Shown one piece after another: positions 1 to 64,000 of a stretch of DNA of 64,000 nucleotides (position 1 is the first letter of the stretch; each line of letters starts with the position of its first letter). A program made the translations under genes and the position numbers. Where the stretch lies: positions 1 to 64,000 of IMG/VR virus record IMGVR_UViG_3300020472_000016; one strand, given 5' to 3'. The notes beneath the pieces are model-generated. The model made no database searches. It was not told the origin of the DNA and saw nothing but the letters and a program-made list of their open reading frames with translations. This stretch comes from a virus.

Positions 1-813
1 GGTAACCAGGTTATTAACCCAGTTACAGGTCAGATCACTAACGAAGATATTGCTCAACTTAACGTGTTGGGTGAAGAGGACACCACTATTGAGACCTTCT
101 CTGAGTTGGTTCTTACAGATAAACTAACCGTAATTGGTGGTGCATCTAACCAGTTGGAGTCTGTATTCTCTGGTCCTGTTACTTTCCAGAAGAAAGTTAC
201 ATCCCAGAATGAGATACAGTCCCTTAAGTACACATACTCCAACGATGATGGTACTGTTCTGAAGCAGACATTCCTCGCTGAGGAATTAAATGGTCTACCT
301 GACCTTGCTGGAGGACTAGCATTTAATAATGGTGATATTTGTTATAACATTGATTGGACCCCTGGCAATGCTATGGGATGGATATATGATACTGGCACAT
401 GGTATAAGTTTGGTATAAGTGATAGCACACCTATAGTTTCTAACAGATACTCTGGTGTTACACATTATGGTATCGGCATGGCACCTGATGCTTCTAATCG
501 TATGAAGATTAGTGGCAACACATATCTTGATGGTGATTTAGATGTTACTGGAAAGTATGGTTGTGCAGATAAATATACTTTAGCAACTGGTATTGCTAAC
601 AGTAATACTGGTGTCACATATAATGGTAATGGTGCAACTCAGACGTTTAATATTTCGCCTGGACACACTGCATTCTCACTTTTAGTATTCCTAAATGGTG
701 TTGCTCAAGTTCCTGGTGTGGATTATACAGTCACAGGTAATGCTGTTGACTTTAGTATATCTGCTCCACCTGCAACTGGTGACACGATTCAGATCCGTGA
801 ACTTGTTATTTAA
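1..813 (+). CDS. Tail-fibre-like structural protein, 5' end outside window
   Basis: The frame is open from base 1, so the gene starts upstream; the first in-window start-like codon (GTG at 64) is internal. The sequence is rich in T, G, N and V with short beta-strand patterns, as in cyanophage fibres. The last 65 residues form a module seen three more times in the giant protein downstream: a T-F-N-I strand, then FLNGVAQVPGVDY, then a strand ending in APPATGDTIQIRE. This module is common at the ends of phage fibre proteins. I infer a virion fibre component; its place in the tail cannot be told from sequence. Confidence 0.75.
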   Translation, partial: GNQVINPVTGQITNEDIAQLNVLGEEDTTIETFSELVLTDKLTVIGGASNQLESVFSGPVTFQKKVTSQNEIQSLKYTYSNDDGTVLKQTFLAEELNGLPDLAGGLAFNNGDICYNIDWTPGNAMGWIYDTGTWYKFGISDSTPIVSNRYSGVTHYGIGMAPDASNRMKISGNTYLDGDLDVTGKYGCADKYTLATGIANSNTGVTYNGNGATQTFNISPGHTAFSLLVFLNGVAQVPGVDYTVTGNAVDFSISAPPATGDTIQIRELVI

Positions 814-832
814 TTTCACGAGCGGTTAAAAA

Positions 833-1690
833 ATGTCAACAAAGATTATAGGTAATCAGATTGATGCTGCGACTAGAGCAATTATAACTGCTCTGACAGT
901 CACAGAACAAGTCAATCTGCCAGAACTTAATCAGACAGCAGTTAATGCCTTAGGTACACCTGCATTTGGTACCTTAATCTTTAACTCTACTGAAGATGAA
1001 GCACAAATCTGGCGACAAGATGTATCTGGTGCACCAGGTTGGGCATCTGTAGGTGGAGGTGGACCTTCTATTGGTGAGAATAGTATAGTACGTACGAATG
1101 GTACTACTATATCAGAGAACTTAACAATAGGTCCCACAGCAAATGGTGGTCCTGAGTTTACAAACGGTTTCTCTGCTGCTCCTATAACTATTGCTAACGG
1201 TTACACAGTCACGATTGAGACTGGTGCTCAATGGACATTGATAGGTGTAGACGAAGATCTAACTTCTACTCGTTTCTTTAACTACGCTGCTATTAATAAT
1301 CAATTAAGATTAGTACCAGGTGCACATTTAGAATTCGGTCAAACAAAAGAAAGATTAATTGCTTTCTCTAAGAGTGGTACTGTTAATTTAGATCATAGTC
1401 AAGCAAACGTATTTGTTACACAGAACCCTACAGGATATAATGGTAACTTTACTATAAACTTTCAGAATGTACCTACATCAGGTGGTTTTGTTTATGCTTC
1501 TACAGTAATGGTTAGACAGGTAAATGGTACTGGTTACGCTAGTAACATACGAATCAATGGTTCTGACCCTCTATTCATGTATTGGAATAATACTAGTAGA
1601 GAGGTTGGTCCAAACTGGGATGTATACCAACTACAGTTCTTCCTAGATGGAGGATGGATAGTAATGGGTATGGAAACCAAGTATGAATAA
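833..1690 (+). CDS. Putative tail-fibre/virion structural protein
   Basis: A 285-aa protein with no recognised enzyme motif. Residues 1-35 form a short helical start (MSTKIIGNQIDAATRA), followed by a segment with FGTLIFNSTEDEAQIW, a Gly-rich linker (VGGGGPSIGENS) and a beta-rich C-terminal half. The IVRTNGTTISENLTI stretch is of a kind seen in cyanophage tail fibre proteins. It lies 19 bases after the preceding fibre-like gene and 11 bases before a glycine-rich gene that has a good ribosome site (AGGAG), so the three are probably co-transcribed. Function as a fibre or collar component is inferred from composition and neighbours. Confidence 0.65.
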   Translation: MSTKIIGNQIDAATRAIITALTVTEQVNLPELNQTAVNALGTPAFGTLIFNSTEDEAQIWRQDVSGAPGWASVGGGGPSIGENSIVRTNGTTISENLTIGPTANGGPEFTNGFSAAPITIANGYTVTIETGAQWTLIGVDEDLTSTRFFNYAAINNQLRLVPGAHLEFGQTKERLIAFSKSGTVNLDHSQANVFVTQNPTGYNGNFTINFQNVPTSGGFVYASTVMVRQVNGTGYASNIRINGSDPLFMYWNNTSREVGPNWDVYQLQFFLDGGWIVMGMETKYE

Positions 1691-1701
1691 GGAGATTTAC
1701 T

Positions 1702-2655
1702 ATGCCGATTGGAGTTAATAAAGTTGGATTGATGGGTGCTACTGGTGGAGGTGGTGCTGGCGCATCATTGATCCAATCTGCATCAGGTGGTAGTCAATGG
1801 AATGGTACTAATTCTAGACAGGGTGGTATGCCTGTTAGATTCCATAGATTTCAGTCTGGTGGTACTAATGGATTCCAAGTAAACGATATATCAGGTACTG
1901 GTGAAGCACTCTTGTATGTTTGGATGTGGGGTGCTGCTGGTGGTAGAGGAGGACAAGGTGGTAATAATGGTGGATCTGGAGGTGCATCATACTCTGAGAT
2001 CATTACGACTGCTGGTCAATACTGGGTCGCTGCTGTAGGCAGAGGCGGTGGTGGAGGATCAGGATGTCATGGTTGTTGGGGTGCTGGATCTGGAGGAAAT
2101 AATTCTACATCTTATGGTAATGGAGCACTAGGAATGTACCCTGCCTGTGGAGGTTGCTCTGCTGGTGGTGGAGGTGGAGGTGCTGCTTCTATCTTATACA
2201 TAGCAAACACTAACCGAGGAAGTATTCGTCAAGTCGCTGGTGGCGGCGGTGGCGGCGGTGGTCGAGAAGGTTGTGGTGGTGCTGGACATGGTGGTGCTGG
2301 TGGACAAAACGGTGCTGGTGGATCATGTGGTGCAGGTGGCGGTGGTTGCTGTGCACAGTCGTCAACAAATGCTCCTGGTTGTGGAAGACCAGGTGGTGAC
2401 CGCTCTGGTGGCGGTGGAGGAGGCGGCGGTTGGTACGCTGGAAACTGTGGTGGTGCACCAGGATGTGACTGTCATGGAGCAGGTGGAGCAGGAGGTGGAT
2501 CCTCTTGGACTGGATATGATTTCCAAGGTAATTCTGCCATATGGAATGGTAACTATGGAACTGTTGGAAACAGTGGAGAAGGAATAAGAAATGGTGCTGG
2601 ACAGAACAATGGTGGCACTGGTAACATAACTATTGCATACGAGATACAACAATAA
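1702..2655 (+). CDS. Glycine- and cysteine-rich adhesin-like protein
   Basis: A 317-aa protein that is extremely rich in glycine from about residue 75 to 275, with many runs of four to eight Gly and about fifteen Cys, often in CxxC or CC pairs (CHGCWG, CGGCS, GGCCAQ, CDCHG). N- and C-terminal parts are ordinary beta-rich sequence ending in GTGNITIAYEIQQ. Glycine-rich motifs of this kind form the polyglycine II sandwich of T-even gp38 adhesins, so a receptor-binding tip role is plausible. The cysteines are unusual for that family and could bind metal or form disulfides. The start follows AAGGAG by about seven bases. Confidence 0.65.
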   Translation: MPIGVNKVGLMGATGGGGAGASLIQSASGGSQWNGTNSRQGGMPVRFHRFQSGGTNGFQVNDISGTGEALLYVWMWGAAGGRGGQGGNNGGSGGASYSEIITTAGQYWVAAVGRGGGGGSGCHGCWGAGSGGNNSTSYGNGALGMYPACGGCSAGGGGGGAASILYIANTNRGSIRQVAGGGGGGGGREGCGGAGHGGAGGQNGAGGSCGAGGGGCCAQSSTNAPGCGRPGGDRSGGGGGGGGWYAGNCGGAPGCDCHGAGGAGGGSSWTGYDFQGNSAIWNGNYGTVGNSGEGIRNGAGQNNGGTGNITIAYEIQQ

Positions 2656-3281
2656 TGGCATTTCGAGACGTTAAAGGTGTAGAAGAGATAGTAAAGTGGC
2701 ATATTAATGTCACATTTATTATGGATGAGAAGCGTGTCGAAATCTCCAGAGATCTGGTACACTTTGAGGATATAATATTTGGTTATTATTTTCTAGAGGA
2801 TGGAGTATATGATAGAGAATTTGCTTCTGACTTTCATTATGGTATGACTATTAGTGGAGAGAATGGTGATATACTATTCACTAAAGAGACCAAAGGTCCA
2901 GAGATGTCTGATCAGAAATGCATAGAGGAGTTCGTAGCACATGTACCTCGCTCATGCATTGGAACTACACCATTGTGTACCGTTTGGGCAATTGAGAACG
3001 GTGAGCGTGTAGAAAAAAGTTTTGGGTTACAACTGTCTACAGATGGTGACAACCCACGTGGTGATGGGACTAAGTTTGCAAGGGAAGCACCCAATGTCAT
3101 GACTTACGAACCTATAGATCACTCATTAGCAGAAGCATCTGCTAACAGTAGAGGTGATTACTTCCCAACTGATGAAGAGTGGGCAGCACATCAACAGTGG
3201 ATGCCTGCAACTCCATTAGACAGACCTGTCGATCCTAATGCTGGTAAAGACTTAGGTGACGCTGGTGAGTTGGGTGAATAA
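2655..3281 (+). CDS. Hypothetical protein in fibre gene cluster
   Basis: A 208-aa protein of unknown function. Its ATG shares one base with the TAA of the glycine-rich gene (TAATG), implying translational coupling. The N-terminal 110 residues look like a small alpha/beta domain (IVKWHINVTFIMDEKRVEISRD onwards in separate strands); the C-terminal tail is acidic and proline-rich. No signal peptide or membrane segment is visible. It could be a virion protein or an assembly factor for the neighbouring adhesin; the sequence does not decide. Confidence 0.6.
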   Translation: MAFRDVKGVEEIVKWHINVTFIMDEKRVEISRDLVHFEDIIFGYYFLEDGVYDREFASDFHYGMTISGENGDILFTKETKGPEMSDQKCIEEFVAHVPRSCIGTTPLCTVWAIENGERVEKSFGLQLSTDGDNPRGDGTKFAREAPNVMTYEPIDHSLAEASANSRGDYFPTDEEWAAHQQWMPATPLDRPVDPNAGKDLGDAGELGE

Positions 3282-3288
3282 ATAAATA
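3277..3288 (+). promoter_or_regulatory. Late-promoter-like A/T element
   Basis: GAATAAATAAATAAG overlaps the end of the preceding gene and lies about 22 bases before the next start. It carries two overlapping AATAAATA copies, one mismatch from the T4 late consensus TATAAATA. Confidence 0.4.
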
Positions 3289-3309
3289 AGAAGGGGAAGC
3301 AACTAACAA

Positions 3310-4113
3310 ATGACTAGATTAAACGTATCACAAGTAAAAGACCTCGGAGGACAAGGCGGAATGTCGTTCTCTGGTGGTGCTATTACTGCCAACGGTTCCC
3401 TGACTGTACAGCATATCGTTATTAATGGAACGATGTCTGGATCCTCAGGATATATTATTCCATCACAGTCTGGAAAGGGTGGTGATTATCTATATACTAA
3501 TGGATCTACTATCTCATGGGATACAGTTTCCTCTGGTGCTGGTATACCTAATGGTATAGCAGTATATAATGGTAATAGTACATGGAATAAACCATCATGG
3601 TGTAACCGTATATGGGTTAAATGTACTGGTGGTGGAGGAGGAGGTTCAGGATATGGTGAATCTGGTGCTGCTGGAGCACATACTGAATCATTTGTTGACG
3701 TTGCTAACATCAACTCAATTTCCGTCTCAGTAGGCGGTGGTGGCGGGGGAACTAATTACTCAGGTCGTGCTGGTAATGGAGGAACCTCATCATTTGGTAA
3801 CTACTGCTCATCAGGTGGAGGTCAAGGTGCCAATAGAAACCAACAGCACGATGGTGCTTTAGGTGGTAACCCTAACCAAGGATCTGTTAAAGTATATGGT
3901 GGATCGTCTCAAGGACATAGAAACCCTCCAGGTCTAGGACATGGTGGTGACAGTTTCTGGGGTGGATCATCTCCTACTTCACACAGACAACAGCAATGGG
4001 CACAGAGATATCGTGGTCATGCAGCATGGGGTGCAGGAGCATCATCATGCAGAAATCGTGAACGTGGTGGCGATGGTCGTCAAGGCATCATCGTTGTATA
4101 TGAGTTCATGTGA
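3310..4113 (+). CDS. Glycine-rich adhesin-like protein, paralogue A
   Basis: A 267-aa protein in three parts. Residues 1-75 are a fibre-like N-terminus (MTRLNVSQVKDLGGQGG, then SGGAITANGSLTVQHI). Residues 80-105 contain SVYNG/STWNKPSWCNRIWVKCTGG-type sequence, a motif common in phage glycine-rich tip proteins. Residues 105-267 are glycine-rich with GGGGGG runs, HRNPPGLGHGG, SHRQQQWAQRYRGHAAWG and a terminal GIIVVYEFM. It is a close paralogue of the next gene, above all in the last 160 residues. A receptor-binding role like T-even gp38 is an inference from composition and position. Confidence 0.68.
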   Translation: MTRLNVSQVKDLGGQGGMSFSGGAITANGSLTVQHIVINGTMSGSSGYIIPSQSGKGGDYLYTNGSTISWDTVSSGAGIPNGIAVYNGNSTWNKPSWCNRIWVKCTGGGGGGSGYGESGAAGAHTESFVDVANINSISVSVGGGGGGTNYSGRAGNGGTSSFGNYCSSGGGQGANRNQQHDGALGGNPNQGSVKVYGGSSQGHRNPPGLGHGGDSFWGGSSPTSHRQQQWAQRYRGHAAWGAGASSCRNRERGGDGRQGIIVVYEFM

Positions 4114-4117
4114 TTCT

Positions 4118-4125
4118 TATAAATA
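4118..4125 (+). promoter_or_regulatory. T4-type late promoter (TATAAATA)
   Basis: An exact TATAAATA, the T4 late promoter consensus, sits 25 bases before the ATG of the second adhesin-like paralogue, with the ribosome site GAAGGAGA between them. Confidence 0.65.
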
Positions 4126-4149
4126 ACAAAGAAGGAGACAGAGTAATCA

Positions 4150-4950
4150 ATGAGTACCCTAAAAGTTAGTTCTATACGTGACCTGTCAGGTTCTGGTGGA
4201 TTAGATTTATCCTCAGGATCTATTACCGTGAATGGGACTCTGACCGTTAGTAATATTAGTATTAACGGAACGATCTCTGGATCATCAGCACAGGTTATAC
4301 CCTCAGTCAGTGGACAATCAGGTAAGTATCTGAGCACTGACGGTAATAGCATGTCTTGGGCAACCATACAAGGTGGTGGTGGACCTAAGTCTATTTCAGT
4401 TTATAATGGTGGTTCTACTTGGAACAAACCCTCAGGAGTTAAGAGGATTTGGGTTAAGTGTACTGCTGGAGGCGGTGGTGGATCAGGTTATGGAGAATCT
4501 GGTGCTGCTGGTGCCCACACCGAAAGTATTGTTAATGTAGAAAACATTAACTCCATCTCTGTCTCTGTTGGTGGCGGTGGTGGTGGTAGTAACTACTCTA
4601 ACCGAGCAGGTAATGGTGGTACTTCATCCTTTGGTAACTATTGTTCATCAGGTGGTGGACAGGGTGCTAACAGGAACCAACAACATGAAGGTGCTTTAGG
4701 TGGTAACCCATCTCAAGGATCTGTTAGAGTATATGGTGGTTCTTCACAGGGACACCGCAACCCACCAGGATTAGGTCATGGTGGTACTTCCTTCTGGGGT
4801 GGTTCTTCACCAACATCTCATAGACAGCAACAATGGGCACAAAGATACCGTGGTCATGCTGGTTGGGGTGCAGGTGCTTCATCCTGTAGGAACAGAGAGC
4901 GTGGCGGCGATGGTCGTCAGGGAATTGTAGTAGTTTACGAATTCGAATAA
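4150..4950 (+). CDS. Glycine-rich adhesin-like protein, paralogue B
   Basis: A 266-aa paralogue of the gene just upstream. N-terminal 80 residues are similar in pattern (STLKVSSIRDLSGSGG, then GSITVNGTLTVSNI) but diverged. The C-terminal 165 residues are almost identical at protein level, with the same GGGG runs, HRNPPGLGHGG and QQQWAQRYRGH, while many third codon positions differ. It has its own late promoter and a strong ribosome site. Two kept copies suggest either a hetero-oligomeric tip or two adhesins with different N-terminal attachment. Same inferred role as paralogue A. Confidence 0.68.
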   Translation: MSTLKVSSIRDLSGSGGLDLSSGSITVNGTLTVSNISINGTISGSSAQVIPSVSGQSGKYLSTDGNSMSWATIQGGGGPKSISVYNGGSTWNKPSGVKRIWVKCTAGGGGGSGYGESGAAGAHTESIVNVENINSISVSVGGGGGGSNYSNRAGNGGTSSFGNYCSSGGGQGANRNQQHEGALGGNPSQGSVRVYGGSSQGHRNPPGLGHGGTSFWGGSSPTSHRQQQWAQRYRGHAGWGAGASSCRNRERGGDGRQGIVVVYEFE

Positions 4951-4951
4951 A

Positions 4952-5482
4952 ATGAAAAAAGCACTAGTCCGTTGTGACGGATTCATTACAGATCTAGTAG
5001 AACCAGGTGAAGAGTTCGAAGTCTACACTGGTCCTGGATCAGGTCTAAAATGGATTGACATCCCCGATGATGCCAATGATGAATGGAAACTGGAATTGGG
5101 TGAATGGATACCTGATTTTGAGTTCCATAATCCTGCTACTGTAAGAGAAGTTGCTTACGGTGATCCTGGATTGCAATTAAGTATGCTATACTCAGATATA
5201 AAGAACGGAGTATTTGGTGATGCAGCAAAAGAAGGTGAATTCTTTAAGCATATCTCAAATGTCAAAGAGACATGTGAACCTGTCGAGTATGAAGATGTAG
5301 TGGAAGAAGATGAGAAAGGTGAGCAGGTCACTGTTAAGAAGCAAGTACTTCCAGATGCACCATTCCCACATGATGAGAATATGCCTGCATGGTTGACTCC
5401 TACTGAATTAGATGACGAGACTCAAAGAGAATTTAAAATAGGTGTATACGACCCAGATTACAACAAGACTGACGCAAATTAA
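4952..5482 (+). CDS. Hypothetical protein, possible adhesin assembly factor
   Basis: A 176-aa acidic protein starting one base after the adhesin stop. Residues 1-55 form a compact beta-type region (KKALVRCDGFITDLVEPGEEF, ending EWIPDF). Residues 60-110 are helical (YGDPGLQLSMLYSDIKNGVFGD), and a highly charged segment follows (EEDEKGEQVTVKK). The middle resembles small tail-fibre assembly or chaperone proteins encoded just after phage fibre genes, and the tight coupling fits that, but I recognise no family with certainty. Confidence 0.55.
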   Translation: MKKALVRCDGFITDLVEPGEEFEVYTGPGSGLKWIDIPDDANDEWKLELGEWIPDFEFHNPATVREVAYGDPGLQLSMLYSDIKNGVFGDAAKEGEFFKHISNVKETCEPVEYEDVVEEDEKGEQVTVKKQVLPDAPFPHDENMPAWLTPTELDDETQREFKIGVYDPDYNKTDAN

Positions 5483-5499
5483 TTAAATTATTTTTCATT

Positions 5500-7143
5500 A
5501 TGAAAATTCAGAATGTATTGATTGTAGGTGGTGGAACCTCTGGTTGGTTTACTGCTGCCTCTCTCCTTAAATTATGTCCTCATATTAATGTTTCTTTGAT
5601 TGAGAGTGAAGATCATCCCATCATAGGTGTTGGTGAGTCTACTCTTGGACAAATTAATGACTTTTTCCATCTCCTAGAACTCAATGATGATGAGTGGATG
5701 AGGGAAACAGGGTCAACCTATAAGGTAAATATTAGGTTTAACGATTTTTATAAAGAAGGAGAGACTTGGGACTACCCATTTGGTACATCTCATGAGAGAA
5801 TGTATGAGATGCAACATGGGTGGATGTCATGGTTTGCTCTGAATTATCATAAACCAGAGAAGTTCCACCGAGGTACGTTTGCTACTACCTTTAATAGTGT
5901 GGGACATCTTGCTAAGTACAATAAATTAACTTGGCAGGATAGGGTATGGAACCCACAATCTGATAGTGCATACCATATGGATGCTACTAGAATGGGTCAA
6001 TGGTTTAAGAAGAATAGATGTAAGAGTATAGTTGAGAAGGGTAACTATCATACAGGTACAGTTGTAGGTGCAACCAAGGATGAACATGGGTTCATTAAAA
6101 GTGTTGTTACTGATGATGGTAGGCATTTCGAAGCAGATATGTTTGTAGACTGCACTGGGTTTAAGTCTCTATTATTAGAACAAGAACTAGGTGTACCATT
6201 CCATTCATTCCATGCTAATGATGGTGGTTGTCTATTGTCTGATAGAGCAATTGCTACTCACATGCCACATGCTGAGGATGATGAGAGTCCTGATAGTTAT
6301 AGAAAGAGAGAAGTAATTAACACTACTAACTGTACTGCCATTGAGAATGGATGGACATGGGATGTTCCTCTATGGGATAGAGCAGGTGCAGGGTATGTAC
6401 ACTCTAGTGACTTTGCTACAGTAGAAGAGGCAGAAGGTCAGTTATATAATTATCTTCTTAAGACAAGAGGTAAGAAGAGAGCAGATCAAGCAGAGTTTAA
6501 GACTATTCCATTCAGGAGTGGTAAGCATGAGAAATCATGGTATAAGAATGTATGTGCAGTTGGTCTATCTAATGTGTTTGTAGAACCATTGGAAGCAACT
6601 GGTCTCTTGTGTACTCATGAACAGATTCTTAGATTATGTACTGCATTATCATCACGTGAGGGTCTAATCACTAACTCAGAGAAACAGATGGTTAACCTAG
6701 TTTGTGATCTTGAGATCGAAGGGTTTAAGAACTTTGTTGCATCTCACTATGCATTCACTGCACGTGAGTCACCATACTGGAGAGCAGTGTCTGAAGATAT
6801 TGATTACGACTTTACAACAGGATTTAATGATAACCTCTTTGTTAGGTATGCTAGTGAGAAGTATGTTGCCAATGAAGTCATATATAATGGGCAGACGTTC
6901 GATGATCATAACGATGGTCCTCGTTATGTTGCTGCTGGTATGGGATTTAATCCAATATGTAAGCACACATTGGAACTAAATAAGATACACAACCAAACCA
7001 TGACTGACTTAACACCTGAGTCTATGGATGAGGATGAGAAAAGGATTGACGAATGGAATGAAGAGATGTATAATTACTGCATGAGTATTCCAACATCCTA
7101 CGAGTTCCAGAAAAACACTATTTACAAGGAAGATTATGTCTAA
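5500..7143 (+). CDS. Flavin-dependent tryptophan halogenase-like protein
   Basis: A 547-aa protein of the usual length for this family. It has the FAD-binding GGGTSGW near residue 10-16, GVGES at 43-47, a TYK motif whose K75 matches the catalytic lysine of PrnA-type halogenases, the hallmark WxWxxP as W285-T-W287-D-V-P290, and FVEPLEATG in the C-terminal third. These enzymes use reduced flavin and oxygen to chlorinate or brominate tryptophan or other aromatic groups; a flavin reductase partner is needed and none is seen here. It sits between adhesin-like genes and an oxygenase cluster, suggesting modification of a protein or host metabolite. The substrate is unknown, and free tryptophan should not be assumed. 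Confidence 0.85.
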   Translation: MKIQNVLIVGGGTSGWFTAASLLKLCPHINVSLIESEDHPIIGVGESTLGQINDFFHLLELNDDEWMRETGSTYKVNIRFNDFYKEGETWDYPFGTSHERMYEMQHGWMSWFALNYHKPEKFHRGTFATTFNSVGHLAKYNKLTWQDRVWNPQSDSAYHMDATRMGQWFKKNRCKSIVEKGNYHTGTVVGATKDEHGFIKSVVTDDGRHFEADMFVDCTGFKSLLLEQELGVPFHSFHANDGGCLLSDRAIATHMPHAEDDESPDSYRKREVINTTNCTAIENGWTWDVPLWDRAGAGYVHSSDFATVEEAEGQLYNYLLKTRGKKRADQAEFKTIPFRSGKHEKSWYKNVCAVGLSNVFVEPLEATGLLCTHEQILRLCTALSSREGLITNSEKQMVNLVCDLEIEGFKNFVASHYAFTARESPYWRAVSEDIDYDFTTGFNDNLFVRYASEKYVANEVIYNGQTFDDHNDGPRYVAAGMGFNPICKHTLELNKIHNQTMTDLTPESMDEDEKRIDEWNEEMYNYCMSIPTSYEFQKNTIYKEDYV

Positions 7144-7618
7144 AGAGAATCCATCACTACCTGATTTCGAAGATTTGCCTGAAGTAGATCAGACTGATAC
7201 AGAATTATCTGAATCTGTTGCTACAGTAGAGAGTGAGAAGGAAGCAATCACATCGTTTGATGATCTCTGGATGAATCTTAGATATCAACACAGAGAGAAG
7301 TTTAAGAAATATGCTGACATGCAGTCATCATTGAGTTCTATGTCATTTGATAGGCAAGAGACTCGTATTGACTTTACTGAACTTAATGAACTCAGAGATG
7401 AGATTGTTAAGTTGGAAGGTGGCATGGAGACCATGAACATCCAACGTAGACTACTACGTAATGAGGATCCAGAACCATGGGTAGAGTCAGAGATCAAGAA
7501 GACAAGGATCAAGGTTAGAACAAACTCACCAAACAGTAAGAAAAAAGGCACGGATGCGTATAAGGAATATACTGAATGGCAAGGTACAGATAATCCAGAC
7601 ATGAATAAAACAGTGTAA
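7136..7618 (+). CDS. Hypothetical charged, helical protein
   Basis: A 160-aa protein whose start overlaps the halogenase stop by eight bases. The first 40 residues are acidic and probably unstructured. Residues 45-115 look strongly helical and may form a coiled coil (HREKFKKYADMQ, TELNELRDEIVKLEGG). The tail is basic (KKTRIKVRTNSPNSKKK). No family was recognised. Its place between the halogenase and the first oxygenase, with overlapping ends on both sides, suggests it is made with them and may be a partner or scaffold. Confidence 0.6.
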   Translation: MSKENPSLPDFEDLPEVDQTDTELSESVATVESEKEAITSFDDLWMNLRYQHREKFKKYADMQSSLSSMSFDRQETRIDFTELNELRDEIVKLEGGMETMNIQRRLLRNEDPEPWVESEIKKTRIKVRTNSPNSKKKGTDAYKEYTEWQGTDNPDMNKTV

Positions 7619-8292
7619 TGCTCAATCTAGATTATGTGTTCCCTCAACCTATATGGTGGACGGATCTTGATATTGATTTAGAAAAACTACAAGAGATTGT
7701 CTACGACATTGCTAAGTCAATGCCTGGTAAAGGCAGATCTAATCGGGGTGAACTGAACTATCAGTCCCCCGATTTCTATGCTGAGAAGGTAATAGCAGAG
7801 CAAGACGATGAGTTTTCACGTCTGCTTACTTTAATTAAAAAGCATGGTCAAGAGGCATTCGATAGTTATGAGGCACAGGTGACTCATCTTGAGTTCGCTA
7901 ATGTATGGATCAACATTAACAACAAGGGTGGTTACAATGAGACACATACACATCCAGGTGCCTTGATGTCTGGTGCATTTTATGTTAAAGTACCAAAGGA
8001 AGGTGATTCAGGTAGTATTGTATTTCATAGGAACCCAATGGAAGCATATACTATACATTCATTGGGATTGGCAGAGGATATGAGTACAGCAGAGGAACTA
8101 CATACCTTTGCTACATGGACATATCCACCTACAGAGAATAGGTTAGTACTATTTCCTGCATGGATGCCACATGGTGTAAGAGAGAATGAAACTGATGAAG
8201 ATCGTATAAGTATTTCTTTTAATCTCATTCCCAATAGGGAACAACGTAATTTCACTGATATTATTAAGTCTCATGCCAGTAGAGAAAATTGA
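7618..8292 (+). CDS. 2-oxoglutarate/Fe(II) oxygenase (TIGR02466-like)
   Basis: A 224-aa protein with the usual size and pattern of this family: an N-terminal FPQPIWW strand, the iron ligands H110-T-H112 followed by MSGAFYVKVP, GSIVFHRNP, then LVLFPAWMPHGV with the distal ligand H185, and R196 in DRISISFN for the 2-oxoglutarate carboxylate. Members couple decarboxylation of 2-oxoglutarate to hydroxylation; substrates of the phage proteins are unknown. ATG overlaps the preceding TAA (TAATG). It is the first of seven Fe(II) oxygenase-like genes in a row. Confidence 0.82.
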   Translation: MLNLDYVFPQPIWWTDLDIDLEKLQEIVYDIAKSMPGKGRSNRGELNYQSPDFYAEKVIAEQDDEFSRLLTLIKKHGQEAFDSYEAQVTHLEFANVWININNKGGYNETHTHPGALMSGAFYVKVPKEGDSGSIVFHRNPMEAYTIHSLGLAEDMSTAEELHTFATWTYPPTENRLVLFPAWMPHGVRENETDEDRISISFNLIPNREQRNFTDIIKSHASREN

Positions 8293-9067
8293 TAACGCAT
8301 ACTATGCCGATAATAATACAGGTGTAGATATAAATGGTGATAGGATCGATGTACATCGTAATTTCCACTCAGTTGGCATGGAAACAGTTAATGTGTTTCC
8401 CACACCAATATGTACAGGGAAAATAGTCCCAACTGACACACAGTACCATGATGCAAATGTATTTTTGGATGGTCTATGGGATGAAGCAAAGCGTGGTGCA
8501 TGGGCAGCAGAGACGGGACTATCAACGGGTGAGTTAGAGCATGGACAAGAATTATATGAGAATCCTGTATTTGATTGGTTGACCATGCCTATGTTGACAG
8601 CAGTCAAGGAATACTGGATCGACGTGGTGCAATATCGTAGGGACTATCACATGTATATTGATAGCATGTGGGCAAACCTTCATGATGAAGGAGACACAAC
8701 GGGTGAGCATTCACATGTTAACGGGTATTGTAAGTCACATGTGTCATGTGTTTATTACTTGACCAAGGGGTCACAGGGTGGTGAGATTTGTTTTAAAAAT
8801 CCATTAGAGTATATTCATAGACTATGCCCACTTGATGCAGCATATGATTCAGTGGACAGACATAGTGGACCAATGTATGACTGGCACATGCTACAACCAA
8901 GACAGTTTGAGTATGTTATATTCCCATCATGGTTACCTCATAAGACTAGACCTAATGGTCCTGATGAACGAATTGCTATCAGTATGAACTTCAGTGGATT
9001 TCCACTCGACCCAACTCACGGTGATTTTGGTCATGTTGATGATTTGGAAGGAGAGCATTGTTCATGA
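8273..9067 (+). CDS. 2-oxoglutarate/Fe(II) oxygenase (TIGR02466-like)
   Basis: A 264-aa relative of the preceding oxygenase, with a 35-residue N-terminal extension before the VFPTPIC strand. Ligands are H146-S-H148 in GEHSHVNG, then SCVYYL, GGEICFKNP, YVIFPSWLPHKT with H223, and R233 in ERIAISMNF. The start overlaps the upstream gene by 20 bases. A later start would remove only the extension, so its true length is less certain than its identity. Confidence 0.8.
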   Translation: MPVEKIDNAYYADNNTGVDINGDRIDVHRNFHSVGMETVNVFPTPICTGKIVPTDTQYHDANVFLDGLWDEAKRGAWAAETGLSTGELEHGQELYENPVFDWLTMPMLTAVKEYWIDVVQYRRDYHMYIDSMWANLHDEGDTTGEHSHVNGYCKSHVSCVYYLTKGSQGGEICFKNPLEYIHRLCPLDAAYDSVDRHSGPMYDWHMLQPRQFEYVIFPSWLPHKTRPNGPDERIAISMNFSGFPLDPTHGDFGHVDDLEGEHCS

Positions 9068-9768
9068 AGTCCTTGATGATGCCATTTCTCAATCCTGAGT
9101 CATTTTATACTGATGATACACCACGTATTTTTCGTGATTGTCTCAAGGATCCATCACAATATGTTACATGGAGTGATGTTGAGAAATGTATGAACAACCC
9201 ATGGCATTTTAGATGCTGCCTACTGAACCCTGATGGACGTAGGTTAGAACTCACTCAACGATTTGAGGTATGGTATGAGAATCAGTTCCCACTTAAAGAG
9301 GAATTATTCCAAGGTATTGATGAAGGACTGACATTTACTATAGAACAGTATGGTCATTACAATCCAGCAGTAGATAATTTACTAGAAAATATAGAGGCAA
9401 GGTACGATTGTAACTGTGATGCACATATATTTGGCAATGCTAAACCTAATGGTGTGTCATTTGGTGCACATTGGGATATTCCTCCTAATTTAATTTGTCA
9501 GATAGAGGGTACAACACGTTGGCAGGTATTTAAAAATAGATGTTCTAGCATGATTAAGATGACAGACAATCCATACCTACCAGATAAGCATGATGAGGTG
9601 TTGGATGTGGCAATTGATGACACTCTTAATCCAGGTGATGTGTTATACATCCCATCAAGGACATATCATAAACCACATCCAGGTGATAAGAGACTGAGCA
9701 TGAGTATACCAATGTCATTCCCACGTGACACTGATAGTGATAGGAGACAGTATGCAATTAACTTCTAG
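9064..9768 (+). CDS. RoxA/cupin_4-like (JmjC-type) oxygenase, copy 1
   Basis: The ATG at 9064 forms an ATGA overlap with the previous stop and gives 234 aa. The core has H136-W-D138 in FGAHWDIPPN, then ICQIEGTTRWQVFKN, and H202 in PSRTYHKPHPGDKR with R210. This arrangement matches ribosomal oxygenases of the RoxA/YcfD and MINA53 group, in which an HxD...H triad binds iron and the QxxGxxRW segment follows. Those enzymes hydroxylate arginine or histidine of ribosomal proteins. It lacks room for the long C-terminal dimerisation and winged-helix parts of bacterial RoxA. A paralogue lies two genes on. Confidence 0.72.
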   Translation: MKSLMMPFLNPESFYTDDTPRIFRDCLKDPSQYVTWSDVEKCMNNPWHFRCCLLNPDGRRLELTQRFEVWYENQFPLKEELFQGIDEGLTFTIEQYGHYNPAVDNLLENIEARYDCNCDAHIFGNAKPNGVSFGAHWDIPPNLICQIEGTTRWQVFKNRCSSMIKMTDNPYLPDKHDEVLDVAIDDTLNPGDVLYIPSRTYHKPHPGDKRLSMSIPMSFPRDTDSDRRQYAINF

Positions 9769-10279
9769 TTATCCATTACCTCAACCAGTGGTGGATCAAT
9801 TGGATGAGATATGTACATCTACCACCTTCCCATGGTATTTTCTCAAGGACACTACATTCCTTGATGAACCATCCAAGTATAATAATCAGACAAGTTTCTC
9901 ACATGTACTGATGATGGACTATGAGGTGGTGAGTCATGAGTATCCATACTTTGAGAGTGCACTCAAGATAATATCACAACAAGCAGGTCAACCATTCACA
10001 GACATATATCGTGCACGTCTTGGATTATTATATCCTGATGGTAAGGCACATCATACACCACACATAGATTTTGAGTTTCCACATACTGTAGCATTATATT
10101 ATGTGAATGATGGTGATGGTGATACTCATTTCTTTGAGAACAGCATGACTATCAACAAGGCAACACCATCTAAAGGTCGAATGATAGTATTTGATGGACT
10201 GCGTAAGCATGCATCATCTAGTCCTACTGAAGGAGTGAGAATAGCACTGAATGTTAATTACAAACCCAGAGTTTCTTAA
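9752..10279 (+). CDS. 2-oxoglutarate/Fe(II) oxygenase (prolyl 4-hydroxylase-like fold)
   Basis: I place the start at 9752 because AGGAGA lies six bases upstream; an in-frame codon at 9725 would lengthen it by nine residues without a ribosome site. The 175-aa protein has the classical triad H104-I-D106 and H153, with R163 as the likely 2-oxoglutarate anchor, and the family's VALYYVNDGDGDT and KGRMIVFDG strands. It overlaps copy 1 of the RoxA-like gene by 17 bases and copy 2 by 29, so the three are certainly one transcript. Confidence 0.8.
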   Translation: MQLTSSYPLPQPVVDQLDEICTSTTFPWYFLKDTTFLDEPSKYNNQTSFSHVLMMDYEVVSHEYPYFESALKIISQQAGQPFTDIYRARLGLLYPDGKAHHTPHIDFEFPHTVALYYVNDGDGDTHFFENSMTINKATPSKGRMIVFDGLRKHASSSPTEGVRIALNVNYKPRVS

Positions 10280-10958
10280 TCCTGATATCTATAGGACAGA
10301 TGATAGACCTAGGGTATGGCGTGGTGTTATATCATTAGGTATCGTCACATGGCAGGATGCCCAGGATGCCCTGAATCAACCATGGAATCATATAGTCACA
10401 GTCATAGGTGATGATGGTAAACGCATAGAACTTGATACAGTAGAGGAACCATGGTGGTATAAAGGTATTAGTAAGAAGGAAGAACTCTTCCACCTTGCCA
10501 ACTCTGGATATACTGTTAATATATGTCAGTACGGTCATGGTAATACTCATGTTGAGCATTTACTAGCAGAGATAGAGCAGTCATTTGATGGATGCTGTGA
10601 CTGTCATATCTTTATTACAAATGGTAAAGACAACAGACATCCATCATTCTCACCACACTGGGATCACCCATCTAATTTTATAATACAAATGGAAGGGCAC
10701 ACTCGGTGGCAGGTCTACAAGAACAGAGCATCTGCATTGATACCACTATCAGATACTAATGCTCAAGTCAATCCTGATGATTTGGAAATAGACATAGACA
10801 CTGTACTAAATCCAGGTGATCTGCTATACTTTCCTAGTAGGGCATATCATAACACCAGACACACTCTTGGTAGCAGATTGTCATTGAGCATTCCACTCTG
10901 GTCACCCAAGAGATGTGAGTGCAGTGACCGTAGTTACTACACCTTAGAGCGATCATAA
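10251..10958 (+). CDS. RoxA/cupin_4-like (JmjC-type) oxygenase, copy 2
   Basis: A 235-aa paralogue of the gene at 9064, aligning over its full length: FLNP, TDD-P, a TW helix, KKEELF, a Q-YGH segment, CDCHIF, then H136-W-D138 in SPHWDHPSNF, IIQMEGHTRWQVYKN and H200 in PSRAYHNTR. The shared residues are those that bind iron and shape the active site, while the N-terminal third has diverged. Overlap with the preceding gene is 29 bases. The probable role is protein hydroxylation, by analogy with ribosomal oxygenases. Confidence 0.72.
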   Translation: MLITNPEFLNPDIYRTDDRPRVWRGVISLGIVTWQDAQDALNQPWNHIVTVIGDDGKRIELDTVEEPWWYKGISKKEELFHLANSGYTVNICQYGHGNTHVEHLLAEIEQSFDGCCDCHIFITNGKDNRHPSFSPHWDHPSNFIIQMEGHTRWQVYKNRASALIPLSDTNAQVNPDDLEIDIDTVLNPGDLLYFPSRAYHNTRHTLGSRLSLSIPLWSPKRCECSDRSYYTLERS

Positions 10959-10973
10959 TTGTGATCAGTTTCT

Positions 10974-10980
10974 CTAAATA
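10974..10980 (+). promoter_or_regulatory. Late-promoter-like CTAAATA
   Basis: TCTCTAAATAATAAC lies directly before the small gene at 10986. CTAAATAA recurs before 62398, and the element resembles the T4 late TATAAATA. The distance to the ATG is very short, so transcription would begin at or after this start codon and may mainly serve the next oxygenase. Confidence 0.4.
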
Positions 10981-10985
10981 ATAAC

Positions 10986-11180
10986 ATGTACCACCACAAG
11001 CAGATGAACTATGCGGAAGTAGGGTGTTTAACCTTACAAGAAGAACACAGAGAGATTATTAAGAAGGCACTTTTCTATTTACAGAAAGAGTGCTATACTA
11101 AGTATGGGAAAATTTCTGATGAGAAACGGAGATTAATTAGTGAAATTGCCACCGCCCTCCATCTCGAACCTAAGAGTTGA
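10986..11180 (+). CDS. Small hypothetical protein
   Basis: A 64-aa, mostly helical, charged protein (EEHREIIKKALFYLQKECY and DEKRRLISEIATALH). No family recognised. It overlaps the following oxygenase by 41 bases. The late-like element just before its ATG makes its own translation uncertain; an internal ATG at 11004 (MNYAEVG) would also fit. Confidence 0.5.
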   Translation: MYHHKQMNYAEVGCLTLQEEHREIIKKALFYLQKECYTKYGKISDEKRRLISEIATALHLEPKS

Positions 11181-11661
11181 GGACAACTTCTTAGAGGAGA
11201 CAGATCACAAAGAACTGTTAGCATTGTTGACATCATGGGAGTTCCCATGGTTCTATCAACAGACACTAACTGCTGGTCATGATGATCTACAAGCATTTGG
11301 ATTTAACCATTGGTTAAGTGCTGAGGAACACCCTGCTTATGCGAACCTGGTCACTCAGATGGAATCTGCCCTCGATGCCTGTAAATGTTTGCGTGTTCGT
11401 GCAGACATGACATTATATAATCCTAATGGTTATCAGCATGCATATCATGTAGATTCTGAAGAGGATCACATGGTGTGTATATACTATGTAAATGATAGTG
11501 ATGGTGATACATTAATCAGACAGGATGAATTCCATGAGGTGTGGCATGTACCACCTAGAGCGAACAGACTATTAATATTCCATGGTAAATACTATCACAC
11601 AGGACACTCTCCTGTTAAACATAAGTCAAGGATTCTAATCAATGCTAACTTCACTGTATGA
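11140..11661 (+). CDS. 2-oxoglutarate/Fe(II) oxygenase (prolyl 4-hydroxylase-like fold)
   Basis: A 173-aa protein with a GTG start, similar in layout to the oxygenase at 9752. The triad is H103-V-D105 and H153, with R164 as 2-oxoglutarate anchor, plus VCIYYVNDSDGDT and RLLIFHGKYYHTGHSP. The GTG start is 41 bases inside the previous gene; a later start would cut into the first strand, so GTG is preferred. Confidence 0.78.
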   Translation: MKLPPPSISNLRVEDNFLEETDHKELLALLTSWEFPWFYQQTLTAGHDDLQAFGFNHWLSAEEHPAYANLVTQMESALDACKCLRVRADMTLYNPNGYQHAYHVDSEEDHMVCIYYVNDSDGDTLIRQDEFHEVWHVPPRANRLLIFHGKYYHTGHSPVKHKSRILINANFTV

Positions 11662-11813
11662 ATAGTACAACCTATCACATATACAAGGATGGACAAGTCC
11701 TTGCTCACTCACTTGATGAAGATCAGGTTGAGAAACTCAAAGAACTACTACATATAGAACCTGAGGTAGTTCCAGTCCACGAACCAAATCACGACATCGA
11801 ACCTAGTTACTAA
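11658..11813 (+). CDS. Small hypothetical protein, 51 aa
   Basis: An ATGA overlap with the preceding oxygenase stop opens a 51-codon frame ending TAA at 11813, five bases before the next oxygenase ATG. The product is acidic with one likely helix (DEDQVEKLKELLHIE) after a short beta hairpin (TYHIYKDGQVLAHSL). The perfect fit between its neighbours supports translation. Function unknown. Confidence 0.6.
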   Translation: MNSTTYHIYKDGQVLAHSLDEDQVEKLKELLHIEPEVVPVHEPNHDIEPSY

Positions 11814-11818
11814 TTATT

Positions 11819-12445
11819 ATGACTGATTCTAACATTTTATCTGCGAATCTTGAGGATGCAATAGATCATGAAACCTATGGATTATTCATGACTCCAGTAA
11901 CAAAATATGGTATGTCAGAATTCATTGATCCATGTTTAGAATGGTGTAAGAATCAGGATTTTGTTGATGTTGCTGAAAGACAAGTATTATGTCACAATGT
12001 GCAACAAATAGGTGCAAAGAATCAAATACTCCAGGATGTCCCAGGATTAAAGACAGAACTATTAAGAGTAGCAGAGAAACATAACGATTCAGGTTTAAAC
12101 TATGCTACAGGATTTGATGTATCTGATTGTTTCGTAGAGGTTGCACATGCAGGTGCTATCTATGCACCACATGAACATGCTAATTGTTTATTTAGTGGTA
12201 CGTTCTTAATTAACTATGAAGCAGAGAAACATAGTTATCTTAAGTTTAAACGTAATGTGATGAGTCAAATGTATCCTATTATGATGCTACCATTTAAGAA
12301 CATGACAGCATTTAATTTACAGGAAGCAACTATACCTTATAAGAATGGTGATTGTATCATATACCCTGCTAATTTAACTCATGGGTATGAATCAAACATG
12401 ACAGATAACAGGATAGCATTAACATTTAATATTATCCCTGTATGA
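11819..12445 (+). CDS. 2-oxoglutarate/Fe(II) oxygenase (TIGR02466-like)
   Basis: A 208-aa protein. Ligands are H118-E-H120 in YAPHEHANC, followed by FSGTFLINYE, then DCIIYPANLTHGY with H188 and R198 in NRIALTFN. The N-terminal half is diverged from the other copies. Its stop overlaps the start of the next oxygenase (ATGA). Confidence 0.77.
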   Translation: MTDSNILSANLEDAIDHETYGLFMTPVTKYGMSEFIDPCLEWCKNQDFVDVAERQVLCHNVQQIGAKNQILQDVPGLKTELLRVAEKHNDSGLNYATGFDVSDCFVEVAHAGAIYAPHEHANCLFSGTFLINYEAEKHSYLKFKRNVMSQMYPIMMLPFKNMTAFNLQEATIPYKNGDCIIYPANLTHGYESNMTDNRIALTFNIIPV

Positions 12446-13092
12446 CTGACACATTAGTGCCATTGTTTTCATCACCTCTGTATATTTCAGAGGATAATGA
12501 TACTATGCCTGATATTATGCCAGAGTTAGCATCATCAGGCATAGTAAAAGGTGGATGGGAAGGTACATTACCCAACTCATTTAGATCTATTGAGTTAACA
12601 CATAGTAATGGTGGATCACAGTCAGTAGATAATAATATACTGGATAGATTTCCAGAACTGAAACAATGGGTAATGAAGCATGTAAATATATACTGCTTTG
12701 ATATAATGGAGATTGATAGTGATAGTCACACTGTCGATATTGTATGCTCTTGGTTAAATGTACATCCTCAATTTGCTCGTGCCCCCAGACACACTCATCG
12801 TAACTCTTGTTATTCTGGTACATTTTATATCAAAACATTTGATGGTTGTGGTGAACTAATATTTGAGAGATCAGATCATCAAATATTATGTCCTACATAT
12901 TCACATCAGAATGTATACAATAGTTCTTCATGGACGATAACACCTAAGGATGGAACTATGTTATTATTTCCATCATCAGTTATGCATTATGTACAACCTA
13001 ATGAGATAATGGATGAGAGAGTATCTATAGCATTTAATGTTATTGTAAGAGGTGAATTTGGTAATCCAACTTCATATTTAAAAATACAATGA
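12442..13092 (+). CDS. 2-oxoglutarate/Fe(II) oxygenase (TIGR02466-like)
   Basis: A 216-aa protein beginning with the family's LFSSPLYI strand. Ligands H117-T-H119 lie in RHTHRNSCYSG, then GELIFERSD, TMLLFPSSVMHYV with H182, and R193 in ERVSIAFN. It ends the left-hand oxygenase run and overlaps the following small gene by ATGA. Confidence 0.8.
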   Translation: MTDTLVPLFSSPLYISEDNDTMPDIMPELASSGIVKGGWEGTLPNSFRSIELTHSNGGSQSVDNNILDRFPELKQWVMKHVNIYCFDIMEIDSDSHTVDIVCSWLNVHPQFARAPRHTHRNSCYSGTFYIKTFDGCGELIFERSDHQILCPTYSHQNVYNSSSWTITPKDGTMLLFPSSVMHYVQPNEIMDERVSIAFNVIVRGEFGNPTSYLKIQ

Positions 13093-13433
13093 GCACACCT
13101 ATTTTCTTAGCAAACGCAGTAGCATTGGAGATTAGAAACATTATGAGATCATTAGAAAAGGGCATGAAAGTGAGATTTGATGGTGATGAAGGTGTTATAA
13201 ACTTCATTGGTGATGATTATATAACTATCACTACAAATAGATGGAAAGATGATGGTTATAGGTCAGGATATAGGGAGACTAATGTATTAGTTTATGCAAA
13301 GGATTGGGATAACTTAGAGATAGAAGATGAGCATTTTTATAATCATCCTGATTATAAAGGTAAGATAAGTGAACATCCTGGTAATGAATCGTTACCTGAG
13401 GATATAACTGGGAAGAAACCAAATGTCACATAG
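13089..13433 (+). CDS. Small hypothetical protein, possible SH3-like beta barrel
   Basis: A 114-aa protein. After a helical start (ANAVALEIRNIMRSLEKG) it has a run that looks like a small beta barrel (MKVRFDGDEGVINFIGDDYITITTN broken into short strands, then ETNVLVYAKDWDNLEI). The acidic tail is probably flexible. Such small barrels occur in nucleic-acid or protein binders, but no family is assigned. ATGA overlap with the preceding oxygenase. Confidence 0.6.
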   Translation: MSTPIFLANAVALEIRNIMRSLEKGMKVRFDGDEGVINFIGDDYITITTNRWKDDGYRSGYRETNVLVYAKDWDNLEIEDEHFYNHPDYKGKISEHPGNESLPEDITGKKPNVT

Positions 13434-13677
13434 TCACACACAAGATGGTAAAAAGGTTGATACATCACAAGTAGAATTTGATAAGAGTGGTAGTGTTGAT
13501 GAACATGGATTTAGTGTTAGACCACCAATTAGTGATAGAGAATGCATCTATAAAGCATTAGATAATGCTAGACAATTAGCAGGACTAGATAGAAAACAAG
13601 TAGCACGATTGTGTGACCAGTTTGAGACAATGAGTGATGACATTGAGTCAATAGAAAGTGAGTACCCACCATTATGA
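13423..13677 (+). CDS. Small hypothetical protein, 84 aa
   Basis: An acidic 84-aa protein overlapping both neighbours (11 bases upstream, ATGA downstream). The second half is helical (DRECIYKALDNARQLAGLDRKQVARLCDQFE). No motif recognised. Confidence 0.58.
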   Translation: MSHSHTQDGKKVDTSQVEFDKSGSVDEHGFSVRPPISDRECIYKALDNARQLAGLDRKQVARLCDQFETMSDDIESIESEYPPL

Positions 13678-13955
13678 TTTTTTGGATAGGATTTACATTA
13701 ATGTTCCTCAATGAGGGATTTGTAATGATGCGTCATGTATCACCATTCTTCTCTAGACTTAGAGATAAGGTGATTAATAAACTAGGTGATAAAGTGTGGT
13801 GGAGACTACATGGCACCCTAGATTGGTTATGGATAGCATTAGTAACTTGTGGATTAATAGTTAACTCTAATAGAATACTACACACAATAGTATTAGTAAC
13901 CTTCTGGACACTTGCGTGGTTAATATTCTATCTACCACGATGGATTAAGAAATGA
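13674..13955 (+). CDS. Small membrane protein, 93 aa
   Basis: Three hydrophobic segments can be seen: residues 2-17 (IFWIGFTLMFLNEGFVM), about 48-64 (TLDWLWIALVTCGLIV) and 69-88 (LHTIVLVTFWTLAWLIFYL). Basic residues lie between the first two and at the end (RWIKK). It is likely an inner-membrane protein; a holin-like or superinfection role is possible but not shown. Confidence 0.6.
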   Translation: MIFWIGFTLMFLNEGFVMMRHVSPFFSRLRDKVINKLGDKVWWRLHGTLDWLWIALVTCGLIVNSNRILHTIVLVTFWTLAWLIFYLPRWIKK

Positions 13956-14080
13956 TTGAGAAGTATATTATACTCTCATTATTATACCTTGAGTATATTA
14001 CACAGAAACTACTCTGTTTACCATACAAACTGTATATTAAGTTTGATTATTGGAATTTTAATAGGAAATTACCTAAATAA
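13952..14080 (+). CDS. Small hypothetical protein, 42 aa
   Basis: An ATGA overlap with the membrane protein opens a 42-codon frame, MIEKYIILSLLYLEYITQKL onward, ending in RKLPK. It is basic and partly hydrophobic, so it could be peripheral to the membrane. Support is coupling only. Confidence 0.45.
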   Translation: MIEKYIILSLLYLEYITQKLLCLPYKLYIKFDYWNFNRKLPK

Positions 14081-14104
14081 GTAGTAAGCAAATGGGATGC
14101 AGTC

Positions 14105-14263
14105 ATGTCAGTTCAGAGTAAAGTTAAAGGTGTATTTGTTAAGGTAGTTGAGTTTGATAAGAAGATAATTAAGAAGTGTCAGGATAAATGGGGACTGTCT
14201 GATTATCAGGTAGTTTGTATTAGTTTCCTTAAAGGATTTATTATTGGGGCAGTATTACTATGA
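14105..14263 (+). CDS. Small hypothetical protein with C-terminal hydrophobic segment, 52 aa
   Basis: A basic N-terminal half (SVQSKVKGVFVKVVEFDKK) is followed by a hydrophobic end (VVCISFLKGFIIGAVLL) that could be a membrane anchor. It ends in ATGA with the next small gene. It may act with the membrane protein at 13674. Confidence 0.5.
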   Translation: MSVQSKVKGVFVKVVEFDKKIIKKCQDKWGLSDYQVVCISFLKGFIIGAVLL

Positions 14264-14439
14264 TACACTTTAATGAGAAAGATTTAGATCGTATGAAGAA
14301 AGCATGCGAGTATTATAAATCATTTGCACAACCTAATAATAGTATGGTTGAGGATTTTGAGAGATTAATTCATAAGATCCATAACTATGAGCATGACATA
14401 GAGTGTGATGACTGTGTATTATGTGAGTTGCATGCATGA
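14260..14439 (+). CDS. Small CxxCxxC protein next to NifU-like gene, 59 aa
   Basis: A 59-aa helical protein ending in ECDDCVLCELHA, which gives a compact CxxCxxC at residues 51-57 (C51 approximately, C54, C57). Such a motif could bind zinc or an iron-sulfur cluster. It is coupled by ATGA on both sides, and its downstream partner is a NifU-like protein, which makes a cluster-related role worth testing. No family assigned. Confidence 0.55.
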   Translation: MIHFNEKDLDRMKKACEYYKSFAQPNNSMVEDFERLIHKIHNYEHDIECDDCVLCELHA

Positions 14440-14681
14440 CTGAGTTAACACCTGTTAATGTTAATGCAGCATTAGATGTGATGCGTCCCTACATAGAGGC
14501 AGATGGTGGGTATCTTGAGTTTGTTGAGATAGATTATATTGATGAAGGTCCAGTGGTTAAAGTACGACTGCTAGGTGCATGTAGCACATGCGCTATGAGT
14601 TCCCAGACTTTAAAGATGGGCATTGAGAGACAACTGCAAGAGGAGTTCCCTGAGATAGTGGAAGTCATACAGGTATTATAA
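14436..14681 (+). CDS. NifU-like C-terminal (Nfu) domain protein
   Basis: An 81-aa single-domain protein. It matches the Nfu domain: a helix (NAALDVMRPYIEADGGYLEF), two strands (VVKVRLLG) and the cluster-binding CxxC as C49-S-T-C52 in GACSTCAMSSQTLKMGIE, then a closing helix. Nfu proteins carry and deliver 4Fe-4S clusters through this CxxC; cyanobacterial Nfu helps load photosystem I. A phage copy could keep host iron-sulfur proteins supplied during infection. It is complete for a one-domain Nfu. Confidence 0.85.
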   Translation: MTELTPVNVNAALDVMRPYIEADGGYLEFVEIDYIDEGPVVKVRLLGACSTCAMSSQTLKMGIERQLQEEFPEIVEVIQVL

Positions 14682-14690
14682 CCAGTTGAC

Positions 14691-14735
14691 AAACTGTCCA
14701 CCATTTACCCCACTGGGTGTGTTTGTTGCTATACT
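14691..14735 (+). promoter_or_regulatory. Phage promoter of the AAASTGTCC family (copy 1)
   Basis: AAACTGTCCACCATTTACCCC starts 39 bases before the -10-like TATACT (14730-14735), and the ATG at 14760 follows 25 bases later. The same layout is found at 20408, 21702 and, weaker, 19481. The upstream block partly overlaps the short inverted repeat CAGTT-GACA-AACTG. Confidence 0.55.
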
Positions 14736-14759
14736 ATGTGAGTAGTCAACCAATTCTAC

Positions 14760-15053
14760 ATGACAGCATCAGTAGCAACACGTAAAACACGCTCTCGTAA
14801 AGCAACCAAAACAACTGCCAAGAGGAGTGTTATTAAAGTGACTGAAACACCAAAAACTGTTGCACCTGAACCACTATTAAAGTGGGAAGACTATAAGAAC
14901 GATGCGAAAATACGTTGGGAAATACATCAGTTTGAGACCAAAGAACTCTATAAAGATTGTGTCTGGGTCTACAACGAGTCTGTTCCTTATGTAAAGAAAG
15001 CATACAAATACGTTCTTGAGTCATACAACAGAGCATTTAATCCAGTCAACTAA
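14760..15053 (+). CDS. Small basic hypothetical protein
   Basis: A 97-aa protein. The first 35 residues are Ala/Thr/Lys/Arg-rich and probably unstructured (TRKTRSRKATKTTAKRS), as in histone-like tails. The rest is helical and aromatic (WEDYKNDAKIRWEIHQFETK, VWVYNESVPYVKKAYKYV). It has its own promoter upstream and an intrinsic terminator 14 bases after its stop, so it forms a single-gene transcript. A nucleic-acid-binding role is possible from the basic tail only. Confidence 0.65.
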   Translation: MTASVATRKTRSRKATKTTAKRSVIKVTETPKTVAPEPLLKWEDYKNDAKIRWEIHQFETKELYKDCVWVYNESVPYVKKAYKYVLESYNRAFNPVN

Positions 15054-15065
15054 CTGGCACACACA

Positions 15066-15086
15066 ACCCCCGCAAGGGGGTTTTTT
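15066..15086 (+). terminator. Intrinsic terminator
   Basis: CCCCC-GCAA-GGGGG with a stable GNRA-type tetraloop is followed directly by TTTTTT. It ends the 97-aa gene transcript. Confidence 0.9.
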
Positions 15087-15096
15087 AGTGTATTAT

Positions 15097-15104
15097 TATA
15101 AATG
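15097..15104 (+). promoter_or_regulatory. Late-type promoter (TATAAATG) after a terminator
   Basis: TATTATAAATGAG, one base from TATAAATA, begins eleven bases after the terminator U-run. The same terminator-then-TTATTATAAAT layout is seen at 20599-20642. It would transcribe the helicase operon. Confidence 0.5.
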
Positions 15105-15152
15105 AGAGGCATAACGGATGCCGATCCCATAAGCAACTCGGATCTCCTCTCA
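15103..15152 (+). ncRNA. Putative folded leader of the helicase operon
   Basis: TGAGAGG (15103-15109) pairs perfectly with CCTCTCA (15146-15152). Inside are two smaller hairpins: CAT/ATG around AACGG, and CCGA (15121-15124) with TCGG (15138-15141) or the alternative GATCC/GGATC. Together they give a three-way-junction shape. It lies between a late-type promoter and the helicase GTG, so it may be a 5' leader control element. No known riboswitch was recognised. Confidence 0.35.
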
Positions 15153-15173
15153 CTACTATTCATTATTAACTAA

Positions 15174-16397
15174 GTGAACACAAGTTTAAGACCACATCAG
15201 CAACGTGCTTTGGACGCAATGAGCACTGCCGATCTAGGTCAAATCATTGTGCCTACGGGTGGTGGCAAGACATACATTATGATCTCTCATGCTAAACAGT
15301 TAGAGCGTGGGAGTACTATTGTAGTTGTTGCACCTCGTATATTATTAGCACGTCAATTGTGTGAGGATTTTAGATCACAAATAGATGCTAAGATCTTTCA
15401 TGCACATTCAGGTTACAGAGGTTATCAAGGTGGGACTGATCCCAACTGGATAGCACAATGGTGGGATACAAATAGAGATTATACTCGTATTATCTTTACT
15501 ACCTATCATTCATTACATAGAGTAATGCAAGCACAAGTATATGCAGATGTTGTATATTGTGATGAAGCACATAACAGTTGTGCTAAATCATTCTATGCAA
15601 GTATATTTGAGTTAGCACGATTCTCTGGTAAGAGATATTATTTTACTGCTACACCTCGTGTGTCTCGTAAACATTCTAGAGGCATGCACAATGAGGCAGT
15701 TTATGGTACAATACTATGTAATGTAGAAGCACAAGAGTTAATAGATCAAGGGACAATCCTTCCCCCTACAATTGTACCATTTGAGACAGATGGACATTAT
15801 AGTAAAGAGAAAGCACACGTACATCATGCTATTACAATAACATCTATACTAGATGAATTGGATGATGATAAGAGTGCTAAAGTGTTGGTAAGTGTGCCTA
15901 AGTCACGTGTACTTAACGACATGTTATCTCGTACTATATTATTACATGAGTTAAAAGATAGAGGATATCATGTATTACATGTAACCTCTAAGTTTGGTGC
16001 ATTTGTTGATGGTAAGAAGGTATCACGTGCAGTATTCATGGACACATTAAAAGAGTGGGGTTGTGATGATTCTATTCGTTTTGTGTGCTTCCATTATAGT
16101 ATACTAAGCGAGGGTATTAATGTTCCTGGATTAACTCATACTATCTTATTACGTTATCTAAATGTAGTTGAGATGGCACAGACTGTTGGTCGTGTTATAC
16201 GTCTACATACAGAAGATCGTGAAAAGATTAACAACGGAGAACTACAACCTTGTGAGTGGGGATTATATAAGAAACCCACTGGTTATGTAACAGTACCAGT
16301 ACATCCTAAGTATGGTGCACATGTAGTCAAGAGATTACAAAAGGTTGTTAACAGTATATTCATCGAAGGTGTTCCCCCTATTTCATTAATAACATAA
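15174..16397 (+). CDS. SF2 helicase (DEAH/ResIII type)
   Basis: A 407-aa protein with a GTG start, needed to keep the N-terminal LRPHQQRAL segment. Motifs in order: Walker A PTGGGKT (27-33), VVVAPR (Ia), CDEAH with D130-E131-A132-H133, FTATPR (III, about 157-162), SEGINVPG (V) and QTVGRVIR (VI, 336-343). It is shorter than T4 UvsW (about 500 aa) and the motifs look closer to the type III restriction and UvsW group than to RecQ or DEAD RNA helicases. It may unwind DNA in replication or repair, or work with the nuclease-like protein at 17772. It heads an operon with terminator and late promoter just upstream. Confidence 0.8.
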   Translation: MNTSLRPHQQRALDAMSTADLGQIIVPTGGGKTYIMISHAKQLERGSTIVVVAPRILLARQLCEDFRSQIDAKIFHAHSGYRGYQGGTDPNWIAQWWDTNRDYTRIIFTTYHSLHRVMQAQVYADVVYCDEAHNSCAKSFYASIFELARFSGKRYYFTATPRVSRKHSRGMHNEAVYGTILCNVEAQELIDQGTILPPTIVPFETDGHYSKEKAHVHHAITITSILDELDDDKSAKVLVSVPKSRVLNDMLSRTILLHELKDRGYHVLHVTSKFGAFVDGKKVSRAVFMDTLKEWGCDDSIRFVCFHYSILSEGINVPGLTHTILLRYLNVVEMAQTVGRVIRLHTEDREKINNGELQPCEWGLYKKPTGYVTVPVHPKYGAHVVKRLQKVVNSIFIEGVPPISLIT

Positions 16398-16999
16398 TGG
16401 GTCAAATACAAAATCTATTCCCTAAATTCTATTATCATGGTCATGTTGAGAGACATGATGAGTTAAAGCAGGTGTTACTTAGTGAGAGTACATCTGCTAA
16501 ACTCAGTCAACCTAAAGAATGGAATTGTAGTGTTACATCATCATTTGAGACTGACACTAATAGAGAAGATTTCAGTTGGGATTTATTCTTTGAGTGTATC
16601 AAAGATAATGTATTAGAGATGCACAACCAATTACATGGTCAAATGTTTAGTGAGGTGGTGTTATCTGAAGCATGGTTAAATGTATACTCTAGAGGTGATA
16701 GTCAAGAAGTACATACACATGTAGGTGGTGCTGATAGTACATTTAGTTGTGCATATTTTGTACAATATAATAAAGATAAGGATGCACAGTTTCTATTCTA
16801 TGATCCTAATCAAGAGAAACATCTAGGTAATTATAGTAAACACTATCCTGTGGAGAATACATGGTTTCCTGATGTTGTTGAGGGTGATATTATTATATTC
16901 CCTGCATACCTACATCATCAAGTAGAACCACAAAGAAGTGATACAAAACGTATCACAGTTAGTGCTAATTTTGGTATTAAAAAGAGGTTAGTAATGTGA
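16397..16999 (+). CDS. 2-oxoglutarate/Fe(II) oxygenase (TIGR02466-like)
   Basis: A 200-aa protein starting within the helicase stop (TAATG). It has the LFPKFYY start strand, H106-T-H108 in EVHTHVGG, FSCAYFVQYN, GDIIIFPAYLHHQV with H173/H174, and R185 in KRITVSANF. Unlike the left-hand cluster, it is wedged between a helicase and a nuclease-like gene. Confidence 0.8.
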   Translation: MGQIQNLFPKFYYHGHVERHDELKQVLLSESTSAKLSQPKEWNCSVTSSFETDTNREDFSWDLFFECIKDNVLEMHNQLHGQMFSEVVLSEAWLNVYSRGDSQEVHTHVGGADSTFSCAYFVQYNKDKDAQFLFYDPNQEKHLGNYSKHYPVENTWFPDVVEGDIIIFPAYLHHQVEPQRSDTKRITVSANFGIKKRLVM

Positions 17000-17523
17000 T
17001 AGAAACTATTGATGATTATTTCCCTAATTGGATGGTGCAGGATGTAGCAGAGTGGTTGACTGATTATTGTCCACTCTATTATAATAATGCACCTTATGGT
17101 GATTATAATAAGTCACGATTCTTAGGTAACACAGTTATTAGAAATAATGAGTTCACTGATACCTCACCATGGTATTGGTTCTTTGCATATATTAATGAAT
17201 GTGTTATTAAAGATATTGCTACACGTCCACAGTGTTCACATATTCATAGATTATTAGTTAATGGTCAAACTCCTGATATGATTAGTGAATTTCACACAGA
17301 CCACGATGTGCCTGCAACCTCTATAATATATCATGCATTTGGAGAGGATGGTGACACTGAGTTTGCAAATGGTAAAACTATACCATTTAAACAGGGACGT
17401 ATGGTAGTATTTGATAGCAGTCTTCACCATAGAGGCAACCCACCTTCTAAGGGTATGCGGTTGTCTTTAGGCATCATAGCACCTCACAAGGGTGTCCACG
17501 TTAACACAACCGACCCATGGTAA
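16996..17523 (+). CDS. 2-oxoglutarate/Fe(II) oxygenase (prolyl 4-hydroxylase-like fold)
   Basis: A 175-aa protein with a GTG start in an overlap with the upstream stop. The iron triad is H100-T-D102 in EFHTDHD and H145 in SSLHHRGNPP, with R155 as 2-oxoglutarate anchor; GEDGDTEF and GRMVVFDSS are family strands. It has classical HxD ligands, unlike the HxH type of its upstream neighbour. Confidence 0.78.
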   Translation: MIETIDDYFPNWMVQDVAEWLTDYCPLYYNNAPYGDYNKSRFLGNTVIRNNEFTDTSPWYWFFAYINECVIKDIATRPQCSHIHRLLVNGQTPDMISEFHTDHDVPATSIIYHAFGEDGDTEFANGKTIPFKQGRMVVFDSSLHHRGNPPSKGMRLSLGIIAPHKGVHVNTTDPW

Positions 17524-17744
17524 CAATGAATCACAGAATCGAAGTCAACAGTCAAGAGTGTTTTGCAGTTGTTAGAGCAAAGAATCTAACAGAGGAACTG
17601 ATCCAATTGTCCTCAAAATTAGAAAGACAAAGTTATGTTACAAAACTGCTCAAGAAACTGTACTCTGAACTAGACTATCAACATGAGTTACTCAAGAATC
17701 CATCACTCAAACAACTCAAATCCAATGATTCTTGGTTAGACTAA
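17517..17744 (+). CDS. Small hypothetical helical protein, 75 aa
   Basis: A 75-aa mostly helical protein (LTEELIQLSSKLERQSYVTK, LLKKLYSELDYQHELLKN). It overlaps the oxygenase by seven bases; the in-frame ATG at 17526 is an equally good start. No family recognised. Confidence 0.55.
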   Translation: MVTMNHRIEVNSQECFAVVRAKNLTEELIQLSSKLERQSYVTKLLKKLYSELDYQHELLKNPSLKQLKSNDSWLD

Positions 17745-17771
17745 ACAAACCCAATTCGCATAGGTGAATCA

Positions 17772-18908
17772 ATGACAACTAAACGAGGTGCTGGCAGTAC
17801 TGCCGACCATTACATCCAAGACACTGCTGAGATATACTTAGCAGCACGATTACAAGAGGAAGCAGAAAAGAATGGAGTTGCAATTAGTCACTGTTCAGCA
17901 GCACAAGAAGGACAATGGACAGAGTATGCCACATCACGCAATGTACTCTCTAAGTTCATTGGATCCAAGTATAAGACAAATGTTGATAAAACAGTCAGTG
18001 GAATTACATCTGATCTTATCAAGAAGTATCCTGGACGCAAGTTTTACTTTACATGCGTAGATGCTGAGTATAGAAATAAGAATCTAAAAGGTGATTTACT
18101 CATTACATTTGATAATTGTGAGCAAATATCTATCTCAGTTAAGAACTATAAGAATGGATATGATAGTTTACAAGTATGCTCAGGCACATTTAATAGTACT
18201 CTAGTTAACTTCTTATTTGAGAATACTGATTGTACACCAGGTACATATATTGGCACAGATAATAAGAAATTTAAAGGAAGTAAGAGATCAGTTAGAGATA
18301 GATATGTCAAAGAGATTGCACCACAGTTATTACCTTTCTTTTGGGAGTTAGATACAATTAATGATGATATTCGTTCATTCTATATTAATAGTGTAGAAGC
18401 AGAACATTGGGATAATGTATCATCTAAGTGGAAGGAAGATTGCACATCTATTGGTAAATCAGTAGCACAAACTGTGTGTGATGCGTTATCACTAATTGAC
18501 AACAAATTAGTGCTTAAAAGGTTACAGAAACAGACAGGAATTGTAGGTGATGAGCATCTACTTTGCATTGGTAAAGGTGAATACTTATTCTCACTAACTA
18601 ATGAGAAATATGAGACACTTAAGAATAGATTAACACATGCAAATAAGGTAGACATTCGTGTTAGTGGACAATCACTTTTCTATGATATATGTGATTTAGA
18701 TGGTATAATATTAACCATAAATCAACCATGTACTCTACAAAAGAATGGTGCTTGGCATGCACTTAATGAGGACAAATTTGATGGACTAAGAGAGAAGAAT
18801 GATAAGGGCAAGAAAGTATTACTTAAGTGGGGTCAACGTAGACCTGCTAAGAGTAAAGAACTTGCAACCTCAACTAACACTTACCTACGCATAAAACAGG
18901 CACTATAG
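17772..18908 (+). CDS. Putative PD-(D/E)XK nuclease, restriction-like
   Basis: A 378-aa protein. Residues 15-60 are helical with WTEYATSRN (E51). A core of alternating strands follows: KFYFTCVDAEY, KGDLLITF with D108, then ISISVKNYKNG with K124. The D-x(13)-S-x-K spacing in strands is the signature layout of the PD-(D/E)XK fold, with S122 replacing the usual E or Q. The C-terminal 230 residues are mixed and include a possible DNA-recognition part and a basic end (KKVLLKWGQRRPAKSKE). It resembles type II restriction enzymes in overall size. Neighbours are a helicase and oxygenases. Nuclease activity is inferred only. Confidence 0.5.
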   Translation: MTTKRGAGSTADHYIQDTAEIYLAARLQEEAEKNGVAISHCSAAQEGQWTEYATSRNVLSKFIGSKYKTNVDKTVSGITSDLIKKYPGRKFYFTCVDAEYRNKNLKGDLLITFDNCEQISISVKNYKNGYDSLQVCSGTFNSTLVNFLFENTDCTPGTYIGTDNKKFKGSKRSVRDRYVKEIAPQLLPFFWELDTINDDIRSFYINSVEAEHWDNVSSKWKEDCTSIGKSVAQTVCDALSLIDNKLVLKRLQKQTGIVGDEHLLCIGKGEYLFSLTNEKYETLKNRLTHANKVDIRVSGQSLFYDICDLDGIILTINQPCTLQKNGAWHALNEDKFDGLREKNDKGKKVLLKWGQRRPAKSKELATSTNTYLRIKQAL

Positions 18909-18909
18909 T

Positions 18910-19470
18910 ATGAAAACTCTGTTCCCTATACAATATCATCATGTACATATTAGAGACCATAAAGAAACATTTGGTAAACTATATGATTCATGCAAAGATA
19001 TATGTAAAGAGGTAGATGGTAAATGGAATTGTTCAGTTAATAGCACATTCTTTGATGAGAATGATATCGTAGCACCTGAACAATTGGGTGCATTGTTATC
19101 ACCTTACTTGTATCAATACTTCCCACCTGAAGTAGAATTAAAAATAGTTAATTCATGGTTAAATGTATACAATAAGGGACAACATCAAGAACCTCATCAT
19201 CATGTACAGTTTCCAGAGTTTATTAACTTTAGTGGTGTAATCTTCCTTAATTATGATAAAGAAAAGGATGCACCATTTTACTTTGAGAATATGAACTTAG
19301 ATCATACGATCTCAGGGTATACTCATATCTTTAAACAGAACCCCATCATGTACCCACAAGTAAGACAAGGTGATCTAATCGTCTTCCCTTCATTTGTGCG
19401 TCATGGTGTACTGTTACAGAAAGAGGATTCTAACCGTACCACATTATCATTTAATTTGGACGTGAGGTAG
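18910..19470 (+). CDS. 2-oxoglutarate/Fe(II) oxygenase (TIGR02466-like)
   Basis: A 186-aa protein with the LFPIQYHHV start strand, NSWLNVYNKG, ligands H96-H-H98 in EPHHHVQ, FSGVIFLNYD, GDLIVFPSFVRHGV with H165, and R176 in NRTTLSFNL. It starts one base after the nuclease-like gene stop and closes the helicase operon. Closest in pattern to the oxygenase at 16397 (both have W-N-C-S-V near residue 40 and SWLNVY/AWLNVY). Confidence 0.8.
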   Translation: MKTLFPIQYHHVHIRDHKETFGKLYDSCKDICKEVDGKWNCSVNSTFFDENDIVAPEQLGALLSPYLYQYFPPEVELKIVNSWLNVYNKGQHQEPHHHVQFPEFINFSGVIFLNYDKEKDAPFYFENMNLDHTISGYTHIFKQNPIMYPQVRQGDLIVFPSFVRHGVLLQKEDSNRTTLSFNLDVR

Positions 19471-19480
19471 GACAGTTTGC

Positions 19481-19526
19481 AAAGTGCACACTACATGCTG
19501 ACAAGGGCATCGAACTCGTGTATATT
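19481..19526 (+). promoter_or_regulatory. Phage promoter of the AAASTGTCC family (copy 4, weaker)
   Basis: AAAGTGCAC begins exactly 40 bases before TATATT (19521-19526), matching the spacing of the better copies. Predicted transcription starts near 19533, at the first arm of the inverted repeat that follows. The sequence after the -10, GGAAAACAAAAC, is identical to that after the -10 at 20448. Confidence 0.45.
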
Positions 19527-19532
19527 ATAAGA

Positions 19533-19627
19533 GTGGAAAACAAAACGAGGCATGGGTCTCGACATTGTGGGTAAATTGTCCTACTAAGAGCATCGAGTTT
19601 AATTCGAACCTCTCGTTTTTGTTTTCC
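19533..19627 (+). ncRNA. Candidate small RNA closed by a long terminal stem
   Basis: GGAAAACAAAACGAGG (19535-19550) pairs with CCTCTCGTTTTTGTTTTCC (19609-19627) apart from small bulges, so the 5' and 3' ends of a transcript starting at the promoter just upstream would form one long stem with a U-rich 3' side, which can serve as its terminator. Inside, CTCGA (19558-19562) pairs with TCGAG (19593-19597) and a TGGG/CCTA hairpin lies between. The roughly 93-base product has no open frame of note. It is not a tRNA: no correct T-loop and acceptor combination can be built. Confidence 0.45.
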
Positions 19628-19656
19628 CTCACCTAGTCCCTTCTCTTCATTACATT

Positions 19657-19728
19657 ATGACAACTTATGATGCCACCATGTATGAAGAGATACTCAAATA
19701 CCTAAAGGAGTCTCAAAATGGCATTTAA
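19657..19728 (+). CDS. Possible leader peptide, 23 aa
   Basis: A 23-codon frame (MTTYDATMYEEILKYLKESQ, then NGI) ends eight bases into the next small gene. It may be translated and coupled to that gene, but it is too short to be sure and lacks a clear ribosome site. Confidence 0.25.
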   Translation: MTTYDATMYEEILKYLKESQNGI

Positions 19729-19816
19729 TGCACAACAAGCACTTGTTGCACGTCTAGTGGCAGCAGAATCAGGTTTCGAACTTCTTTCTATTATCGATGA
19801 GTATCTCAACAACTAA
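19718..19816 (+). CDS. Very small hypothetical protein, 32 aa
   Basis: A 32-codon frame with a strong ribosome site (AAAGGAG, eight bases upstream). The product is one amphipathic helix (FNAQQALVARLVAAESGFEL, then LSIIDEYLNN). It overlaps the next gene by 20 bases. Small proteins of this type are common in cyanophages; function unknown. Confidence 0.5.
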   Translation: MAFNAQQALVARLVAAESGFELLSIIDEYLNN

Positions 19817-20006
19817 CACACAGTATGCATGGGGGTCAGGGGACGTAAGTCCCTTTGCCCCTTCTCTTACAACTGAGGAGTACGAAGAGATCATTACATG
19901 CATACATGAAAAGATCAAGAGTGAGTACAAGGACGATGAAACTTGTAGGTTTTATTCTCATCTCTTGGGTAAACTCCTAGTCCTGGCAAATCAAGAGGAA
20001 CAATGA
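19797..20006 (+). CDS. Small hypothetical protein, 69 aa
   Basis: A 69-aa acidic helical protein (TTEEYEEIITCIHEKIKSEY). ATGA overlap with the next gene. No family recognised. Confidence 0.55.
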   Translation: MSISTTNTQYAWGSGDVSPFAPSLTTEEYEEIITCIHEKIKSEYKDDETCRFYSHLLGKLLVLANQEEQ

Positions 20007-20188
20007 ACTACACAGTCAATTTTAATCATGGTGAGTTGTACCGTCTTCTAGAAATCATGGAAGGTGAGTATAACCAACTCAAAGAATCAATTGTTAAGTA
20101 TAAAGATGATGATTTCTTAAGTGATAACATAGAGGATTATATTTCACACGATATCTATCACAAACTCAAGCAATCTTTCACCAAATGA
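20003..20188 (+). CDS. Small hypothetical protein, 61 aa
   Basis: A 61-aa protein, helical after a short strand (GELYRLLEIMEGEYNQLKES). Coupled by ATGA on both sides. No family recognised. Confidence 0.55.
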   Translation: MNYTVNFNHGELYRLLEIMEGEYNQLKESIVKYKDDDFLSDNIEDYISHDIYHKLKQSFTK

Positions 20189-20409
20189 CTGACATTAACT
20201 GGGAAATCTTCACTAATGAAACTGATGACAAGCAGCACTCAATTGATAATATGGGTGATACTTTGTTAGAGAAACTTGAGGCACATATAAATGTAAACAA
20301 TTTGGAAGAGGCACGAGCAATATTTAATGAGTGGATTGTAGATGGAGACGACCCCGAAGACAATGAGTATGAATTCCTATTTTTGGATGCACTCGTAGAC
20401 ACTCCATAA
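20185..20409 (+). CDS. Small acidic hypothetical protein, 74 aa
   Basis: A 74-aa very acidic protein (DGDDPEDNEYEFLFLDALVD at the C-terminus). The charge could mimic DNA, as in some phage anti-restriction proteins, but that is only a thought. A promoter copy begins at its last codons. Confidence 0.55.
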   Translation: MTDINWEIFTNETDDKQHSIDNMGDTLLEKLEAHINVNNLEEARAIFNEWIVDGDDPEDNEYEFLFLDALVDTP

Positions 20410-20453
20410 ACTGTCCACCATTCACCCCATTAGGTGCCGTTTATGCTTATAAT
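20408..20453 (+). promoter_or_regulatory. Phage promoter of the AAASTGTCC family (copy 2)
   Basis: AAACTGTCCACCATTCACCCC begins 40 bases before a perfect TATAAT (20448-20453). Eighteen of the first 21 bases match the copy at 14691 in order. The predicted start of transcription is about 20460. Confidence 0.65.
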
Positions 20454-20480
20454 GACAGTATGGAAAACAAAACAGATCAA

Positions 20481-20621
20481 ATGACCGTCCTCAACCTCAC
20501 TCAGTCCGAAGCAGCACTTCTCAACAGCATTTTCGCTTCTGTCGCTGATTTGGATCTCACCGAGCATATGGACGATGAAACAGAATTCGACACCCTATGG
20601 GACAAAGTTTGCAAACTTTGA
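20481..20621 (+). CDS. Small acidic hypothetical protein, 46 aa
   Basis: The promoter just upstream puts transcription start at about 20460, exactly on an earlier in-frame ATG, so I prefer the ATG at 20481; the longer form (53 aa from 20460) would be leaderless. The product is helical and acidic (LTQSEAALLNSIFASVADLD). Its last codons form the left half of a terminator. It resembles many tiny early proteins of phages. Confidence 0.5.
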   Translation: MTVLNLTQSEAALLNSIFASVADLDLTEHMDDETEFDTLWDKVCKL

Positions 20622-20632
20622 TCCCATTTTTT
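20599..20632 (+). terminator. Intrinsic terminator overlapping a gene end
   Basis: GGGA, then the perfect 18-base palindrome CAAAGTTTGCAAACTTTG, then TCCC with a one-base bulge, followed by A and TTTTTT. The hairpin includes the last five codons and stop of the 46-aa gene. Confidence 0.85.
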
Positions 20633-20634
20633 AT

Positions 20635-20642
20635 TATAAATC
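20635..20642 (+). promoter_or_regulatory. Late-type promoter (TATAAATC) after a terminator
   Basis: TTATTATAAATCAC follows the terminator directly and lies 22 bases before the next ATG, which has the ribosome site CGGAG. Confidence 0.45.
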
Positions 20643-20663
20643 ACTATCACGGAGTTACTAACA

Positions 20664-20810
20664 ATGAGCACCTTAAATCACGAGACAATTCTAGAAACAA
20701 TCTATGATGAATTCATAGATGAAGCAACACAAACAGGCAACATCTCAATGTATACACAAAAAGAGATTGAGTCCATTGTTTATCAACGTTTCGAGGATCT
20801 TTGCCAATGA
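20664..20810 (+). CDS. Small hypothetical protein, 48 aa
   Basis: A 48-codon frame with CGGAG upstream; the product is acidic and helical (NHETILETIYDEFIDEATQT). It is coupled by ATGA to the next gene. No family recognised. Confidence 0.5.
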   Translation: MSTLNHETILETIYDEFIDEATQTGNISMYTQKEIESIVYQRFEDLCQ

Positions 20811-21064
20811 TTAACAATCACAATGAAATCAGTATCATGGCAAGAAAACGTTATGATACAGTCTTATCTTCTCACTTTGGCATGACATTTTGGTTAGATG
20901 ATGATAACGACTTCTGTTATTGTCCTACCTTTAATGATAACAAACCAGATAAAGATAACTGGGGTTATGTATGTGAATGGGATACAATTACATCTACTGA
21001 TTTAGATAAATTGTTCTACATTCATAAAGAATGTGTATTAAACAAAGCATCAATCTGGGCATGA
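20807..21064 (+). CDS. Small hypothetical protein, 85 aa
   Basis: The ATGA overlap supports ATG at 20807. An alternative ATG at 20837 begins MARKRYD, and the DNA around it is nearly the same as that around the start of the NlpC/P60-like gene at 23776. The product has aromatic and acidic stretches (FWLDDDNDFCYC, WGYVCEWDTIT). No family recognised. Confidence 0.5.
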   Translation: MINNHNEISIMARKRYDTVLSSHFGMTFWLDDDNDFCYCPTFNDNKPDKDNWGYVCEWDTITSTDLDKLFYIHKECVLNKASIWA

Positions 21065-21408
21065 ATTATTATCAACAAGCAAATCCAAATGCTACTAACT
21101 CAGAGTTAGATAGTAAGGTAATCATTAGGAGAGATTGTTTTAAAGAATGCAAGAGATTAGACATTCCTGGATATCATGAAGAGTTGTTCATTCATGGTGA
21201 CAATGTTACACTTAGTCCTGCATTTACCATCAACTCCGTTGATAACGAGTATCATGTAATGCAACGTCTTAAGTTAACAACAACTAACCAAGAATGCTAT
21301 GTGTATGAAAAGATTTATCATGCAGATACAGTTGCTGATTGTAAAGAATATGTGCTACAATATATACAAGAACCTATTACTTTGGAGATCATAAATGGGG
21401 AAAGATAA
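21061..21408 (+). CDS. Small hypothetical protein, 115 aa
   Basis: ATGA overlap gives the start at 21061 (an upstream in-frame codon exists but is not coupled). The 115-aa product is mixed alpha/beta (VIIRRDCFKECKRLDIPGYH, YHVMQRLKLTTTNQECYVYE). No family recognised. It overlaps the next gene by 14 bases. Confidence 0.52.
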   Translation: MNYYQQANPNATNSELDSKVIIRRDCFKECKRLDIPGYHEELFIHGDNVTLSPAFTINSVDNEYHVMQRLKLTTTNQECYVYEKIYHADTVADCKEYVLQYIQEPITLEIINGER

Positions 21409-21589
21409 AGAGAAACTACGTGCACAAGTTAAGTCACGTTTCTATTACCTATTTTGGGGAATTGCCACGATCTCAGTTGTATCAGGTCAAATACTTGTAG
21501 CATCTGGTTATAACAAATTTGCTAACACATTAGATCGCTTGTTTGATACTATTGAGATACAAATTGATGACCCTATTAATTACTATTAG
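21395..21589 (+). CDS. Small membrane protein, 64 aa
   Basis: A basic start (MGKDKEKLRAQVKSRF) precedes one hydrophobic segment (YYLFWGIATISVVSGQILVA), so the N-terminus is probably cytoplasmic. The C-terminal 25 residues are acidic. Function unknown. Confidence 0.55.
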   Translation: MGKDKEKLRAQVKSRFYYLFWGIATISVVSGQILVASGYNKFANTLDRLFDTIEIQIDDPINYY

Positions 21590-21595
21590 ATCATA

Positions 21596-21733
21596 ATGTA
21601 CAAGAACGTTTGTTTAACTTTGTTAGTTGCAATTAGTGCCACTAACTTATACATGAATACCATAGAACCACGCATCCGTCAATATAAAATAGACACTTTA
21701 CAAAGTGTCCAGTATGCACACCATTTCCCCTAG
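21596..21733 (+). CDS. Small membrane or exported peptide, 45 aa
   Basis: A 45-codon frame with a hydrophobic N-terminus (MYKNVCLTLLVAISATNLYM) followed by a polar tail. Its end overlaps a promoter element. Translation is likely but not certain. Confidence 0.42.
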   Translation: MYKNVCLTLLVAISATNLYMNTIEPRIRQYKIDTLQSVQYAHHFP

Positions 21734-21747
21734 ATTGTGTGTATAAT
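21702..21747 (+). promoter_or_regulatory. Phage promoter of the AAASTGTCC family (copy 3) with palindrome
   Basis: AAAGTGTCCAGTATGCACACC begins 40 bases before a perfect TATAAT (21742-21747). The block forms the right arm of GACACTTT-AC-AAAGTGTC (21692-21709), a good candidate for a dimeric regulator site about 50 bases upstream of the transcription start. Confidence 0.6.
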
Positions 21748-21778
21748 AAGTATAACAAACAAACACAGACTTTCACCC

Positions 21779-22102
21779 ATGCGTAAGATCGAACAGCAAA
21801 TGAATCGTGCTCTAGTTAGTAAAAAGAACTGGGCAGGATCTAACACCACTGTTTCATACAATGAAAACACAAATTGCTCACAAGTCTTATTACATGGTCA
21901 TCAAATTGCATCATACGATCATAACACTAACGCAATCAAATTAGACTCTTGTGGATATGAAACAGTGACCACAAAGAGCAGACTAAATGCACTTTTAGAT
22001 GAAGTAATGTATGGTGCTAAAGTATTCCAAAGAAATTGGACTTGGTTCGTTAGTTATAACAATCAAACAGAATCTTTCGTTGATGGAATGATACTTATCT
22101 AG
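21779..22102 (+). CDS. Small hypothetical protein, 107 aa
   Basis: An open frame begins at 21737, but the promoter -10 lies inside it, so I start at ATG 21779 (MRKIEQQMNRALVSKKNW). The 107-aa product looks like a small alpha/beta protein with a twisted sheet (NTTVSYNENTNCSQVLLHGH, NWTWFVSYNNQTESFVDG). No family recognised. Confidence 0.55.
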   Translation: MRKIEQQMNRALVSKKNWAGSNTTVSYNENTNCSQVLLHGHQIASYDHNTNAIKLDSCGYETVTTKSRLNALLDEVMYGAKVFQRNWTWFVSYNNQTESFVDGMILI

Positions 22103-22144
22103 CACAATCTCCCATTACTAAATATCATTAAACCAACACAATCT

Positions 22145-22264
22145 ATGCTAGTTAAAGTATCAACAACTCAACAGACTCGCCCCACTAAGTATCAACAACC
22201 TGTACAACTCCAAAGTGTATACAATCCCCCTAAATCACGTAAATTAAGTATACTTAATGATTAA
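22145..22264 (+). CDS. Very small basic hypothetical protein, 39 aa
   Basis: A 39-codon frame, Gln/Thr/Pro-rich and basic (MLVKVSTTQQTRPTKYQQPV, ending KSRKLSILND). It overlaps the next gene by eight bases, which supports coupling, but no ribosome site is clear. Confidence 0.4.
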   Translation: MLVKVSTTQQTRPTKYQQPVQLQSVYNPPKSRKLSILND

Positions 22265-22511
22265 ACAGTTCTTTACACTTTTCCACAACATTATGTCACT
22301 TGTTATTACACCAATTGAGTACACAATCGCTGCATCAATTAATAACACTTTAGCAGATGAATATCCTGACTTAGATGATAACGCAATTGCTGAATTATCT
22401 AAACAAGTTGCAAACAATTATGACTATTCCGCAATTTACGATGATATCCTATTTCTTGCAGATGAGCATATTAGATATCTAACAACAGATGCAAGTTTGT
22501 ACACTAATTAA
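22257..22511 (+). CDS. Small hypothetical protein, 84 aa
   Basis: A hydrophobic first half (FFTLFHNIMSLVITPIEYTI) precedes an acidic helical half (DNAIAELSKQVANNYDY). The gene contains the first of four DnaA-box sequences (22279-22287), so coding and origin functions may overlap here. No family recognised. Confidence 0.5.
   Translation: MIKQFFTLFHNIMSLVITPIEYTIAASINNTLADEYPDLDDNAIAELSKQVANNYDYSAIYDDILFLADEHIRYLTTDASLYTN
22279..22287 (+). promoter_or_regulatory. DnaA-box-like site 1 (TTTTCCACA)
   Basis: An exact TTTTCCACA, the DnaA box form reported for cyanobacteria, within the 84-aa gene. Confidence 0.5.
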
Positions 22512-22518
22512 CAATGAG

Positions 22519-22548
22519 TTTTCCACAGGTTATTAACACTTTTCCACA
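22519..22548 (+). promoter_or_regulatory. DnaA-box-like sites 2 and 3
   Basis: Two exact TTTTCCACA copies in the same orientation, starting 21 bases apart (two helical turns), each followed by G. The A/T-rich segment starts just downstream. Confidence 0.55.
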
Positions 22549-22709
22549 GCATTGTGTAGTATTACGGTATTATTTTAAATGTTTAATTTAATATGGTTAA
22601 GTGTTAGATAGATGAGTTAATCTTGCTGACTGTTGTTGTCTAAGAGTGTACTCTATTATGTAGGAGTTGTCAACATTTAAGGGACACAACACAAAATGTC
22701 ATATAGGGG

Positions 22710-22738
22710 TTGACTTTTCAGCGAATCCTATATACAAT
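22710..22738 (+). promoter_or_regulatory. Sigma-70-type promoter
   Basis: TTGACT, a 17-base spacer, then TACAAT, with TATA just before. This is close to the bacterial consensus and fits recognition by the host enzyme. The first convincing gene downstream begins at 23036, giving a leader of nearly 300 bases. Confidence 0.6.
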
Positions 22739-22887
22739 AGGTACAGTTACAAAGTTACACTTAGTAATCGAATTTACCCATGGGTAGGACATACAAACGT
22801 AACGACACGTATAAGTCAAATAGACCGAAATCTATTCGGGAAAAGAGACAACAATCGAGTCGTAATCGTCCACGGTACAATGATACT

Positions 22888-22896
22888 TTTTCCACA
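22888..22896 (+). promoter_or_regulatory. DnaA-box-like site 4 (TTTTCCACA)
   Basis: An exact TTTTCCACA, followed five bases later by an inverted near-match (TGGGGAAAA). Confidence 0.5.
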
Positions 22897-23035
22897 GACT
22901 ATGGGGAAAAGTATAACAAACCCACCAGACAGTTTAATTCACATAGTGATGACAATTAGTCTGTGCACAGTGTAAGATAGTAGAGATAATATACAGGTCA
23001 ATTCTTTACACTTTCTCTTGCTCTAATTGCCCCTC

Positions 23036-23203
23036 ATGACTAAAACTTTAACTCTCGAAACTTCACCCCCAGTTAGTGTTAAACTGTGGGCAAAGGGTTC
23101 TAAACACTTTTGGGCGTATGATTACCCACAATGTAATAAGAATGGTCCATTCAGTTCTTATCAACAATGTCTGAAAGATTGCCAGGAGTATAGTAACAAA
23201 TGA
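23036..23203 (+). CDS. Small hypothetical protein, 55 aa
   Basis: A 55-aa protein with conserved-looking aromatic and cysteine content (VKLWAKGSKHFWAYDYPQCN, SSYQQCLKDCQEY). It fits the pattern of small cyanophage proteins and is coupled by ATGA to the next gene. Function unknown. Confidence 0.55.
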   Translation: MTKTLTLETSPPVSVKLWAKGSKHFWAYDYPQCNKNGPFSSYQQCLKDCQEYSNK

Positions 23204-23400
23204 GCACACAATCTATACCCCGTTCGTTATCATTTTTAATGGAAATGTATGACCTTGGTTCTCTACCAGCAGACGAACAGATAGTATTAGCGCAGGGACT
23301 AATTGACTGTGGTCTCGATGATACTTTACATGGCAAATATCAGCAACTATGTGATTACTTTGTTGCAGAGGGTTTGTGTTACTATGTCCCTGACGATTAG
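23200..23400 (+). CDS. Small hypothetical protein, 66 aa
   Basis: A 66-aa acidic helical protein (SLSFLMEMYDLGSLPADEQI, GKYQQLCDYFVAEGL). ATGA overlap with the preceding gene. No family recognised. Confidence 0.55.
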   Translation: MSTQSIPRSLSFLMEMYDLGSLPADEQIVLAQGLIDCGLDDTLHGKYQQLCDYFVAEGLCYYVPDD

Positions 23401-23563
23401 GGACAGTAAATGATATCGACAGTTGGTTAATCATCATCGTTGCTTGTTACATAGGGCGTTATTAAAAAAGTACCTAACGCTAAGCTATAAACGTATCCCA
23501 GAGCGGTTGTTATATTTAAAAGCATTTTAAAAAATTTTACAATATAAAAAAAGGTCACAGAGG

Positions 23564-23722
23564 TTGGACGAGCAAAAAAGAAAATCAGATAGGAAAGCTG
23601 CTAAGAAAATTATTAAACAAGCGAAAGAGCATCCTGGATATTATACCAAAGAGGATGTGAGGTATGCTAAACTTATTAAACGCCGCACGAAGAAGCGCAA
23701 AACTGAGAATGATAAGACATGA
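23564..23722 (+). CDS. Small lysine/arginine-rich protein with TTG start, 52 aa
   Basis: A 52-codon frame starting TTG: MDEQKRKSDRKAAKKIIKQA, then KEHPGYYTKEDVRYAKLIKR and a basic tail. Its composition (very basic, helical, with the Y-TKEDV-YAKLIK pattern) is characteristic of a short protein that I recall as common in cyanophages. AAAGG lies upstream. It could bind nucleic acid. The region 23401-23563 before it has only a weak GCGTTA/TAACGC hairpin. Confidence 0.55.
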   Translation: MDEQKRKSDRKAAKKIIKQAKEHPGYYTKEDVRYAKLIKRRTKKRKTENDKT

Positions 23723-23775
23723 ACTCTCATATGTTGCGATAACCACGTACGCACTCCTAAAAATACTACTACATC

Positions 23776-24264
23776 ATGGCAAGAAAACGTTACGACGAAG
23801 TTTACGAGGTATGGAAGGATTACATAGGCATACCGTGGTGGAGAGAAAAGAAAGCAATCGGAGGGTGTTATGACATCATCCTGAAGTTCTATAAGGAACA
23901 GTTCGGGATGGAGTTGTTTGACTACCCATCAGAGAAGAAGTATCTTTTTAAACCTGAGTACATCGAAGCAGAATCACAACGTCAGGGAGGGAGCATAGTT
24001 GTCTACACTGGTAGAAACGATGAGTCCTTCGATATGAATATAATGCAGTTCGGTGATGTAATGATCATGCATCTGTTTATCGACCCACTGGCGGGGGGTT
24101 ACAGGGTCGATGGTAAGCGTTTGTGCAACCATATCGGTATATACCTAGGAGATGGATGGATGTTACACCACCCTTACCAGTGCGAATCTGATATTGTCGA
24201 TCTACATGACAACAACTGTTCGTGGTATTGCACTAACACAGAGTTGGTTCTGAGAAAAAAGTAA
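23776..24264 (+). CDS. NlpC/P60-like cell-wall peptidase
   Basis: A 162-aa protein with the order of an NlpC/P60 papain-like domain: a WWREKKAIGGCYD segment with candidate nucleophile C31, a helix (IILKFYKEQFG), FGDVMIM (about 92-98), then CNHIGIYLGDGWMLHH with catalytic H119 and a third polar residue at H131/H132. The family cleaves peptide cross-links of peptidoglycan; phage members often sit in the tail tip and help DNA entry. It lies at the start of the baseplate module, which fits. The usual DCSG motif is changed to GCYD. Confidence 0.65.
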   Translation: MARKRYDEVYEVWKDYIGIPWWREKKAIGGCYDIILKFYKEQFGMELFDYPSEKKYLFKPEYIEAESQRQGGSIVVYTGRNDESFDMNIMQFGDVMIMHLFIDPLAGGYRVDGKRLCNHIGIYLGDGWMLHHPYQCESDIVDLHDNNCSWYCTNTELVLRKK

Positions 24265-24281
24265 ACACTATATAAAGTGTT
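24264..24281 (+). promoter_or_regulatory. Small inverted repeat between genes
   Basis: AACACT-ATATAA-AGTGTT overlaps the stop of the peptidase gene. It has no U-run, so it is not a standard terminator; it may be an operator or RNA end-protector. Confidence 0.3.
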
Positions 24282-24298
24282 ATTGAGAAATAATTCCT

Positions 24299-24484
24299 AT
24301 GTCAAATCGCTATACCTTCCAGATAGATTCTGATGAACATGGGGAGCTCTTTATTACATTTCCTGATGATCTGATGGATGATCTAGGTTGGAAGTTCGGT
24401 GATGTGTTAGAATATGAGGATGAGACCGACGGTAGTCTAATTATTAAGAAGTCGGAAGACTCTCCTAAGTTAGAAGACCTTTAA
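24299..24484 (+). CDS. AbrB/MazE-like (SpoVT-AbrB) small protein
   Basis: A 61-aa protein with the swapped-hairpin pattern: FQIDSDEHGELFITFPDDLM, DDLGWKFGDVLEYEDETDGS, LIIKK. The order strand, FP-DLMDDLGWKxGD, strand, LIIKK is close to AbrB and MazE DNA-binding domains. It could be a transcriptional regulator or an antitoxin-like protein; no toxin partner is next to it. It is unusually acidic for a DNA binder. Confidence 0.55.
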   Translation: MSNRYTFQIDSDEHGELFITFPDDLMDDLGWKFGDVLEYEDETDGSLIIKKSEDSPKLEDL

Positions 24485-24507
24485 AAAAATACCCCCGAAA
24501 AACCACC

Positions 24508-25218
24508 GTGGACTTGATATGTATTCAGTGTGCTGCTATGGCAGCAAGATTCGATATGCAAGGGGAAAATGTCATAGAGACTTGCCCAGGTCGCCAACCC
24601 ACCAACAACGAGAAATTGTATAGATGGTCGAGTTGGCAACCTAAAACACCTTTCGCTCCTACGTGGGATTGTCCCATGTATATGGATACGGTAGATAGTG
24701 CGTTGTGTAATACTATCCTTACGGGCTTAACGAAAATAGAAGAAAAGATTGGTCATTGGACTACCTATAACTTTTTCTTAACTGATGATCCTATAGCACT
24801 TCAGTTAAAAGAACGTATAAAGGAGTCCCTATATGAGTTTGGAGACGAATTAAAAATAACCTTTTCCGACCAACTGTGGATCAGAGGTTGGATGCATTGT
24901 ACGAAGATAGGAGAGAAACTACCTATACATTCACATTCGATGCATGAGAATACATTCTTATCTGGTAACCTCCTGCTTCATAATAGTAATATACAGACAG
25001 AATACATAATCCCACACTATAGTACGTACTGTGGGAACTTTAAACCTGAGGCAAAATGTGGTAAGATGTTATGGTTCCCTTCATGGGTAGAACACTATGT
25101 ACCTGAATGCAATGAGAATAGATATTCTATAGCATGGGATATTTACACCAATGAAGCAATGGAGTACATGGCAGAGAACCATCCTGAAGACTCAATGAGT
25201 TTAAGTTGTTTATTATGA
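24508..25218 (+). CDS. 2-oxoglutarate/Fe(II) oxygenase (TIGR02466-like)
   Basis: A 236-aa protein. Ligands are H141-S-H143 in IHSHSMHENTF, then LSGNLLLHNS, KMLWFPSWVEHYV with H196, and R205 in NRYSIAWDIY. The start is uncertain: GTG at 24508 adds an N-terminal CIQC plus a later C, while ATG at 24538 would remove CIQC. It is the twelfth Fe(II) oxygenase-like gene in the window and lies alone beside the tail module. Confidence 0.75.
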   Translation: MDLICIQCAAMAARFDMQGENVIETCPGRQPTNNEKLYRWSSWQPKTPFAPTWDCPMYMDTVDSALCNTILTGLTKIEEKIGHWTTYNFFLTDDPIALQLKERIKESLYEFGDELKITFSDQLWIRGWMHCTKIGEKLPIHSHSMHENTFLSGNLLLHNSNIQTEYIIPHYSTYCGNFKPEAKCGKMLWFPSWVEHYVPECNENRYSIAWDIYTNEAMEYMAENHPEDSMSLSCLL

Positions 25219-25391
25219 ATGAGCAAATGAAAAAAGAGATTCCCGATTGGGAGAAAGAATATCTCACCATGAATAAGAACCTCACTGAACGGCAGAAAGA
25301 GATTCTTAAAGGTGCTGAGATCAAATCTCATGAGGGCATGCTATTTGGTGGCATGTATTCTGATTGGAAGAGGCAAAAAGGTTATGAGTGA
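25215..25391 (+). CDS. Small hypothetical protein, 58 aa
   Basis: The ATGA overlap with the oxygenase supports this start. A charged helical protein (MKKEIPDWEKEYLTMNKNLT, ERQKEILKGAEIKSHEG). No family recognised. Confidence 0.55.
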   Translation: MNEQMKKEIPDWEKEYLTMNKNLTERQKEILKGAEIKSHEGMLFGGMYSDWKRQKGYE

Positions 25392-25632
25392 AAAATCATT
25401 TGAGGATATCTATGCTGAACACATGGAGATGATCAGCAAGGCAATAGAGAACCTAGCAGAGCGTCAGAAGGGTATAGAAGAAGCGTTTGGGCATATACCT
25501 AAACCTGGTGCTGATATGATTAAGTACAAACCACCTGAGTATGAGGATTATCTTAATCTCACGCAAATCTTTGACGATCTGTATACTAGACTAAATATGT
25601 TGGAGGGTCGTATTAAAGAATTAGAGAAGTAA
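25384..25632 (+). CDS. Small coiled-coil protein, 82 aa
   Basis: I start at ATG 25384, which overlaps the previous stop by eight bases; a longer frame exists but reads through the upstream gene. Two helical parts (EDIYAEHMEMISKAIENLAE and LTQIFDDLYTRLNMLEGRIK) flank a proline-containing linker (HIPKPGADMIKYKPPEYEDY). The ends suggest a coiled coil. It is joined by TAATG to the 1375-aa structural gene and may be its assembly partner. Confidence 0.58.
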   Translation: MSEKSFEDIYAEHMEMISKAIENLAERQKGIEEAFGHIPKPGADMIKYKPPEYEDYLNLTQIFDDLYTRLNMLEGRIKELEK

Positions 25633-28600
25633 TGGCTTCTTATATCATTGAGACAGGTCGTGGATATCCAAATGCCGTTAGTCAGCAGACGTATACGAAT
25701 ACGTATGATCGTCCTAGTAATGGCAACTATCGTAGTCACGATTACCACTCAGGTCCTGGAACAAATTATAATATAACATTTAATGACTTTGGTCCTGGTA
25801 CCATGGTCATGGGAAAGGATATTGTCTATTATATTGGTGATGAAGAGGAAACTTGTGTAGGAGCAAACTGTGATGGGTATAGGAGGGGCATATACAGGTG
25901 GTACAGAGGCAAATATACAGACCATAAGTATACAGATACAAAGTACTTTGATTATGATTATGACTTCCCAGGTGAATCTAACAGTGGAAGAGAGAAAGTA
26001 GGTAGAGGATATAATAGAGAACCTCGTGATGGACGTGCTGTCTTTTGGTTATCTAAAACAGATATAGCAGGAAAGACTACACCATTGGTGTCTTACTACA
26101 ATAACGACATCAATGATACGTTGTTGAGTACTTCACCTACTACCGTTACTCCAACCTTTGATGCATCTGGTAACTTAGTTGTTGGTGGTACAGGGACTGG
26201 AACTATAGAATTTAGATTCAGTTGGAATGATAATCCTAATACTGCTGGAGTTGCACTTGGAACTTATGCGATTGCTTCTCTTGGAATATCCTTCACACAG
26301 ACATCAGGTGTACAAACTGGATCATTACCAAGTCAGCAAGCTACTGTAACAGCAGGTCAGACATATAACTGCACCATTACTAATGGTAATGCTGCTGGAT
26401 TCGATGTAATAAATGGTAATCAGACTCTATGCTTTAAGGATGGTCATGGTAACGATTGTAATGCAACGCTATCCATTGGTTATCCAGGGGATTATGAACG
26501 AGTAAGCACCATAGGACACATATGGACATCATTGGCAAATGCACAAGAATATGCAGTAGCTGGAGAGACACCCGTCCCTTTATATGAATACCTGTGGAAT
26601 ACAAATACTACACGTCGAGATCATCTCTACACGATATCTCCACAAGAGGAAGTGAACCTGCAGACGGGAATTGCTGGAGTCCCAGACTGTAAAGATCCAC
26701 GAGATCAGAATTATACTTACATTGGGATAATAGGGTATGTCTTTTCATTAGACAGATCTACAGCAGCAAAGAAACTCATGAGAGATATTGCTGCTATTGG
26801 TCCCACAGGAGAATGTAATGTCAATAGGTCGGACTGGTATCAGTGGAATAATGAATGGACACTATTAAAGTATCTTCGTGAACAGAATGGAGTACCTGCG
26901 ATACAAGGTTGGGGTAACCCTGCTAATGTAGCAGGTGTTAATACTACGGATGCATTGTTCGAATGGTTCTATGGTAGGAATGGTGCAGTCAAGGCAGCAC
27001 TTCCTAGATACCTATCTTTTGAGACTTCATATGACTCACAGTTCGTTTACTATCTGTATGATACGTCATACCCATGGAACGGACCAATTTTTGGTATCAA
27101 TTTTTCGTTAAGTGATGCAGCATGTTGTCCTAACTCAACTGATGCTGAAGGATGTCCGTCTTGTGTACCTGTACCTATAGAGTATAGTAGGTTCTATGAG
27201 ATCCGAGAGGACTCATGGGAGACTATGAAAACCAAATTAGTACTGTCTGATATGGCATCAGAGAATATTAATGAGTCTTATAACGTTTTTGATACAGAAT
27301 CCCGTAGGATTCTCTTCAGATATACTACTACATCAGGTTCCTTTTACATCGGTGAAAAGATCAACGGGTGGGATATTACTCAATTGCGCTATTTTGGTGA
27401 TGAACTCAAGGTAGGATACATGGAATTGAGTGGTGAAGGCAATGCTTTTAGTTATAATCAGGCATTTACCTCTACAGATAATGGTGCTATCGTAGTTCTT
27501 GCGGGCTTTGGTATACCAGATAAGGCGGGCTTTGCTGGTGTATACGAATTTCCGAAGAAAATTCAGTACTATCAGGTAGAAATTGACCCAGAACAACTAA
27601 TTGCTACCCGTACTTTGGACAAAGCAGAGATAGTTGCGAACATAAACAACAAAGGACAGGTCGCATCTATCGATATTATCAATGGTGGCTTCGGATATAT
27701 CAAGCCTAAGATCGATATTGAGCAGCCTGCAGTGCTAACTGAACTAGGTGCTAACGATTTATCACGTAAAACACTACATGGTATGGGTGGTTGGAGTGGT
27801 CAAACACTAGAAGCACCTGAAGATCCCGTGTATAACCCACGTGGTGACAAGAATAACTTCATGATGAAGGACATTAAGGAGAAGCAATCCGCTATAGCAA
27901 ACGAAAAGAACGAAGAAACGTATCAAGAAAGAGAAAGATTGATGCCTTATTCGGAGAATAGTGATGTTCAGCTCTCAGGTACTGACCAAACAATAAGTGT
28001 AGAGAAGAAAAAACTACGTCGTCAGACTGGTGAGGGTAAAGGAAAGACAGAATTTAGGAAAGCAAAGTTACAAATCACCAAACTAGACGACAATGGAACC
28101 ATAGAAGAGATACTAATTACCGACAGAGGGTCAGGATATGACTTCGATCCCGACAATAAACCTCAAATTTATATCGTTGACGTGGAAACAGAGACCTATA
28201 AGATCAGAGGTCCTAACACACAACCGCAAGTAGAAGATTATAAGACAGCAATTAGGCACCCAAAAGGTCTTAAGCAGGAACTTAAGAAGAGTACTACTGC
28301 TAATGATGAGGAAATGGACGTTATGGACATCGGTGTTATCGGTGGACTTAACACTTTAATGAACGGATTCACTGCTCAATACCCTGTTGGGTACTTAAGA
28401 ATGAACGATATAGACAGAGAAGAGGAAACTGCTCTGTGTAATAACCTCCCTGCAGGGTGTATTAACATAGAATTTCCCAAAGTTATTGAGGATGCACTGT
28501 TTACAGTCGAAGATGTGCAAGGAATGATTGAGGGAAGTGATGAATTTGCTGAGTTTATGGACAATCAATACCCTACATTGCTAGCTGCATCTAGAGATGG

Positions 28601-29759
28601 GGACGGAACAGCAGATCAAGTTGGTGGTTTGTATGGATTTAATGGTGGACAAAAGTGTGTTAAGATAGGACAACCTAAATTTTACTCTGCAACTAGGTTC
28701 TACGACATACCTTGTCCGTATATTAAGACCAATGATGATGGTGATAACCGAGCATTTGGGTATATGGTACACAAGTACTGTGCTTCTAAGTCGGATAATG
28801 CCAGTTTTAGAGTATCAATGGTCACTGAGGGACATACAACTGGTGCTCAGGGGCAAGAATTTATGAATTTCCTTAGGAATTTGCCCGAACCTAAACTTAC
28901 AGAGACCAGAAAGACCCCTCCAGGCGGTTCTAGTGACCAAAAATGTTGGCCATGCAAACGTGGTAGCATAGAAGGACGTTGTTATAGGGACTCAAACAAC
29001 CAAGCGGACATAATTTTCGTTCCTGTGGGTAGTGATGAGAACACTTATGACTGGAATAGGCAAGGATTTTCGGAATATGAACAGTTTAAAGTTTGGTTAG
29101 GAGATAATCTTACAAATCATTCACCAGGAACTTCATATACATGGATTGCTCATGAGGAAGATCCTGAAACTGGGCAAGAACTTGATGTACGACAATGGAG
29201 TTATACAGATATAACTGTAGCAATGCCTGCTGCAGGTACAATGACCCCTCCTAACGAGTGTTGGGACACTTATCTCAGAACCACTCAGAACACCATAGGA
29301 CCGTTAGATGCATTCTGTGGGTACAATCCATCCGAACCTCCTCCAGGCACCGATAAGACCGCCACAGGAGGGTACTGGGACGTTGGATACATTGCCACTC
29401 CTCCTTGTGCAGGACATTTAGCACTCGATTTTGTATCTGACGCAGCAATTGCTGTAAATCCTAGACTTTGTAGTGAATTTGAGGTTATTCTAGGACCTGT
29501 TAATGGTACTATGGACGTTAAAAATTATAATACTGGTGCAACTATAGTATTTGGTGATACAGTACGTAATGTAGGTAACCCTTACTTCACTGAATGTGAT
29601 CTAGTCTTCGGTCAAATGACTTCTATTGTCAATCCTCCTAAATTACTTAAAGGGAAAGAGCGAATTGCGAAGGTATCATGGGATCCTTCTGATCCAGATC
29701 GACCCGAATACGATCCTAACTTTAAAATACCTGAAACTAACTTGGAGCATGCTGAATAA
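25632..29759 (+). CDS. Large virion structural protein, 1375 aa
   Basis: A multi-domain protein without enzyme motifs. Residues 1-130 are Tyr/Asn/Gly-rich. About 170-280 is a beta sandwich (GTGTIEFRFSWNDNPNTAGV). About 290-380 resembles a DUF5648-type lectin repeat (PLYEYLWNTNTTRRDHLYTI, then YIGIIGYVF). Residues 680-720 carry one INGGFGYIKPKI repeat of the kind abundant in the giant protein, and 850-880 another (ITDRGSGYDFDPDNKPQIYI). A charged helical linker lies at 750-810. The C-terminal third is Cys-containing with several PP-G turns. It sits just before a PAAR-like tip gene and gp25, so it is likely part of the baseplate or its fibres. Confidence 0.7.
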   Translation: MASYIIETGRGYPNAVSQQTYTNTYDRPSNGNYRSHDYHSGPGTNYNITFNDFGPGTMVMGKDIVYYIGDEEETCVGANCDGYRRGIYRWYRGKYTDHKYTDTKYFDYDYDFPGESNSGREKVGRGYNREPRDGRAVFWLSKTDIAGKTTPLVSYYNNDINDTLLSTSPTTVTPTFDASGNLVVGGTGTGTIEFRFSWNDNPNTAGVALGTYAIASLGISFTQTSGVQTGSLPSQQATVTAGQTYNCTITNGNAAGFDVINGNQTLCFKDGHGNDCNATLSIGYPGDYERVSTIGHIWTSLANAQEYAVAGETPVPLYEYLWNTNTTRRDHLYTISPQEEVNLQTGIAGVPDCKDPRDQNYTYIGIIGYVFSLDRSTAAKKLMRDIAAIGPTGECNVNRSDWYQWNNEWTLLKYLREQNGVPAIQGWGNPANVAGVNTTDALFEWFYGRNGAVKAALPRYLSFETSYDSQFVYYLYDTSYPWNGPIFGINFSLSDAACCPNSTDAEGCPSCVPVPIEYSRFYEIREDSWETMKTKLVLSDMASENINESYNVFDTESRRILFRYTTTSGSFYIGEKINGWDITQLRYFGDELKVGYMELSGEGNAFSYNQAFTSTDNGAIVVLAGFGIPDKAGFAGVYEFPKKIQYYQVEIDPEQLIATRTLDKAEIVANINNKGQVASIDIINGGFGYIKPKIDIEQPAVLTELGANDLSRKTLHGMGGWSGQTLEAPEDPVYNPRGDKNNFMMKDIKEKQSAIANEKNEETYQERERLMPYSENSDVQLSGTDQTISVEKKKLRRQTGEGKGKTEFRKAKLQITKLDDNGTIEEILITDRGSGYDFDPDNKPQIYIVDVETETYKIRGPNTQPQVEDYKTAIRHPKGLKQELKKSTTANDEEMDVMDIGVIGGLNTLMNGFTAQYPVGYLRMNDIDREEETALCNNLPAGCINIEFPKVIEDALFTVEDVQGMIEGSDEFAEFMDNQYPTLLAASRDGDGTADQVGGLYGFNGGQKCVKIGQPKFYSATRFYDIPCPYIKTNDDGDNRAFGYMVHKYCASKSDNASFRVSMVTEGHTTGAQGQEFMNFLRNLPEPKLTETRKTPPGGSSDQKCWPCKRGSIEGRCYRDSNNQADIIFVPVGSDENTYDWNRQGFSEYEQFKVWLGDNLTNHSPGTSYTWIAHEEDPETGQELDVRQWSYTDITVAMPAAGTMTPPNECWDTYLRTTQNTIGPLDAFCGYNPSEPPPGTDKTATGGYWDVGYIATPPCAGHLALDFVSDAAIAVNPRLCSEFEVILGPVNGTMDVKNYNTGATIVFGDTVRNVGNPYFTECDLVFGQMTSIVNPPKLLKGKERIAKVSWDPSDPDRPEYDPNFKIPETNLEHAE

Positions 29760-30289
29760 TGGCTTATGGAATGTTACTACCAGTCGCACCTTACACGGGC
29801 TTGCCGTGTTCAGGGCATGGTATATGCATCCCATCTACTGTACATAGTGTACAGGCATGTGGAACTCCACCAATTCCTTACACGATTAGGATAAAGGAGT
29901 TCACTTGCTGGTGGCCACCTTTCCCAATGATACTCACTGGGACATTAAGTCCACTCAAAGCAACGGTACTAACAAACTTTCTACCGACTTTGACCTTTGG
30001 TGATATGTTTATTAACCATCCATCACCGTGTACTAACATAGTCATATACATGTGTCCTTGTGGAAAGGCAATGTGCCCTATCCCAACACCCATTCCCTGC
30101 TCAGTATTGACGATTGAGGATATGGGTATAGGTCATATGAGGTTCTTATGGGCCACTACCTTCGCTACATACTGTACCAAGCTACCAATAGGTAGAATTT
30201 TGGATCCATTGGGAATCGGATTCCCAGGATTTAGTTATCCTTGTTCATCCGTAGTTGCGTATGGAAGTCCAAATGTGTTATCATCTTAA
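29759..30289 (+). CDS. PAAR-like tail tip protein
   Basis: A 176-aa protein of short Gly, Pro, Cys and His turns: GHGICIPSTVHSVQACG, TFGDMFINHPSPCTNI, CPCGKAMCPIPTPIPC and, at the end, SSVVAYGSPNVLSS. GD..-HPSPC and GSPNVL are turn motifs typical of PAAR cone proteins that cap T4-type spikes (T4 gp5.4) with a metal-bound tip. The position, between a large structural protein and gp25, fits. It is longer than the simplest PAAR proteins (about 95 aa). Starts by TAATG overlap. Confidence 0.55.
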   Translation: MAYGMLLPVAPYTGLPCSGHGICIPSTVHSVQACGTPPIPYTIRIKEFTCWWPPFPMILTGTLSPLKATVLTNFLPTLTFGDMFINHPSPCTNIVIYMCPCGKAMCPIPTPIPCSVLTIEDMGIGHMRFLWATTFATYCTKLPIGRILDPLGIGFPGFSYPCSSVVAYGSPNVLSS

Positions 30290-30304
30290 AAGTTAGAGAT
30301 TATT

Positions 30305-30454
30305 ATGGCAAAAGCAACAGCAGGTGCATGGGGAACTGGTAGTTATGTACCATCCACACCGAAAATGACTAGACAAGGTACTAGTAAGAACACAAAGTAT
30401 GCTGCTACTTCTAGAAATGGTGCTAGAAAGAAGTACAGAGGGCAGGGTAGATAA
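30305..30454 (+). CDS. Small basic conserved phage protein, 49 aa
   Basis: A 49-codon frame: MAKATAGAWGTGSYVPSTPK, then TRQGTSKNTKYAATSRNGAR and KKYRGQGR. It is very basic, low-complexity and probably unfolded. I recall near-identical small proteins in other cyanomyoviruses, which suggests a conserved virion or assembly role. It is joined by TAATG to the SET gene. Confidence 0.6.
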   Translation: MAKATAGAWGTGSYVPSTPKMTRQGTSKNTKYAATSRNGARKKYRGQGR

Positions 30455-30747
30455 TGTACAAGGCACTGCCTAATTGTTTACATGTGAAAGATAGCTCTGT
30501 CGCAGGACAGGGCTTATTTGCTACACAAGATATACCAGATGATGTGTATCTTGGCATATCACATGTTGTAGTAGATGAAGAGATTATGAGGACACCTTTG
30601 GGTGGTTTTGTGAATCACAGTGAAGAACCCAATTGTATCAAGGTTTATGAGGAAGAAGATTGGGGAAAGATATACCATATGAGAACTATTAGAGCAATTA
30701 AGAAGGGTGAAGAACTGTTCTTAAAGTATACTTTCTACAAAGTGTGA
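30454..30747 (+). CDS. SET-domain protein (putative protein lysine methyltransferase)
   Basis: A 97-aa protein consisting of a minimal SET domain: S-VAGQGLFATQDI near residue 15-27 (SAM-binding loop), GGFVNHSEEPNC with N54-H55-S56 and P59-N60-C61, and KKGEELFLKYTFY (83-95) with the catalytic Tyr region. SET enzymes transfer a methyl group from S-adenosylmethionine to lysine. It is shorter than usual because the pre- and post-SET parts are missing. Its place inside the baseplate module suggests a virion or host protein substrate. Confidence 0.78.
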   Translation: MYKALPNCLHVKDSSVAGQGLFATQDIPDDVYLGISHVVVDEEIMRTPLGGFVNHSEEPNCIKVYEEEDWGKIYHMRTIRAIKKGEELFLKYTFYKV

Positions 30748-30753
30748 TAAATA
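30746..30753 (+). promoter_or_regulatory. Late promoter (GATAAATA) before gp25
   Basis: GATAAATA, one base from TATAAATA, overlaps the stop of the SET gene and lies 30 bases before the gp25 start. Confidence 0.55.
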
Positions 30754-30782
30754 AAAGATAAAGTGAGTAATAACCACGAATA

Positions 30783-31205
30783 ATGCCTGCCTATAGGTTT
30801 AGATCAGAGAAATTTTTCTCAAGAGCGTTTAAGGATTTCGCTATTTCATTTAAAGCGAACCCAAACACTAAGGATTTTAGTTCTGTCAGTAATGACAATG
30901 CCATAAAACAGTCCGTTCGAAACCTAGTGCTTACAAATTTCGGTGAGAGACCTTTCCAAAATGAAATTGGATCTAGGGTTACTCAAATGTTATTCGAACC
31001 GTTTGATGTGTTCCTACAAGAGGATCTTCGGGATGAAATTAGAAATACTATAGAAAGACTGGAACCTCGTGTCGAGACTGTTTCAGTAGTAGTGAGTTCT
31101 CCAGAGAGCTCATCAATTACTAATGACGTTGACGTTTCTGTTGAGTATAAAATAGTAGGTCAATCACAAGTCCAGAATATCGAGTTCCTATTAGAAAGAA
31201 CCTAA
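30783..31205 (+). CDS. 25: Baseplate wedge protein gp25
   Basis: A 140-aa protein close in size to T4 gp25 (132 aa). It has the hallmark pattern of the GPW/gp25 family: SVSNDNAIKQSVRNLVLTNF, then GERPFQNEIGSRVTQMLFEP, and a closing EPRVETVSVVV strand. gp25 forms the inner wedge core of contractile-tail baseplates and contacts gp6 and sheath. It is directly followed by gp6, one base after its stop. Confidence 0.92.
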   Translation: MPAYRFRSEKFFSRAFKDFAISFKANPNTKDFSSVSNDNAIKQSVRNLVLTNFGERPFQNEIGSRVTQMLFEPFDVFLQEDLRDEIRNTIERLEPRVETVSVVVSSPESSSITNDVDVSVEYKIVGQSQVQNIEFLLERT

Positions 31206-31206
31206 A

Positions 31207-33297
31207 ATGCCTGCGATTCCATCAGAATTAACCTCGCTAGATTTCTTTGAGATCAAGGAATCGATCAAATCTTACTTGCGTACACGTACTGAGTTTACAG
31301 ATTATGATTTTGAGGGATCTTCTGCGTCATATCTGATCGATACTTTAGCATATAATACTTACTACACCGCATTTAACGCTAACATGGCGATGAATGAGGC
31401 GTTTTTAGAATCTGCAACCGTAAGAGATAACATTGTTCGGATTGCAAAGCAATTAAATTATACACCTAGGTCAATAAAAGCGGCAAGAGGGTGTATACAA
31501 ATGGTAATACAGTGTGCAACACTGCCTGGAGGACAAACTTACCCTGATACTGTAACGATTAAGAAGGGTGATGTCTTCATTTCTAGAAATAATACGGACA
31601 CATTTCCATTTTGCTTGTTAAAAGATACTCAAGCATCGGTTGATCAGAATACTGGTCTTGCAACTTTCTCTAAAATGATTGTTTATCAGGGAAACTTGCT
31701 TTCATATCACTATACTGTTGATGATACTCAGAAACAGAACTTCGTTATACCCGCAGAAAACGTAGATACTGAGATTTTGACCGTTTCTGTTAAACCAACA
31801 GAGCAATCAGTAGAAGTTGACGAGTATTCTTTATCTACAAACGTTGTAGAATTGACATCCACCTCTAGAAACTACTTTTTAGAGGAAACTGAAGACCTTA
31901 GATACAAGGTAGTTTTTGGAGATGGTGTTTTAGGACGTAAATTAATCGATAATGAGTTCATCATACTCAAGTATGTTGTAACATCTGGTGAAGCTGCTAA
32001 CGGATGCACTAAATTCTCCTTTATTGGGCAAGCAATTGACTCTGCAGACCGTCCCATATCCCCTGCCAGCATGTCTCTAGGGACTATAGACAGTTCGGAA
32101 GATGGCACTGACAGAGAAAGTGCATTATCTGTTAAATTCCGTGCTCCTAGGTCATTCTCAACGCAGAACAGAGCAGTCACAGAAGACGATTATGCTTATA
32201 TCGTCTCTGACTTATATCCTCAAGCAGCTGCTGTAACTGCTTATGGTGGTGAGAAACTAAATCCCCCTATTTACGGTAAAGTTTACATAGCAGTTCGTTC
32301 TAAGTCAGGTGTAAACCTAAACACTACGACTAAGACTCGTATTAAGAACCAACTACTAAAGTATTCGATGGCATCAATTGAGCCAGTCATCGTTGACCCA
32401 CGTATCTTCTATATTGTACCTAAAGTTTATCCGTTCTTTAATGGTAACGAGACTTCTAGGTCAGCAAATGAGTTGGCAACGGAAATCTTAAAATCAATTG
32501 ACAAATTTAACACACAAAATAGAGACGCTAGATTTGGTGATCGTGTAGAAGCATCTAAGTTTAATTCCATGGTTGATGCTTCTGATGATGCCATTAGTGG
32601 TAGTACCACACAGTTTACTATGGGTCAAAACCTTGATCAATTCACTTTCGGTAATATCTTTACCCAATGTCTTGATTTTGGTAATCCTATTACTAACCCA
32701 AGTGATACTGGTGGTAACACCGCAGGAGATTCTACTTGCCCACCTAAGTTCTCTGCCATGAAGTCTGGTAAGTTTTATGCTACTGGATATACAGAGAATC
32801 TTGCTGATCTAGTGGCTTCTGGTGAGACTGCATATGAAACTGCAACACCAGCAGACGAAGTAATCTACGCATCTGGTACAAGGACAACTGAGGTTCTAGT
32901 TCCTGTAAATATCAGAGACGATGGTAAAGGCAACTTATTGTTAGTTGCTACTCGTAATGAGAAAGAGGTTGTGCTGAACGCAAGCATTGGTACTATTGAC
33001 TACGGTCAGGGTATTGTTTGTGTAGGACCTCTGAATGTAGCAGATACTGGTGATGGTACGACAAGAATTCCTGTAGTGGTTCATCCTGCTACTGATTCTA
33101 TCATTATTCCTCCTGGAGTTGATCCTACGGTCTTTAACCCAGAAGTTTATCCTATTGACTTTGTTACTAACCCAACTACTGTCAGTAACTTTGACCCTAA
33201 TAACTTTAGCGGTTGGAGCTATGGTGGAACCCCAATAAATATTATCGAATATCCAGTGGATGCATTTACGTATCCCGAAATCACGACGTGTTTCTAG
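31207..33297 (+). CDS. 6: Baseplate wedge protein gp6
   Basis: A 696-aa protein (T4 gp6 is 660 aa). It begins with LTSLDFFEIKESIKSYLRTR, YDFEGSSASYLIDTLAYNTY and NMAMNEAFLESATVRDNIVR, the typical N-terminal gp6/gpJ-type wedge pattern, and has FGDGVLGRKLIDNE and VTEDDYAYIVSDLYPQ in the middle. gp6 dimers link wedges into the ring around the hub. The C-terminal 150 residues, Pro/Thr-rich, appear to be an addition. It is in tandem with gp25, as in other T4-like phages. Confidence 0.92.
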   Translation: MPAIPSELTSLDFFEIKESIKSYLRTRTEFTDYDFEGSSASYLIDTLAYNTYYTAFNANMAMNEAFLESATVRDNIVRIAKQLNYTPRSIKAARGCIQMVIQCATLPGGQTYPDTVTIKKGDVFISRNNTDTFPFCLLKDTQASVDQNTGLATFSKMIVYQGNLLSYHYTVDDTQKQNFVIPAENVDTEILTVSVKPTEQSVEVDEYSLSTNVVELTSTSRNYFLEETEDLRYKVVFGDGVLGRKLIDNEFIILKYVVTSGEAANGCTKFSFIGQAIDSADRPISPASMSLGTIDSSEDGTDRESALSVKFRAPRSFSTQNRAVTEDDYAYIVSDLYPQAAAVTAYGGEKLNPPIYGKVYIAVRSKSGVNLNTTTKTRIKNQLLKYSMASIEPVIVDPRIFYIVPKVYPFFNGNETSRSANELATEILKSIDKFNTQNRDARFGDRVEASKFNSMVDASDDAISGSTTQFTMGQNLDQFTFGNIFTQCLDFGNPITNPSDTGGNTAGDSTCPPKFSAMKSGKFYATGYTENLADLVASGETAYETATPADEVIYASGTRTTEVLVPVNIRDDGKGNLLLVATRNEKEVVLNASIGTIDYGQGIVCVGPLNVADTGDGTTRIPVVVHPATDSIIIPPGVDPTVFNPEVYPIDFVTNPTTVSNFDPNNFSGWSYGGTPINIIEYPVDAFTYPEITTCF

Positions 33298-33301
33298 ATA
33301 G

Positions 33302-36300
33302 ATGTTTGCAAAAACAGTAAATATTTCCGATAGGGTCGAGAATCAACTTCCCGCCTTTATCAGAGAAGAGGATGAACAATTTGTCAATTTCTTATTTGAG
33401 TACTACAAGTCTCAAGAGAAGACAGGTCGTCCATACAATATTCTAAATAATCTTCTTAATTATTTGGACTTAGATGACTATGACCAGAAGGTCTTAGCAT
33501 CAACTACAGTTCTAATTAAAGACGTTGACCCAACAAATACATTAATCGAAGTAGAGTCCATCGATGGATTCATGGATCGTGATGGATCTGTGATGATCGA
33601 TAATGAAGTAATATATTACGAGAACACAGTTCGTGGTCCTGATGCTATCCTCACTCCAGGACTATCATTAGAAGAATTTAATAAGAAAAGACAAGAACTA
33701 GAAAATCCAATTCAGGAATTTGATGGGGTTAGAACTACATTCCCTCTTAATTTCCTAGGTACCCCTGTATCACCTGTTTCTGCTGAACACCTTGCAGTTA
33801 CAGTTTTTAATGTTAGTCAGGTTCCTGGTGTTGATTACTCCATTAGTGGTAGTCAGATTACATTTACTAATCCACCTAGAGCAAGGATCGGTACTGACTC
33901 AGTTGGATCATGTCAGATTGTATATTATATCGGTTTTGCAGATGCTGTCGTTAAGGAATTAACTTATCCTAACGTATTTGATATTGCTGGTGATGATTCT
34001 ATGGCATTGAGCTATGAGAGTCTTTCATATTCACCAATTTCTGAAATTGGTTTGATTGTTAACCGTAATGGTACTCTTCAGCAACCATATATCGACTATG
34101 TGTTGACTGACAACAATAGTAAAATTAAGTTTTTTGTTAATATCACTAATCAGGATAATTTCCATATTCGTTCTATCGAATATGTGTCTGCTTCCTTTGG
34201 TACTGGTGCACATGCAGTTACCAGTGTTGGTGTAAATGGTCAAATTGAGGCAATTAATGTTAAGGAGGGTGGTAAAGGTTATAAACTGAACTTTGCTCCT
34301 AAGGTTGCTATCACATCTAGTACCGAAAAAGGTACTGGCGCAGCAGCGAGGACGTTAGTTGCTGGAATTAAAGATATAAGATTAATTAATGGAGGTCAAG
34401 GTTATACTTCATACAATCCACCGAAGGTTAAGATCACACAACCATCCGATATGGTCAATGGATCTGGTGCTACTGCTTCTATTCAGGTAGATGATACAAC
34501 TGGAACAGTTTCATCTATTAAGATTACTAACTCAGGTTCTGGATATGACTTTATACCTGCCATTACCTTTGTAAATCCAAGTGGTGCTATTATTACAGAT
34601 CCTACCATCGATGGTGAGGGTCGTTTAGACGGTGCATCCATCACAATCACTGATGGTGGTATAGGTTATAGCAATCCACCTGTAATTTACATTGATCCTG
34701 CACCTACAGGTGGTATTGATGCTGTTGCTGATTGTACAGTATCTCCAGATGGTGAAATTGTAGCTGTTAATATCTCAAATAGAGGTCGTGGATACTTAAC
34801 ACCACCTAGAGCAAGAGTTGTGCAACCAATTGGTGCTCAAGTTTTAGACGTTACGGTTGCGAATGGTAGTGTTACTAATATCAACCTCCTAACTGGTGGT
34901 AAAGGATATACAGATGCACCTTCTGTCTACATTGTAGATGATCGTAAGGGTTCATTAGGTGAAGCAATCGGTGGTACTGGTGCTCAAGCAGCAGCAACTA
35001 TCTTTAATGGTGAAATTACTGATATTAACATTATAAATTTTGGATCTGGTTATTCAGATAGTGAACCACCTAAGATTTACGTTGCAGAACCATTAGCAGC
35101 ACAGGCATCTTGTGATGTTGGATTTGGTGAAGTCACTGGATTTACTATTTTATCATCTGGTAAGGAATACGAACCTTCTTCTCTTAACGGATGTTCTAGA
35201 GGAGTATCTGATGTTGTCACTTTTGACAAATACAACAACCAGATCTTTGCAAAAGAGTCACAACTTGCTCAGAGTGACCATGTTTCTGGTTCTTCAGTTA
35301 AAAACCTTGATTCCCAGATTATTAGTAAGGTATTTGACAAGTTCCGTCGTCAATACATGCCTACAATCAATATTGACTACACTCAAGTCAATCCGATTCA
35401 GGTTATTAAGACAATTAAGGATTTCTACCTTGCTAAAGGTACGAAAACTGCTGCACAGTACTTATTTAAGATTCTATTTGGTGAAGAAGTCGATATCTTC
35501 TATCCTAGAGATGAATTAATCAAACCATCTGATGCTTCTTGGGTTGTTGACACAATTTTACGTGCTCAACTGATTTCTGGTAACCCTGCTAACTTGACAA
35601 ATGCTCAATTGGTTCAGGAAGCAGATGTTGTTGACCAAAATGTTAAAGATGCATCGGTTTTGATCGAAAATGTCATTTCCATCATCGAAGGAACTGATAT
35701 CATCTACGAATTAGCAATATCTGAAGAAACTCTGACAGGTGTCTTTAAGATTCCTTATAAAACAGGTCTTGTAGAACCATTAACAACTACAGAGAACATA
35801 ATTACCGTTGACTCGACTATTGGATGGCCCGAAAAGAACGGAACCATCATTATTAACGATCAAGAGATTGTTCAGTACAAAGAAAAGTCATTAAACCAGT
35901 TTATTGAGTGTACTAGGTCTAAAAATGCCATTGTAGAGGATTGGGATCCTGGCACAATCATTTATTCGGACATTTTCGTCTATGCAAACAAAGGAACTGA
36001 TGAAGAAGTCAAATTACGTGTTCTAGGTATCGCAGAAGCGGGTACAACCGTCTTAGAAGACAGTGGTTCCTACTATTTGCCTGGAGATAAGTTAAATGTT
36101 GCTGCTTTAGGTTCTACTGCTGATGATGAGCGTCTACAATCATGGTTATACAACGTTAAGAAGTTAATTAGCGTTACTAGCATCACTCCTGGTGGTCTTA
36201 ACAACCAAACTGCAACTGTTATTACAGGCAATGCCCATGGTTTGCTTGTAGAAGACAAAGTTACCATTTATGGTGCAAACCCTGCTGTCTATAACGGTAC

Positions 36301-39300
36301 ATTTGAGGTTACTGCTCGTCTAGACGACTATTCGTTCTCTTATAGTATACCTACCCCAATGACTATTGTCCCACAGGGTAATATACTACTTTCTGTTGAC
36401 CTGAACCGTGGTAAATCCTCAGTATCAACTATTAATGAGGTAATTTCACTATTCACCTCTAACGTACAGAACTCTTTCTTTAATAACGATTACGTTTACG
36501 TTGCTGCCTCTGGATTGCCCAACTATAAGGTTGGTCCTTTCACTGGGTCTGCTATGATTCCAGGAAACCAGCGTAAACTGCTTCGTTTCCCTAGAACAGT
36601 CTCTACAATCTCCACAAGAACAGAAGTTGCTCCAAATAGTCCAATTGGATCATGGGTTAACGGTGTTTCTGCCTGGTCTTACAAATCTTCCGAGTTTGTT
36701 ACTTTTGGTCCTCTAACTGGTATCAATATCAATAGTGGTGGTGAAGATTATGATGCTGGATCAAAACCAGCACTAGAAATCACTGGTGGTGGCGGTACAG
36801 GTGCTTTAGCGACTGTAACCGTTAATGGATCACTCGATTCAGTCGAAGTTACTGCAGAAGGTACTGGATATACAGAACAACCCCTAATTTCGATTGTTGG
36901 AGGTGGTGGTACTGGTGCTACTGCTCAAGCTGTTGTTACTAACGGTAGAGTAACAAGAATTCTTGTAGAAAACCCAGGAACTGGATATACTGCTCAACCT
37001 ACTATATCAATCACTGGTGGAAACGGTGCTGGTGCCCTCGCTGTTGCCTCTGTAAGAGGTCCAATCAGTGCAGTGACCCTATCTAACTCTGGATCAGGAT
37101 ATACCTCAAAACCGACCATTAAACTGAACTCTGGTGAAGGTGCATTAGCACAACCCATCGTTATCAATGGTAGAATCGTATCTATCGCTATTATTAACTC
37201 TGGAGATGCCTATACTTCAGCACCTAAGGTTTATATCAATGGTGATGGATTTGGTGCTCAAGCAACTGCTATTATTGGAACAATTGGTGAAGATAAAGGT
37301 AAAGTAATCTCAGTATCCATTACTAACAAGGGTGTTGGTTATACCCAAGGTATGACATCCGTTAGAATGGAAGCAATCGGTCAATTAGCAACATTTGCTG
37401 CTGATGTGTACCAATGGAGAAAGAATGTTGAGTATGACTTATCATCTAAGTATGACGTTGCTCGTGGATACGTATTTACGGGATTTAATAACCAATACGG
37501 TGGCGAATACGCTCATGTCTCAGATCCTAAGGAACTACGTTATGTAGTTGGTGATAATGTATTCTTAAATCCTGCCACACAGAATTTCCAAGAAGTTCCA
37601 TCAAATATCGAACACTCTCCTATCATTGGATGGGCATTTGATGGTAACCCAATTTATGGTCCTTATGGTTACATTGATCCAACAGATCAGAACAGTGGCA
37701 TTCGAAGAATGCGTTCCTCTTACACTTTAAAATCAGAAGTTGTATATGATATTGACACCAACCCCACTCCAGCTAGAACTGACGGCCCAGCTCTTGCCAC
37801 ATATCCTGCTGGTAATTTCATCAACGATTATAAGTACACCTTCCAACAAGGAGATCTAGACCCTTACAATGGACGTTTCTGTAAGACTCCAGATTATCCT
37901 GCTGGTACATATGCATACTTTGTAACGATTGACGAGTCAGATGCTGGTATTCCAGTATTCCCTTATGTTATTGGTCCTGAGTACAACTCTGTTGTTGACA
38001 CATGGAACCTTTCACTTAGTGCTGTACAGGAGAACATTCCTGCAGACGTTGCACGTTTCAGAGATCCATATACTAACGTTGATATCGATATTGATCGTCA
38101 ACCTAACCAAGAATCTGATTCATTTGTAACTGAGAAGGAAGGAGACCTTCTTATCTTCGAAATTGAGGATATAGACGGTGATGCTATCATTTCACCTTCT
38201 GAAATTGCTAATGAGCAAGCTATAACTGAGGAAGCTGCTCTAGAAATCTATGATTACTTCCCAAGTGTCTCTACTGAGTCAAGAGTTGACATCGAAGTTG
38301 ATACAACGACTAAATTCGAGAATGCAAGGATTGATGGATTTGTTGTAGAGAATGCTGGTTCTTCTTATCAGGTAAATGACACTTTATACTTTGATAATAC
38401 AGGAACCGACGGTTTTGGTGCTTCTGCTATCATTGAGTCTGTACAGGGACGTACTATTAATGGATATCAGAAAGAAATCATTAATGACATCTCATATGGT
38501 AAAATTACGACTGCAACTGAGCACGAGTTAGTAGCACAGGATGAGATCATCGTTAATTCGAGAGTTATCACTGATAACACGAATAAGCGTTTCTATATGT
38601 CTGTTGTAACAGGTATCGAAGATATTACCGTTACTCAAGTTGGTATTGGTTATAATACTCAACTTCCACCGACATATGAGATTATTACCTCTCAAGGACA
38701 GGATATTAACTTTAATATCATCCTAGACGAGACTACAGGTAAAGTTGGTGAAGTTAACATCATTAACTCTGGTTATGGGTATGATGTAGACAATCCACCT
38801 CAAATTAGGGTTTCACATCCTCAACAATACAAGAAAACTTACTATTGGTTGTCTGAGTACTATGAAGCTGCTGGAAGTATAGAAATATTCGATATTGTAA
38901 TGGCAACTGACCGTTACATGTATGTTTGTGGTGAATTAACTCAAACTAATGGTGATACTGCTGCATTCCTTGCTAAGTTCACCGATTTGGGTGTAATGGT
39001 CTGGGATAGAACCCTTCTACCTAGTGCATCTATTAAGAAGGCACGTTGGAAGTCTATTTACCTTGATGAGACATCTGAAGAGAATAATCTTCTGTATATG
39101 ATTGGTGAAACCGAATCTCAAGGTACTGCGACATATAATCCAGATATTTTGATTGCTAAGTACGAATCTGGGTTTGATAACTCTAATGCACCTGAAGGTA
39201 TTGTTAGATGGCAGAAAGAGATCGCTGGTGTCTCTGGTGCAGCACGTAGAGACTATGCTGGTGACATCTTCATGGATGACGAGCAAAGAGTCTATATTTG

Positions 39301-42300
39301 TGGTTGGACAGACACTAATGCTGTAGATGCCTATGATATTTGGGTTATGCAGCTCAATAACACTGGTGATGTTGTTGAGAAGAGAAAATTCGCTTCTAAT
39401 AGCGAAGGTGAGAGAATGGAGCAACTCCATTACATCGGAAACAACAAGATGCTCTGGTGTGGTGTTGATCAGGACAATAATGACCTCATATTCGGTGAAA
39501 TGGAGTACGATGGTGCTAACATCGAACTCAACTATGTTAAGAGACTTGCTATAAGTGGTGGTGACGTAAAACGTCCTCGTTTCCAGATTGATGAGTATAA
39601 CGATCTCTTCTTTATCTGCGATATGTGGAATGGAACCAAATTCTATGGTTGTTCCTTCCTTAAGATTGCTTTAAATCAACTTTCCACAAACCCAACAACT
39701 CCTGAGTACTATTTCTCTAAGACTATCCAACCTAGTGGTAATTTTGAGTCTATTAATCATGCAGGACTCAGTATTGATGTATTTGGTAACGTTAGTATCG
39801 CTACTGATGTTAAGTACAGTGATAATGACTTACAAGCGGTTGTTATGTCGTTTAAGTACGATGGAACCCTTCTTAAGAGTACTAATATTAAGGATACTGA
39901 TGATATTGGATTTAAGACAAGAAATCATATTGTAGATAACTCTGGTGATGTTATTATTGCTGCTAATAAGCAGAAACCAATTCAGACAGTAGTCAATCGT
40001 TTTGATTCTGCACCTATCTCCTTTGCTGGTGATATTGCTTCTGGTGCTGCAACTGTTACTAATGTAAGTAATGCTACTAGTCTTGCAACTGGAGATGTTG
40101 TCTCAATCACCAGTGGTGCTGGATCAGTAACCCTTGCTGCTGGTGTAAAAGTTCTAACAGCAACTGGAACTACAGTAACTTTAGACACTAATTTCGGTGG
40201 TAGTGGATCTGCCACAGGTGCTATCCTTTCTGCAGTAGATGTTAGTGGTCTTATAGAAGATAGTAGTAAGCAAGCAAATACAACTGCTACCTTCTCAGAT
40301 GTAACTAAAGTCATGCATAACACTGCAGACTATAAGTTTGGTAGTGGGTCACTTAAGTTCTCTGGTGGTCCAACCTATATGAAGCATGCTGGTGCAGGTC
40401 TAACAAGTAATTGGACTGCTTCTGTATGGAGTTTGATGGAAGCATCTCATGCTTCTAACAACCCTAAAGTTGAGATGATCACTATTGATGATGCTTTAGG
40501 AAACGGTATAGTAGTAACAGTAGATGGTAATGCTGCTAGTGGTAACTTAGGTAAGATCGAAATGACCATCGCACCTCAGGGTGGTGGTGGATCAACTATT
40601 GCTTCTGTTGGATCTACTTATTGGACAACTTTACAAGATAGTGCATTCCACCATTGGGCAGTAGTTAAAGAGACACCTTCTCTTGGTTCTTACACCTACT
40701 CTGTTTATTTTGACGGTGTTCAGGTATGTACAGCAACTGTTGCAACTGAAATTGGTCTTAATGATCTTTATATTGGTGCTAATAAGACTTCACCTGCTAC
40801 TGGTAACTGCTTCTTAGGTAGTATCGATGATGTAGTTATCGAACCTAACTCAGTCTTTACTGGTGCTTCATTTACACTACCAACAACTCAATTTGCTATT
40901 ACCTCTAATAATTCTCAACTCAATCTAATCAAATTTGATAGATTACATGATAAGAGAGGTGCTTATAGTGCATTCCCATCAACAACATATACTAAGGCAT
41001 TAACATTTACAGAGACTAGTGGAATCAATGTTAACAATCTTACTAATCCTGTAATCACAGTTTGGGCAGAAGGTTCCTCTGGTTTACAGATCCTTGACAT
41101 GTCAGATACTATATCAACTCTGGCACCAGGAACTTATACATTTACCAATGCAACTCATCAATTTGCTTCTAAGACCTCTACAGTACCTTCACCATTAGGT
41201 GTAAAACTAAAAGTAGATGCTATTGTCATACCGAAGTACTATGTTAGAGATGCTGGATTCCAGAAGATTGATAACGTATTAGAATTCCAATTTAACCAAG
41301 ATGTCAGGTTTACTAAGGGAACTATACTACAGCAGTATAATTCTCAGGGTGTTGTACAGGCATATGGTACTATTGTTGAGGTTCCAACTGGTACTCTAGA
41401 TGAACCAGGATTGGGTGATAAGTATAAGATTGGTAAGATGTTTGGTAACTTTAATGATACCGATCTCTTTAAGAACAATACAGGTGAAGAAAATATAATT
41501 AAAGACGTAATTTTCCAGCCAGAACGGGCACAGGCCGAATGGTTAACTGCTACAGCATATACCACAGATGATCAGGTTTGGAGTGATGGTAAGATCTATA
41601 AAGCAACTAATACTGCTACTTCTGGTGCTACTGCTCCTACCCATGAGATTGGTAACGTAACTGACGGTTCAGTTATATGGCAATACATCAGTGCTGCTGG
41701 TCCTATAGAAGTTGCACTAATAGATCATCCATGGCCAGTTCCTTCCGAACCACTATGGCAAGCAACTAAATCTTATGCTCTTAATGACTTAGTTTACTTT
41801 GGTAGACAGAAGTATAAGTGTACAACTGCTGGTGTAACAGGATCTGTTGCTCCTACTCATACTAGTGGTACTGCTACTGATGGTACTGTGGTCTGGACAT
41901 GGCAGTCTCAATATGATTCTATACATGCTTATGCTAGATTCCGTCCATATGATGCTGGTGATTATAAGGTTAAGATCCTAGAAGTCTATAGTGGATCTGA
42001 CTTTATAGTTGGTGACGTTATCTCACTTGGTGGATCTGTAACTACTGGTCCTAAAGAAGGTGATCCTAAGATTGGTCAAATTAATGGTGTAACTACTGTT
42101 AAGAAGGTAGAATATGTTGTAAATCTAGATAAGGACATTATTAGAAGTGCTAATACACGTACTGACCTTATCTACTGTCAAGCACTATCTCCTCATAGGT
42201 TCCTTGCTGGAGATATCCTCTTTGTAGAAGGATTTACTACTGCACAGTTTAATGGTTCATTCTTCGTAGAAGAAGTGTTCTCTTCTAGAGACTTCCTCTA

Positions 42301-45300
42301 TAGAATGAGAAATGCTGCTGATAGTGAACCAGTATTCTACAATAATGCAATATTTAACGTTAAGATATCATCCAAGCACCCAACATTGATGTTGGTAAGG
42401 AATCACTCTTACGTTTTTGATATGAGTGATGCTTCCAACTTTGGATACTTCCTATCATTCTCCCAAGACAACCAGTTTAAACTTGAGTACTCATTTAACG
42501 TTATTGAGAGATCTGGAACTCCTGGTTTGTCCTCTAACACCGAGACTCCTATAGTCAACTTTACAATCGGTGGTGAAGTTACAAATATCACGTACTATTT
42601 TGATCCAAGCCGAACATTATCCTCTAACTCCCCAGTAGGCACCAACTCCTTCATTGACGTTATTAAGACACCATATGACGGAACATTTAAGATTGCTGAG
42701 GTTATAAGTGAGACTGAATTCAGATTCCCACTAGAAATCGAACCAGAATTTAATAATGCTGAAATTGGTTTAGATGATCAAGATAACCCCAATTCCTACT
42801 ATTCTACAACGTCTACGAAGGCAATTGGACCAATTAACACTATTAAGTTGATCTCTCCAGGTGGATTCTATAGGAAGCTACCAATTATCTCTGATATTGC
42901 TTCAGATCGTAAGATTGAGAAGATTAAGATCAAGAATGGTGGTACTGAGTATGCTGTTGGGGTATATACTCAAGTTCCTATTATTGGTGATGGTGAAGGT
43001 GGTCTTTGTATCATTACCGTCGAACTTGATGTAGAAACCAATTCTGGTACTATAACTGATGTTAATTTAACTGATCCAGGCAAAGGATATACATTTGGAT
43101 CGATTGATGTTGATGGTATTACAGGAATCTTAGGATCTACCCTATCTGGTTCTGGTGGTGAATTAGATGTCGTTATACCTGATGAAGGTACAGGTGCTTC
43201 TGTATTCTTAACTGGTACAGAGATTGGTAAGATCAAAACTCTTAAAAACAATGAATTTGGTTATGGTTACTCTCATGACTATACTTTACGTCCTGAGATT
43301 GCATTCCCAGTCAACTTACAACTCTTTAACACCTCAATTCTCTCTGAGATCAAAATAACTGACCCAGGTGCTGGATATACCTCTGCACCAGTTGTAGTCA
43401 TCTCTGGTGGTGGTGGATTAGGTGCTGATGCAGAAGCAATTGTTAAAAACAACAGATTGTCTGAAATCATTGTTAAAGACCCAGGTGCTGGATATAGTTC
43501 TCAACCAAGTGTTTTACTTAAGTCAGAATTTACATATGTTGTTAACTTAGACCTCAATTACTTACAGTTTAACTTCCCTCATGGTATAACCACTGGTGCT
43601 GCTATTCAGTTCCGTGCAGAGGATATTGGTAGTGATGTTGGTGAATTACCAAAACCAAGTAGTGTTGGTTTGACTTCATTGTCATCCACAACAATATACT
43701 ATGCTATTGCTGGTAACGTTGCTGGTTTAGAATCTGACCAGTTGAGATTTGCTTTAACACCTGCTGATTCTGAATCAGGTAACTATATTACTTTCTTAAC
43801 ACAAGGTAATGGTAGACAGGTGCTATTAACCGAGGTATTCGGTGGTAAAGCAGAAGCAGTCGTAGAAACTTCTAGATTCTTAGAATCTGAAGAAGTATTC
43901 CAAGGTGAGACCTATGAATTGGCAAATGCCTTCGGTACTGTATCAACTAACGATGGTTGGCAGATTGGACCTAAGATTCTTAAGGTTGTTAATCCTAAGG
44001 GTGTTTTTGTCAAGGGTGGTAAGGTTCAGGGTGTAATTTCTAGAGCATCTGGTATTATCGATAATGTACAGATTGCTAAGGGTATTCTAAACATTGATGC
44101 TATCACTAAGACCTCTGGTAGGTTTATTGATGACGTTGGTAAGCCTTCTGAGATTGTACAGAAGATTCAGGACTCTTACTTCTATCAGAACTTCTCATAC
44201 GTTATTAAGTCCCAAATTCCGATCAACCGTTGGAAGAAACAGATATTAGAGAATAACCACCCAGCTGGCTTTAATATGTTCGGTCAGTTGGAATTAACGG
44301 GCGGTAAGGACATCTCAGGCCGAAAAATTGGTACTGAGTTTACTAAGCAGGTAAACATAGATGAATACACGAATGTTAACCAAATTACGTCCTTTGGTGC
44401 TGCTCAACCGATCTATTCTACCTTTAACAACTCTGAAGTTTTATTCAGGAAGAAAAGACTAACAAACTCCGAGGAAATTCTAACTTCTATCGTTAAGAAG
44501 ATTGATAGCATTTCTGATCAGTTTGATGGTGCTACAAAGGCATTTAACCTTACTGTAGAAGGTGATCAGGTTATTATTAAAGAAAATCAGATGTTGGTCA
44601 CCTTAAACGGTGTTATCCAATCTCCTGGTGAAGCATATCAAATTGTTGGTAATCAGATCGTATTTGCTGAAGCACCACGTCCTGATTCTAAAGTTATCTA
44701 CAGAAATGTCGATATTACCGTTTTACCGATTAAGAGACTTAACTTAACTCAGATTGGTGGTATTTTCCCACAAATCGGTGATATCATCACATCTAAGTTT
44801 AATAACGTTAACTCAAGTGCTAAAGTCATTGATACTAGTACTAATACTGTTGATATCATCCAAATCATCGGTACAACGTTTGTAAACAACGCTAGAGTCG
44901 ATGTAAGTAGAACTGGGTTCAGTGCGTTCATTGGAAGCATCGATGACGTTAATCAGTCAACTATTTTCGAATTTGGCGAAACAGTTACTAAAGTTGATCT
45001 AGCTGGCGAAACAGCAATTATAGAAGAGACAAACCTCGATTTAGATGGTAATCTCGATAATAGTCTTGTACTTTCCAAAACTTCTGGTACTGCACAGTAT
45101 GAAACTGGTGCTTACAACATTTTACTCAATGATGTCATATATTCGGCAGGATCGAAGATTGCAGCTCAAGTAACTGGAATTTCACCTTATAGAGACCCAG
45201 TTACCTCTATTAACCTTGCACAAGCAGTTGCATTCGAAGAAGACCAATTAATCACTGGTGGAAGTTCTGGTGCTCAAGCACTAGTTGTTAGAGTGGATGC

Positions 45301-48300
45301 AGAAGCTAATCCACCTGTTCTTTACTATGTTAAGAAAAATACCCCCGATTTCGTAGATGGAGAAACAGTAACTAACCAAAATGCTGTTAATGGAGTTATA
45401 TCGGGTGAACCTAAGGTTGGGGACGTTGTAGACACTTTAATCATCAACAAAGGTTCTTCATTCTTTGGATTGGTCTTTGAGCGTCTTATTTCACTTTCTA
45501 ACCAGAATGTCATCCTAGATAACATTTCAGAGACTACAATTAGTCCTGTTGAGTTAAACAATGCAGCAAATCGTATTAACGCTGATTTCTTGGATTATGA
45601 AGAAGTTCGTTCTACAGAGATCGAATATAGCGGATTAAGTGGTGGTTCACTTGCCGTTAACGATGTTATCCGTTCTATCAACGTAACTTATGGTAACCCT
45701 GTAACTGACGCACTTAACAGATATAAGGATGCTGCTAGAAGTATAAGAAATAATAGACAAGAAATTATCGATTTTGCAACATCACAGATTGCAATTGACT
45801 ATCCTGGTTTCTACCACACTGGTGACAATCAAATTGCCCAAATGGGTAGATTTAAGGATGCTTATCGTTTAATCCAGAAGAATAAGGAATGGATCATTGC
45901 TAAGTCTTATGATGAGATGATTACTCAATATCCTGGTACTACTATTCCTAGTGCTACTAAGTGTAAGAGAGACCTTGGATATTTCATCGATGCTCTATCC
46001 AGAGACACAGGATGGGGTGGAACAGTCTATACACGTAAATTGTGTAATATGTTCTTCCCAGATGGATCTACCTTCCAATACGTTAATTCTCAAGCTAATG
46101 AGATTAACTATGGTTATGGTAAGGCATATGATCATATGGTCGAAGCACTTACTAACACATTAAGTGGTTCTGAGACAATCGATTCTGTTGCATATACGAA
46201 GTATAATGAACAATCTACAGGCGGTTCTGGTGGATCAGGAATTACTGCTGACCCATCTCCAGGAGATAACTACGGTACTTCTGGTTCTAACGCCACCAAT
46301 AATGGTCCTAATAATTGTGCTGATGTTACAGCAGCACTGAACACTCTTTGGACTAATGTATCAGAGGTAATACTCTCTGCTTCTTTAACTGACCTTATTG
46401 ATCTTTCACAACCTGTTGCACTAACACCATTAGAAACTAAGTGTACTCGTGACACTGGTTACTTCATCGATGCTATTGCTGATGACCTAGATGGTGATGG
46501 TAACTATTATATGGTTGAGTTCACTAAGAAGTTCTTTAATACTGACGGTGTATTCATAGGTCTTCCAGAAACACAGGAAGCAATTACAGCATTTAATGCT
46601 GCTAAGGATCTGTGTAAGAATGCAATGAGAAATATCATGTATGAGCAAACACTTGCTACTGCTGGATATAACCTCAATGATCCTACAACATATTCTGCAC
46701 CTTACTTAAACAGTTCTTCTACTGCCCAATATTACGATCCTAACTACTCTTCAGGTAGTAACCAAGGTGGTACTAATTGTGCAAACGTAGCAACTGCTAT
46801 TGACACATTAGCAAATATTGCAACTACTTCCTTCACAGGTGCTCAATTTACACCATCTGCTGCATCATACACTGCTGCTACTGGTGACTTAATTCTAACA
46901 ATTGGATCACATAGTTTGACAACTGCTGATACCGTTAGGATAGAACCTAATTCATTGACATTCACTTGTGCGATGGACGGCAATACTGCCAATAAGACAT
47001 ATCCTCGTTCTAGTGACCCAACCTACAACCAGCAGATTGCAATTACTGCTGTAGGTGCTACAACTATTACTGTTAACGTCGGTGCATCACCTATTGTTAA
47101 CCACACAGTAACTGGTGCTACTTACGACCCAGTATCAGGTGTCATGGTATTGACCATTGGTGCTCATACTTTAGGAGTTGGGGAAAGTATTAAGATTGCT
47201 ACTGGATCATTAACCTTTAGTTGTGATCAGGGTGGTACTGTTGGAACTGGAACTTATCCTCGTTCTACTGGAGCAAGTACTGGCGACGGTGAGGACTATG
47301 CATACGACACCGCTATAGAAATTACCGCCAAGACTGATACTACAATCACTGTTAACGTTAACGGTGGACAGGGTGCTGTTACTAACACCAATGCACATAC
47401 ATTTGTATCTGCTACACCTAACGGTATACAGAGTGGTGGTAACTATACACACACCTTTGTTTCTGCTGGTACTAACTCAGTATCTGAGGGTGGTGGTCTT
47501 GCATATATTAATTCACTCGCTACTGTTACCGATGGTACTTACGAGGAAGGTGAGAACATAAGGGTTTATAAGTTTGCTTATAAGGATAGAGCTGGACTTG
47601 GATTCTTTACTCCTGGTGATACCATTAAGGGTCATAAGTCTGAAGCAAACTTCTCATGTAAGGGTGCTAACTCTGGATTACGTTGGCTCTATACTAATGC
47701 TCTAACTGGTACATTCCAGAACAGAGAGTATATTACAAATACAAAACTTACAAATGTTGCTGGTGCATCTAACGTTACTGTTACACCAACAAACGCAACC
47801 TATGATGCTGCTACTGGACATTTAACAATAACAGTTGCTGCTCATGGATTCTCTACAGGTAATGAAGTTTCTATTGCTGCAAATGCAATTAGATTTACTT
47901 GTGGTATGGATGCTAATGCTACTCAGCATGATTATCCAAGACTTACTGACCCTGTTGCTAATAATGTTAGATTACCTATCATTAAGACAACAGCAAGTAC
48001 ATTTACTGTAAACGTTGGTTCATCTCCACTTAAGCATTACACACCAACTGGTGTTGATTATCAACCAGATACAGGTGTAATGTCAATTACCATTGGACCT
48101 AACAATCTTAACGTTGGTGAGAAGATTAGATTTAAGCCAGAGTCATTAGTATTCACATGTGACCAAGATGGTAACCAAACAGAGCATGCTTATCCAAGAA
48201 GTTCTGACCCATTCTATAATACTTCATGTAACATTGATGGTATTACATCAAGTACTTACTCAATTACTGGTGCATCATATCTTCCTGCTAAGGGAACTTT

Positions 48301-51300
48301 AAATCTTACCATTGCTAATCATGGATTCTCGAATGGTGAGATGATCAAGATTGCTGATAATTCATTAACCTTCACTTGCACGAACGATAATAATGCTACA
48401 AACCATACTTATCCAAGAACAACTGATCCAGCAAGTTATCAGTGGTTACCTATTTCAGTAGTTGATAATAATACTATTGGTGTTCAGATTGGTGTTTCTA
48501 CTGATATTTCAGTTCACACCTTTGTAAGTGCAACTTCTAATAATATTACGAAACAAGATGGTGGTGTTATCGTTGTTAATGTACTAAACAGTTCTCCTTC
48601 TACTAACACTACTTTACACACCTTTGTACGTGGTGAAGATGCCATTATCACTGGTGGTGACTATGCTCACACCTTTGTAAGTGCAGTATCTAACTCCTTC
48701 ACTGTATATCCAGCGAAGGCAAGATTAACTTCACTCGATAAGCGTAGTGGAAGTAACTCTCTAGTATTAGAATCAAATGCATATCTTACTCATGATCTAT
48801 CTGATGTAAATGCATTTGGTTCTAGCAACTTTACTGTAGAGATGTGGATCAAGGCCAAGGCAGTAACTGGTGGACAGTATTTGTTCGACTTCCGTACAAG
48901 TGGACTTAGTGAGACTGGATCTTTAAGTCTATATCTTGATGGTGGTAGTATCAAACTTGCTTACGATAGTGCTGATGTTATTAGTGGTTCTCATGGAATC
49001 AGTGCTGGTACATGGACTCACGTAGCAGTATCTAAGACTTCTGGTATTACTAAGGTATGGGTTGGTGGTGTTCAGGTTGGAACAGACTACAGTGACAGCA
49101 ACACTTATTATGAAAGAAAGATAACCATTGGTGCTGCTCAAGATGGTGCCAACTTCTATCAAGGTCATATTGATAATTTTATTATTACTAAGGGAGTATC
49201 TAAGTATCAAGCATCATTCACTCCTCCTGTCATCTTTACTACTAATGATGATATATCATTCTCTATGAGTAATGAGCATCCTATCATTATGAGTGATAAG
49301 GATAGTTATGCAACCTTCACTGGTACTACAAACTCTGCTGCTGCAGCCAAGAAGGTCAATTACGCTAATAAAGAAATAATTGTTGAGGATGTTCAGCTCT
49401 CTAGAGATGAGCATCGTAGAGCTGCTGATATGCTCGAACTTAACAGAGCATGGATTGCCGAAACAGCAGTTAATAAGATGAAGGCTAAGTATCCTGACCT
49501 CTTGATGCCAGGTGATACTGCTGATGGTATTGGTCCACAACAGGGTACTACATTCTGTTTAAGGGATACACAAGAGTTTATCCTTAAAGGTATCATAGAT
49601 GATATCCGTTATGGTGGTAACTATAACAGTACAATTGCTGCTAGATCTTACTTAACTGCTTATGAAGGTCTTGAGCATATTGCTAATGAAGTACTTCAGT
49701 CGATTTACACATATAGAGAATTAGCACCTATCTGTAACTATGTTCTAACAACTACAAGTACAGATCTTGAGAACTATGGTGTTGATGGTGATGGTAATCC
49801 TATCAAGTACACTGACATTCTTCGCATACCTAACAACTTCTCTTCACCTATAGCTCAGACTATTCAGGATGAGATTGTAGCACTTGGAGATGAGATTGGT
49901 GACATCATTGGACCTACTGGACAGAGGTTCAGAGATGCTGGTGATATGATCTGGAAGAACCGTGATGTAATTGCAAACGAAGCAGTAGGTTGGTTGGAAG
50001 CAACTTATCAGAAAGATATTAATGGTACTGTTTATGACTTCTATACAAACCCCAATGCGAACGCTAATAAGTGCACCCATGAGATCAAGACTTATATACT
50101 TCCAGCTATCGTTGCTGACTTGGTTACTGGTGGTAATTCTGGAATACGGAACGTTACCGCCAAGTTCCTAAATGCGAATGGCGAACTCTATTCTGTTGAT
50201 AATGAGTTAAGTGCTGTATTGGATGTATATGAGTATGTTGGTAAACTTTGTAAGCATGCAATCAATAACACTCTAGTAACTAAGGGTAGTACTGCTGCTG
50301 AACTTGGTGTACCATCTGAGTATCAAGATGATTATCATGTTAACGAGTATACCGAACTGACTGTATACAGAGATGATACCATTACTATTGACTCTGAAGG
50401 TTACAATGCTTTCAGAACTTCTAACGATAGACTGTTAGATGCTGCAGATATGCTTGAGCGTAATGCTAATGTCATTGCTTGGGAAGCAGTTCATACCATG
50501 AATGATCTATCGAAGTATCTTAACTTCGGTGTTCCTGATGGTGCACAGAATTGTGTAGATGATGTTCTCGATGTATTAGGTGCTGTTGTTCATGATATAA
50601 GAAAAGGTGGTAACTCTAAGACTTGGGATGCTGCTAGTCTCTATCTTAATAAAGAAGATAAGTCTCTTATCCAGTTAAATGGTCGTCAACACACTCATCA
50701 GTATGTAAGATCAGAACTTGACGCTATTTACACTGGTGGTAACTACGATCATACCTTCGTTACTGCTGCTACTAACGCTGTAGTAGATGATGGAAGTAAT
50801 AATTTCACTCCAACTAACGTAGTTTACACTCCTGGAGACGGTAAGTTAGTTATTACCATGCCTAATCATGGATTAGCTACATCAAATACTATTACTATTG
50901 CAGAAGAATCACTAACATTCACCTGCTCAATGGATGAGCATGCTTCGAAGCACAAGTATCCAAGAAAAGGTGACCCTGCATACGGTAAATCTATTGCTAT
51001 TCTTGAGACTACAATCTCCACAATCACTGTTAACGTTGGTGCTTCACCAATAGTTAACTATAATGTCTCCAATGCTGACTATAACGCAGTAACTGGTGAT
51101 CTAACAATGAACGTTGGTGCTCATACATTGCAACCTGGTACTTCTATTAGGTTCAGAGATGGTGCTTTAACCTTCAGTTGTGATAGAGATGACTATGCTA
51201 CAGAGCATTCTTATCCTCGTATTAGTGATCCTGTATATAATACCTCTGTAAATGTCTCTAGTGTTGGTACAACCACATCTACACCTACCGATGCATCATA

Positions 51301-54300
51301 CGATACATCAACAGGTATTGTAACGATCACTCAGAATGGTCATGGATTCACTGGTGAGACTACAGCAAGTACTTCTGATGCTGCTTACAATCCTAATACT
51401 GGTATAATGACCATTACATCCAATGGTCATGGATTTGCTGCTGGTGATAGCGTTAAGATTGCTGGAAATTCACTAACATTCACATGTGGTTTTGACGGTG
51501 ACCTCTCTAACCACACATATCCAAGGTCAACTGACCCTGCATACAATTCTTGGTTACCTGTACTTAACGTAACTACAAATACATTTGATGTTCAGGTACT
51601 AAAAGAGATTCCATCTACTAATGTTACCGTTCATACCTTCGTTTCTGCTACTGCTAGTAACATAACCAAGGCAAATGACTATGTAATGATCGATGAGAAT
51701 GCATTATCAATGAGTTGTGATACTGGATCTGGTGCTCAGACTAAGACTTATCCAAGACCACAGGATCCTGCATACAAAGCATGGTTACCAATATCAAATG
51801 TACAGTTAAACACCTTTGATATACAAGTATTATCAACAGTACCATCTACAAATACAAATGCTCATACATTTGTGTCATTTGCATCTAATGGACTGTCTAG
51901 ACAGACTGGTAATATTACAGTTAATGTCGGTGTAGCACCTGGCGAAGACGCTGCTGCTATTAGTGTTCTTAAACTTGCTACTGAGATGGCAATAATGACC
52001 ATGCGTAATGCATTTGGTCGTGAGAATCTCTATATCTTCGACCCAGAACCTGACCCTGACGGTGATACTACACCTGCAGGTGGTGATGAGTCTATTGATA
52101 ACGTTGATGTTGAGTCTTATGAGCGTAATGCTGTTAAGGATAGGTTCATTAACGCTGCTGATCTCATCGAAAGAAACATTCGTTTGATTGCTGAAGAGTC
52201 TATTGCTGCTGCTTTAGTACAATATCCTTCACTCAACATTCCTGGTGGTAACATCAACTGTGTTCATGACTTAACTGACTTCTTGGATTCTATGGTTTGG
52301 AACCTCCGTCATGGTGGTAACAACAAGGTCTTCCATGCTGCTGAATACTATGTCAATGAAGGTCTGACACATAACACTGAAGCAACTTGGATCACTAATT
52401 ACGCCAGAGATCTCGCCATCCAGGTGATGAGGAACGAATCTCTTGCACTTAACTATGGTAGAGACCCTGCATTTGATACTGCTGTACCTATTGTATCTGT
52501 TGCCTCTACTCAACACACTGCTACTGATGCTTCTTACGATGCTGGTACTGGTTTACTGACTTTAACAGTAGCTGGTCATGGTTTTGCAGAGGGTAATAGA
52601 GTCAATATTGCTGACAATTCATTGACATTTACCTGCTCAATGGACGGAAATTACAGTAATCACACCTATCCTAGACTCTCTGATCCTGTAAGTAACCAGT
52701 GGTTACCAATTATTTCTACATCTACTGACACATTCACAGTCAATGTTGGAGTATCAAGGATCAAGAAATTTACTCCCACAGCAATTAGTTACGAGCCGAA
52801 CACTGGTAACCTCATAATGACTGTGGGAGTTCACGACCTTGCGGTTGGAACTAACCTAAAAATCGAACCTAATTCACTCACATTTACTTGTGCAATGGAT
52901 AATGGTGCTACTAATCACACCTATCCAAGAATTACTGACCCAGTACATGACGAGCCAATTGAGATCGTAGGTGTAACTGAAACTACTGTTACTGTTAACG
53001 TTGGTACTACTGGCATCACAAACTTTGATATACATGATGCTGAGTTTAATCCTACTAGTGGTCAACTTGATATCAATATTGGTGCTCACACCTTTAGAGA
53101 AGGAGAGAGTGTTAAGTTAGGTACTAATGCATTAACCTTTACTTGTGCAATGGACAGTCATGCGACTGACCATGCATATCCTCGTGCTTCTGGTCCTGGT
53201 GGTCCTGATGCAGGATATAATACTTCCATATCAATCGATAAGATTGGTTTAGACACCTATGATATAACCAATGCTGGATATAATCCAACAACAGGTGTTA
53301 TGACAGTGACTATTCCTAGTCATGGATTTAAAGGAAGAACTACTCATACTCCAACTGGTGTAGAATACACACCTGCAACTGGTAAGATGATTATCAGTCT
53401 TGCTAATCATGGATTCCAGAATGATGACAGAGTTAAGATTGGTCAAAATGGTTTAGTATTCACATGTGGTATGGATGGACATACAACCAACCATGCTTAT
53501 CCTAGAAATTATAATTCTTCTGCTCCTGGTGGAGAAGACTATGCATATGACAAGTGGTTACACGTTACTAATGTAACTCAGAACACATTTGAGGTTAACG
53601 TTGGTGTATCTTCTAATCAGACTGAGCATACATTTGTCAATTCAGTAACTAACTGTTTGACTCATGCTGGTGATCACGTTAAGGTCTGCACTAAGGCTAT
53701 TGGATTTAAGTGTACTAAGGATGGTAACTCCACTACTCACTCATATCCAAGACAGTCCGACCCATCATATGATGAGTGGTTACCTGTTACTAACGCAGGC
53801 ACAGATACATTTGACATCTTTGTTGGATTCTCTGGTCCTAATGACAACTATACTCACACCTTTGCTGCTAATACTGATTTAACACCTACTAACGCTGCTT
53901 ACGATCCTAATAGTGGTAAGATGACTCTTACCGTTAACGATCACGGTATGCAGAATGGTGATACCATTTGGATCGAAGACGGTGCTGTAACCTTTAGATG
54001 TGGTGAAGATAGTCAGAGTTCAGACCACGCATATCCAAGAAATATTACTGATACATTTACTATCACTGGTGCAACATATGATGCTGCTGCTGGTGTTATG
54101 GAATGTACTGTTGCCAACCATGGATTTGGTAATGGTGCGATGGTTAAGTTTGCACCTGGGTCTATCAAGTTCACTTGCTCGATGGATAATTATGATACTA
54201 CTCATGCTTATCCAAGACATGACGATCCTATCGCTGACAAGTGGATTCCTGTATTTAATGTAGAGACAAATACTTTCCAAGTTCGTGTTGGACAATCAAT

Positions 54301-57300
54301 AGAGAAGCAATGGACTCCTAGTGCTGCTGCTTACTCACCAACAACAGGTGTTATGGATCTGACTATTGGTGCTCATAATTTCCGTGCTGGTGCATCATTA
54401 ACACCTTCTAACGCTGACTATAACCCAACATCAGGTATCATGAGATTGACCATTGCTGGTCATAACATTGCTGAAGGTGAGCATATTAAGATTGCTGATA
54501 ATGCACTGACATTCACATGTACATTAGATGGTGGTAGTGCACAGAAGACATATCCAAGACCTTCTACTATTAGTCACACAGCAACTACTGGTACTACACA
54601 TGATCCTTCTACAGGTATCTTACATATCAATACTACGTCTGCACATGACCTAACCAATGGAGATTGGGTTAAGTTTGCTGACAACTCCTTGACATTTACT
54701 TGTGGTTTAGATGGAGATCAAACCAACCATTCTTATCCTAGGGCAGATGACCCAATGAGCGGTAAGTGGGTACAGATTTCTAATGCTACTGCTAGTGGAT
54801 TTGATGTACAAGTTCTAAACTCAATACCTCAGTCTAATACTTCTACTCACGTATTCGTATCTGCTACATCTAATGGTATCCAAACTAGAGACCCCTTCAG
54901 TGGTCGTTGGATGGAAGTTAGAGAAGTTGGTACAGATTGGATTGATGTTAAAGTTCTAACTACTGCACCTTCTACTAATACTAATCCACACACCTTCATA
55001 AGTGCTGCTGCTAATTGTATCCAGACATCTGGTGACTCTGTAAGAATCTCTGCAAACTCTATTACCTTCACATGTAATAAGGACAGCAATGCTACTCAGC
55101 ACACATACCCAAGAGCAGCAATGAATGCTGCTGGTGGTGCTGACCCAGTATATAACGGTGCTGCTAAGATTGTTGCTGTTACTGATACTACTATCAGTGT
55201 ATGGGTTGGTACTTCTGCTAACACTACATCGCACTCCTTTGTTTCTGCTGCTGCTAATGCAGTTAGATCTGGTGGTACATATACACACAACTTTGCATCT
55301 GCTGATGCTAATGGTCTTTCACAACAACGTGACTGGGCACATAACAACTACATTCCAATTTCCGATGTAACTACTAACACATTTAGTGTACAGTTACTAC
55401 AGAAGATTCCTTCTACTAATACTACTACACACGTATTCCAGTCTGCTGCTTCTAATAGCATTCATAGAGGTGTTATACAGAAACAAAATGGATGGATCCA
55501 ACTTAATGTTGGTACTTCATCTAATACTTCATGGCATGGATTTAAGTTCGCTGATTCTGGTGCTCTGATAAGTGGTGGTTACTATGATCACTCATTTATA
55601 TCTGCATCTACAGGTGCTGTACATACAGGTGGTGACTATATTCACGACTTTGTATCTGCTGTCACTAATGGTATTACCAGACAGAATCCTTCAGGTATAG
55701 TAACACTTGATATTGGTGCTTCTGGACCTAATGATCAGTATACTCATACCTTCGTATCTGCTGCTAACGGCGCATTGATTACTGGTGGTAACTATGCTCA
55801 CAAGTTTGTATCTGCTACAGACCGTGCATTGGTAAGTGGTGGTAATTATGAGCACACATTTGTATCTGCTGCATCTAACTCAGTTAATGTAACTGGTGGA
55901 TCTCAGTTAACTCCAACTAATGCTGCTTATGATCCTCTAACTGGTCATCTAACATTGACCTTTGGTTCTGCTCATGGGTTGACTGCTAACATCAATACAG
56001 TCACAATTGATAACAACGCAATACAGTTCTCTTGTGAATTTGATGGTAATTCATCCACTCATGGATATCCAAGATCAACTGATCCTGCTTCGGGTACAAC
56101 TTTAACTATAATTTCTAACACAACAGATACTATTACTGTTAATATTGGATCCACTCCTGAGGTTAACTTTAACGTAACCGACGCTACCTATGATGCTGGT
56201 ACAGGTAACCTAACACTTGATATTGGGTCTAATAGTCTACAAGGTCCTACACTTGGTTTAACACCTACTGATGCCGCTTACAACCCCACTACAGGTATCA
56301 TTACACTTACTATCAACGGTCATGGATTCGCTAACGGTGAATACATTAAGATTGCTGATAATGGATTAACTTTCACTTGTACTCAAGGTGGTGGCAACCA
56401 CTCATATCCAAGAGTTACTGACCCTGCATCTGGTAAGTGGTTAACAATTTCTAATGTACAGACAAATACATTTGATGTACAGGTATTAGATACAGTTCCT
56501 TCCACCAACACAACAACTCATACACTGGTTAGCATTGCTAATGGTTGCGTTGATAAGGCAGGTGAATCTGTCATGGTTAGACCTAATTCTTTGACCTTCA
56601 CATGTCAACAGGATAACTACTCTACTAACCATACATATCCTCGTGCTAAGGATCCATCATTCGATAGACCTATTCCTATTGTTGGTAAGTCTGGTCAGAC
56701 TATTACTATCGATGTTGGTAACTCTGCCATCGTTACATATACTCCAACAAATGCAACATATGATGCTGCAACTGGATATCTAGCAGTAACAATTGGTGCA
56801 CACGGATTGTCAACAGGAACTACTGTTAAGTTGGCACCTAACTCCTTTACATTCACATGTACAAGAGACGGCAATACTGCTCAGAAGACATATCCTAGAG
56901 GTGGTCATACCTTCGCTCAGAAGTTCTATGCTGATCTTGACTTCTATCCTTACAATCAAGGTGAATATGTAATCACTGCTGATACTGCTAATCCTAAGTG
57001 TGCTGACGTAGCATCTGCTATTACATCCTTGATGGGTCTGTATACTGATGCTATTGCTACACCTGCAAGTCTAACTGACGGTACTATTAGTAAGACTCTA
57101 CCAAATATTTGGCCAGTTAAGTACGCTTCAGAAATGGTAATGCGTGATGTTAGTGTCACCTTCGATCAGAATGGTGCTACTACTGGTGATTGGAATACTA
57201 CTTGTGTTGGTGTTGCAGATAAGATCGAAGGATTGATGGATATTGTCATCAATACTATAGAACTTGCATCTGGTGGTGGTGGTAGTCACTTAGATGCTGT

Positions 57301-60300
57301 AGAACGTGAAGTTCCATGGAGATTTAACAACAACTATCAGTTCTATACATGCTATAACGTAACATCAGCAACTGACACACTCTTTGATGTATTGTTAAGT
57401 ACTCTTGGTGGTGGTTCTAAATCTGATAAGCATTGTGCACGTCACATACTCTTTAATTATCATGCTATTACTGCTAAGGCATTTGAGAGAACTCAAAATA
57501 ACCATCCAGATACTACAGCAGATATAACATTTGCTGAGAATATGGTAAAGGCTTTGATGTACGACCTGAATACAGGTGGTAACCAAGGTATGCTGAAGTT
57601 AGCTAACTCTTGGTTCGATGGTGAAGGTAACTTCATAGCATTCGGGAATATCGTTAGACAGCACTTACTCTTCTATGTTACACGTATACGTGAGTATGTT
57701 AAACGTGGTTTATATGACTACAACAATGATACACAGTGGGCAGGATATGATCTATATCTAGAACCATCCAATACTGCTGCTATTAATAATAGATTTGAGT
57801 ATGAGAAGGAATCTACAGAATTTACAATTGATAGTTCTATCAACCTTGCATTCCATGCACTGAATAGATCTCAAGCACCTTCCACTAATAAGATTGATTA
57901 TATCAATAGTGATAATATCACTAACATGACTAATGTATATGATGAAGGTGAAGATTATAATACTGATCCAGAATTGATCCTATTGACTCCAACTATTGAG
58001 GTTGGATTTGAGAGAAGAGAGAACACTGTAACAGTACATAAACCTAACTTCTTCTCACGTGGTGATGTCCTTGCATACGTTCCTGCTTCTCAGGATTTGG
58101 ATCCTAATTTACAGGATCAGGAATACTATTATGTCCTTAATGCTGAGGCAGATTACTTCGAAGTTACTCGTGAGAAGCGTCATGATGCAAGATATAGACA
58201 GTTTGCATTCGATCAATCTTTAAAAGGTCAGCAAAGATTGCAGACAGTTGTACGTACTGGTATCAATATGCCAGCAATGGTTTCACCTGTAAGGGATAAC
58301 GCTCAACCAATTAGTGCTGGATTTAACACTGCTGATTATCTAGTTGGATCTACTTCTAATGCTTCTTCTGAGGTTGTTCGTACAATGAACAATGAAGCAG
58401 ATATCATTAAACTCTATAAGAAGTTTAATATAGACGCAGCAACTGGTAGGTTTACTAATGGTGAGACCATACAAGTACAGGGTGCAACAGCTAATAACGG
58501 TATTGTTGTTCAGACTTCTGCGTTAACAGGTGATCAGAGCAATGAAGGGTGGATATATGTTGAGGATATGAATGGAACATTCTCTGATAATGATGTATTA
58601 GAGGGTGTAACTAGTGGAATCACTAATGCTGTTAATGGTACTAGTGTTGAGCGTATGCTAATTAACACCTCTAGAGGTGCATTTAAGCAAGATGAGAAGA
58701 TCTTTAACAAAGGTAATAGTGCTGAGGCAGACATCGTTAAGTATGAAAACTCTGCTGGTGCTCTTGTAGGTAACAGTGGTGGACGTATTACTATCGATAT
58801 CGAAACTATCCAAGATGACTTTACTGATGGTGACGTTATCTATGGTTCTATAACTGATAAGATCCTTGATATAGCATATATCACTGCTACTGGATTCGAA
58901 GAACTAACTCTTAACCAGTACGTACATGCAGAATCTCAGGTAGAATGTGATGTAAATAACATCATTCGTGATGGTGGATATGCAGGAAACTTTACTGCTG
59001 GTGATGTAGTTTATCTCCTCGCAGGTACTACCATTAAGCAACCAGGATTCACTGCTGTTGTCACTAAGTATCAAGCATTTGATGATAGTGTTACTCCTAA
59101 CATCCCACATAAGATTTGGATTGCAAACCTCAGACCATATGGAACTAACTCTCAAGGTGAGGTAGTTACACCTGATCCTCAGGAGTTAGCCTCTGGTGGT
59201 ACTGCAATTGGTAAGTTTGAGAACCTCAATAACTTCCCAATTATCCTCGCTGAGATGAGTAGTGTAACAGTCACTAACTACAATTCTTACGGTAGGGTTT
59301 CTGGTAAGGATATTACTGGTGACACAGGTAGGATTTGGTTGGAAGATGTTGTAGGAGATTTCCCAAGCAATATCACAATTAAGTCTGATGCTGGTTGGTA
59401 CGCTGGTGTTACTCAATCTAAGGGTCTAGTTGGACGTTGTAACAGATTCTTTAGAGGATTTGATGGTACACAAACATCCTTTAAACTTACTACAAATAAC
59501 GGAGAAGCATACTTCCCAGATCCTGCTGGACACCTATTGGTATTCACTAATGGTGTTCTACAACCTCCAGGTGGTACACAAGCATACACAGCATTCTCTG
59601 ATCAGATTCAGTTCACTGAACCTCCAACAATCGGTTCTGAGTTCATCGGATACTACGTTGGTAAACTTAGACAGTTGGATGATATCAGCTTTGAGTTTGA
59701 CTCGTTACGTTCATCCTTTAACCTCAGGTACGCTGGTGGATTCTACTCCTTGACACTGACTGAAGGTGTTTCTTCTAGCACTATACTTCCAGAAAACAAC
59801 ATTGTTGTTTCTCTGAATGGTGTTATTCAGGAACCTGGAGTTGGTTATGAACTGGTTGGTTCACGTATCATCTTCGCTGAAGTTCCTCGTGCGGGATCAA
59901 CATTCGTTGCATTCTCCTATATTGGTTCTGACGCAGACGTTATTGCTGCTACAGTCGTACCTCCAATTGAGGCAGGAGACTTATTACAAATTGATGGAGA
60001 AGGAGAGAATCGTGAAGTTGCTCTAATTGAGTCTTCTAACTCTTTGATTACCTTCGAGTACACAGGAACTGTTAAGGGTCGTGGTGCTGCAGCACTTGCT
60101 CAGATAACCTCTGGTGAAATGACAACAGCAATTATCACCTCTCCTGGTGATGGTTACTCTTCACGTCCAAACGTTGATGTTATATCATCTTCTGGATTTG
60201 ATGGTCGTGTTCGTGCTCTAATGGGTCTCTTGAGGATTGATGTTAAGACTGCTGGTGTTGGTTACGCTCAACCACAAGTTGCAATCCACAACGTTGTTGA

Positions 60301-60760
60301 GGATGACTGGACTGCACCTGAAGGTCCTGCTATGAACGGTGGTTATGACACCTACGCAGGTGAGGGTACTGACCAAGATGGTAATCCAATCGTAATCGTT
60401 GATGGTTATATAACTATCACTTCACAACCTGTTAACGTAACAGTTAACCAAGGTCAAATGGCAGGATTTACTGTACTCGCTACGTTTAATCTTTCATCTG
60501 ATGGTTCTGTAGGATCTACTCCTCTGAACTACCAGTGGCAACGTAAGCAGTATGGTGAGACCACATGGGCAAACATAACAGGTGCTACAGGTGGTGTTTA
60601 TACTACTGACTCTGCTGAACAGGCAGACGATGGTGATGAGTTCCGTGTAGCAATAACTGCTGCTGGTGCTTCACCTGTTTACTCTAACTCTGTAATCCTC
60701 TCGGTACAGACTGGTGCAACAGTTATTTCTAACTTCGTACCAACTCAAATATTCCAATAA
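33302..60760 (+). CDS. Giant baseplate/adhesin protein, 9152 aa
   Basis: A single uninterrupted frame of 27.5 kb at the position where gp7 or VrlC-like genes follow gp6 in T4-like phages. Residues 1-130 (NISDRVENQLPAFIREEDEQ) and 690-750 (FYLAKGTKTAAQYLFKILFG) look like a wedge-binding N-terminus. Then follow: GYT-type glycine repeats (about 307-620, 1138-1350, 3180-3410), a YHYH-like domain (about 1393-1560), a probable beta propeller (1850-2225), LamG/concanavalin-like folds (about 2337-2517 and 5140-5300), two chitin-binding-like WxxxxxY modules (2744-2870), three copies of an LNGV-P fibre module, seven Cys/GGN helical units, 23 YPR repeats, and a C-terminal Ig-like domain (about 9034-9140). 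T4 gp7 is 1032 aa. Likely a baseplate-anchored host-binding arm. Confidence 0.85.
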   Translation: MFAKTVNISDRVENQLPAFIREEDEQFVNFLFEYYKSQEKTGRPYNILNNLLNYLDLDDYDQKVLASTTVLIKDVDPTNTLIEVESIDGFMDRDGSVMIDNEVIYYENTVRGPDAILTPGLSLEEFNKKRQELENPIQEFDGVRTTFPLNFLGTPVSPVSAEHLAVTVFNVSQVPGVDYSISGSQITFTNPPRARIGTDSVGSCQIVYYIGFADAVVKELTYPNVFDIAGDDSMALSYESLSYSPISEIGLIVNRNGTLQQPYIDYVLTDNNSKIKFFVNITNQDNFHIRSIEYVSASFGTGAHAVTSVGVNGQIEAINVKEGGKGYKLNFAPKVAITSSTEKGTGAAARTLVAGIKDIRLINGGQGYTSYNPPKVKITQPSDMVNGSGATASIQVDDTTGTVSSIKITNSGSGYDFIPAITFVNPSGAIITDPTIDGEGRLDGASITITDGGIGYSNPPVIYIDPAPTGGIDAVADCTVSPDGEIVAVNISNRGRGYLTPPRARVVQPIGAQVLDVTVANGSVTNINLLTGGKGYTDAPSVYIVDDRKGSLGEAIGGTGAQAAATIFNGEITDINIINFGSGYSDSEPPKIYVAEPLAAQASCDVGFGEVTGFTILSSGKEYEPSSLNGCSRGVSDVVTFDKYNNQIFAKESQLAQSDHVSGSSVKNLDSQIISKVFDKFRRQYMPTINIDYTQVNPIQVIKTIKDFYLAKGTKTAAQYLFKILFGEEVDIFYPRDELIKPSDASWVVDTILRAQLISGNPANLTNAQLVQEADVVDQNVKDASVLIENVISIIEGTDIIYELAISEETLTGVFKIPYKTGLVEPLTTTENIITVDSTIGWPEKNGTIIINDQEIVQYKEKSLNQFIECTRSKNAIVEDWDPGTIIYSDIFVYANKGTDEEVKLRVLGIAEAGTTVLEDSGSYYLPGDKLNVAALGSTADDERLQSWLYNVKKLISVTSITPGGLNNQTATVITGNAHGLLVEDKVTIYGANPAVYNGTFEVTARLDDYSFSYSIPTPMTIVPQGNILLSVDLNRGKSSVSTINEVISLFTSNVQNSFFNNDYVYVAASGLPNYKVGPFTGSAMIPGNQRKLLRFPRTVSTISTRTEVAPNSPIGSWVNGVSAWSYKSSEFVTFGPLTGININSGGEDYDAGSKPALEITGGGGTGALATVTVNGSLDSVEVTAEGTGYTEQPLISIVGGGGTGATAQAVVTNGRVTRILVENPGTGYTAQPTISITGGNGAGALAVASVRGPISAVTLSNSGSGYTSKPTIKLNSGEGALAQPIVINGRIVSIAIINSGDAYTSAPKVYINGDGFGAQATAIIGTIGEDKGKVISVSITNKGVGYTQGMTSVRMEAIGQLATFAADVYQWRKNVEYDLSSKYDVARGYVFTGFNNQYGGEYAHVSDPKELRYVVGDNVFLNPATQNFQEVPSNIEHSPIIGWAFDGNPIYGPYGYIDPTDQNSGIRRMRSSYTLKSEVVYDIDTNPTPARTDGPALATYPAGNFINDYKYTFQQGDLDPYNGRFCKTPDYPAGTYAYFVTIDESDAGIPVFPYVIGPEYNSVVDTWNLSLSAVQENIPADVARFRDPYTNVDIDIDRQPNQESDSFVTEKEGDLLIFEIEDIDGDAIISPSEIANEQAITEEAALEIYDYFPSVSTESRVDIEVDTTTKFENARIDGFVVENAGSSYQVNDTLYFDNTGTDGFGASAIIESVQGRTINGYQKEIINDISYGKITTATEHELVAQDEIIVNSRVITDNTNKRFYMSVVTGIEDITVTQVGIGYNTQLPPTYEIITSQGQDINFNIILDETTGKVGEVNIINSGYGYDVDNPPQIRVSHPQQYKKTYYWLSEYYEAAGSIEIFDIVMATDRYMYVCGELTQTNGDTAAFLAKFTDLGVMVWDRTLLPSASIKKARWKSIYLDETSEENNLLYMIGETESQGTATYNPDILIAKYESGFDNSNAPEGIVRWQKEIAGVSGAARRDYAGDIFMDDEQRVYICGWTDTNAVDAYDIWVMQLNNTGDVVEKRKFASNSEGERMEQLHYIGNNKMLWCGVDQDNNDLIFGEMEYDGANIELNYVKRLAISGGDVKRPRFQIDEYNDLFFICDMWNGTKFYGCSFLKIALNQLSTNPTTPEYYFSKTIQPSGNFESINHAGLSIDVFGNVSIATDVKYSDNDLQAVVMSFKYDGTLLKSTNIKDTDDIGFKTRNHIVDNSGDVIIAANKQKPIQTVVNRFDSAPISFAGDIASGAATVTNVSNATSLATGDVVSITSGAGSVTLAAGVKVLTATGTTVTLDTNFGGSGSATGAILSAVDVSGLIEDSSKQANTTATFSDVTKVMHNTADYKFGSGSLKFSGGPTYMKHAGAGLTSNWTASVWSLMEASHASNNPKVEMITIDDALGNGIVVTVDGNAASGNLGKIEMTIAPQGGGGSTIASVGSTYWTTLQDSAFHHWAVVKETPSLGSYTYSVYFDGVQVCTATVATEIGLNDLYIGANKTSPATGNCFLGSIDDVVIEPNSVFTGASFTLPTTQFAITSNNSQLNLIKFDRLHDKRGAYSAFPSTTYTKALTFTETSGINVNNLTNPVITVWAEGSSGLQILDMSDTISTLAPGTYTFTNATHQFASKTSTVPSPLGVKLKVDAIVIPKYYVRDAGFQKIDNVLEFQFNQDVRFTKGTILQQYNSQGVVQAYGTIVEVPTGTLDEPGLGDKYKIGKMFGNFNDTDLFKNNTGEENIIKDVIFQPERAQAEWLTATAYTTDDQVWSDGKIYKATNTATSGATAPTHEIGNVTDGSVIWQYISAAGPIEVALIDHPWPVPSEPLWQATKSYALNDLVYFGRQKYKCTTAGVTGSVAPTHTSGTATDGTVVWTWQSQYDSIHAYARFRPYDAGDYKVKILEVYSGSDFIVGDVISLGGSVTTGPKEGDPKIGQINGVTTVKKVEYVVNLDKDIIRSANTRTDLIYCQALSPHRFLAGDILFVEGFTTAQFNGSFFVEEVFSSRDFLYRMRNAADSEPVFYNNAIFNVKISSKHPTLMLVRNHSYVFDMSDASNFGYFLSFSQDNQFKLEYSFNVIERSGTPGLSSNTETPIVNFTIGGEVTNITYYFDPSRTLSSNSPVGTNSFIDVIKTPYDGTFKIAEVISETEFRFPLEIEPEFNNAEIGLDDQDNPNSYYSTTSTKAIGPINTIKLISPGGFYRKLPIISDIASDRKIEKIKIKNGGTEYAVGVYTQVPIIGDGEGGLCIITVELDVETNSGTITDVNLTDPGKGYTFGSIDVDGITGILGSTLSGSGGELDVVIPDEGTGASVFLTGTEIGKIKTLKNNEFGYGYSHDYTLRPEIAFPVNLQLFNTSILSEIKITDPGAGYTSAPVVVISGGGGLGADAEAIVKNNRLSEIIVKDPGAGYSSQPSVLLKSEFTYVVNLDLNYLQFNFPHGITTGAAIQFRAEDIGSDVGELPKPSSVGLTSLSSTTIYYAIAGNVAGLESDQLRFALTPADSESGNYITFLTQGNGRQVLLTEVFGGKAEAVVETSRFLESEEVFQGETYELANAFGTVSTNDGWQIGPKILKVVNPKGVFVKGGKVQGVISRASGIIDNVQIAKGILNIDAITKTSGRFIDDVGKPSEIVQKIQDSYFYQNFSYVIKSQIPINRWKKQILENNHPAGFNMFGQLELTGGKDISGRKIGTEFTKQVNIDEYTNVNQITSFGAAQPIYSTFNNSEVLFRKKRLTNSEEILTSIVKKIDSISDQFDGATKAFNLTVEGDQVIIKENQMLVTLNGVIQSPGEAYQIVGNQIVFAEAPRPDSKVIYRNVDITVLPIKRLNLTQIGGIFPQIGDIITSKFNNVNSSAKVIDTSTNTVDIIQIIGTTFVNNARVDVSRTGFSAFIGSIDDVNQSTIFEFGETVTKVDLAGETAIIEETNLDLDGNLDNSLVLSKTSGTAQYETGAYNILLNDVIYSAGSKIAAQVTGISPYRDPVTSINLAQAVAFEEDQLITGGSSGAQALVVRVDAEANPPVLYYVKKNTPDFVDGETVTNQNAVNGVISGEPKVGDVVDTLIINKGSSFFGLVFERLISLSNQNVILDNISETTISPVELNNAANRINADFLDYEEVRSTEIEYSGLSGGSLAVNDVIRSINVTYGNPVTDALNRYKDAARSIRNNRQEIIDFATSQIAIDYPGFYHTGDNQIAQMGRFKDAYRLIQKNKEWIIAKSYDEMITQYPGTTIPSATKCKRDLGYFIDALSRDTGWGGTVYTRKLCNMFFPDGSTFQYVNSQANEINYGYGKAYDHMVEALTNTLSGSETIDSVAYTKYNEQSTGGSGGSGITADPSPGDNYGTSGSNATNNGPNNCADVTAALNTLWTNVSEVILSASLTDLIDLSQPVALTPLETKCTRDTGYFIDAIADDLDGDGNYYMVEFTKKFFNTDGVFIGLPETQEAITAFNAAKDLCKNAMRNIMYEQTLATAGYNLNDPTTYSAPYLNSSSTAQYYDPNYSSGSNQGGTNCANVATAIDTLANIATTSFTGAQFTPSAASYTAATGDLILTIGSHSLTTADTVRIEPNSLTFTCAMDGNTANKTYPRSSDPTYNQQIAITAVGATTITVNVGASPIVNHTVTGATYDPVSGVMVLTIGAHTLGVGESIKIATGSLTFSCDQGGTVGTGTYPRSTGASTGDGEDYAYDTAIEITAKTDTTITVNVNGGQGAVTNTNAHTFVSATPNGIQSGGNYTHTFVSAGTNSVSEGGGLAYINSLATVTDGTYEEGENIRVYKFAYKDRAGLGFFTPGDTIKGHKSEANFSCKGANSGLRWLYTNALTGTFQNREYITNTKLTNVAGASNVTVTPTNATYDAATGHLTITVAAHGFSTGNEVSIAANAIRFTCGMDANATQHDYPRLTDPVANNVRLPIIKTTASTFTVNVGSSPLKHYTPTGVDYQPDTGVMSITIGPNNLNVGEKIRFKPESLVFTCDQDGNQTEHAYPRSSDPFYNTSCNIDGITSSTYSITGASYLPAKGTLNLTIANHGFSNGEMIKIADNSLTFTCTNDNNATNHTYPRTTDPASYQWLPISVVDNNTIGVQIGVSTDISVHTFVSATSNNITKQDGGVIVVNVLNSSPSTNTTLHTFVRGEDAIITGGDYAHTFVSAVSNSFTVYPAKARLTSLDKRSGSNSLVLESNAYLTHDLSDVNAFGSSNFTVEMWIKAKAVTGGQYLFDFRTSGLSETGSLSLYLDGGSIKLAYDSADVISGSHGISAGTWTHVAVSKTSGITKVWVGGVQVGTDYSDSNTYYERKITIGAAQDGANFYQGHIDNFIITKGVSKYQASFTPPVIFTTNDDISFSMSNEHPIIMSDKDSYATFTGTTNSAAAAKKVNYANKEIIVEDVQLSRDEHRRAADMLELNRAWIAETAVNKMKAKYPDLLMPGDTADGIGPQQGTTFCLRDTQEFILKGIIDDIRYGGNYNSTIAARSYLTAYEGLEHIANEVLQSIYTYRELAPICNYVLTTTSTDLENYGVDGDGNPIKYTDILRIPNNFSSPIAQTIQDEIVALGDEIGDIIGPTGQRFRDAGDMIWKNRDVIANEAVGWLEATYQKDINGTVYDFYTNPNANANKCTHEIKTYILPAIVADLVTGGNSGIRNVTAKFLNANGELYSVDNELSAVLDVYEYVGKLCKHAINNTLVTKGSTAAELGVPSEYQDDYHVNEYTELTVYRDDTITIDSEGYNAFRTSNDRLLDAADMLERNANVIAWEAVHTMNDLSKYLNFGVPDGAQNCVDDVLDVLGAVVHDIRKGGNSKTWDAASLYLNKEDKSLIQLNGRQHTHQYVRSELDAIYTGGNYDHTFVTAATNAVVDDGSNNFTPTNVVYTPGDGKLVITMPNHGLATSNTITIAEESLTFTCSMDEHASKHKYPRKGDPAYGKSIAILETTISTITVNVGASPIVNYNVSNADYNAVTGDLTMNVGAHTLQPGTSIRFRDGALTFSCDRDDYATEHSYPRISDPVYNTSVNVSSVGTTTSTPTDASYDTSTGIVTITQNGHGFTGETTASTSDAAYNPNTGIMTITSNGHGFAAGDSVKIAGNSLTFTCGFDGDLSNHTYPRSTDPAYNSWLPVLNVTTNTFDVQVLKEIPSTNVTVHTFVSATASNITKANDYVMIDENALSMSCDTGSGAQTKTYPRPQDPAYKAWLPISNVQLNTFDIQVLSTVPSTNTNAHTFVSFASNGLSRQTGNITVNVGVAPGEDAAAISVLKLATEMAIMTMRNAFGRENLYIFDPEPDPDGDTTPAGGDESIDNVDVESYERNAVKDRFINAADLIERNIRLIAEESIAAALVQYPSLNIPGGNINCVHDLTDFLDSMVWNLRHGGNNKVFHAAEYYVNEGLTHNTEATWITNYARDLAIQVMRNESLALNYGRDPAFDTAVPIVSVASTQHTATDASYDAGTGLLTLTVAGHGFAEGNRVNIADNSLTFTCSMDGNYSNHTYPRLSDPVSNQWLPIISTSTDTFTVNVGVSRIKKFTPTAISYEPNTGNLIMTVGVHDLAVGTNLKIEPNSLTFTCAMDNGATNHTYPRITDPVHDEPIEIVGVTETTVTVNVGTTGITNFDIHDAEFNPTSGQLDINIGAHTFREGESVKLGTNALTFTCAMDSHATDHAYPRASGPGGPDAGYNTSISIDKIGLDTYDITNAGYNPTTGVMTVTIPSHGFKGRTTHTPTGVEYTPATGKMIISLANHGFQNDDRVKIGQNGLVFTCGMDGHTTNHAYPRNYNSSAPGGEDYAYDKWLHVTNVTQNTFEVNVGVSSNQTEHTFVNSVTNCLTHAGDHVKVCTKAIGFKCTKDGNSTTHSYPRQSDPSYDEWLPVTNAGTDTFDIFVGFSGPNDNYTHTFAANTDLTPTNAAYDPNSGKMTLTVNDHGMQNGDTIWIEDGAVTFRCGEDSQSSDHAYPRNITDTFTITGATYDAAAGVMECTVANHGFGNGAMVKFAPGSIKFTCSMDNYDTTHAYPRHDDPIADKWIPVFNVETNTFQVRVGQSIEKQWTPSAAAYSPTTGVMDLTIGAHNFRAGASLTPSNADYNPTSGIMRLTIAGHNIAEGEHIKIADNALTFTCTLDGGSAQKTYPRPSTISHTATTGTTHDPSTGILHINTTSAHDLTNGDWVKFADNSLTFTCGLDGDQTNHSYPRADDPMSGKWVQISNATASGFDVQVLNSIPQSNTSTHVFVSATSNGIQTRDPFSGRWMEVREVGTDWIDVKVLTTAPSTNTNPHTFISAAANCIQTSGDSVRISANSITFTCNKDSNATQHTYPRAAMNAAGGADPVYNGAAKIVAVTDTTISVWVGTSANTTSHSFVSAAANAVRSGGTYTHNFASADANGLSQQRDWAHNNYIPISDVTTNTFSVQLLQKIPSTNTTTHVFQSAASNSIHRGVIQKQNGWIQLNVGTSSNTSWHGFKFADSGALISGGYYDHSFISASTGAVHTGGDYIHDFVSAVTNGITRQNPSGIVTLDIGASGPNDQYTHTFVSAANGALITGGNYAHKFVSATDRALVSGGNYEHTFVSAASNSVNVTGGSQLTPTNAAYDPLTGHLTLTFGSAHGLTANINTVTIDNNAIQFSCEFDGNSSTHGYPRSTDPASGTTLTIISNTTDTITVNIGSTPEVNFNVTDATYDAGTGNLTLDIGSNSLQGPTLGLTPTDAAYNPTTGIITLTINGHGFANGEYIKIADNGLTFTCTQGGGNHSYPRVTDPASGKWLTISNVQTNTFDVQVLDTVPSTNTTTHTLVSIANGCVDKAGESVMVRPNSLTFTCQQDNYSTNHTYPRAKDPSFDRPIPIVGKSGQTITIDVGNSAIVTYTPTNATYDAATGYLAVTIGAHGLSTGTTVKLAPNSFTFTCTRDGNTAQKTYPRGGHTFAQKFYADLDFYPYNQGEYVITADTANPKCADVASAITSLMGLYTDAIATPASLTDGTISKTLPNIWPVKYASEMVMRDVSVTFDQNGATTGDWNTTCVGVADKIEGLMDIVINTIELASGGGGSHLDAVEREVPWRFNNNYQFYTCYNVTSATDTLFDVLLSTLGGGSKSDKHCARHILFNYHAITAKAFERTQNNHPDTTADITFAENMVKALMYDLNTGGNQGMLKLANSWFDGEGNFIAFGNIVRQHLLFYVTRIREYVKRGLYDYNNDTQWAGYDLYLEPSNTAAINNRFEYEKESTEFTIDSSINLAFHALNRSQAPSTNKIDYINSDNITNMTNVYDEGEDYNTDPELILLTPTIEVGFERRENTVTVHKPNFFSRGDVLAYVPASQDLDPNLQDQEYYYVLNAEADYFEVTREKRHDARYRQFAFDQSLKGQQRLQTVVRTGINMPAMVSPVRDNAQPISAGFNTADYLVGSTSNASSEVVRTMNNEADIIKLYKKFNIDAATGRFTNGETIQVQGATANNGIVVQTSALTGDQSNEGWIYVEDMNGTFSDNDVLEGVTSGITNAVNGTSVERMLINTSRGAFKQDEKIFNKGNSAEADIVKYENSAGALVGNSGGRITIDIETIQDDFTDGDVIYGSITDKILDIAYITATGFEELTLNQYVHAESQVECDVNNIIRDGGYAGNFTAGDVVYLLAGTTIKQPGFTAVVTKYQAFDDSVTPNIPHKIWIANLRPYGTNSQGEVVTPDPQELASGGTAIGKFENLNNFPIILAEMSSVTVTNYNSYGRVSGKDITGDTGRIWLEDVVGDFPSNITIKSDAGWYAGVTQSKGLVGRCNRFFRGFDGTQTSFKLTTNNGEAYFPDPAGHLLVFTNGVLQPPGGTQAYTAFSDQIQFTEPPTIGSEFIGYYVGKLRQLDDISFEFDSLRSSFNLRYAGGFYSLTLTEGVSSSTILPENNIVVSLNGVIQEPGVGYELVGSRIIFAEVPRAGSTFVAFSYIGSDADVIAATVVPPIEAGDLLQIDGEGENREVALIESSNSLITFEYTGTVKGRGAAALAQITSGEMTTAIITSPGDGYSSRPNVDVISSSGFDGRVRALMGLLRIDVKTAGVGYAQPQVAIHNVVEDDWTAPEGPAMNGGYDTYAGEGTDQDGNPIVIVDGYITITSQPVNVTVNQGQMAGFTVLATFNLSSDGSVGSTPLNYQWQRKQYGETTWANITGATGGVYTTDSAEQADDGDEFRVAITAAGASPVYSNSVILSVQTGATVISNFVPTQIFQ
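34220..35160 (+). repeat. Glycine GYT-type repeats, first block
   Basis: Encodes about seven units of I-V-NGG-GYT--P-V-I with gaps filled by GTGA-A-A; for instance LINGGQGYTSYNPPKVKI and ITDGGIGYSNPPVIYI. Diverged at DNA level. It encodes part of the giant protein. Confidence 0.7.
36715..37350 (+). repeat. Glycine GYT-type repeats, second block
   Basis: Encodes five or more regular units such as VEVTAEGTGYTEQPLISI and ILVENPGTGYTAQPTISI, each followed by GGGGTGA-A or GGNGAGA-A. The regular 40-residue spacing suggests a beta solenoid. Confidence 0.75.
42840..43540 (+). repeat. Glycine GYT-type repeats, third block
   Basis: Encodes a weaker set of the same units, ending with a clear pair: KITDPGAGYTSAPVVVIS and IVKDPGAGYSSQPSVLLK. 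Confidence 0.65.
45700..57650 (+). repeat. Seven Cys-D-GGN helical units spread through the giant gene
   Basis: Encodes units with the core C-RD--YFIDAI--D---GGN---A---YL, e.g. at about 45960, 46440, 49555, 50070, 50550, 52255 and 57540. Each is preceded by a helix with DAADMLERN---IA-EAV---- in the better copies. They alternate with the YPR repeats. Confidence 0.65.
46840..56920 (+). repeat. YPR repeat array in the giant gene, 23 copies
   Basis: Encodes 23 copies (my count) of a beta-type unit of about 80-100 residues: TPT-A-YDP-TG-MTLTV, HGF--GD-V-IA-NSLTFTC, -MDGN-TNHTYPR-TDP, then WLPI-NV-TNTF-V-VG and HTFVSA--N-I. Blocks lie at about 46840-48700, 50800-51930 and 52500-56920. Copies are diverged but keep the Cys, YPR and HTFVSA. 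Confidence 0.8.
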
Positions 60761-60763
60761 ATA
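60756..60763 (+). promoter_or_regulatory. Late-promoter-like AATAAATA
   Basis: CCAATAAATAATTAG spans the stop of the giant gene, eleven bases before the next ATG. One base differs from TATAAATA. Confidence 0.4.
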
Positions 60764-60773
60764 ATTAGAAACT

Positions 60774-62372
60774 ATGGCTGCCACGTCATCATACAACGCA
60801 GGAACAAAAATGCTCACAGTGGATGGGGATGGACTCCCCGATCCAGTGTTGTATGGTACGTTCCCTAATAACGACAATCCTAATGCTGTAACAGAGCAGG
60901 ATTTTGAGCATACTTTCTATTTTAGAGGTGGTTCATTTGGTACTGCTCGTACATTTGATACTCCTTCATTCACACAGAATGGTTATCTTGTAGATGTACC
61001 TTTGTCTACAGCAGACAATGATTTGTTAGGTGTTGAGATCCAAGTAGGGGACAGGATTCTGTTTGTTTTTGATAAGCAAACTGCTAATGAGAAGAAGCAA
61101 GTATTTGTGTATAGAGGAACTAGTCAAACTGTTACTCCTGGTGAGTTTTGGAGAGAGACATCAAATAATCTTGAGTTAGTTGTAGACTATAGTAGAAGTA
61201 ATCATACTGGTACTCTAGAATATTTTGATCAAAGAAATGCTAGATCAAATGTACCTTTAGGTATTGTTGGTGTTACTGCTAATGGTGTAGCAATCTTTAA
61301 TCCTAGTGCTGGAGCAGGTGGTAACCCACCAACAGGATTTCAGTGGAATGCACATTATGAAGACTCTCCTGTAGATTTTGGAGATGATTCATGTGGTGGA
61401 CACCCAGAGAATACAGGACAGTATCACTATCACGACACACATTTCCTAGAGTGTTGGCAGAATAATGCTGTGATGGCAGGATATAATGATTACTATGGTT
61501 CTAGTCAGTTTAATGGTGATAATTTAAGACATCCAGACGGTCATTCTAAGATAATTGGTGTTTCGTTTGATGGTTTCCCTGTATATGGACCGTATATTTA
61601 CTCTAATCCATGGGACAATTCATCATCTAAAATTTTAGCAAGTAGTTCATATAGAGTTAGATCCGAAGAAGCACCAGGTAGACCTACTTACGGTAATACT
61701 ACTGCCAACCCTCCTGCTGGATCATTGATGCAGGATTGGGAATATGCAGAAGGTACTGGTGTTCTTGATTTCCATAATGGAAGATTCTGTGTAACACCAG
61801 AATATCCTACAGGAACATATGCATACTTCTTAGCAACTGAAGAAGGTAATGAAGGTGCATTAGATCCACAGTTCCCTTATATGATGGGAACTACTTCTCG
61901 TGAAACTCTCAATAAACCAGCCAATGATGGTGCTGCTGCACCTCCAGGAGACGGTGGTGATGGAGGAGGAGAGGCTCCACCTGCTACTATTCTGATTGGT
62001 GCACAACCACAGAATGCTACTGTTGCTCAAAGTACAACAGCTACATTTACGATTACTGCCTCTATCAGTCCTGAGGATGGACCTAAGACTTATCAATGGT
62101 ACAGATCTACAGACGGTGGATATTCATTCGCTGTTCTTACAGGATCTACTGCTAATAGTCTTACCTTCACTGCGTTGTCATATATGTCTGGATACAAATT
62201 CAGATGTGTAATTGAGGGACCAATCGGTGCACCTGCTGCACAGAACTCTCCTCTAACAACTGACGTTGCTACTCTCACCGTAACTGGTGGAGGCGGTGGT
62301 CAGCAAGCAGAGAACTTCGATGGTACTAATGCTACCTTCGATACTACTGGTATCACCTTCGATGCCACCTAA
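60774..62372 (+). CDS. YHYH-domain and Ig-like virion protein
   Basis: A 532-aa protein. About residues 30-115 form a beta domain. Residues 160-375 match the YHYH domain: a GVTANGVAIFNP strand, the signature Y217-H-Y-H220 after ENTGQ, IIGVSFDGFPVYGPYIYSNP, then DFHNGRFCVTPEYPTGTYAY and FPYMMG. A Pro/Gly linker (APPGDGGDGGGEAPP) leads to an Ig-like domain (about 400-510, with TYQWYRSTDGGYSF). The same two domain types occur in the giant protein next door, pointing to module exchange. Role: probably a surface or fibre protein; the YHYH function is unknown. Confidence 0.78.
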   Translation: MAATSSYNAGTKMLTVDGDGLPDPVLYGTFPNNDNPNAVTEQDFEHTFYFRGGSFGTARTFDTPSFTQNGYLVDVPLSTADNDLLGVEIQVGDRILFVFDKQTANEKKQVFVYRGTSQTVTPGEFWRETSNNLELVVDYSRSNHTGTLEYFDQRNARSNVPLGIVGVTANGVAIFNPSAGAGGNPPTGFQWNAHYEDSPVDFGDDSCGGHPENTGQYHYHDTHFLECWQNNAVMAGYNDYYGSSQFNGDNLRHPDGHSKIIGVSFDGFPVYGPYIYSNPWDNSSSKILASSSYRVRSEEAPGRPTYGNTTANPPAGSLMQDWEYAEGTGVLDFHNGRFCVTPEYPTGTYAYFLATEEGNEGALDPQFPYMMGTTSRETLNKPANDGAAAPPGDGGDGGGEAPPATILIGAQPQNATVAQSTTATFTITASISPEDGPKTYQWYRSTDGGYSFAVLTGSTANSLTFTALSYMSGYKFRCVIEGPIGAPAAQNSPLTTDVATLTVTGGGGGQQAENFDGTNATFDTTGITFDAT

Positions 62373-62375
62373 ATA
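62369..62375 (+). promoter_or_regulatory. Late-promoter-like CTAAATA
   Basis: CACCTAAATAACAC overlaps the stop of the YHYH gene and lies 23 bases before the ATG at 62398. Similar to the element at 10974. Confidence 0.4.
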
Positions 62376-62397
62376 ACACTGTACAAACTGTAGAAAC

Positions 62398-63897
62398 ATG
62401 GCAAAACAGCTAGTTGGTATCGGTTCTTCGGCAAATGATGGCACAGGTGACACCCTGCGGGACGGTGCTATCAAGTATAATGCCAACTTTGACGAACTAT
62501 ATCAGAAATTAGGTAATGACACGGACATCCATATAGATATCACTGCTGGTATAACGGATGGACAAGTACTTAAATGGAGTAGTACACCAACTCCTGCATT
62601 CCGAGGTGCAGACTTTAATCTTTTAAGTGCGAATTTAGATACGAATGCTCATCAGATAATTTGTGACGGTACAGATGATATTGTAGTTAAGCAGACTGGT
62701 ACTGGTGATATTAAACTTTGGGGTGGTGGATCAGGTTCAGCATACACTTATATTGATGGTGCTGATGGATACTTTAAATGGTATGCACCATATGCAAATG
62801 CTGCTGCTCTACCAAATGCTACTAACCACCATGGTATGTTTGCACATACACATGACACTGGAAAGGCACACTTCGCTCATGATCCTGATTGGATCCAATT
62901 AGTAGATGTAAACGATAGTATTAATATCCTGTCTGATGTAGACACCACTGTGAACGGTGGTCCTTCAGGTGGGCAAGTTTTAAAGTGGAATGCGAGTACT
63001 ACAAAATGGGAGCCAGCGAATGACGAACAAGGATCTGGAGGTGGAGGAGGTACTACACAGAATTTATTCGAAACAGTTACCGCTGACACTGGCACAACAA
63101 CTGCTTCCGCAGCTAACGATACTCTCATTATTGCTGGTGGTACTAATATCTCCACCACTCTTGTTGGCGATACTCTTACTGTAGACATGACAGGAGCACT
63201 TGGTGCACCTGATCAGAATCTATTCTCAACTTTCTCTGCAGATAATGGTAGCACTTCTGCTACTGTAGCTACAGACACCTTGTCTATTGCAGGTGGTGCT
63301 AGTATCAGTACAAACTTAAGTACCAATACTATTACCATTACTAACGATGCACCTAACATCGTACAGAATGTTCTACAGACAATTACTGGTAACAGTGGAT
63401 CTTATACGTCAAATTCTTCCACTGCTTCTGTTGCAATAGAAGGTTCTAATGGAATTACTACTTCGGTATCAGGATCCACACTGAGTATTACTTCTACCAG
63501 ATTACTTCCATCAAATACTTTGGAAGGTAAATCAATTTATTATGATGGTGAGAATGATGCATGGGAAGTAGGAGATGGTCCTGTATACTTCTATTCATTT
63601 ACTGCACCTAGCGATATGATATATCGGGTGTCAGGTCCAGGAGTTGATTCTGGGACAGATAATCCTGGTTTAGTTCTCTTTAGAGGACATACTTATAAGT
63701 TATACAATACTACTGGTGCTAATCACCCACTGAAGCTACGTGTATCTTCAGGTGGTGCTGCAGTTACCGATGGTGTGAACGCAATGTCTAATGGCACTAC
63801 AACATACACAGTACCTATGACCGTTGCTGCTGGTACGACTTATGTCTATCAGTGTGAATTACATTCAGCAATGATGGGTACCATAACAATAGCATAA
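62398..63897 (+). CDS. Fibre-like protein with C-terminal cupredoxin-like domain
   Basis: A 499-aa protein. Residues 1-60 (VGIGSSANDGTGDTLRDGAI, KYNANFDELYQKLG) are the typical attachment end of cyanophage fibres. The middle is beta-rich with three Asn-Leu-Phe-Ser-T repeats (QNLFETVTADTGTTTASAAN, QNLFSTFSADNGSTSATVAT, VQNVLQTITGNSGSYTS). The last 110 residues look like a cupredoxin: FRGHTYKLYN, NHPLKLR with H443, then YVYQCELHSAMMGTITI with C486, H489 and M492/M493. These are the four ligands of a type 1 copper site in the right order. Confidence 0.72.
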   Translation: MAKQLVGIGSSANDGTGDTLRDGAIKYNANFDELYQKLGNDTDIHIDITAGITDGQVLKWSSTPTPAFRGADFNLLSANLDTNAHQIICDGTDDIVVKQTGTGDIKLWGGGSGSAYTYIDGADGYFKWYAPYANAAALPNATNHHGMFAHTHDTGKAHFAHDPDWIQLVDVNDSINILSDVDTTVNGGPSGGQVLKWNASTTKWEPANDEQGSGGGGGTTQNLFETVTADTGTTTASAANDTLIIAGGTNISTTLVGDTLTVDMTGALGAPDQNLFSTFSADNGSTSATVATDTLSIAGGASISTNLSTNTITITNDAPNIVQNVLQTITGNSGSYTSNSSTASVAIEGSNGITTSVSGSTLSITSTRLLPSNTLEGKSIYYDGENDAWEVGDGPVYFYSFTAPSDMIYRVSGPGVDSGTDNPGLVLFRGHTYKLYNTTGANHPLKLRVSSGGAAVTDGVNAMSNGTTTYTVPMTVAAGTTYVYQCELHSAMMGTITIA

Positions 63898-63898
63898 G

Positions 63899-64000
63899 AT
63901 GACAAGAACAGTCCCTGGAAGTGGAGCCACAATCGAACCAGTCTTTAACAGTGTATATGGTGTTAAAGATGTAATCGTTACTAACCCTGGACAGGATTAT
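63899..64000 (+). CDS. Start of a structural gene, 3' end outside window
   Basis: ATG at 63899 follows the previous stop by one base; 34 codons are visible (TRTVPGSGATIEPVFNSVYG, VKDVIVTNPGQDY). VIVTNPGQDY matches the start of a GYT-type repeat as found in the giant protein, so it is probably another fibre or baseplate protein. Confidence 0.6.
   Translation, partial: MTRTVPGSGATIEPVFNSVYGVKDVIVTNPGQDY

Follow-up and report, generated by a model that had tools for sequence, protein, structure and literature searches.

A 9,152-residue protein at the gene-7 position of a cyanomyovirus baseplate locus contains seven phycobiliprotein-like modules

The 64,000-nucleotide stretch of virus DNA analysed here (the window) is part of an 81.5-kb metagenomic IMG/VR contig and contains a single frame for a 9,152-aa protein, seven helical modules of which are phycobiliprotein-like in sequence profile and in the fold predicted for them. 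Descent of the modules from cyanobacterial phycobiliproteins is most likely. The best explanation we can offer for the whole, probable in our judgment with ample room for doubt, is that of an adhesion arm anchored in the baseplate wedge of a cyanomyovirus, at the position held in T4 by gene 7, with its phycobiliprotein-fold modules bearing bilin at Cys84.

Is a frame of this length to be believed? It runs uninterrupted from ATG to stop (33302..60760, + strand), starting 4 bases past the gp6 stop codon at 33297. The contig being metagenomic and the gene rich in repeats, a suspicion of assembly artefact, or of a gene that is split in reality, would have its footing there. Against it, an independent contig (G033) encodes a protein of likewise 9,152 aa that aligns without a gap over all 9,152 residues at 92.5% identity, and another (G001) has one of 9,151 aa, 94.0% identical to the window protein with one 1-aa gap; these two IMG/VR contigs are near-exact matches to the window giant. 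The dN/dS of window versus G033 is 0.17 overall and 0.11–0.24 across all 1,000-codon bins, that of window versus G001 is 0.22, and each 1,000-codon bin of the two comparisons gives about 0.3 or less, so the full length of the giant is under protein-level selection. With cultured orthologues of 6.2–8.6 kaa at the same locus, and virion peptides from one of them, artefact or split is scarcely conceivable and, as far as present data reach, already refuted: the 9,152-aa frame is real, neither a chance ORF nor an assembly join. The sequence-only reading that preceded this work had claimed one intact 27.5-kb frame, which the full-length homologues and the dN/dS in every bin bear out, and about nine times the length of T4 gp7, which is correct (9152/1032 = 8.9).

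The locus, and the giant outside its helical modules and beta repeats, are laid out as follows.

30783..31205, + strand: gp25-like baseplate wedge gene (phrog_261)
31207..33297, + strand: gp6-like baseplate wedge gene (phrog_219)
33302..60760, + strand: the giant, a baseplate protein at the gp7 locus (one open frame of 9,152 aa)
35312..35767, + strand: putative wedge core, aa 671-822 (hhalign to HTVC008M gp055)
35411-35503, + strand: T4 gp7-like signature, aa 704-734 (hhalign to T4 gp7 730-760)
37493..37933, + strand: YHYH domain, aa 1398-1544 (PF14240, 5.4e-29)
38828..39961, + strand: region earlier called a propeller, aa 1843-2220
40367..40840, + strand: LamG-like domain 1, aa 2356-2513 (PF13385, 7.1e-8)
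41537..41629, + strand: CBM_5_12-like segment, aa 2746-2776 (PF02839, borderline at 26.1 bits, cut-off 26.2)
48797..49186, + strand: LamG-like domain 2, aa 5166-5295 (PF13385, 1.9e-14)
57905..60757, + strand: C-terminal part, aa 8202-9152, which is conserved and Ig-like at its end (60368-60757)
60774..62372, + strand: 532-aa virion structural protein with a YHYH-type segment in common with the giant (phrog_25852)
62398..63897, + strand: baseplate wedge / tail fibre connector of gp9/gp10 type (phrog_677)

The giant gene thus sits between gp6 and other wedge genes, as T4 gene 7 does, and orthologous loci agree, the order in cultured cyanomyoviruses being gp25 - gp6 - giant - gp9/gp10-type genes - gp8 - VrlC-type gene. 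The 1,032-aa gp7 of T4 likewise follows gp6, as does the 1,016-aa gp055 of the SAR11 phage HTVC008M, where gp25 precedes too. Homology of the latter to the giant extends over 150 residues (aa 671-822; hhalign prob 96.6, E 5e-10), and the N-terminus of the giant also matches rhizobial, pelagibacter and methylophilales phages. With T4 gp7 itself the hhalign match (prob 72, E 3e-5) is a 31-residue signature only, the motif common to both being FYxxKGxxxxxxxLFKxLxxEEVxI; a family-profile search of the PDB had T4 gp7 as its top match, but at E 0.07. We read aa 671-822 as a probable gp7-type core that grew an arm, its likeness to T4 gp7 limited to the signature; unlike gp7 the giant has ~8,000 extra residues. 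That the protein is baseplate-linked, as had been proposed, is upheld by the order gp25-gp6-X-gp9/10-type connector-gp8, by the gp7-type signature and by an orthologue in purified virions. The accompanying equation of gp7 with VrlC finds no support. The VrlC-like protein of cyano- and pelagimyophages is, like the giant, large and of the baseplate region, and the same contig has its own gene for it, a separate one of 2,454 aa after gp8; hhalign of VrlC against the giant gave prob 1.9, no relation, and none to T4 gp7 was detected either. The absence of a profile match and the presence of this gene elsewhere in the contig rule out that the giant is VrlC.

Other genes in the window include a 547-aa tryptophan-halogenase-like gene (5500-7143; phrog_2928, 7e-147), four 2OG-Fe(II) oxygenase-like genes (phrog_81; 7618-8292, 8273-9067, 12442-13092 and 24508-25218) and one for a 1,375-aa protein with a major-head-protein-like segment (25632-29759; phrog_22792), which neighbours a gene with a PAAR motif immediately upstream of gp25. 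There is also a tail-fibre-assembly-like gene (3310-4113; phrog_863), though the nearest isolates are reported to be without long tail fibres (PMC9146016).

By sequence the giant belongs to phrog_701 / T4-GC969, a family already known, and is longer than the cultured members: the phrog_701 profile (6,136 positions, ‘virion structural protein’) is matched end to end, from position 3 to 6134. Orthologues in cultured cyanomyoviruses are these.

P-RSM6 (CPXG_00128): 8,573 aa
P-TIM40: 7,351 aa
S-WAM1: 6,737 aa
S-SZBM1 (S-SZBM1_208): 6,619 aa
ACG-2014d: 6,817 aa, more distant
Syn19 (Syn19_088): 6,483 aa, more distant
S-SM1 (S-SM1_102, = GC969): 6,180 aa

The first four, which are the closest isolates to the window virus, are colinear with its giant from N- to C-terminus and have the same modules, and six of the cultured genomes (those four, Syn19 and S-SM1) share both the locus and phycobiliprotein-like modules. 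Complete IMG/VR frames at the locus range from about 6.4 to 9.6 kaa; a longer lineage, represented by contigs G029, G030, G035 and G008 and ~54% identical to the window protein, has members of 9,458, 9,461, 9,489 and 9,580 aa, and the window protein is therefore not the longest of its family. Within a lineage, length is near-constant (9,151/9,152/9,152; 8,573/8,576/8,580; 7,073/7,074). The giant had been presented as a single one; orthologues in isolates and the longer IMG/VR members, which reach 9,580 aa among the frames surveyed, rule out its uniqueness. Two studies place the family in virions: S-SZBM1_208 (6,619 aa, 724 kDa) yielded 71 LC-MS peptides, 13.5% coverage, from CsCl-purified particles (PMC9146016 Table 1), and in virions of S-SM1 the gene cluster T4-GC969 was detected (PMC3037559), of which S-SM1_102 is a member.

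The mosaic of modules that the sequence-only reading had described fared unevenly. Its YHYH domain is firmly matched by PF14240 and its lectin-like parts are recognizable as the two LamG domains. Chitin-binding likeness comes down to the one borderline CBM_5_12 site; the appearance of two CBM sites was due to this one being seen twice in overlapping pieces. The Ig module, at the C-terminal end, matches PDB tail and Ig-like proteins weakly (E about 7e-4), and the supposed propeller, aa 1843-2220, has no Pfam or PDB sequence match. Given the carbohydrate-binding-type modules, the suggestion of a host-binding arm is plausible. What had been overlooked are about 24 beta repeats and the seven phycobiliprotein-like modules, which are interspersed (modules between aa 4184 and 8132).

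45851..46132, + strand: module 1, aa 4184-4277, Cys4221, CKRD
46334..46612, + strand: module 2, aa 4345-4437, Cys4381, CTRD
46844..48508, + strand: beta-repeat block 1, aa 4515-5069
49415..49726, + strand: module 3, aa 5372-5475, Cys5419, CLRD
49928..50245, + strand: module 4, aa 5543-5648, Cys5591, CTHE
50438..50719, + strand: module 5, aa 5713-5806, Cys5751, CVDD
50801..51868, + strand: beta-repeat block 2, aa 5834-6189
52145..52417, + strand: module 6, aa 6282-6372, Cys6320, CVHD
52511..57025, + strand: beta-repeat block 3, aa 6404-7908, where the gene varies in length
57431..57697, + strand: module 7, aa 8044-8132, without the Cys and Asp

The beta repeat is ~85 aa long (consensus ...YNPTTGVLTLTIGNHGLTAGDSVKIADNSLTFTCDQDGNATNHTYPR...) and is present in about 24 near-complete copies, each having a single conserved Cys that stands within FTC and precedes an Asp and a YPR motif (46844-57025). 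Its AlphaFold model is all-beta (pLDDT 87); a search of PDB chains with the model gave no match of note, and iota-carbonic anhydrase, a weak profile match to the repeats, has no single stretch that passes. Relatives have from 0 to 27 copies. Across 22 genes protein length follows the number of residues in beta repeats with r = 0.97, and pairwise alignment places most of the length difference among close relatives in aa 4512-7866. The cultured phrog_701 / T4-GC969 giants whose repeats were counted have at most 19, as against the 24 near-complete ones in the window, and it is because of its additional repeats that the window giant is longer than its cultured relatives.

For the helical modules, sequence and structure comparisons point the same way. 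A Pfam scan of pieces of the giant gave weak matches to PF00502 (phycobiliproteins, comprising phycocyanin, phycoerythrin and allophycocyanin), a family matched singly by 18 of 35 diverse modules, at best with 4.7e-6. A profile built from the 35 modules, run against 177,635 PDB sequences, had 157 matches with E no greater than 10; the 60 that were listed are phycobiliproteins without exception, the best of them phycocyanin alpha (E 6.7e-8). In profile–profile comparison by hhalign with 49 cyanobacterial sequences gathered from a CpcB query, mostly of CpcA and CpcB types, the modules scored prob 96.3 (E 1.8e-9); controls reached at most 1.2 (30 column-shuffled profiles), 0.2 (reversed) and 0.2 (two unrelated profiles). 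Three modules in succession were modelled with AlphaFold from phage sequences only and with no templates, and the model has moderate confidence (pLDDT 74, pTM 0.67). With it Foldseek, searching 350,542 PDB chains, found among its 50 best matches 49 that are phycobiliproteins or smURFP, an engineered protein that binds the bilin biliverdin, and one hemoglobin; match probabilities were 0.99–1.00 and TM-scores on the target 0.57–0.77, with E-values that are modest (0.017 and up). Could the likeness be a chance or convergent one between helical bundles? Single modules do score near or under the Pfam cut-off, but profile, profile–profile and structure searches agree in picking phycobiliproteins alone among helical families, profiles that are shuffled, reversed or unrelated yield nothing, and the beta-repeat model put through the same structure search came back without a match of note, which makes chance or convergence very improbable. 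Helix order and predicted fold are shared with phycobiliproteins, as are the motifs N...I, PG, C-x-x-D and GG, spaced correspondingly, and the Cys84 and Asp87 positions. Unlike them, the modules are of ~95 aa, stand in tandem inside a virion protein and have no N-terminal helices; the profile match begins at phycobiliprotein residue ~30-38, short of a full-length subunit with alpha/beta assembly. A non-exhaustive search of the open-licence literature, subscription papers being outside its scope, turned up no earlier description of virion proteins of phages that contain phycobiliprotein domains.

Cys84 is the bilin-attaching cysteine of phycobiliproteins, and Asp87 is conserved with it at the bilin site. 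The invariant Cys of the modules aligns with the former and the residue at +3 with the latter. Among 22 giants, Cys is present in 127 of the 130 modules having a residue at the Cys84 column; D or E is at +3 in all 127 Cys-bearing modules, while just 3 of 24 modules without Cys have D there. Counted over the set of 150 modules, Asp is at position 87 in 124, and Arg86 is kept in 73. Six of the seven window modules have Cys with an acid at +3, the acid being E in module 4. Most of the 24 Cys-less modules are the last, C-terminal one, and the counterparts by position of module 7 in the other listed giants likewise have neither Cys nor Asp. The fold thus tolerates loss of the Cys at the C-terminal module, and its retention elsewhere suggests function. 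We regard the six Cys-bearing modules as candidate bilin-attachment sites, a tentative assignment from sequence, with bilin binding falling somewhat short of an even prospect. For S-SZBM1 the module-cysteine peptides include the following.

YPDFVMPGDNPTGTGVQQGTNFC(4798)LR
YSAVINDTQYDFLEIPGFNGDAVC(4965)AR
C(5125)TSDVMGVIDAIIHDLR

Module matches number 7 to 10 in most giants; ACG-2014d and Syn19, which are more distant, have 5 and 3. With one module as tblastn query, 346 of 50,697 phage records were matched, and 345 of these are named Synechococcus or Prochlorococcus phages or cyanophages, the other being an unassigned marine single-cell virus. The module profile finds no modules in T4, HTVC008M, Sinorhizobium phage phiM12, P-SSP7, Ma-LMM01, S-CRM01 and P-SSM2, nor in S-SM2 and S-SSM7, so that T4 and HTVC008M differ in this from the window. 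PF00502 itself matches seven records, the very ones in which the module profile does find modules, and among 14 control genomes it is found in Synechococcus elongatus only. Other tail proteins have the modules too, among them gp7 of P-HM2 and, in S-PM2 and Syn1, the ‘short tail fiber protein’. (As an oddity, S-PM2 as deposited has 16 annotated tRNA genes, most of them in one run, that lie within the coding frame of its module-bearing ‘short tail fiber’ gene and share its strand, at 168556-173383, L163 8557-13384.) CpeT (PF06206), the T-type bilin-lyase family, is encoded in 18 of 18 module-bearing and 0 of 4 module-less genomes among the 22 complete cyanomyovirus genomes tested, and in S-PM2 and Syn1 cpeT is just upstream of the module-bearing fibre gene on the same strand. 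On a gp20 tree this co-occurrence needs just about two changes, and it is therefore suggestive and not strong proof. Phage bilin reductases (PF05996) are not concordant with the modules, P-SSM2 having a reductase without modules, and S-PM2 and Syn9 modules without a reductase; a link between the two is not borne out. Synechococcus hosts produce bilins themselves.

How, then, might such a protein work? In the explanation we prefer, the N-terminal wedge core would hold the giant in the baseplate and the remaining ~8,000 residues would form a long modular arm, its shape and its binding to the host being our inference, made up of carbohydrate-binding-type modules, a spacer of variable length provided by the ~85-aa beta repeats, and the seven phycobiliprotein-fold modules. 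Bilin would be attached at Cys84 of six of them, with a CpeT-type (T-type) lyase of the phage, or lyases of the host, doing the loading. Conservation of Cys is by itself no proof of a chromophore, and bilin on cyanophage virions is so far unobserved. The modules may have the phycobiliprotein fold and no bilin, being host phycobiliprotein sequences co-opted as domains for binding or as rigid spacers, with the Cys used for disulfides between modules, for metal binding or for packing, and this we consider nearly, though not quite, an even proposition. Module 7 manages without Cys, the chromophore-contact Arg86 is missing in half of the modules, and the ~24 beta repeats of the giant also have one conserved Cys each, as if single cysteines were put to structural use in general. 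Less easily accommodated are the keeping or losing of Cys and the +3 acid as a pair (127/127 versus 3/24) and the co-occurrence of the modules with the bilin-lyase family.

Alternatively the giant may simply be a long host-adhesion arm replacing long tail fibres, with the helical array incidental to that task. Its LamG, YHYH and CBM-like modules speak for this, and long tail fibres are reported missing in S-SZBM1, S-WAM1, P-RSM6 and P-TIM40, the closest isolates (PMC9146016), a fit with a giant arm that has taken over adhesion. Conservation of chromophore-Cys modules, and this in cyanophages only, would then be left without explanation. We judge the matter evenly balanced. An adhesion arm of this kind is compatible with the bilin-bearing one that we prefer, and the two are not exclusive.

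Cyanophages carry genes for bilin synthesis and attachment, the purpose of which is debated. For Prochlorococcus, which lacks phycobilisomes, a review has called the benefit of the bilin synthesis genes unclear (PMC2984593). Another puzzle is that adsorption of several marine cyanomyoviruses is light-dependent, and poor or nil in the dark (PMC2984593, PMC7112961), as has likewise been reported for the freshwater AS-1 (PMC2984593). P-HM2 cannot adsorb in the dark while P-SSP7 is able to infect there (PMC7112961); P-HM2 has modules and P-SSP7 none, and a pair of phages from different families gives a lead and not evidence of cause. It is speculative that a pigment on the arm would serve light-dependent adsorption, photoprotection or docking. 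The fuller proposition, that cyanomyovirus particles bear covalent bilin on modules of baseplate or tail-fibre arms, loaded by the phage CpeT-type lyase, and that adsorption or tail firing is light-responsive, we put forward as an unlikely one.

What is new here is the phycobiliprotein-like array, the giant itself being a longer member of a known family. If the proposition is true, we would, as far as could be found, be looking at a virus that builds the fold of its host's photosynthetic antenna into its own particle, and chromophore-Cys domains in a virion arm would link the puzzle of the bilin genes with that of adsorption in the dark. Both could then be tested directly with phage stocks, and even with mass-spectrometry data, that already exist.
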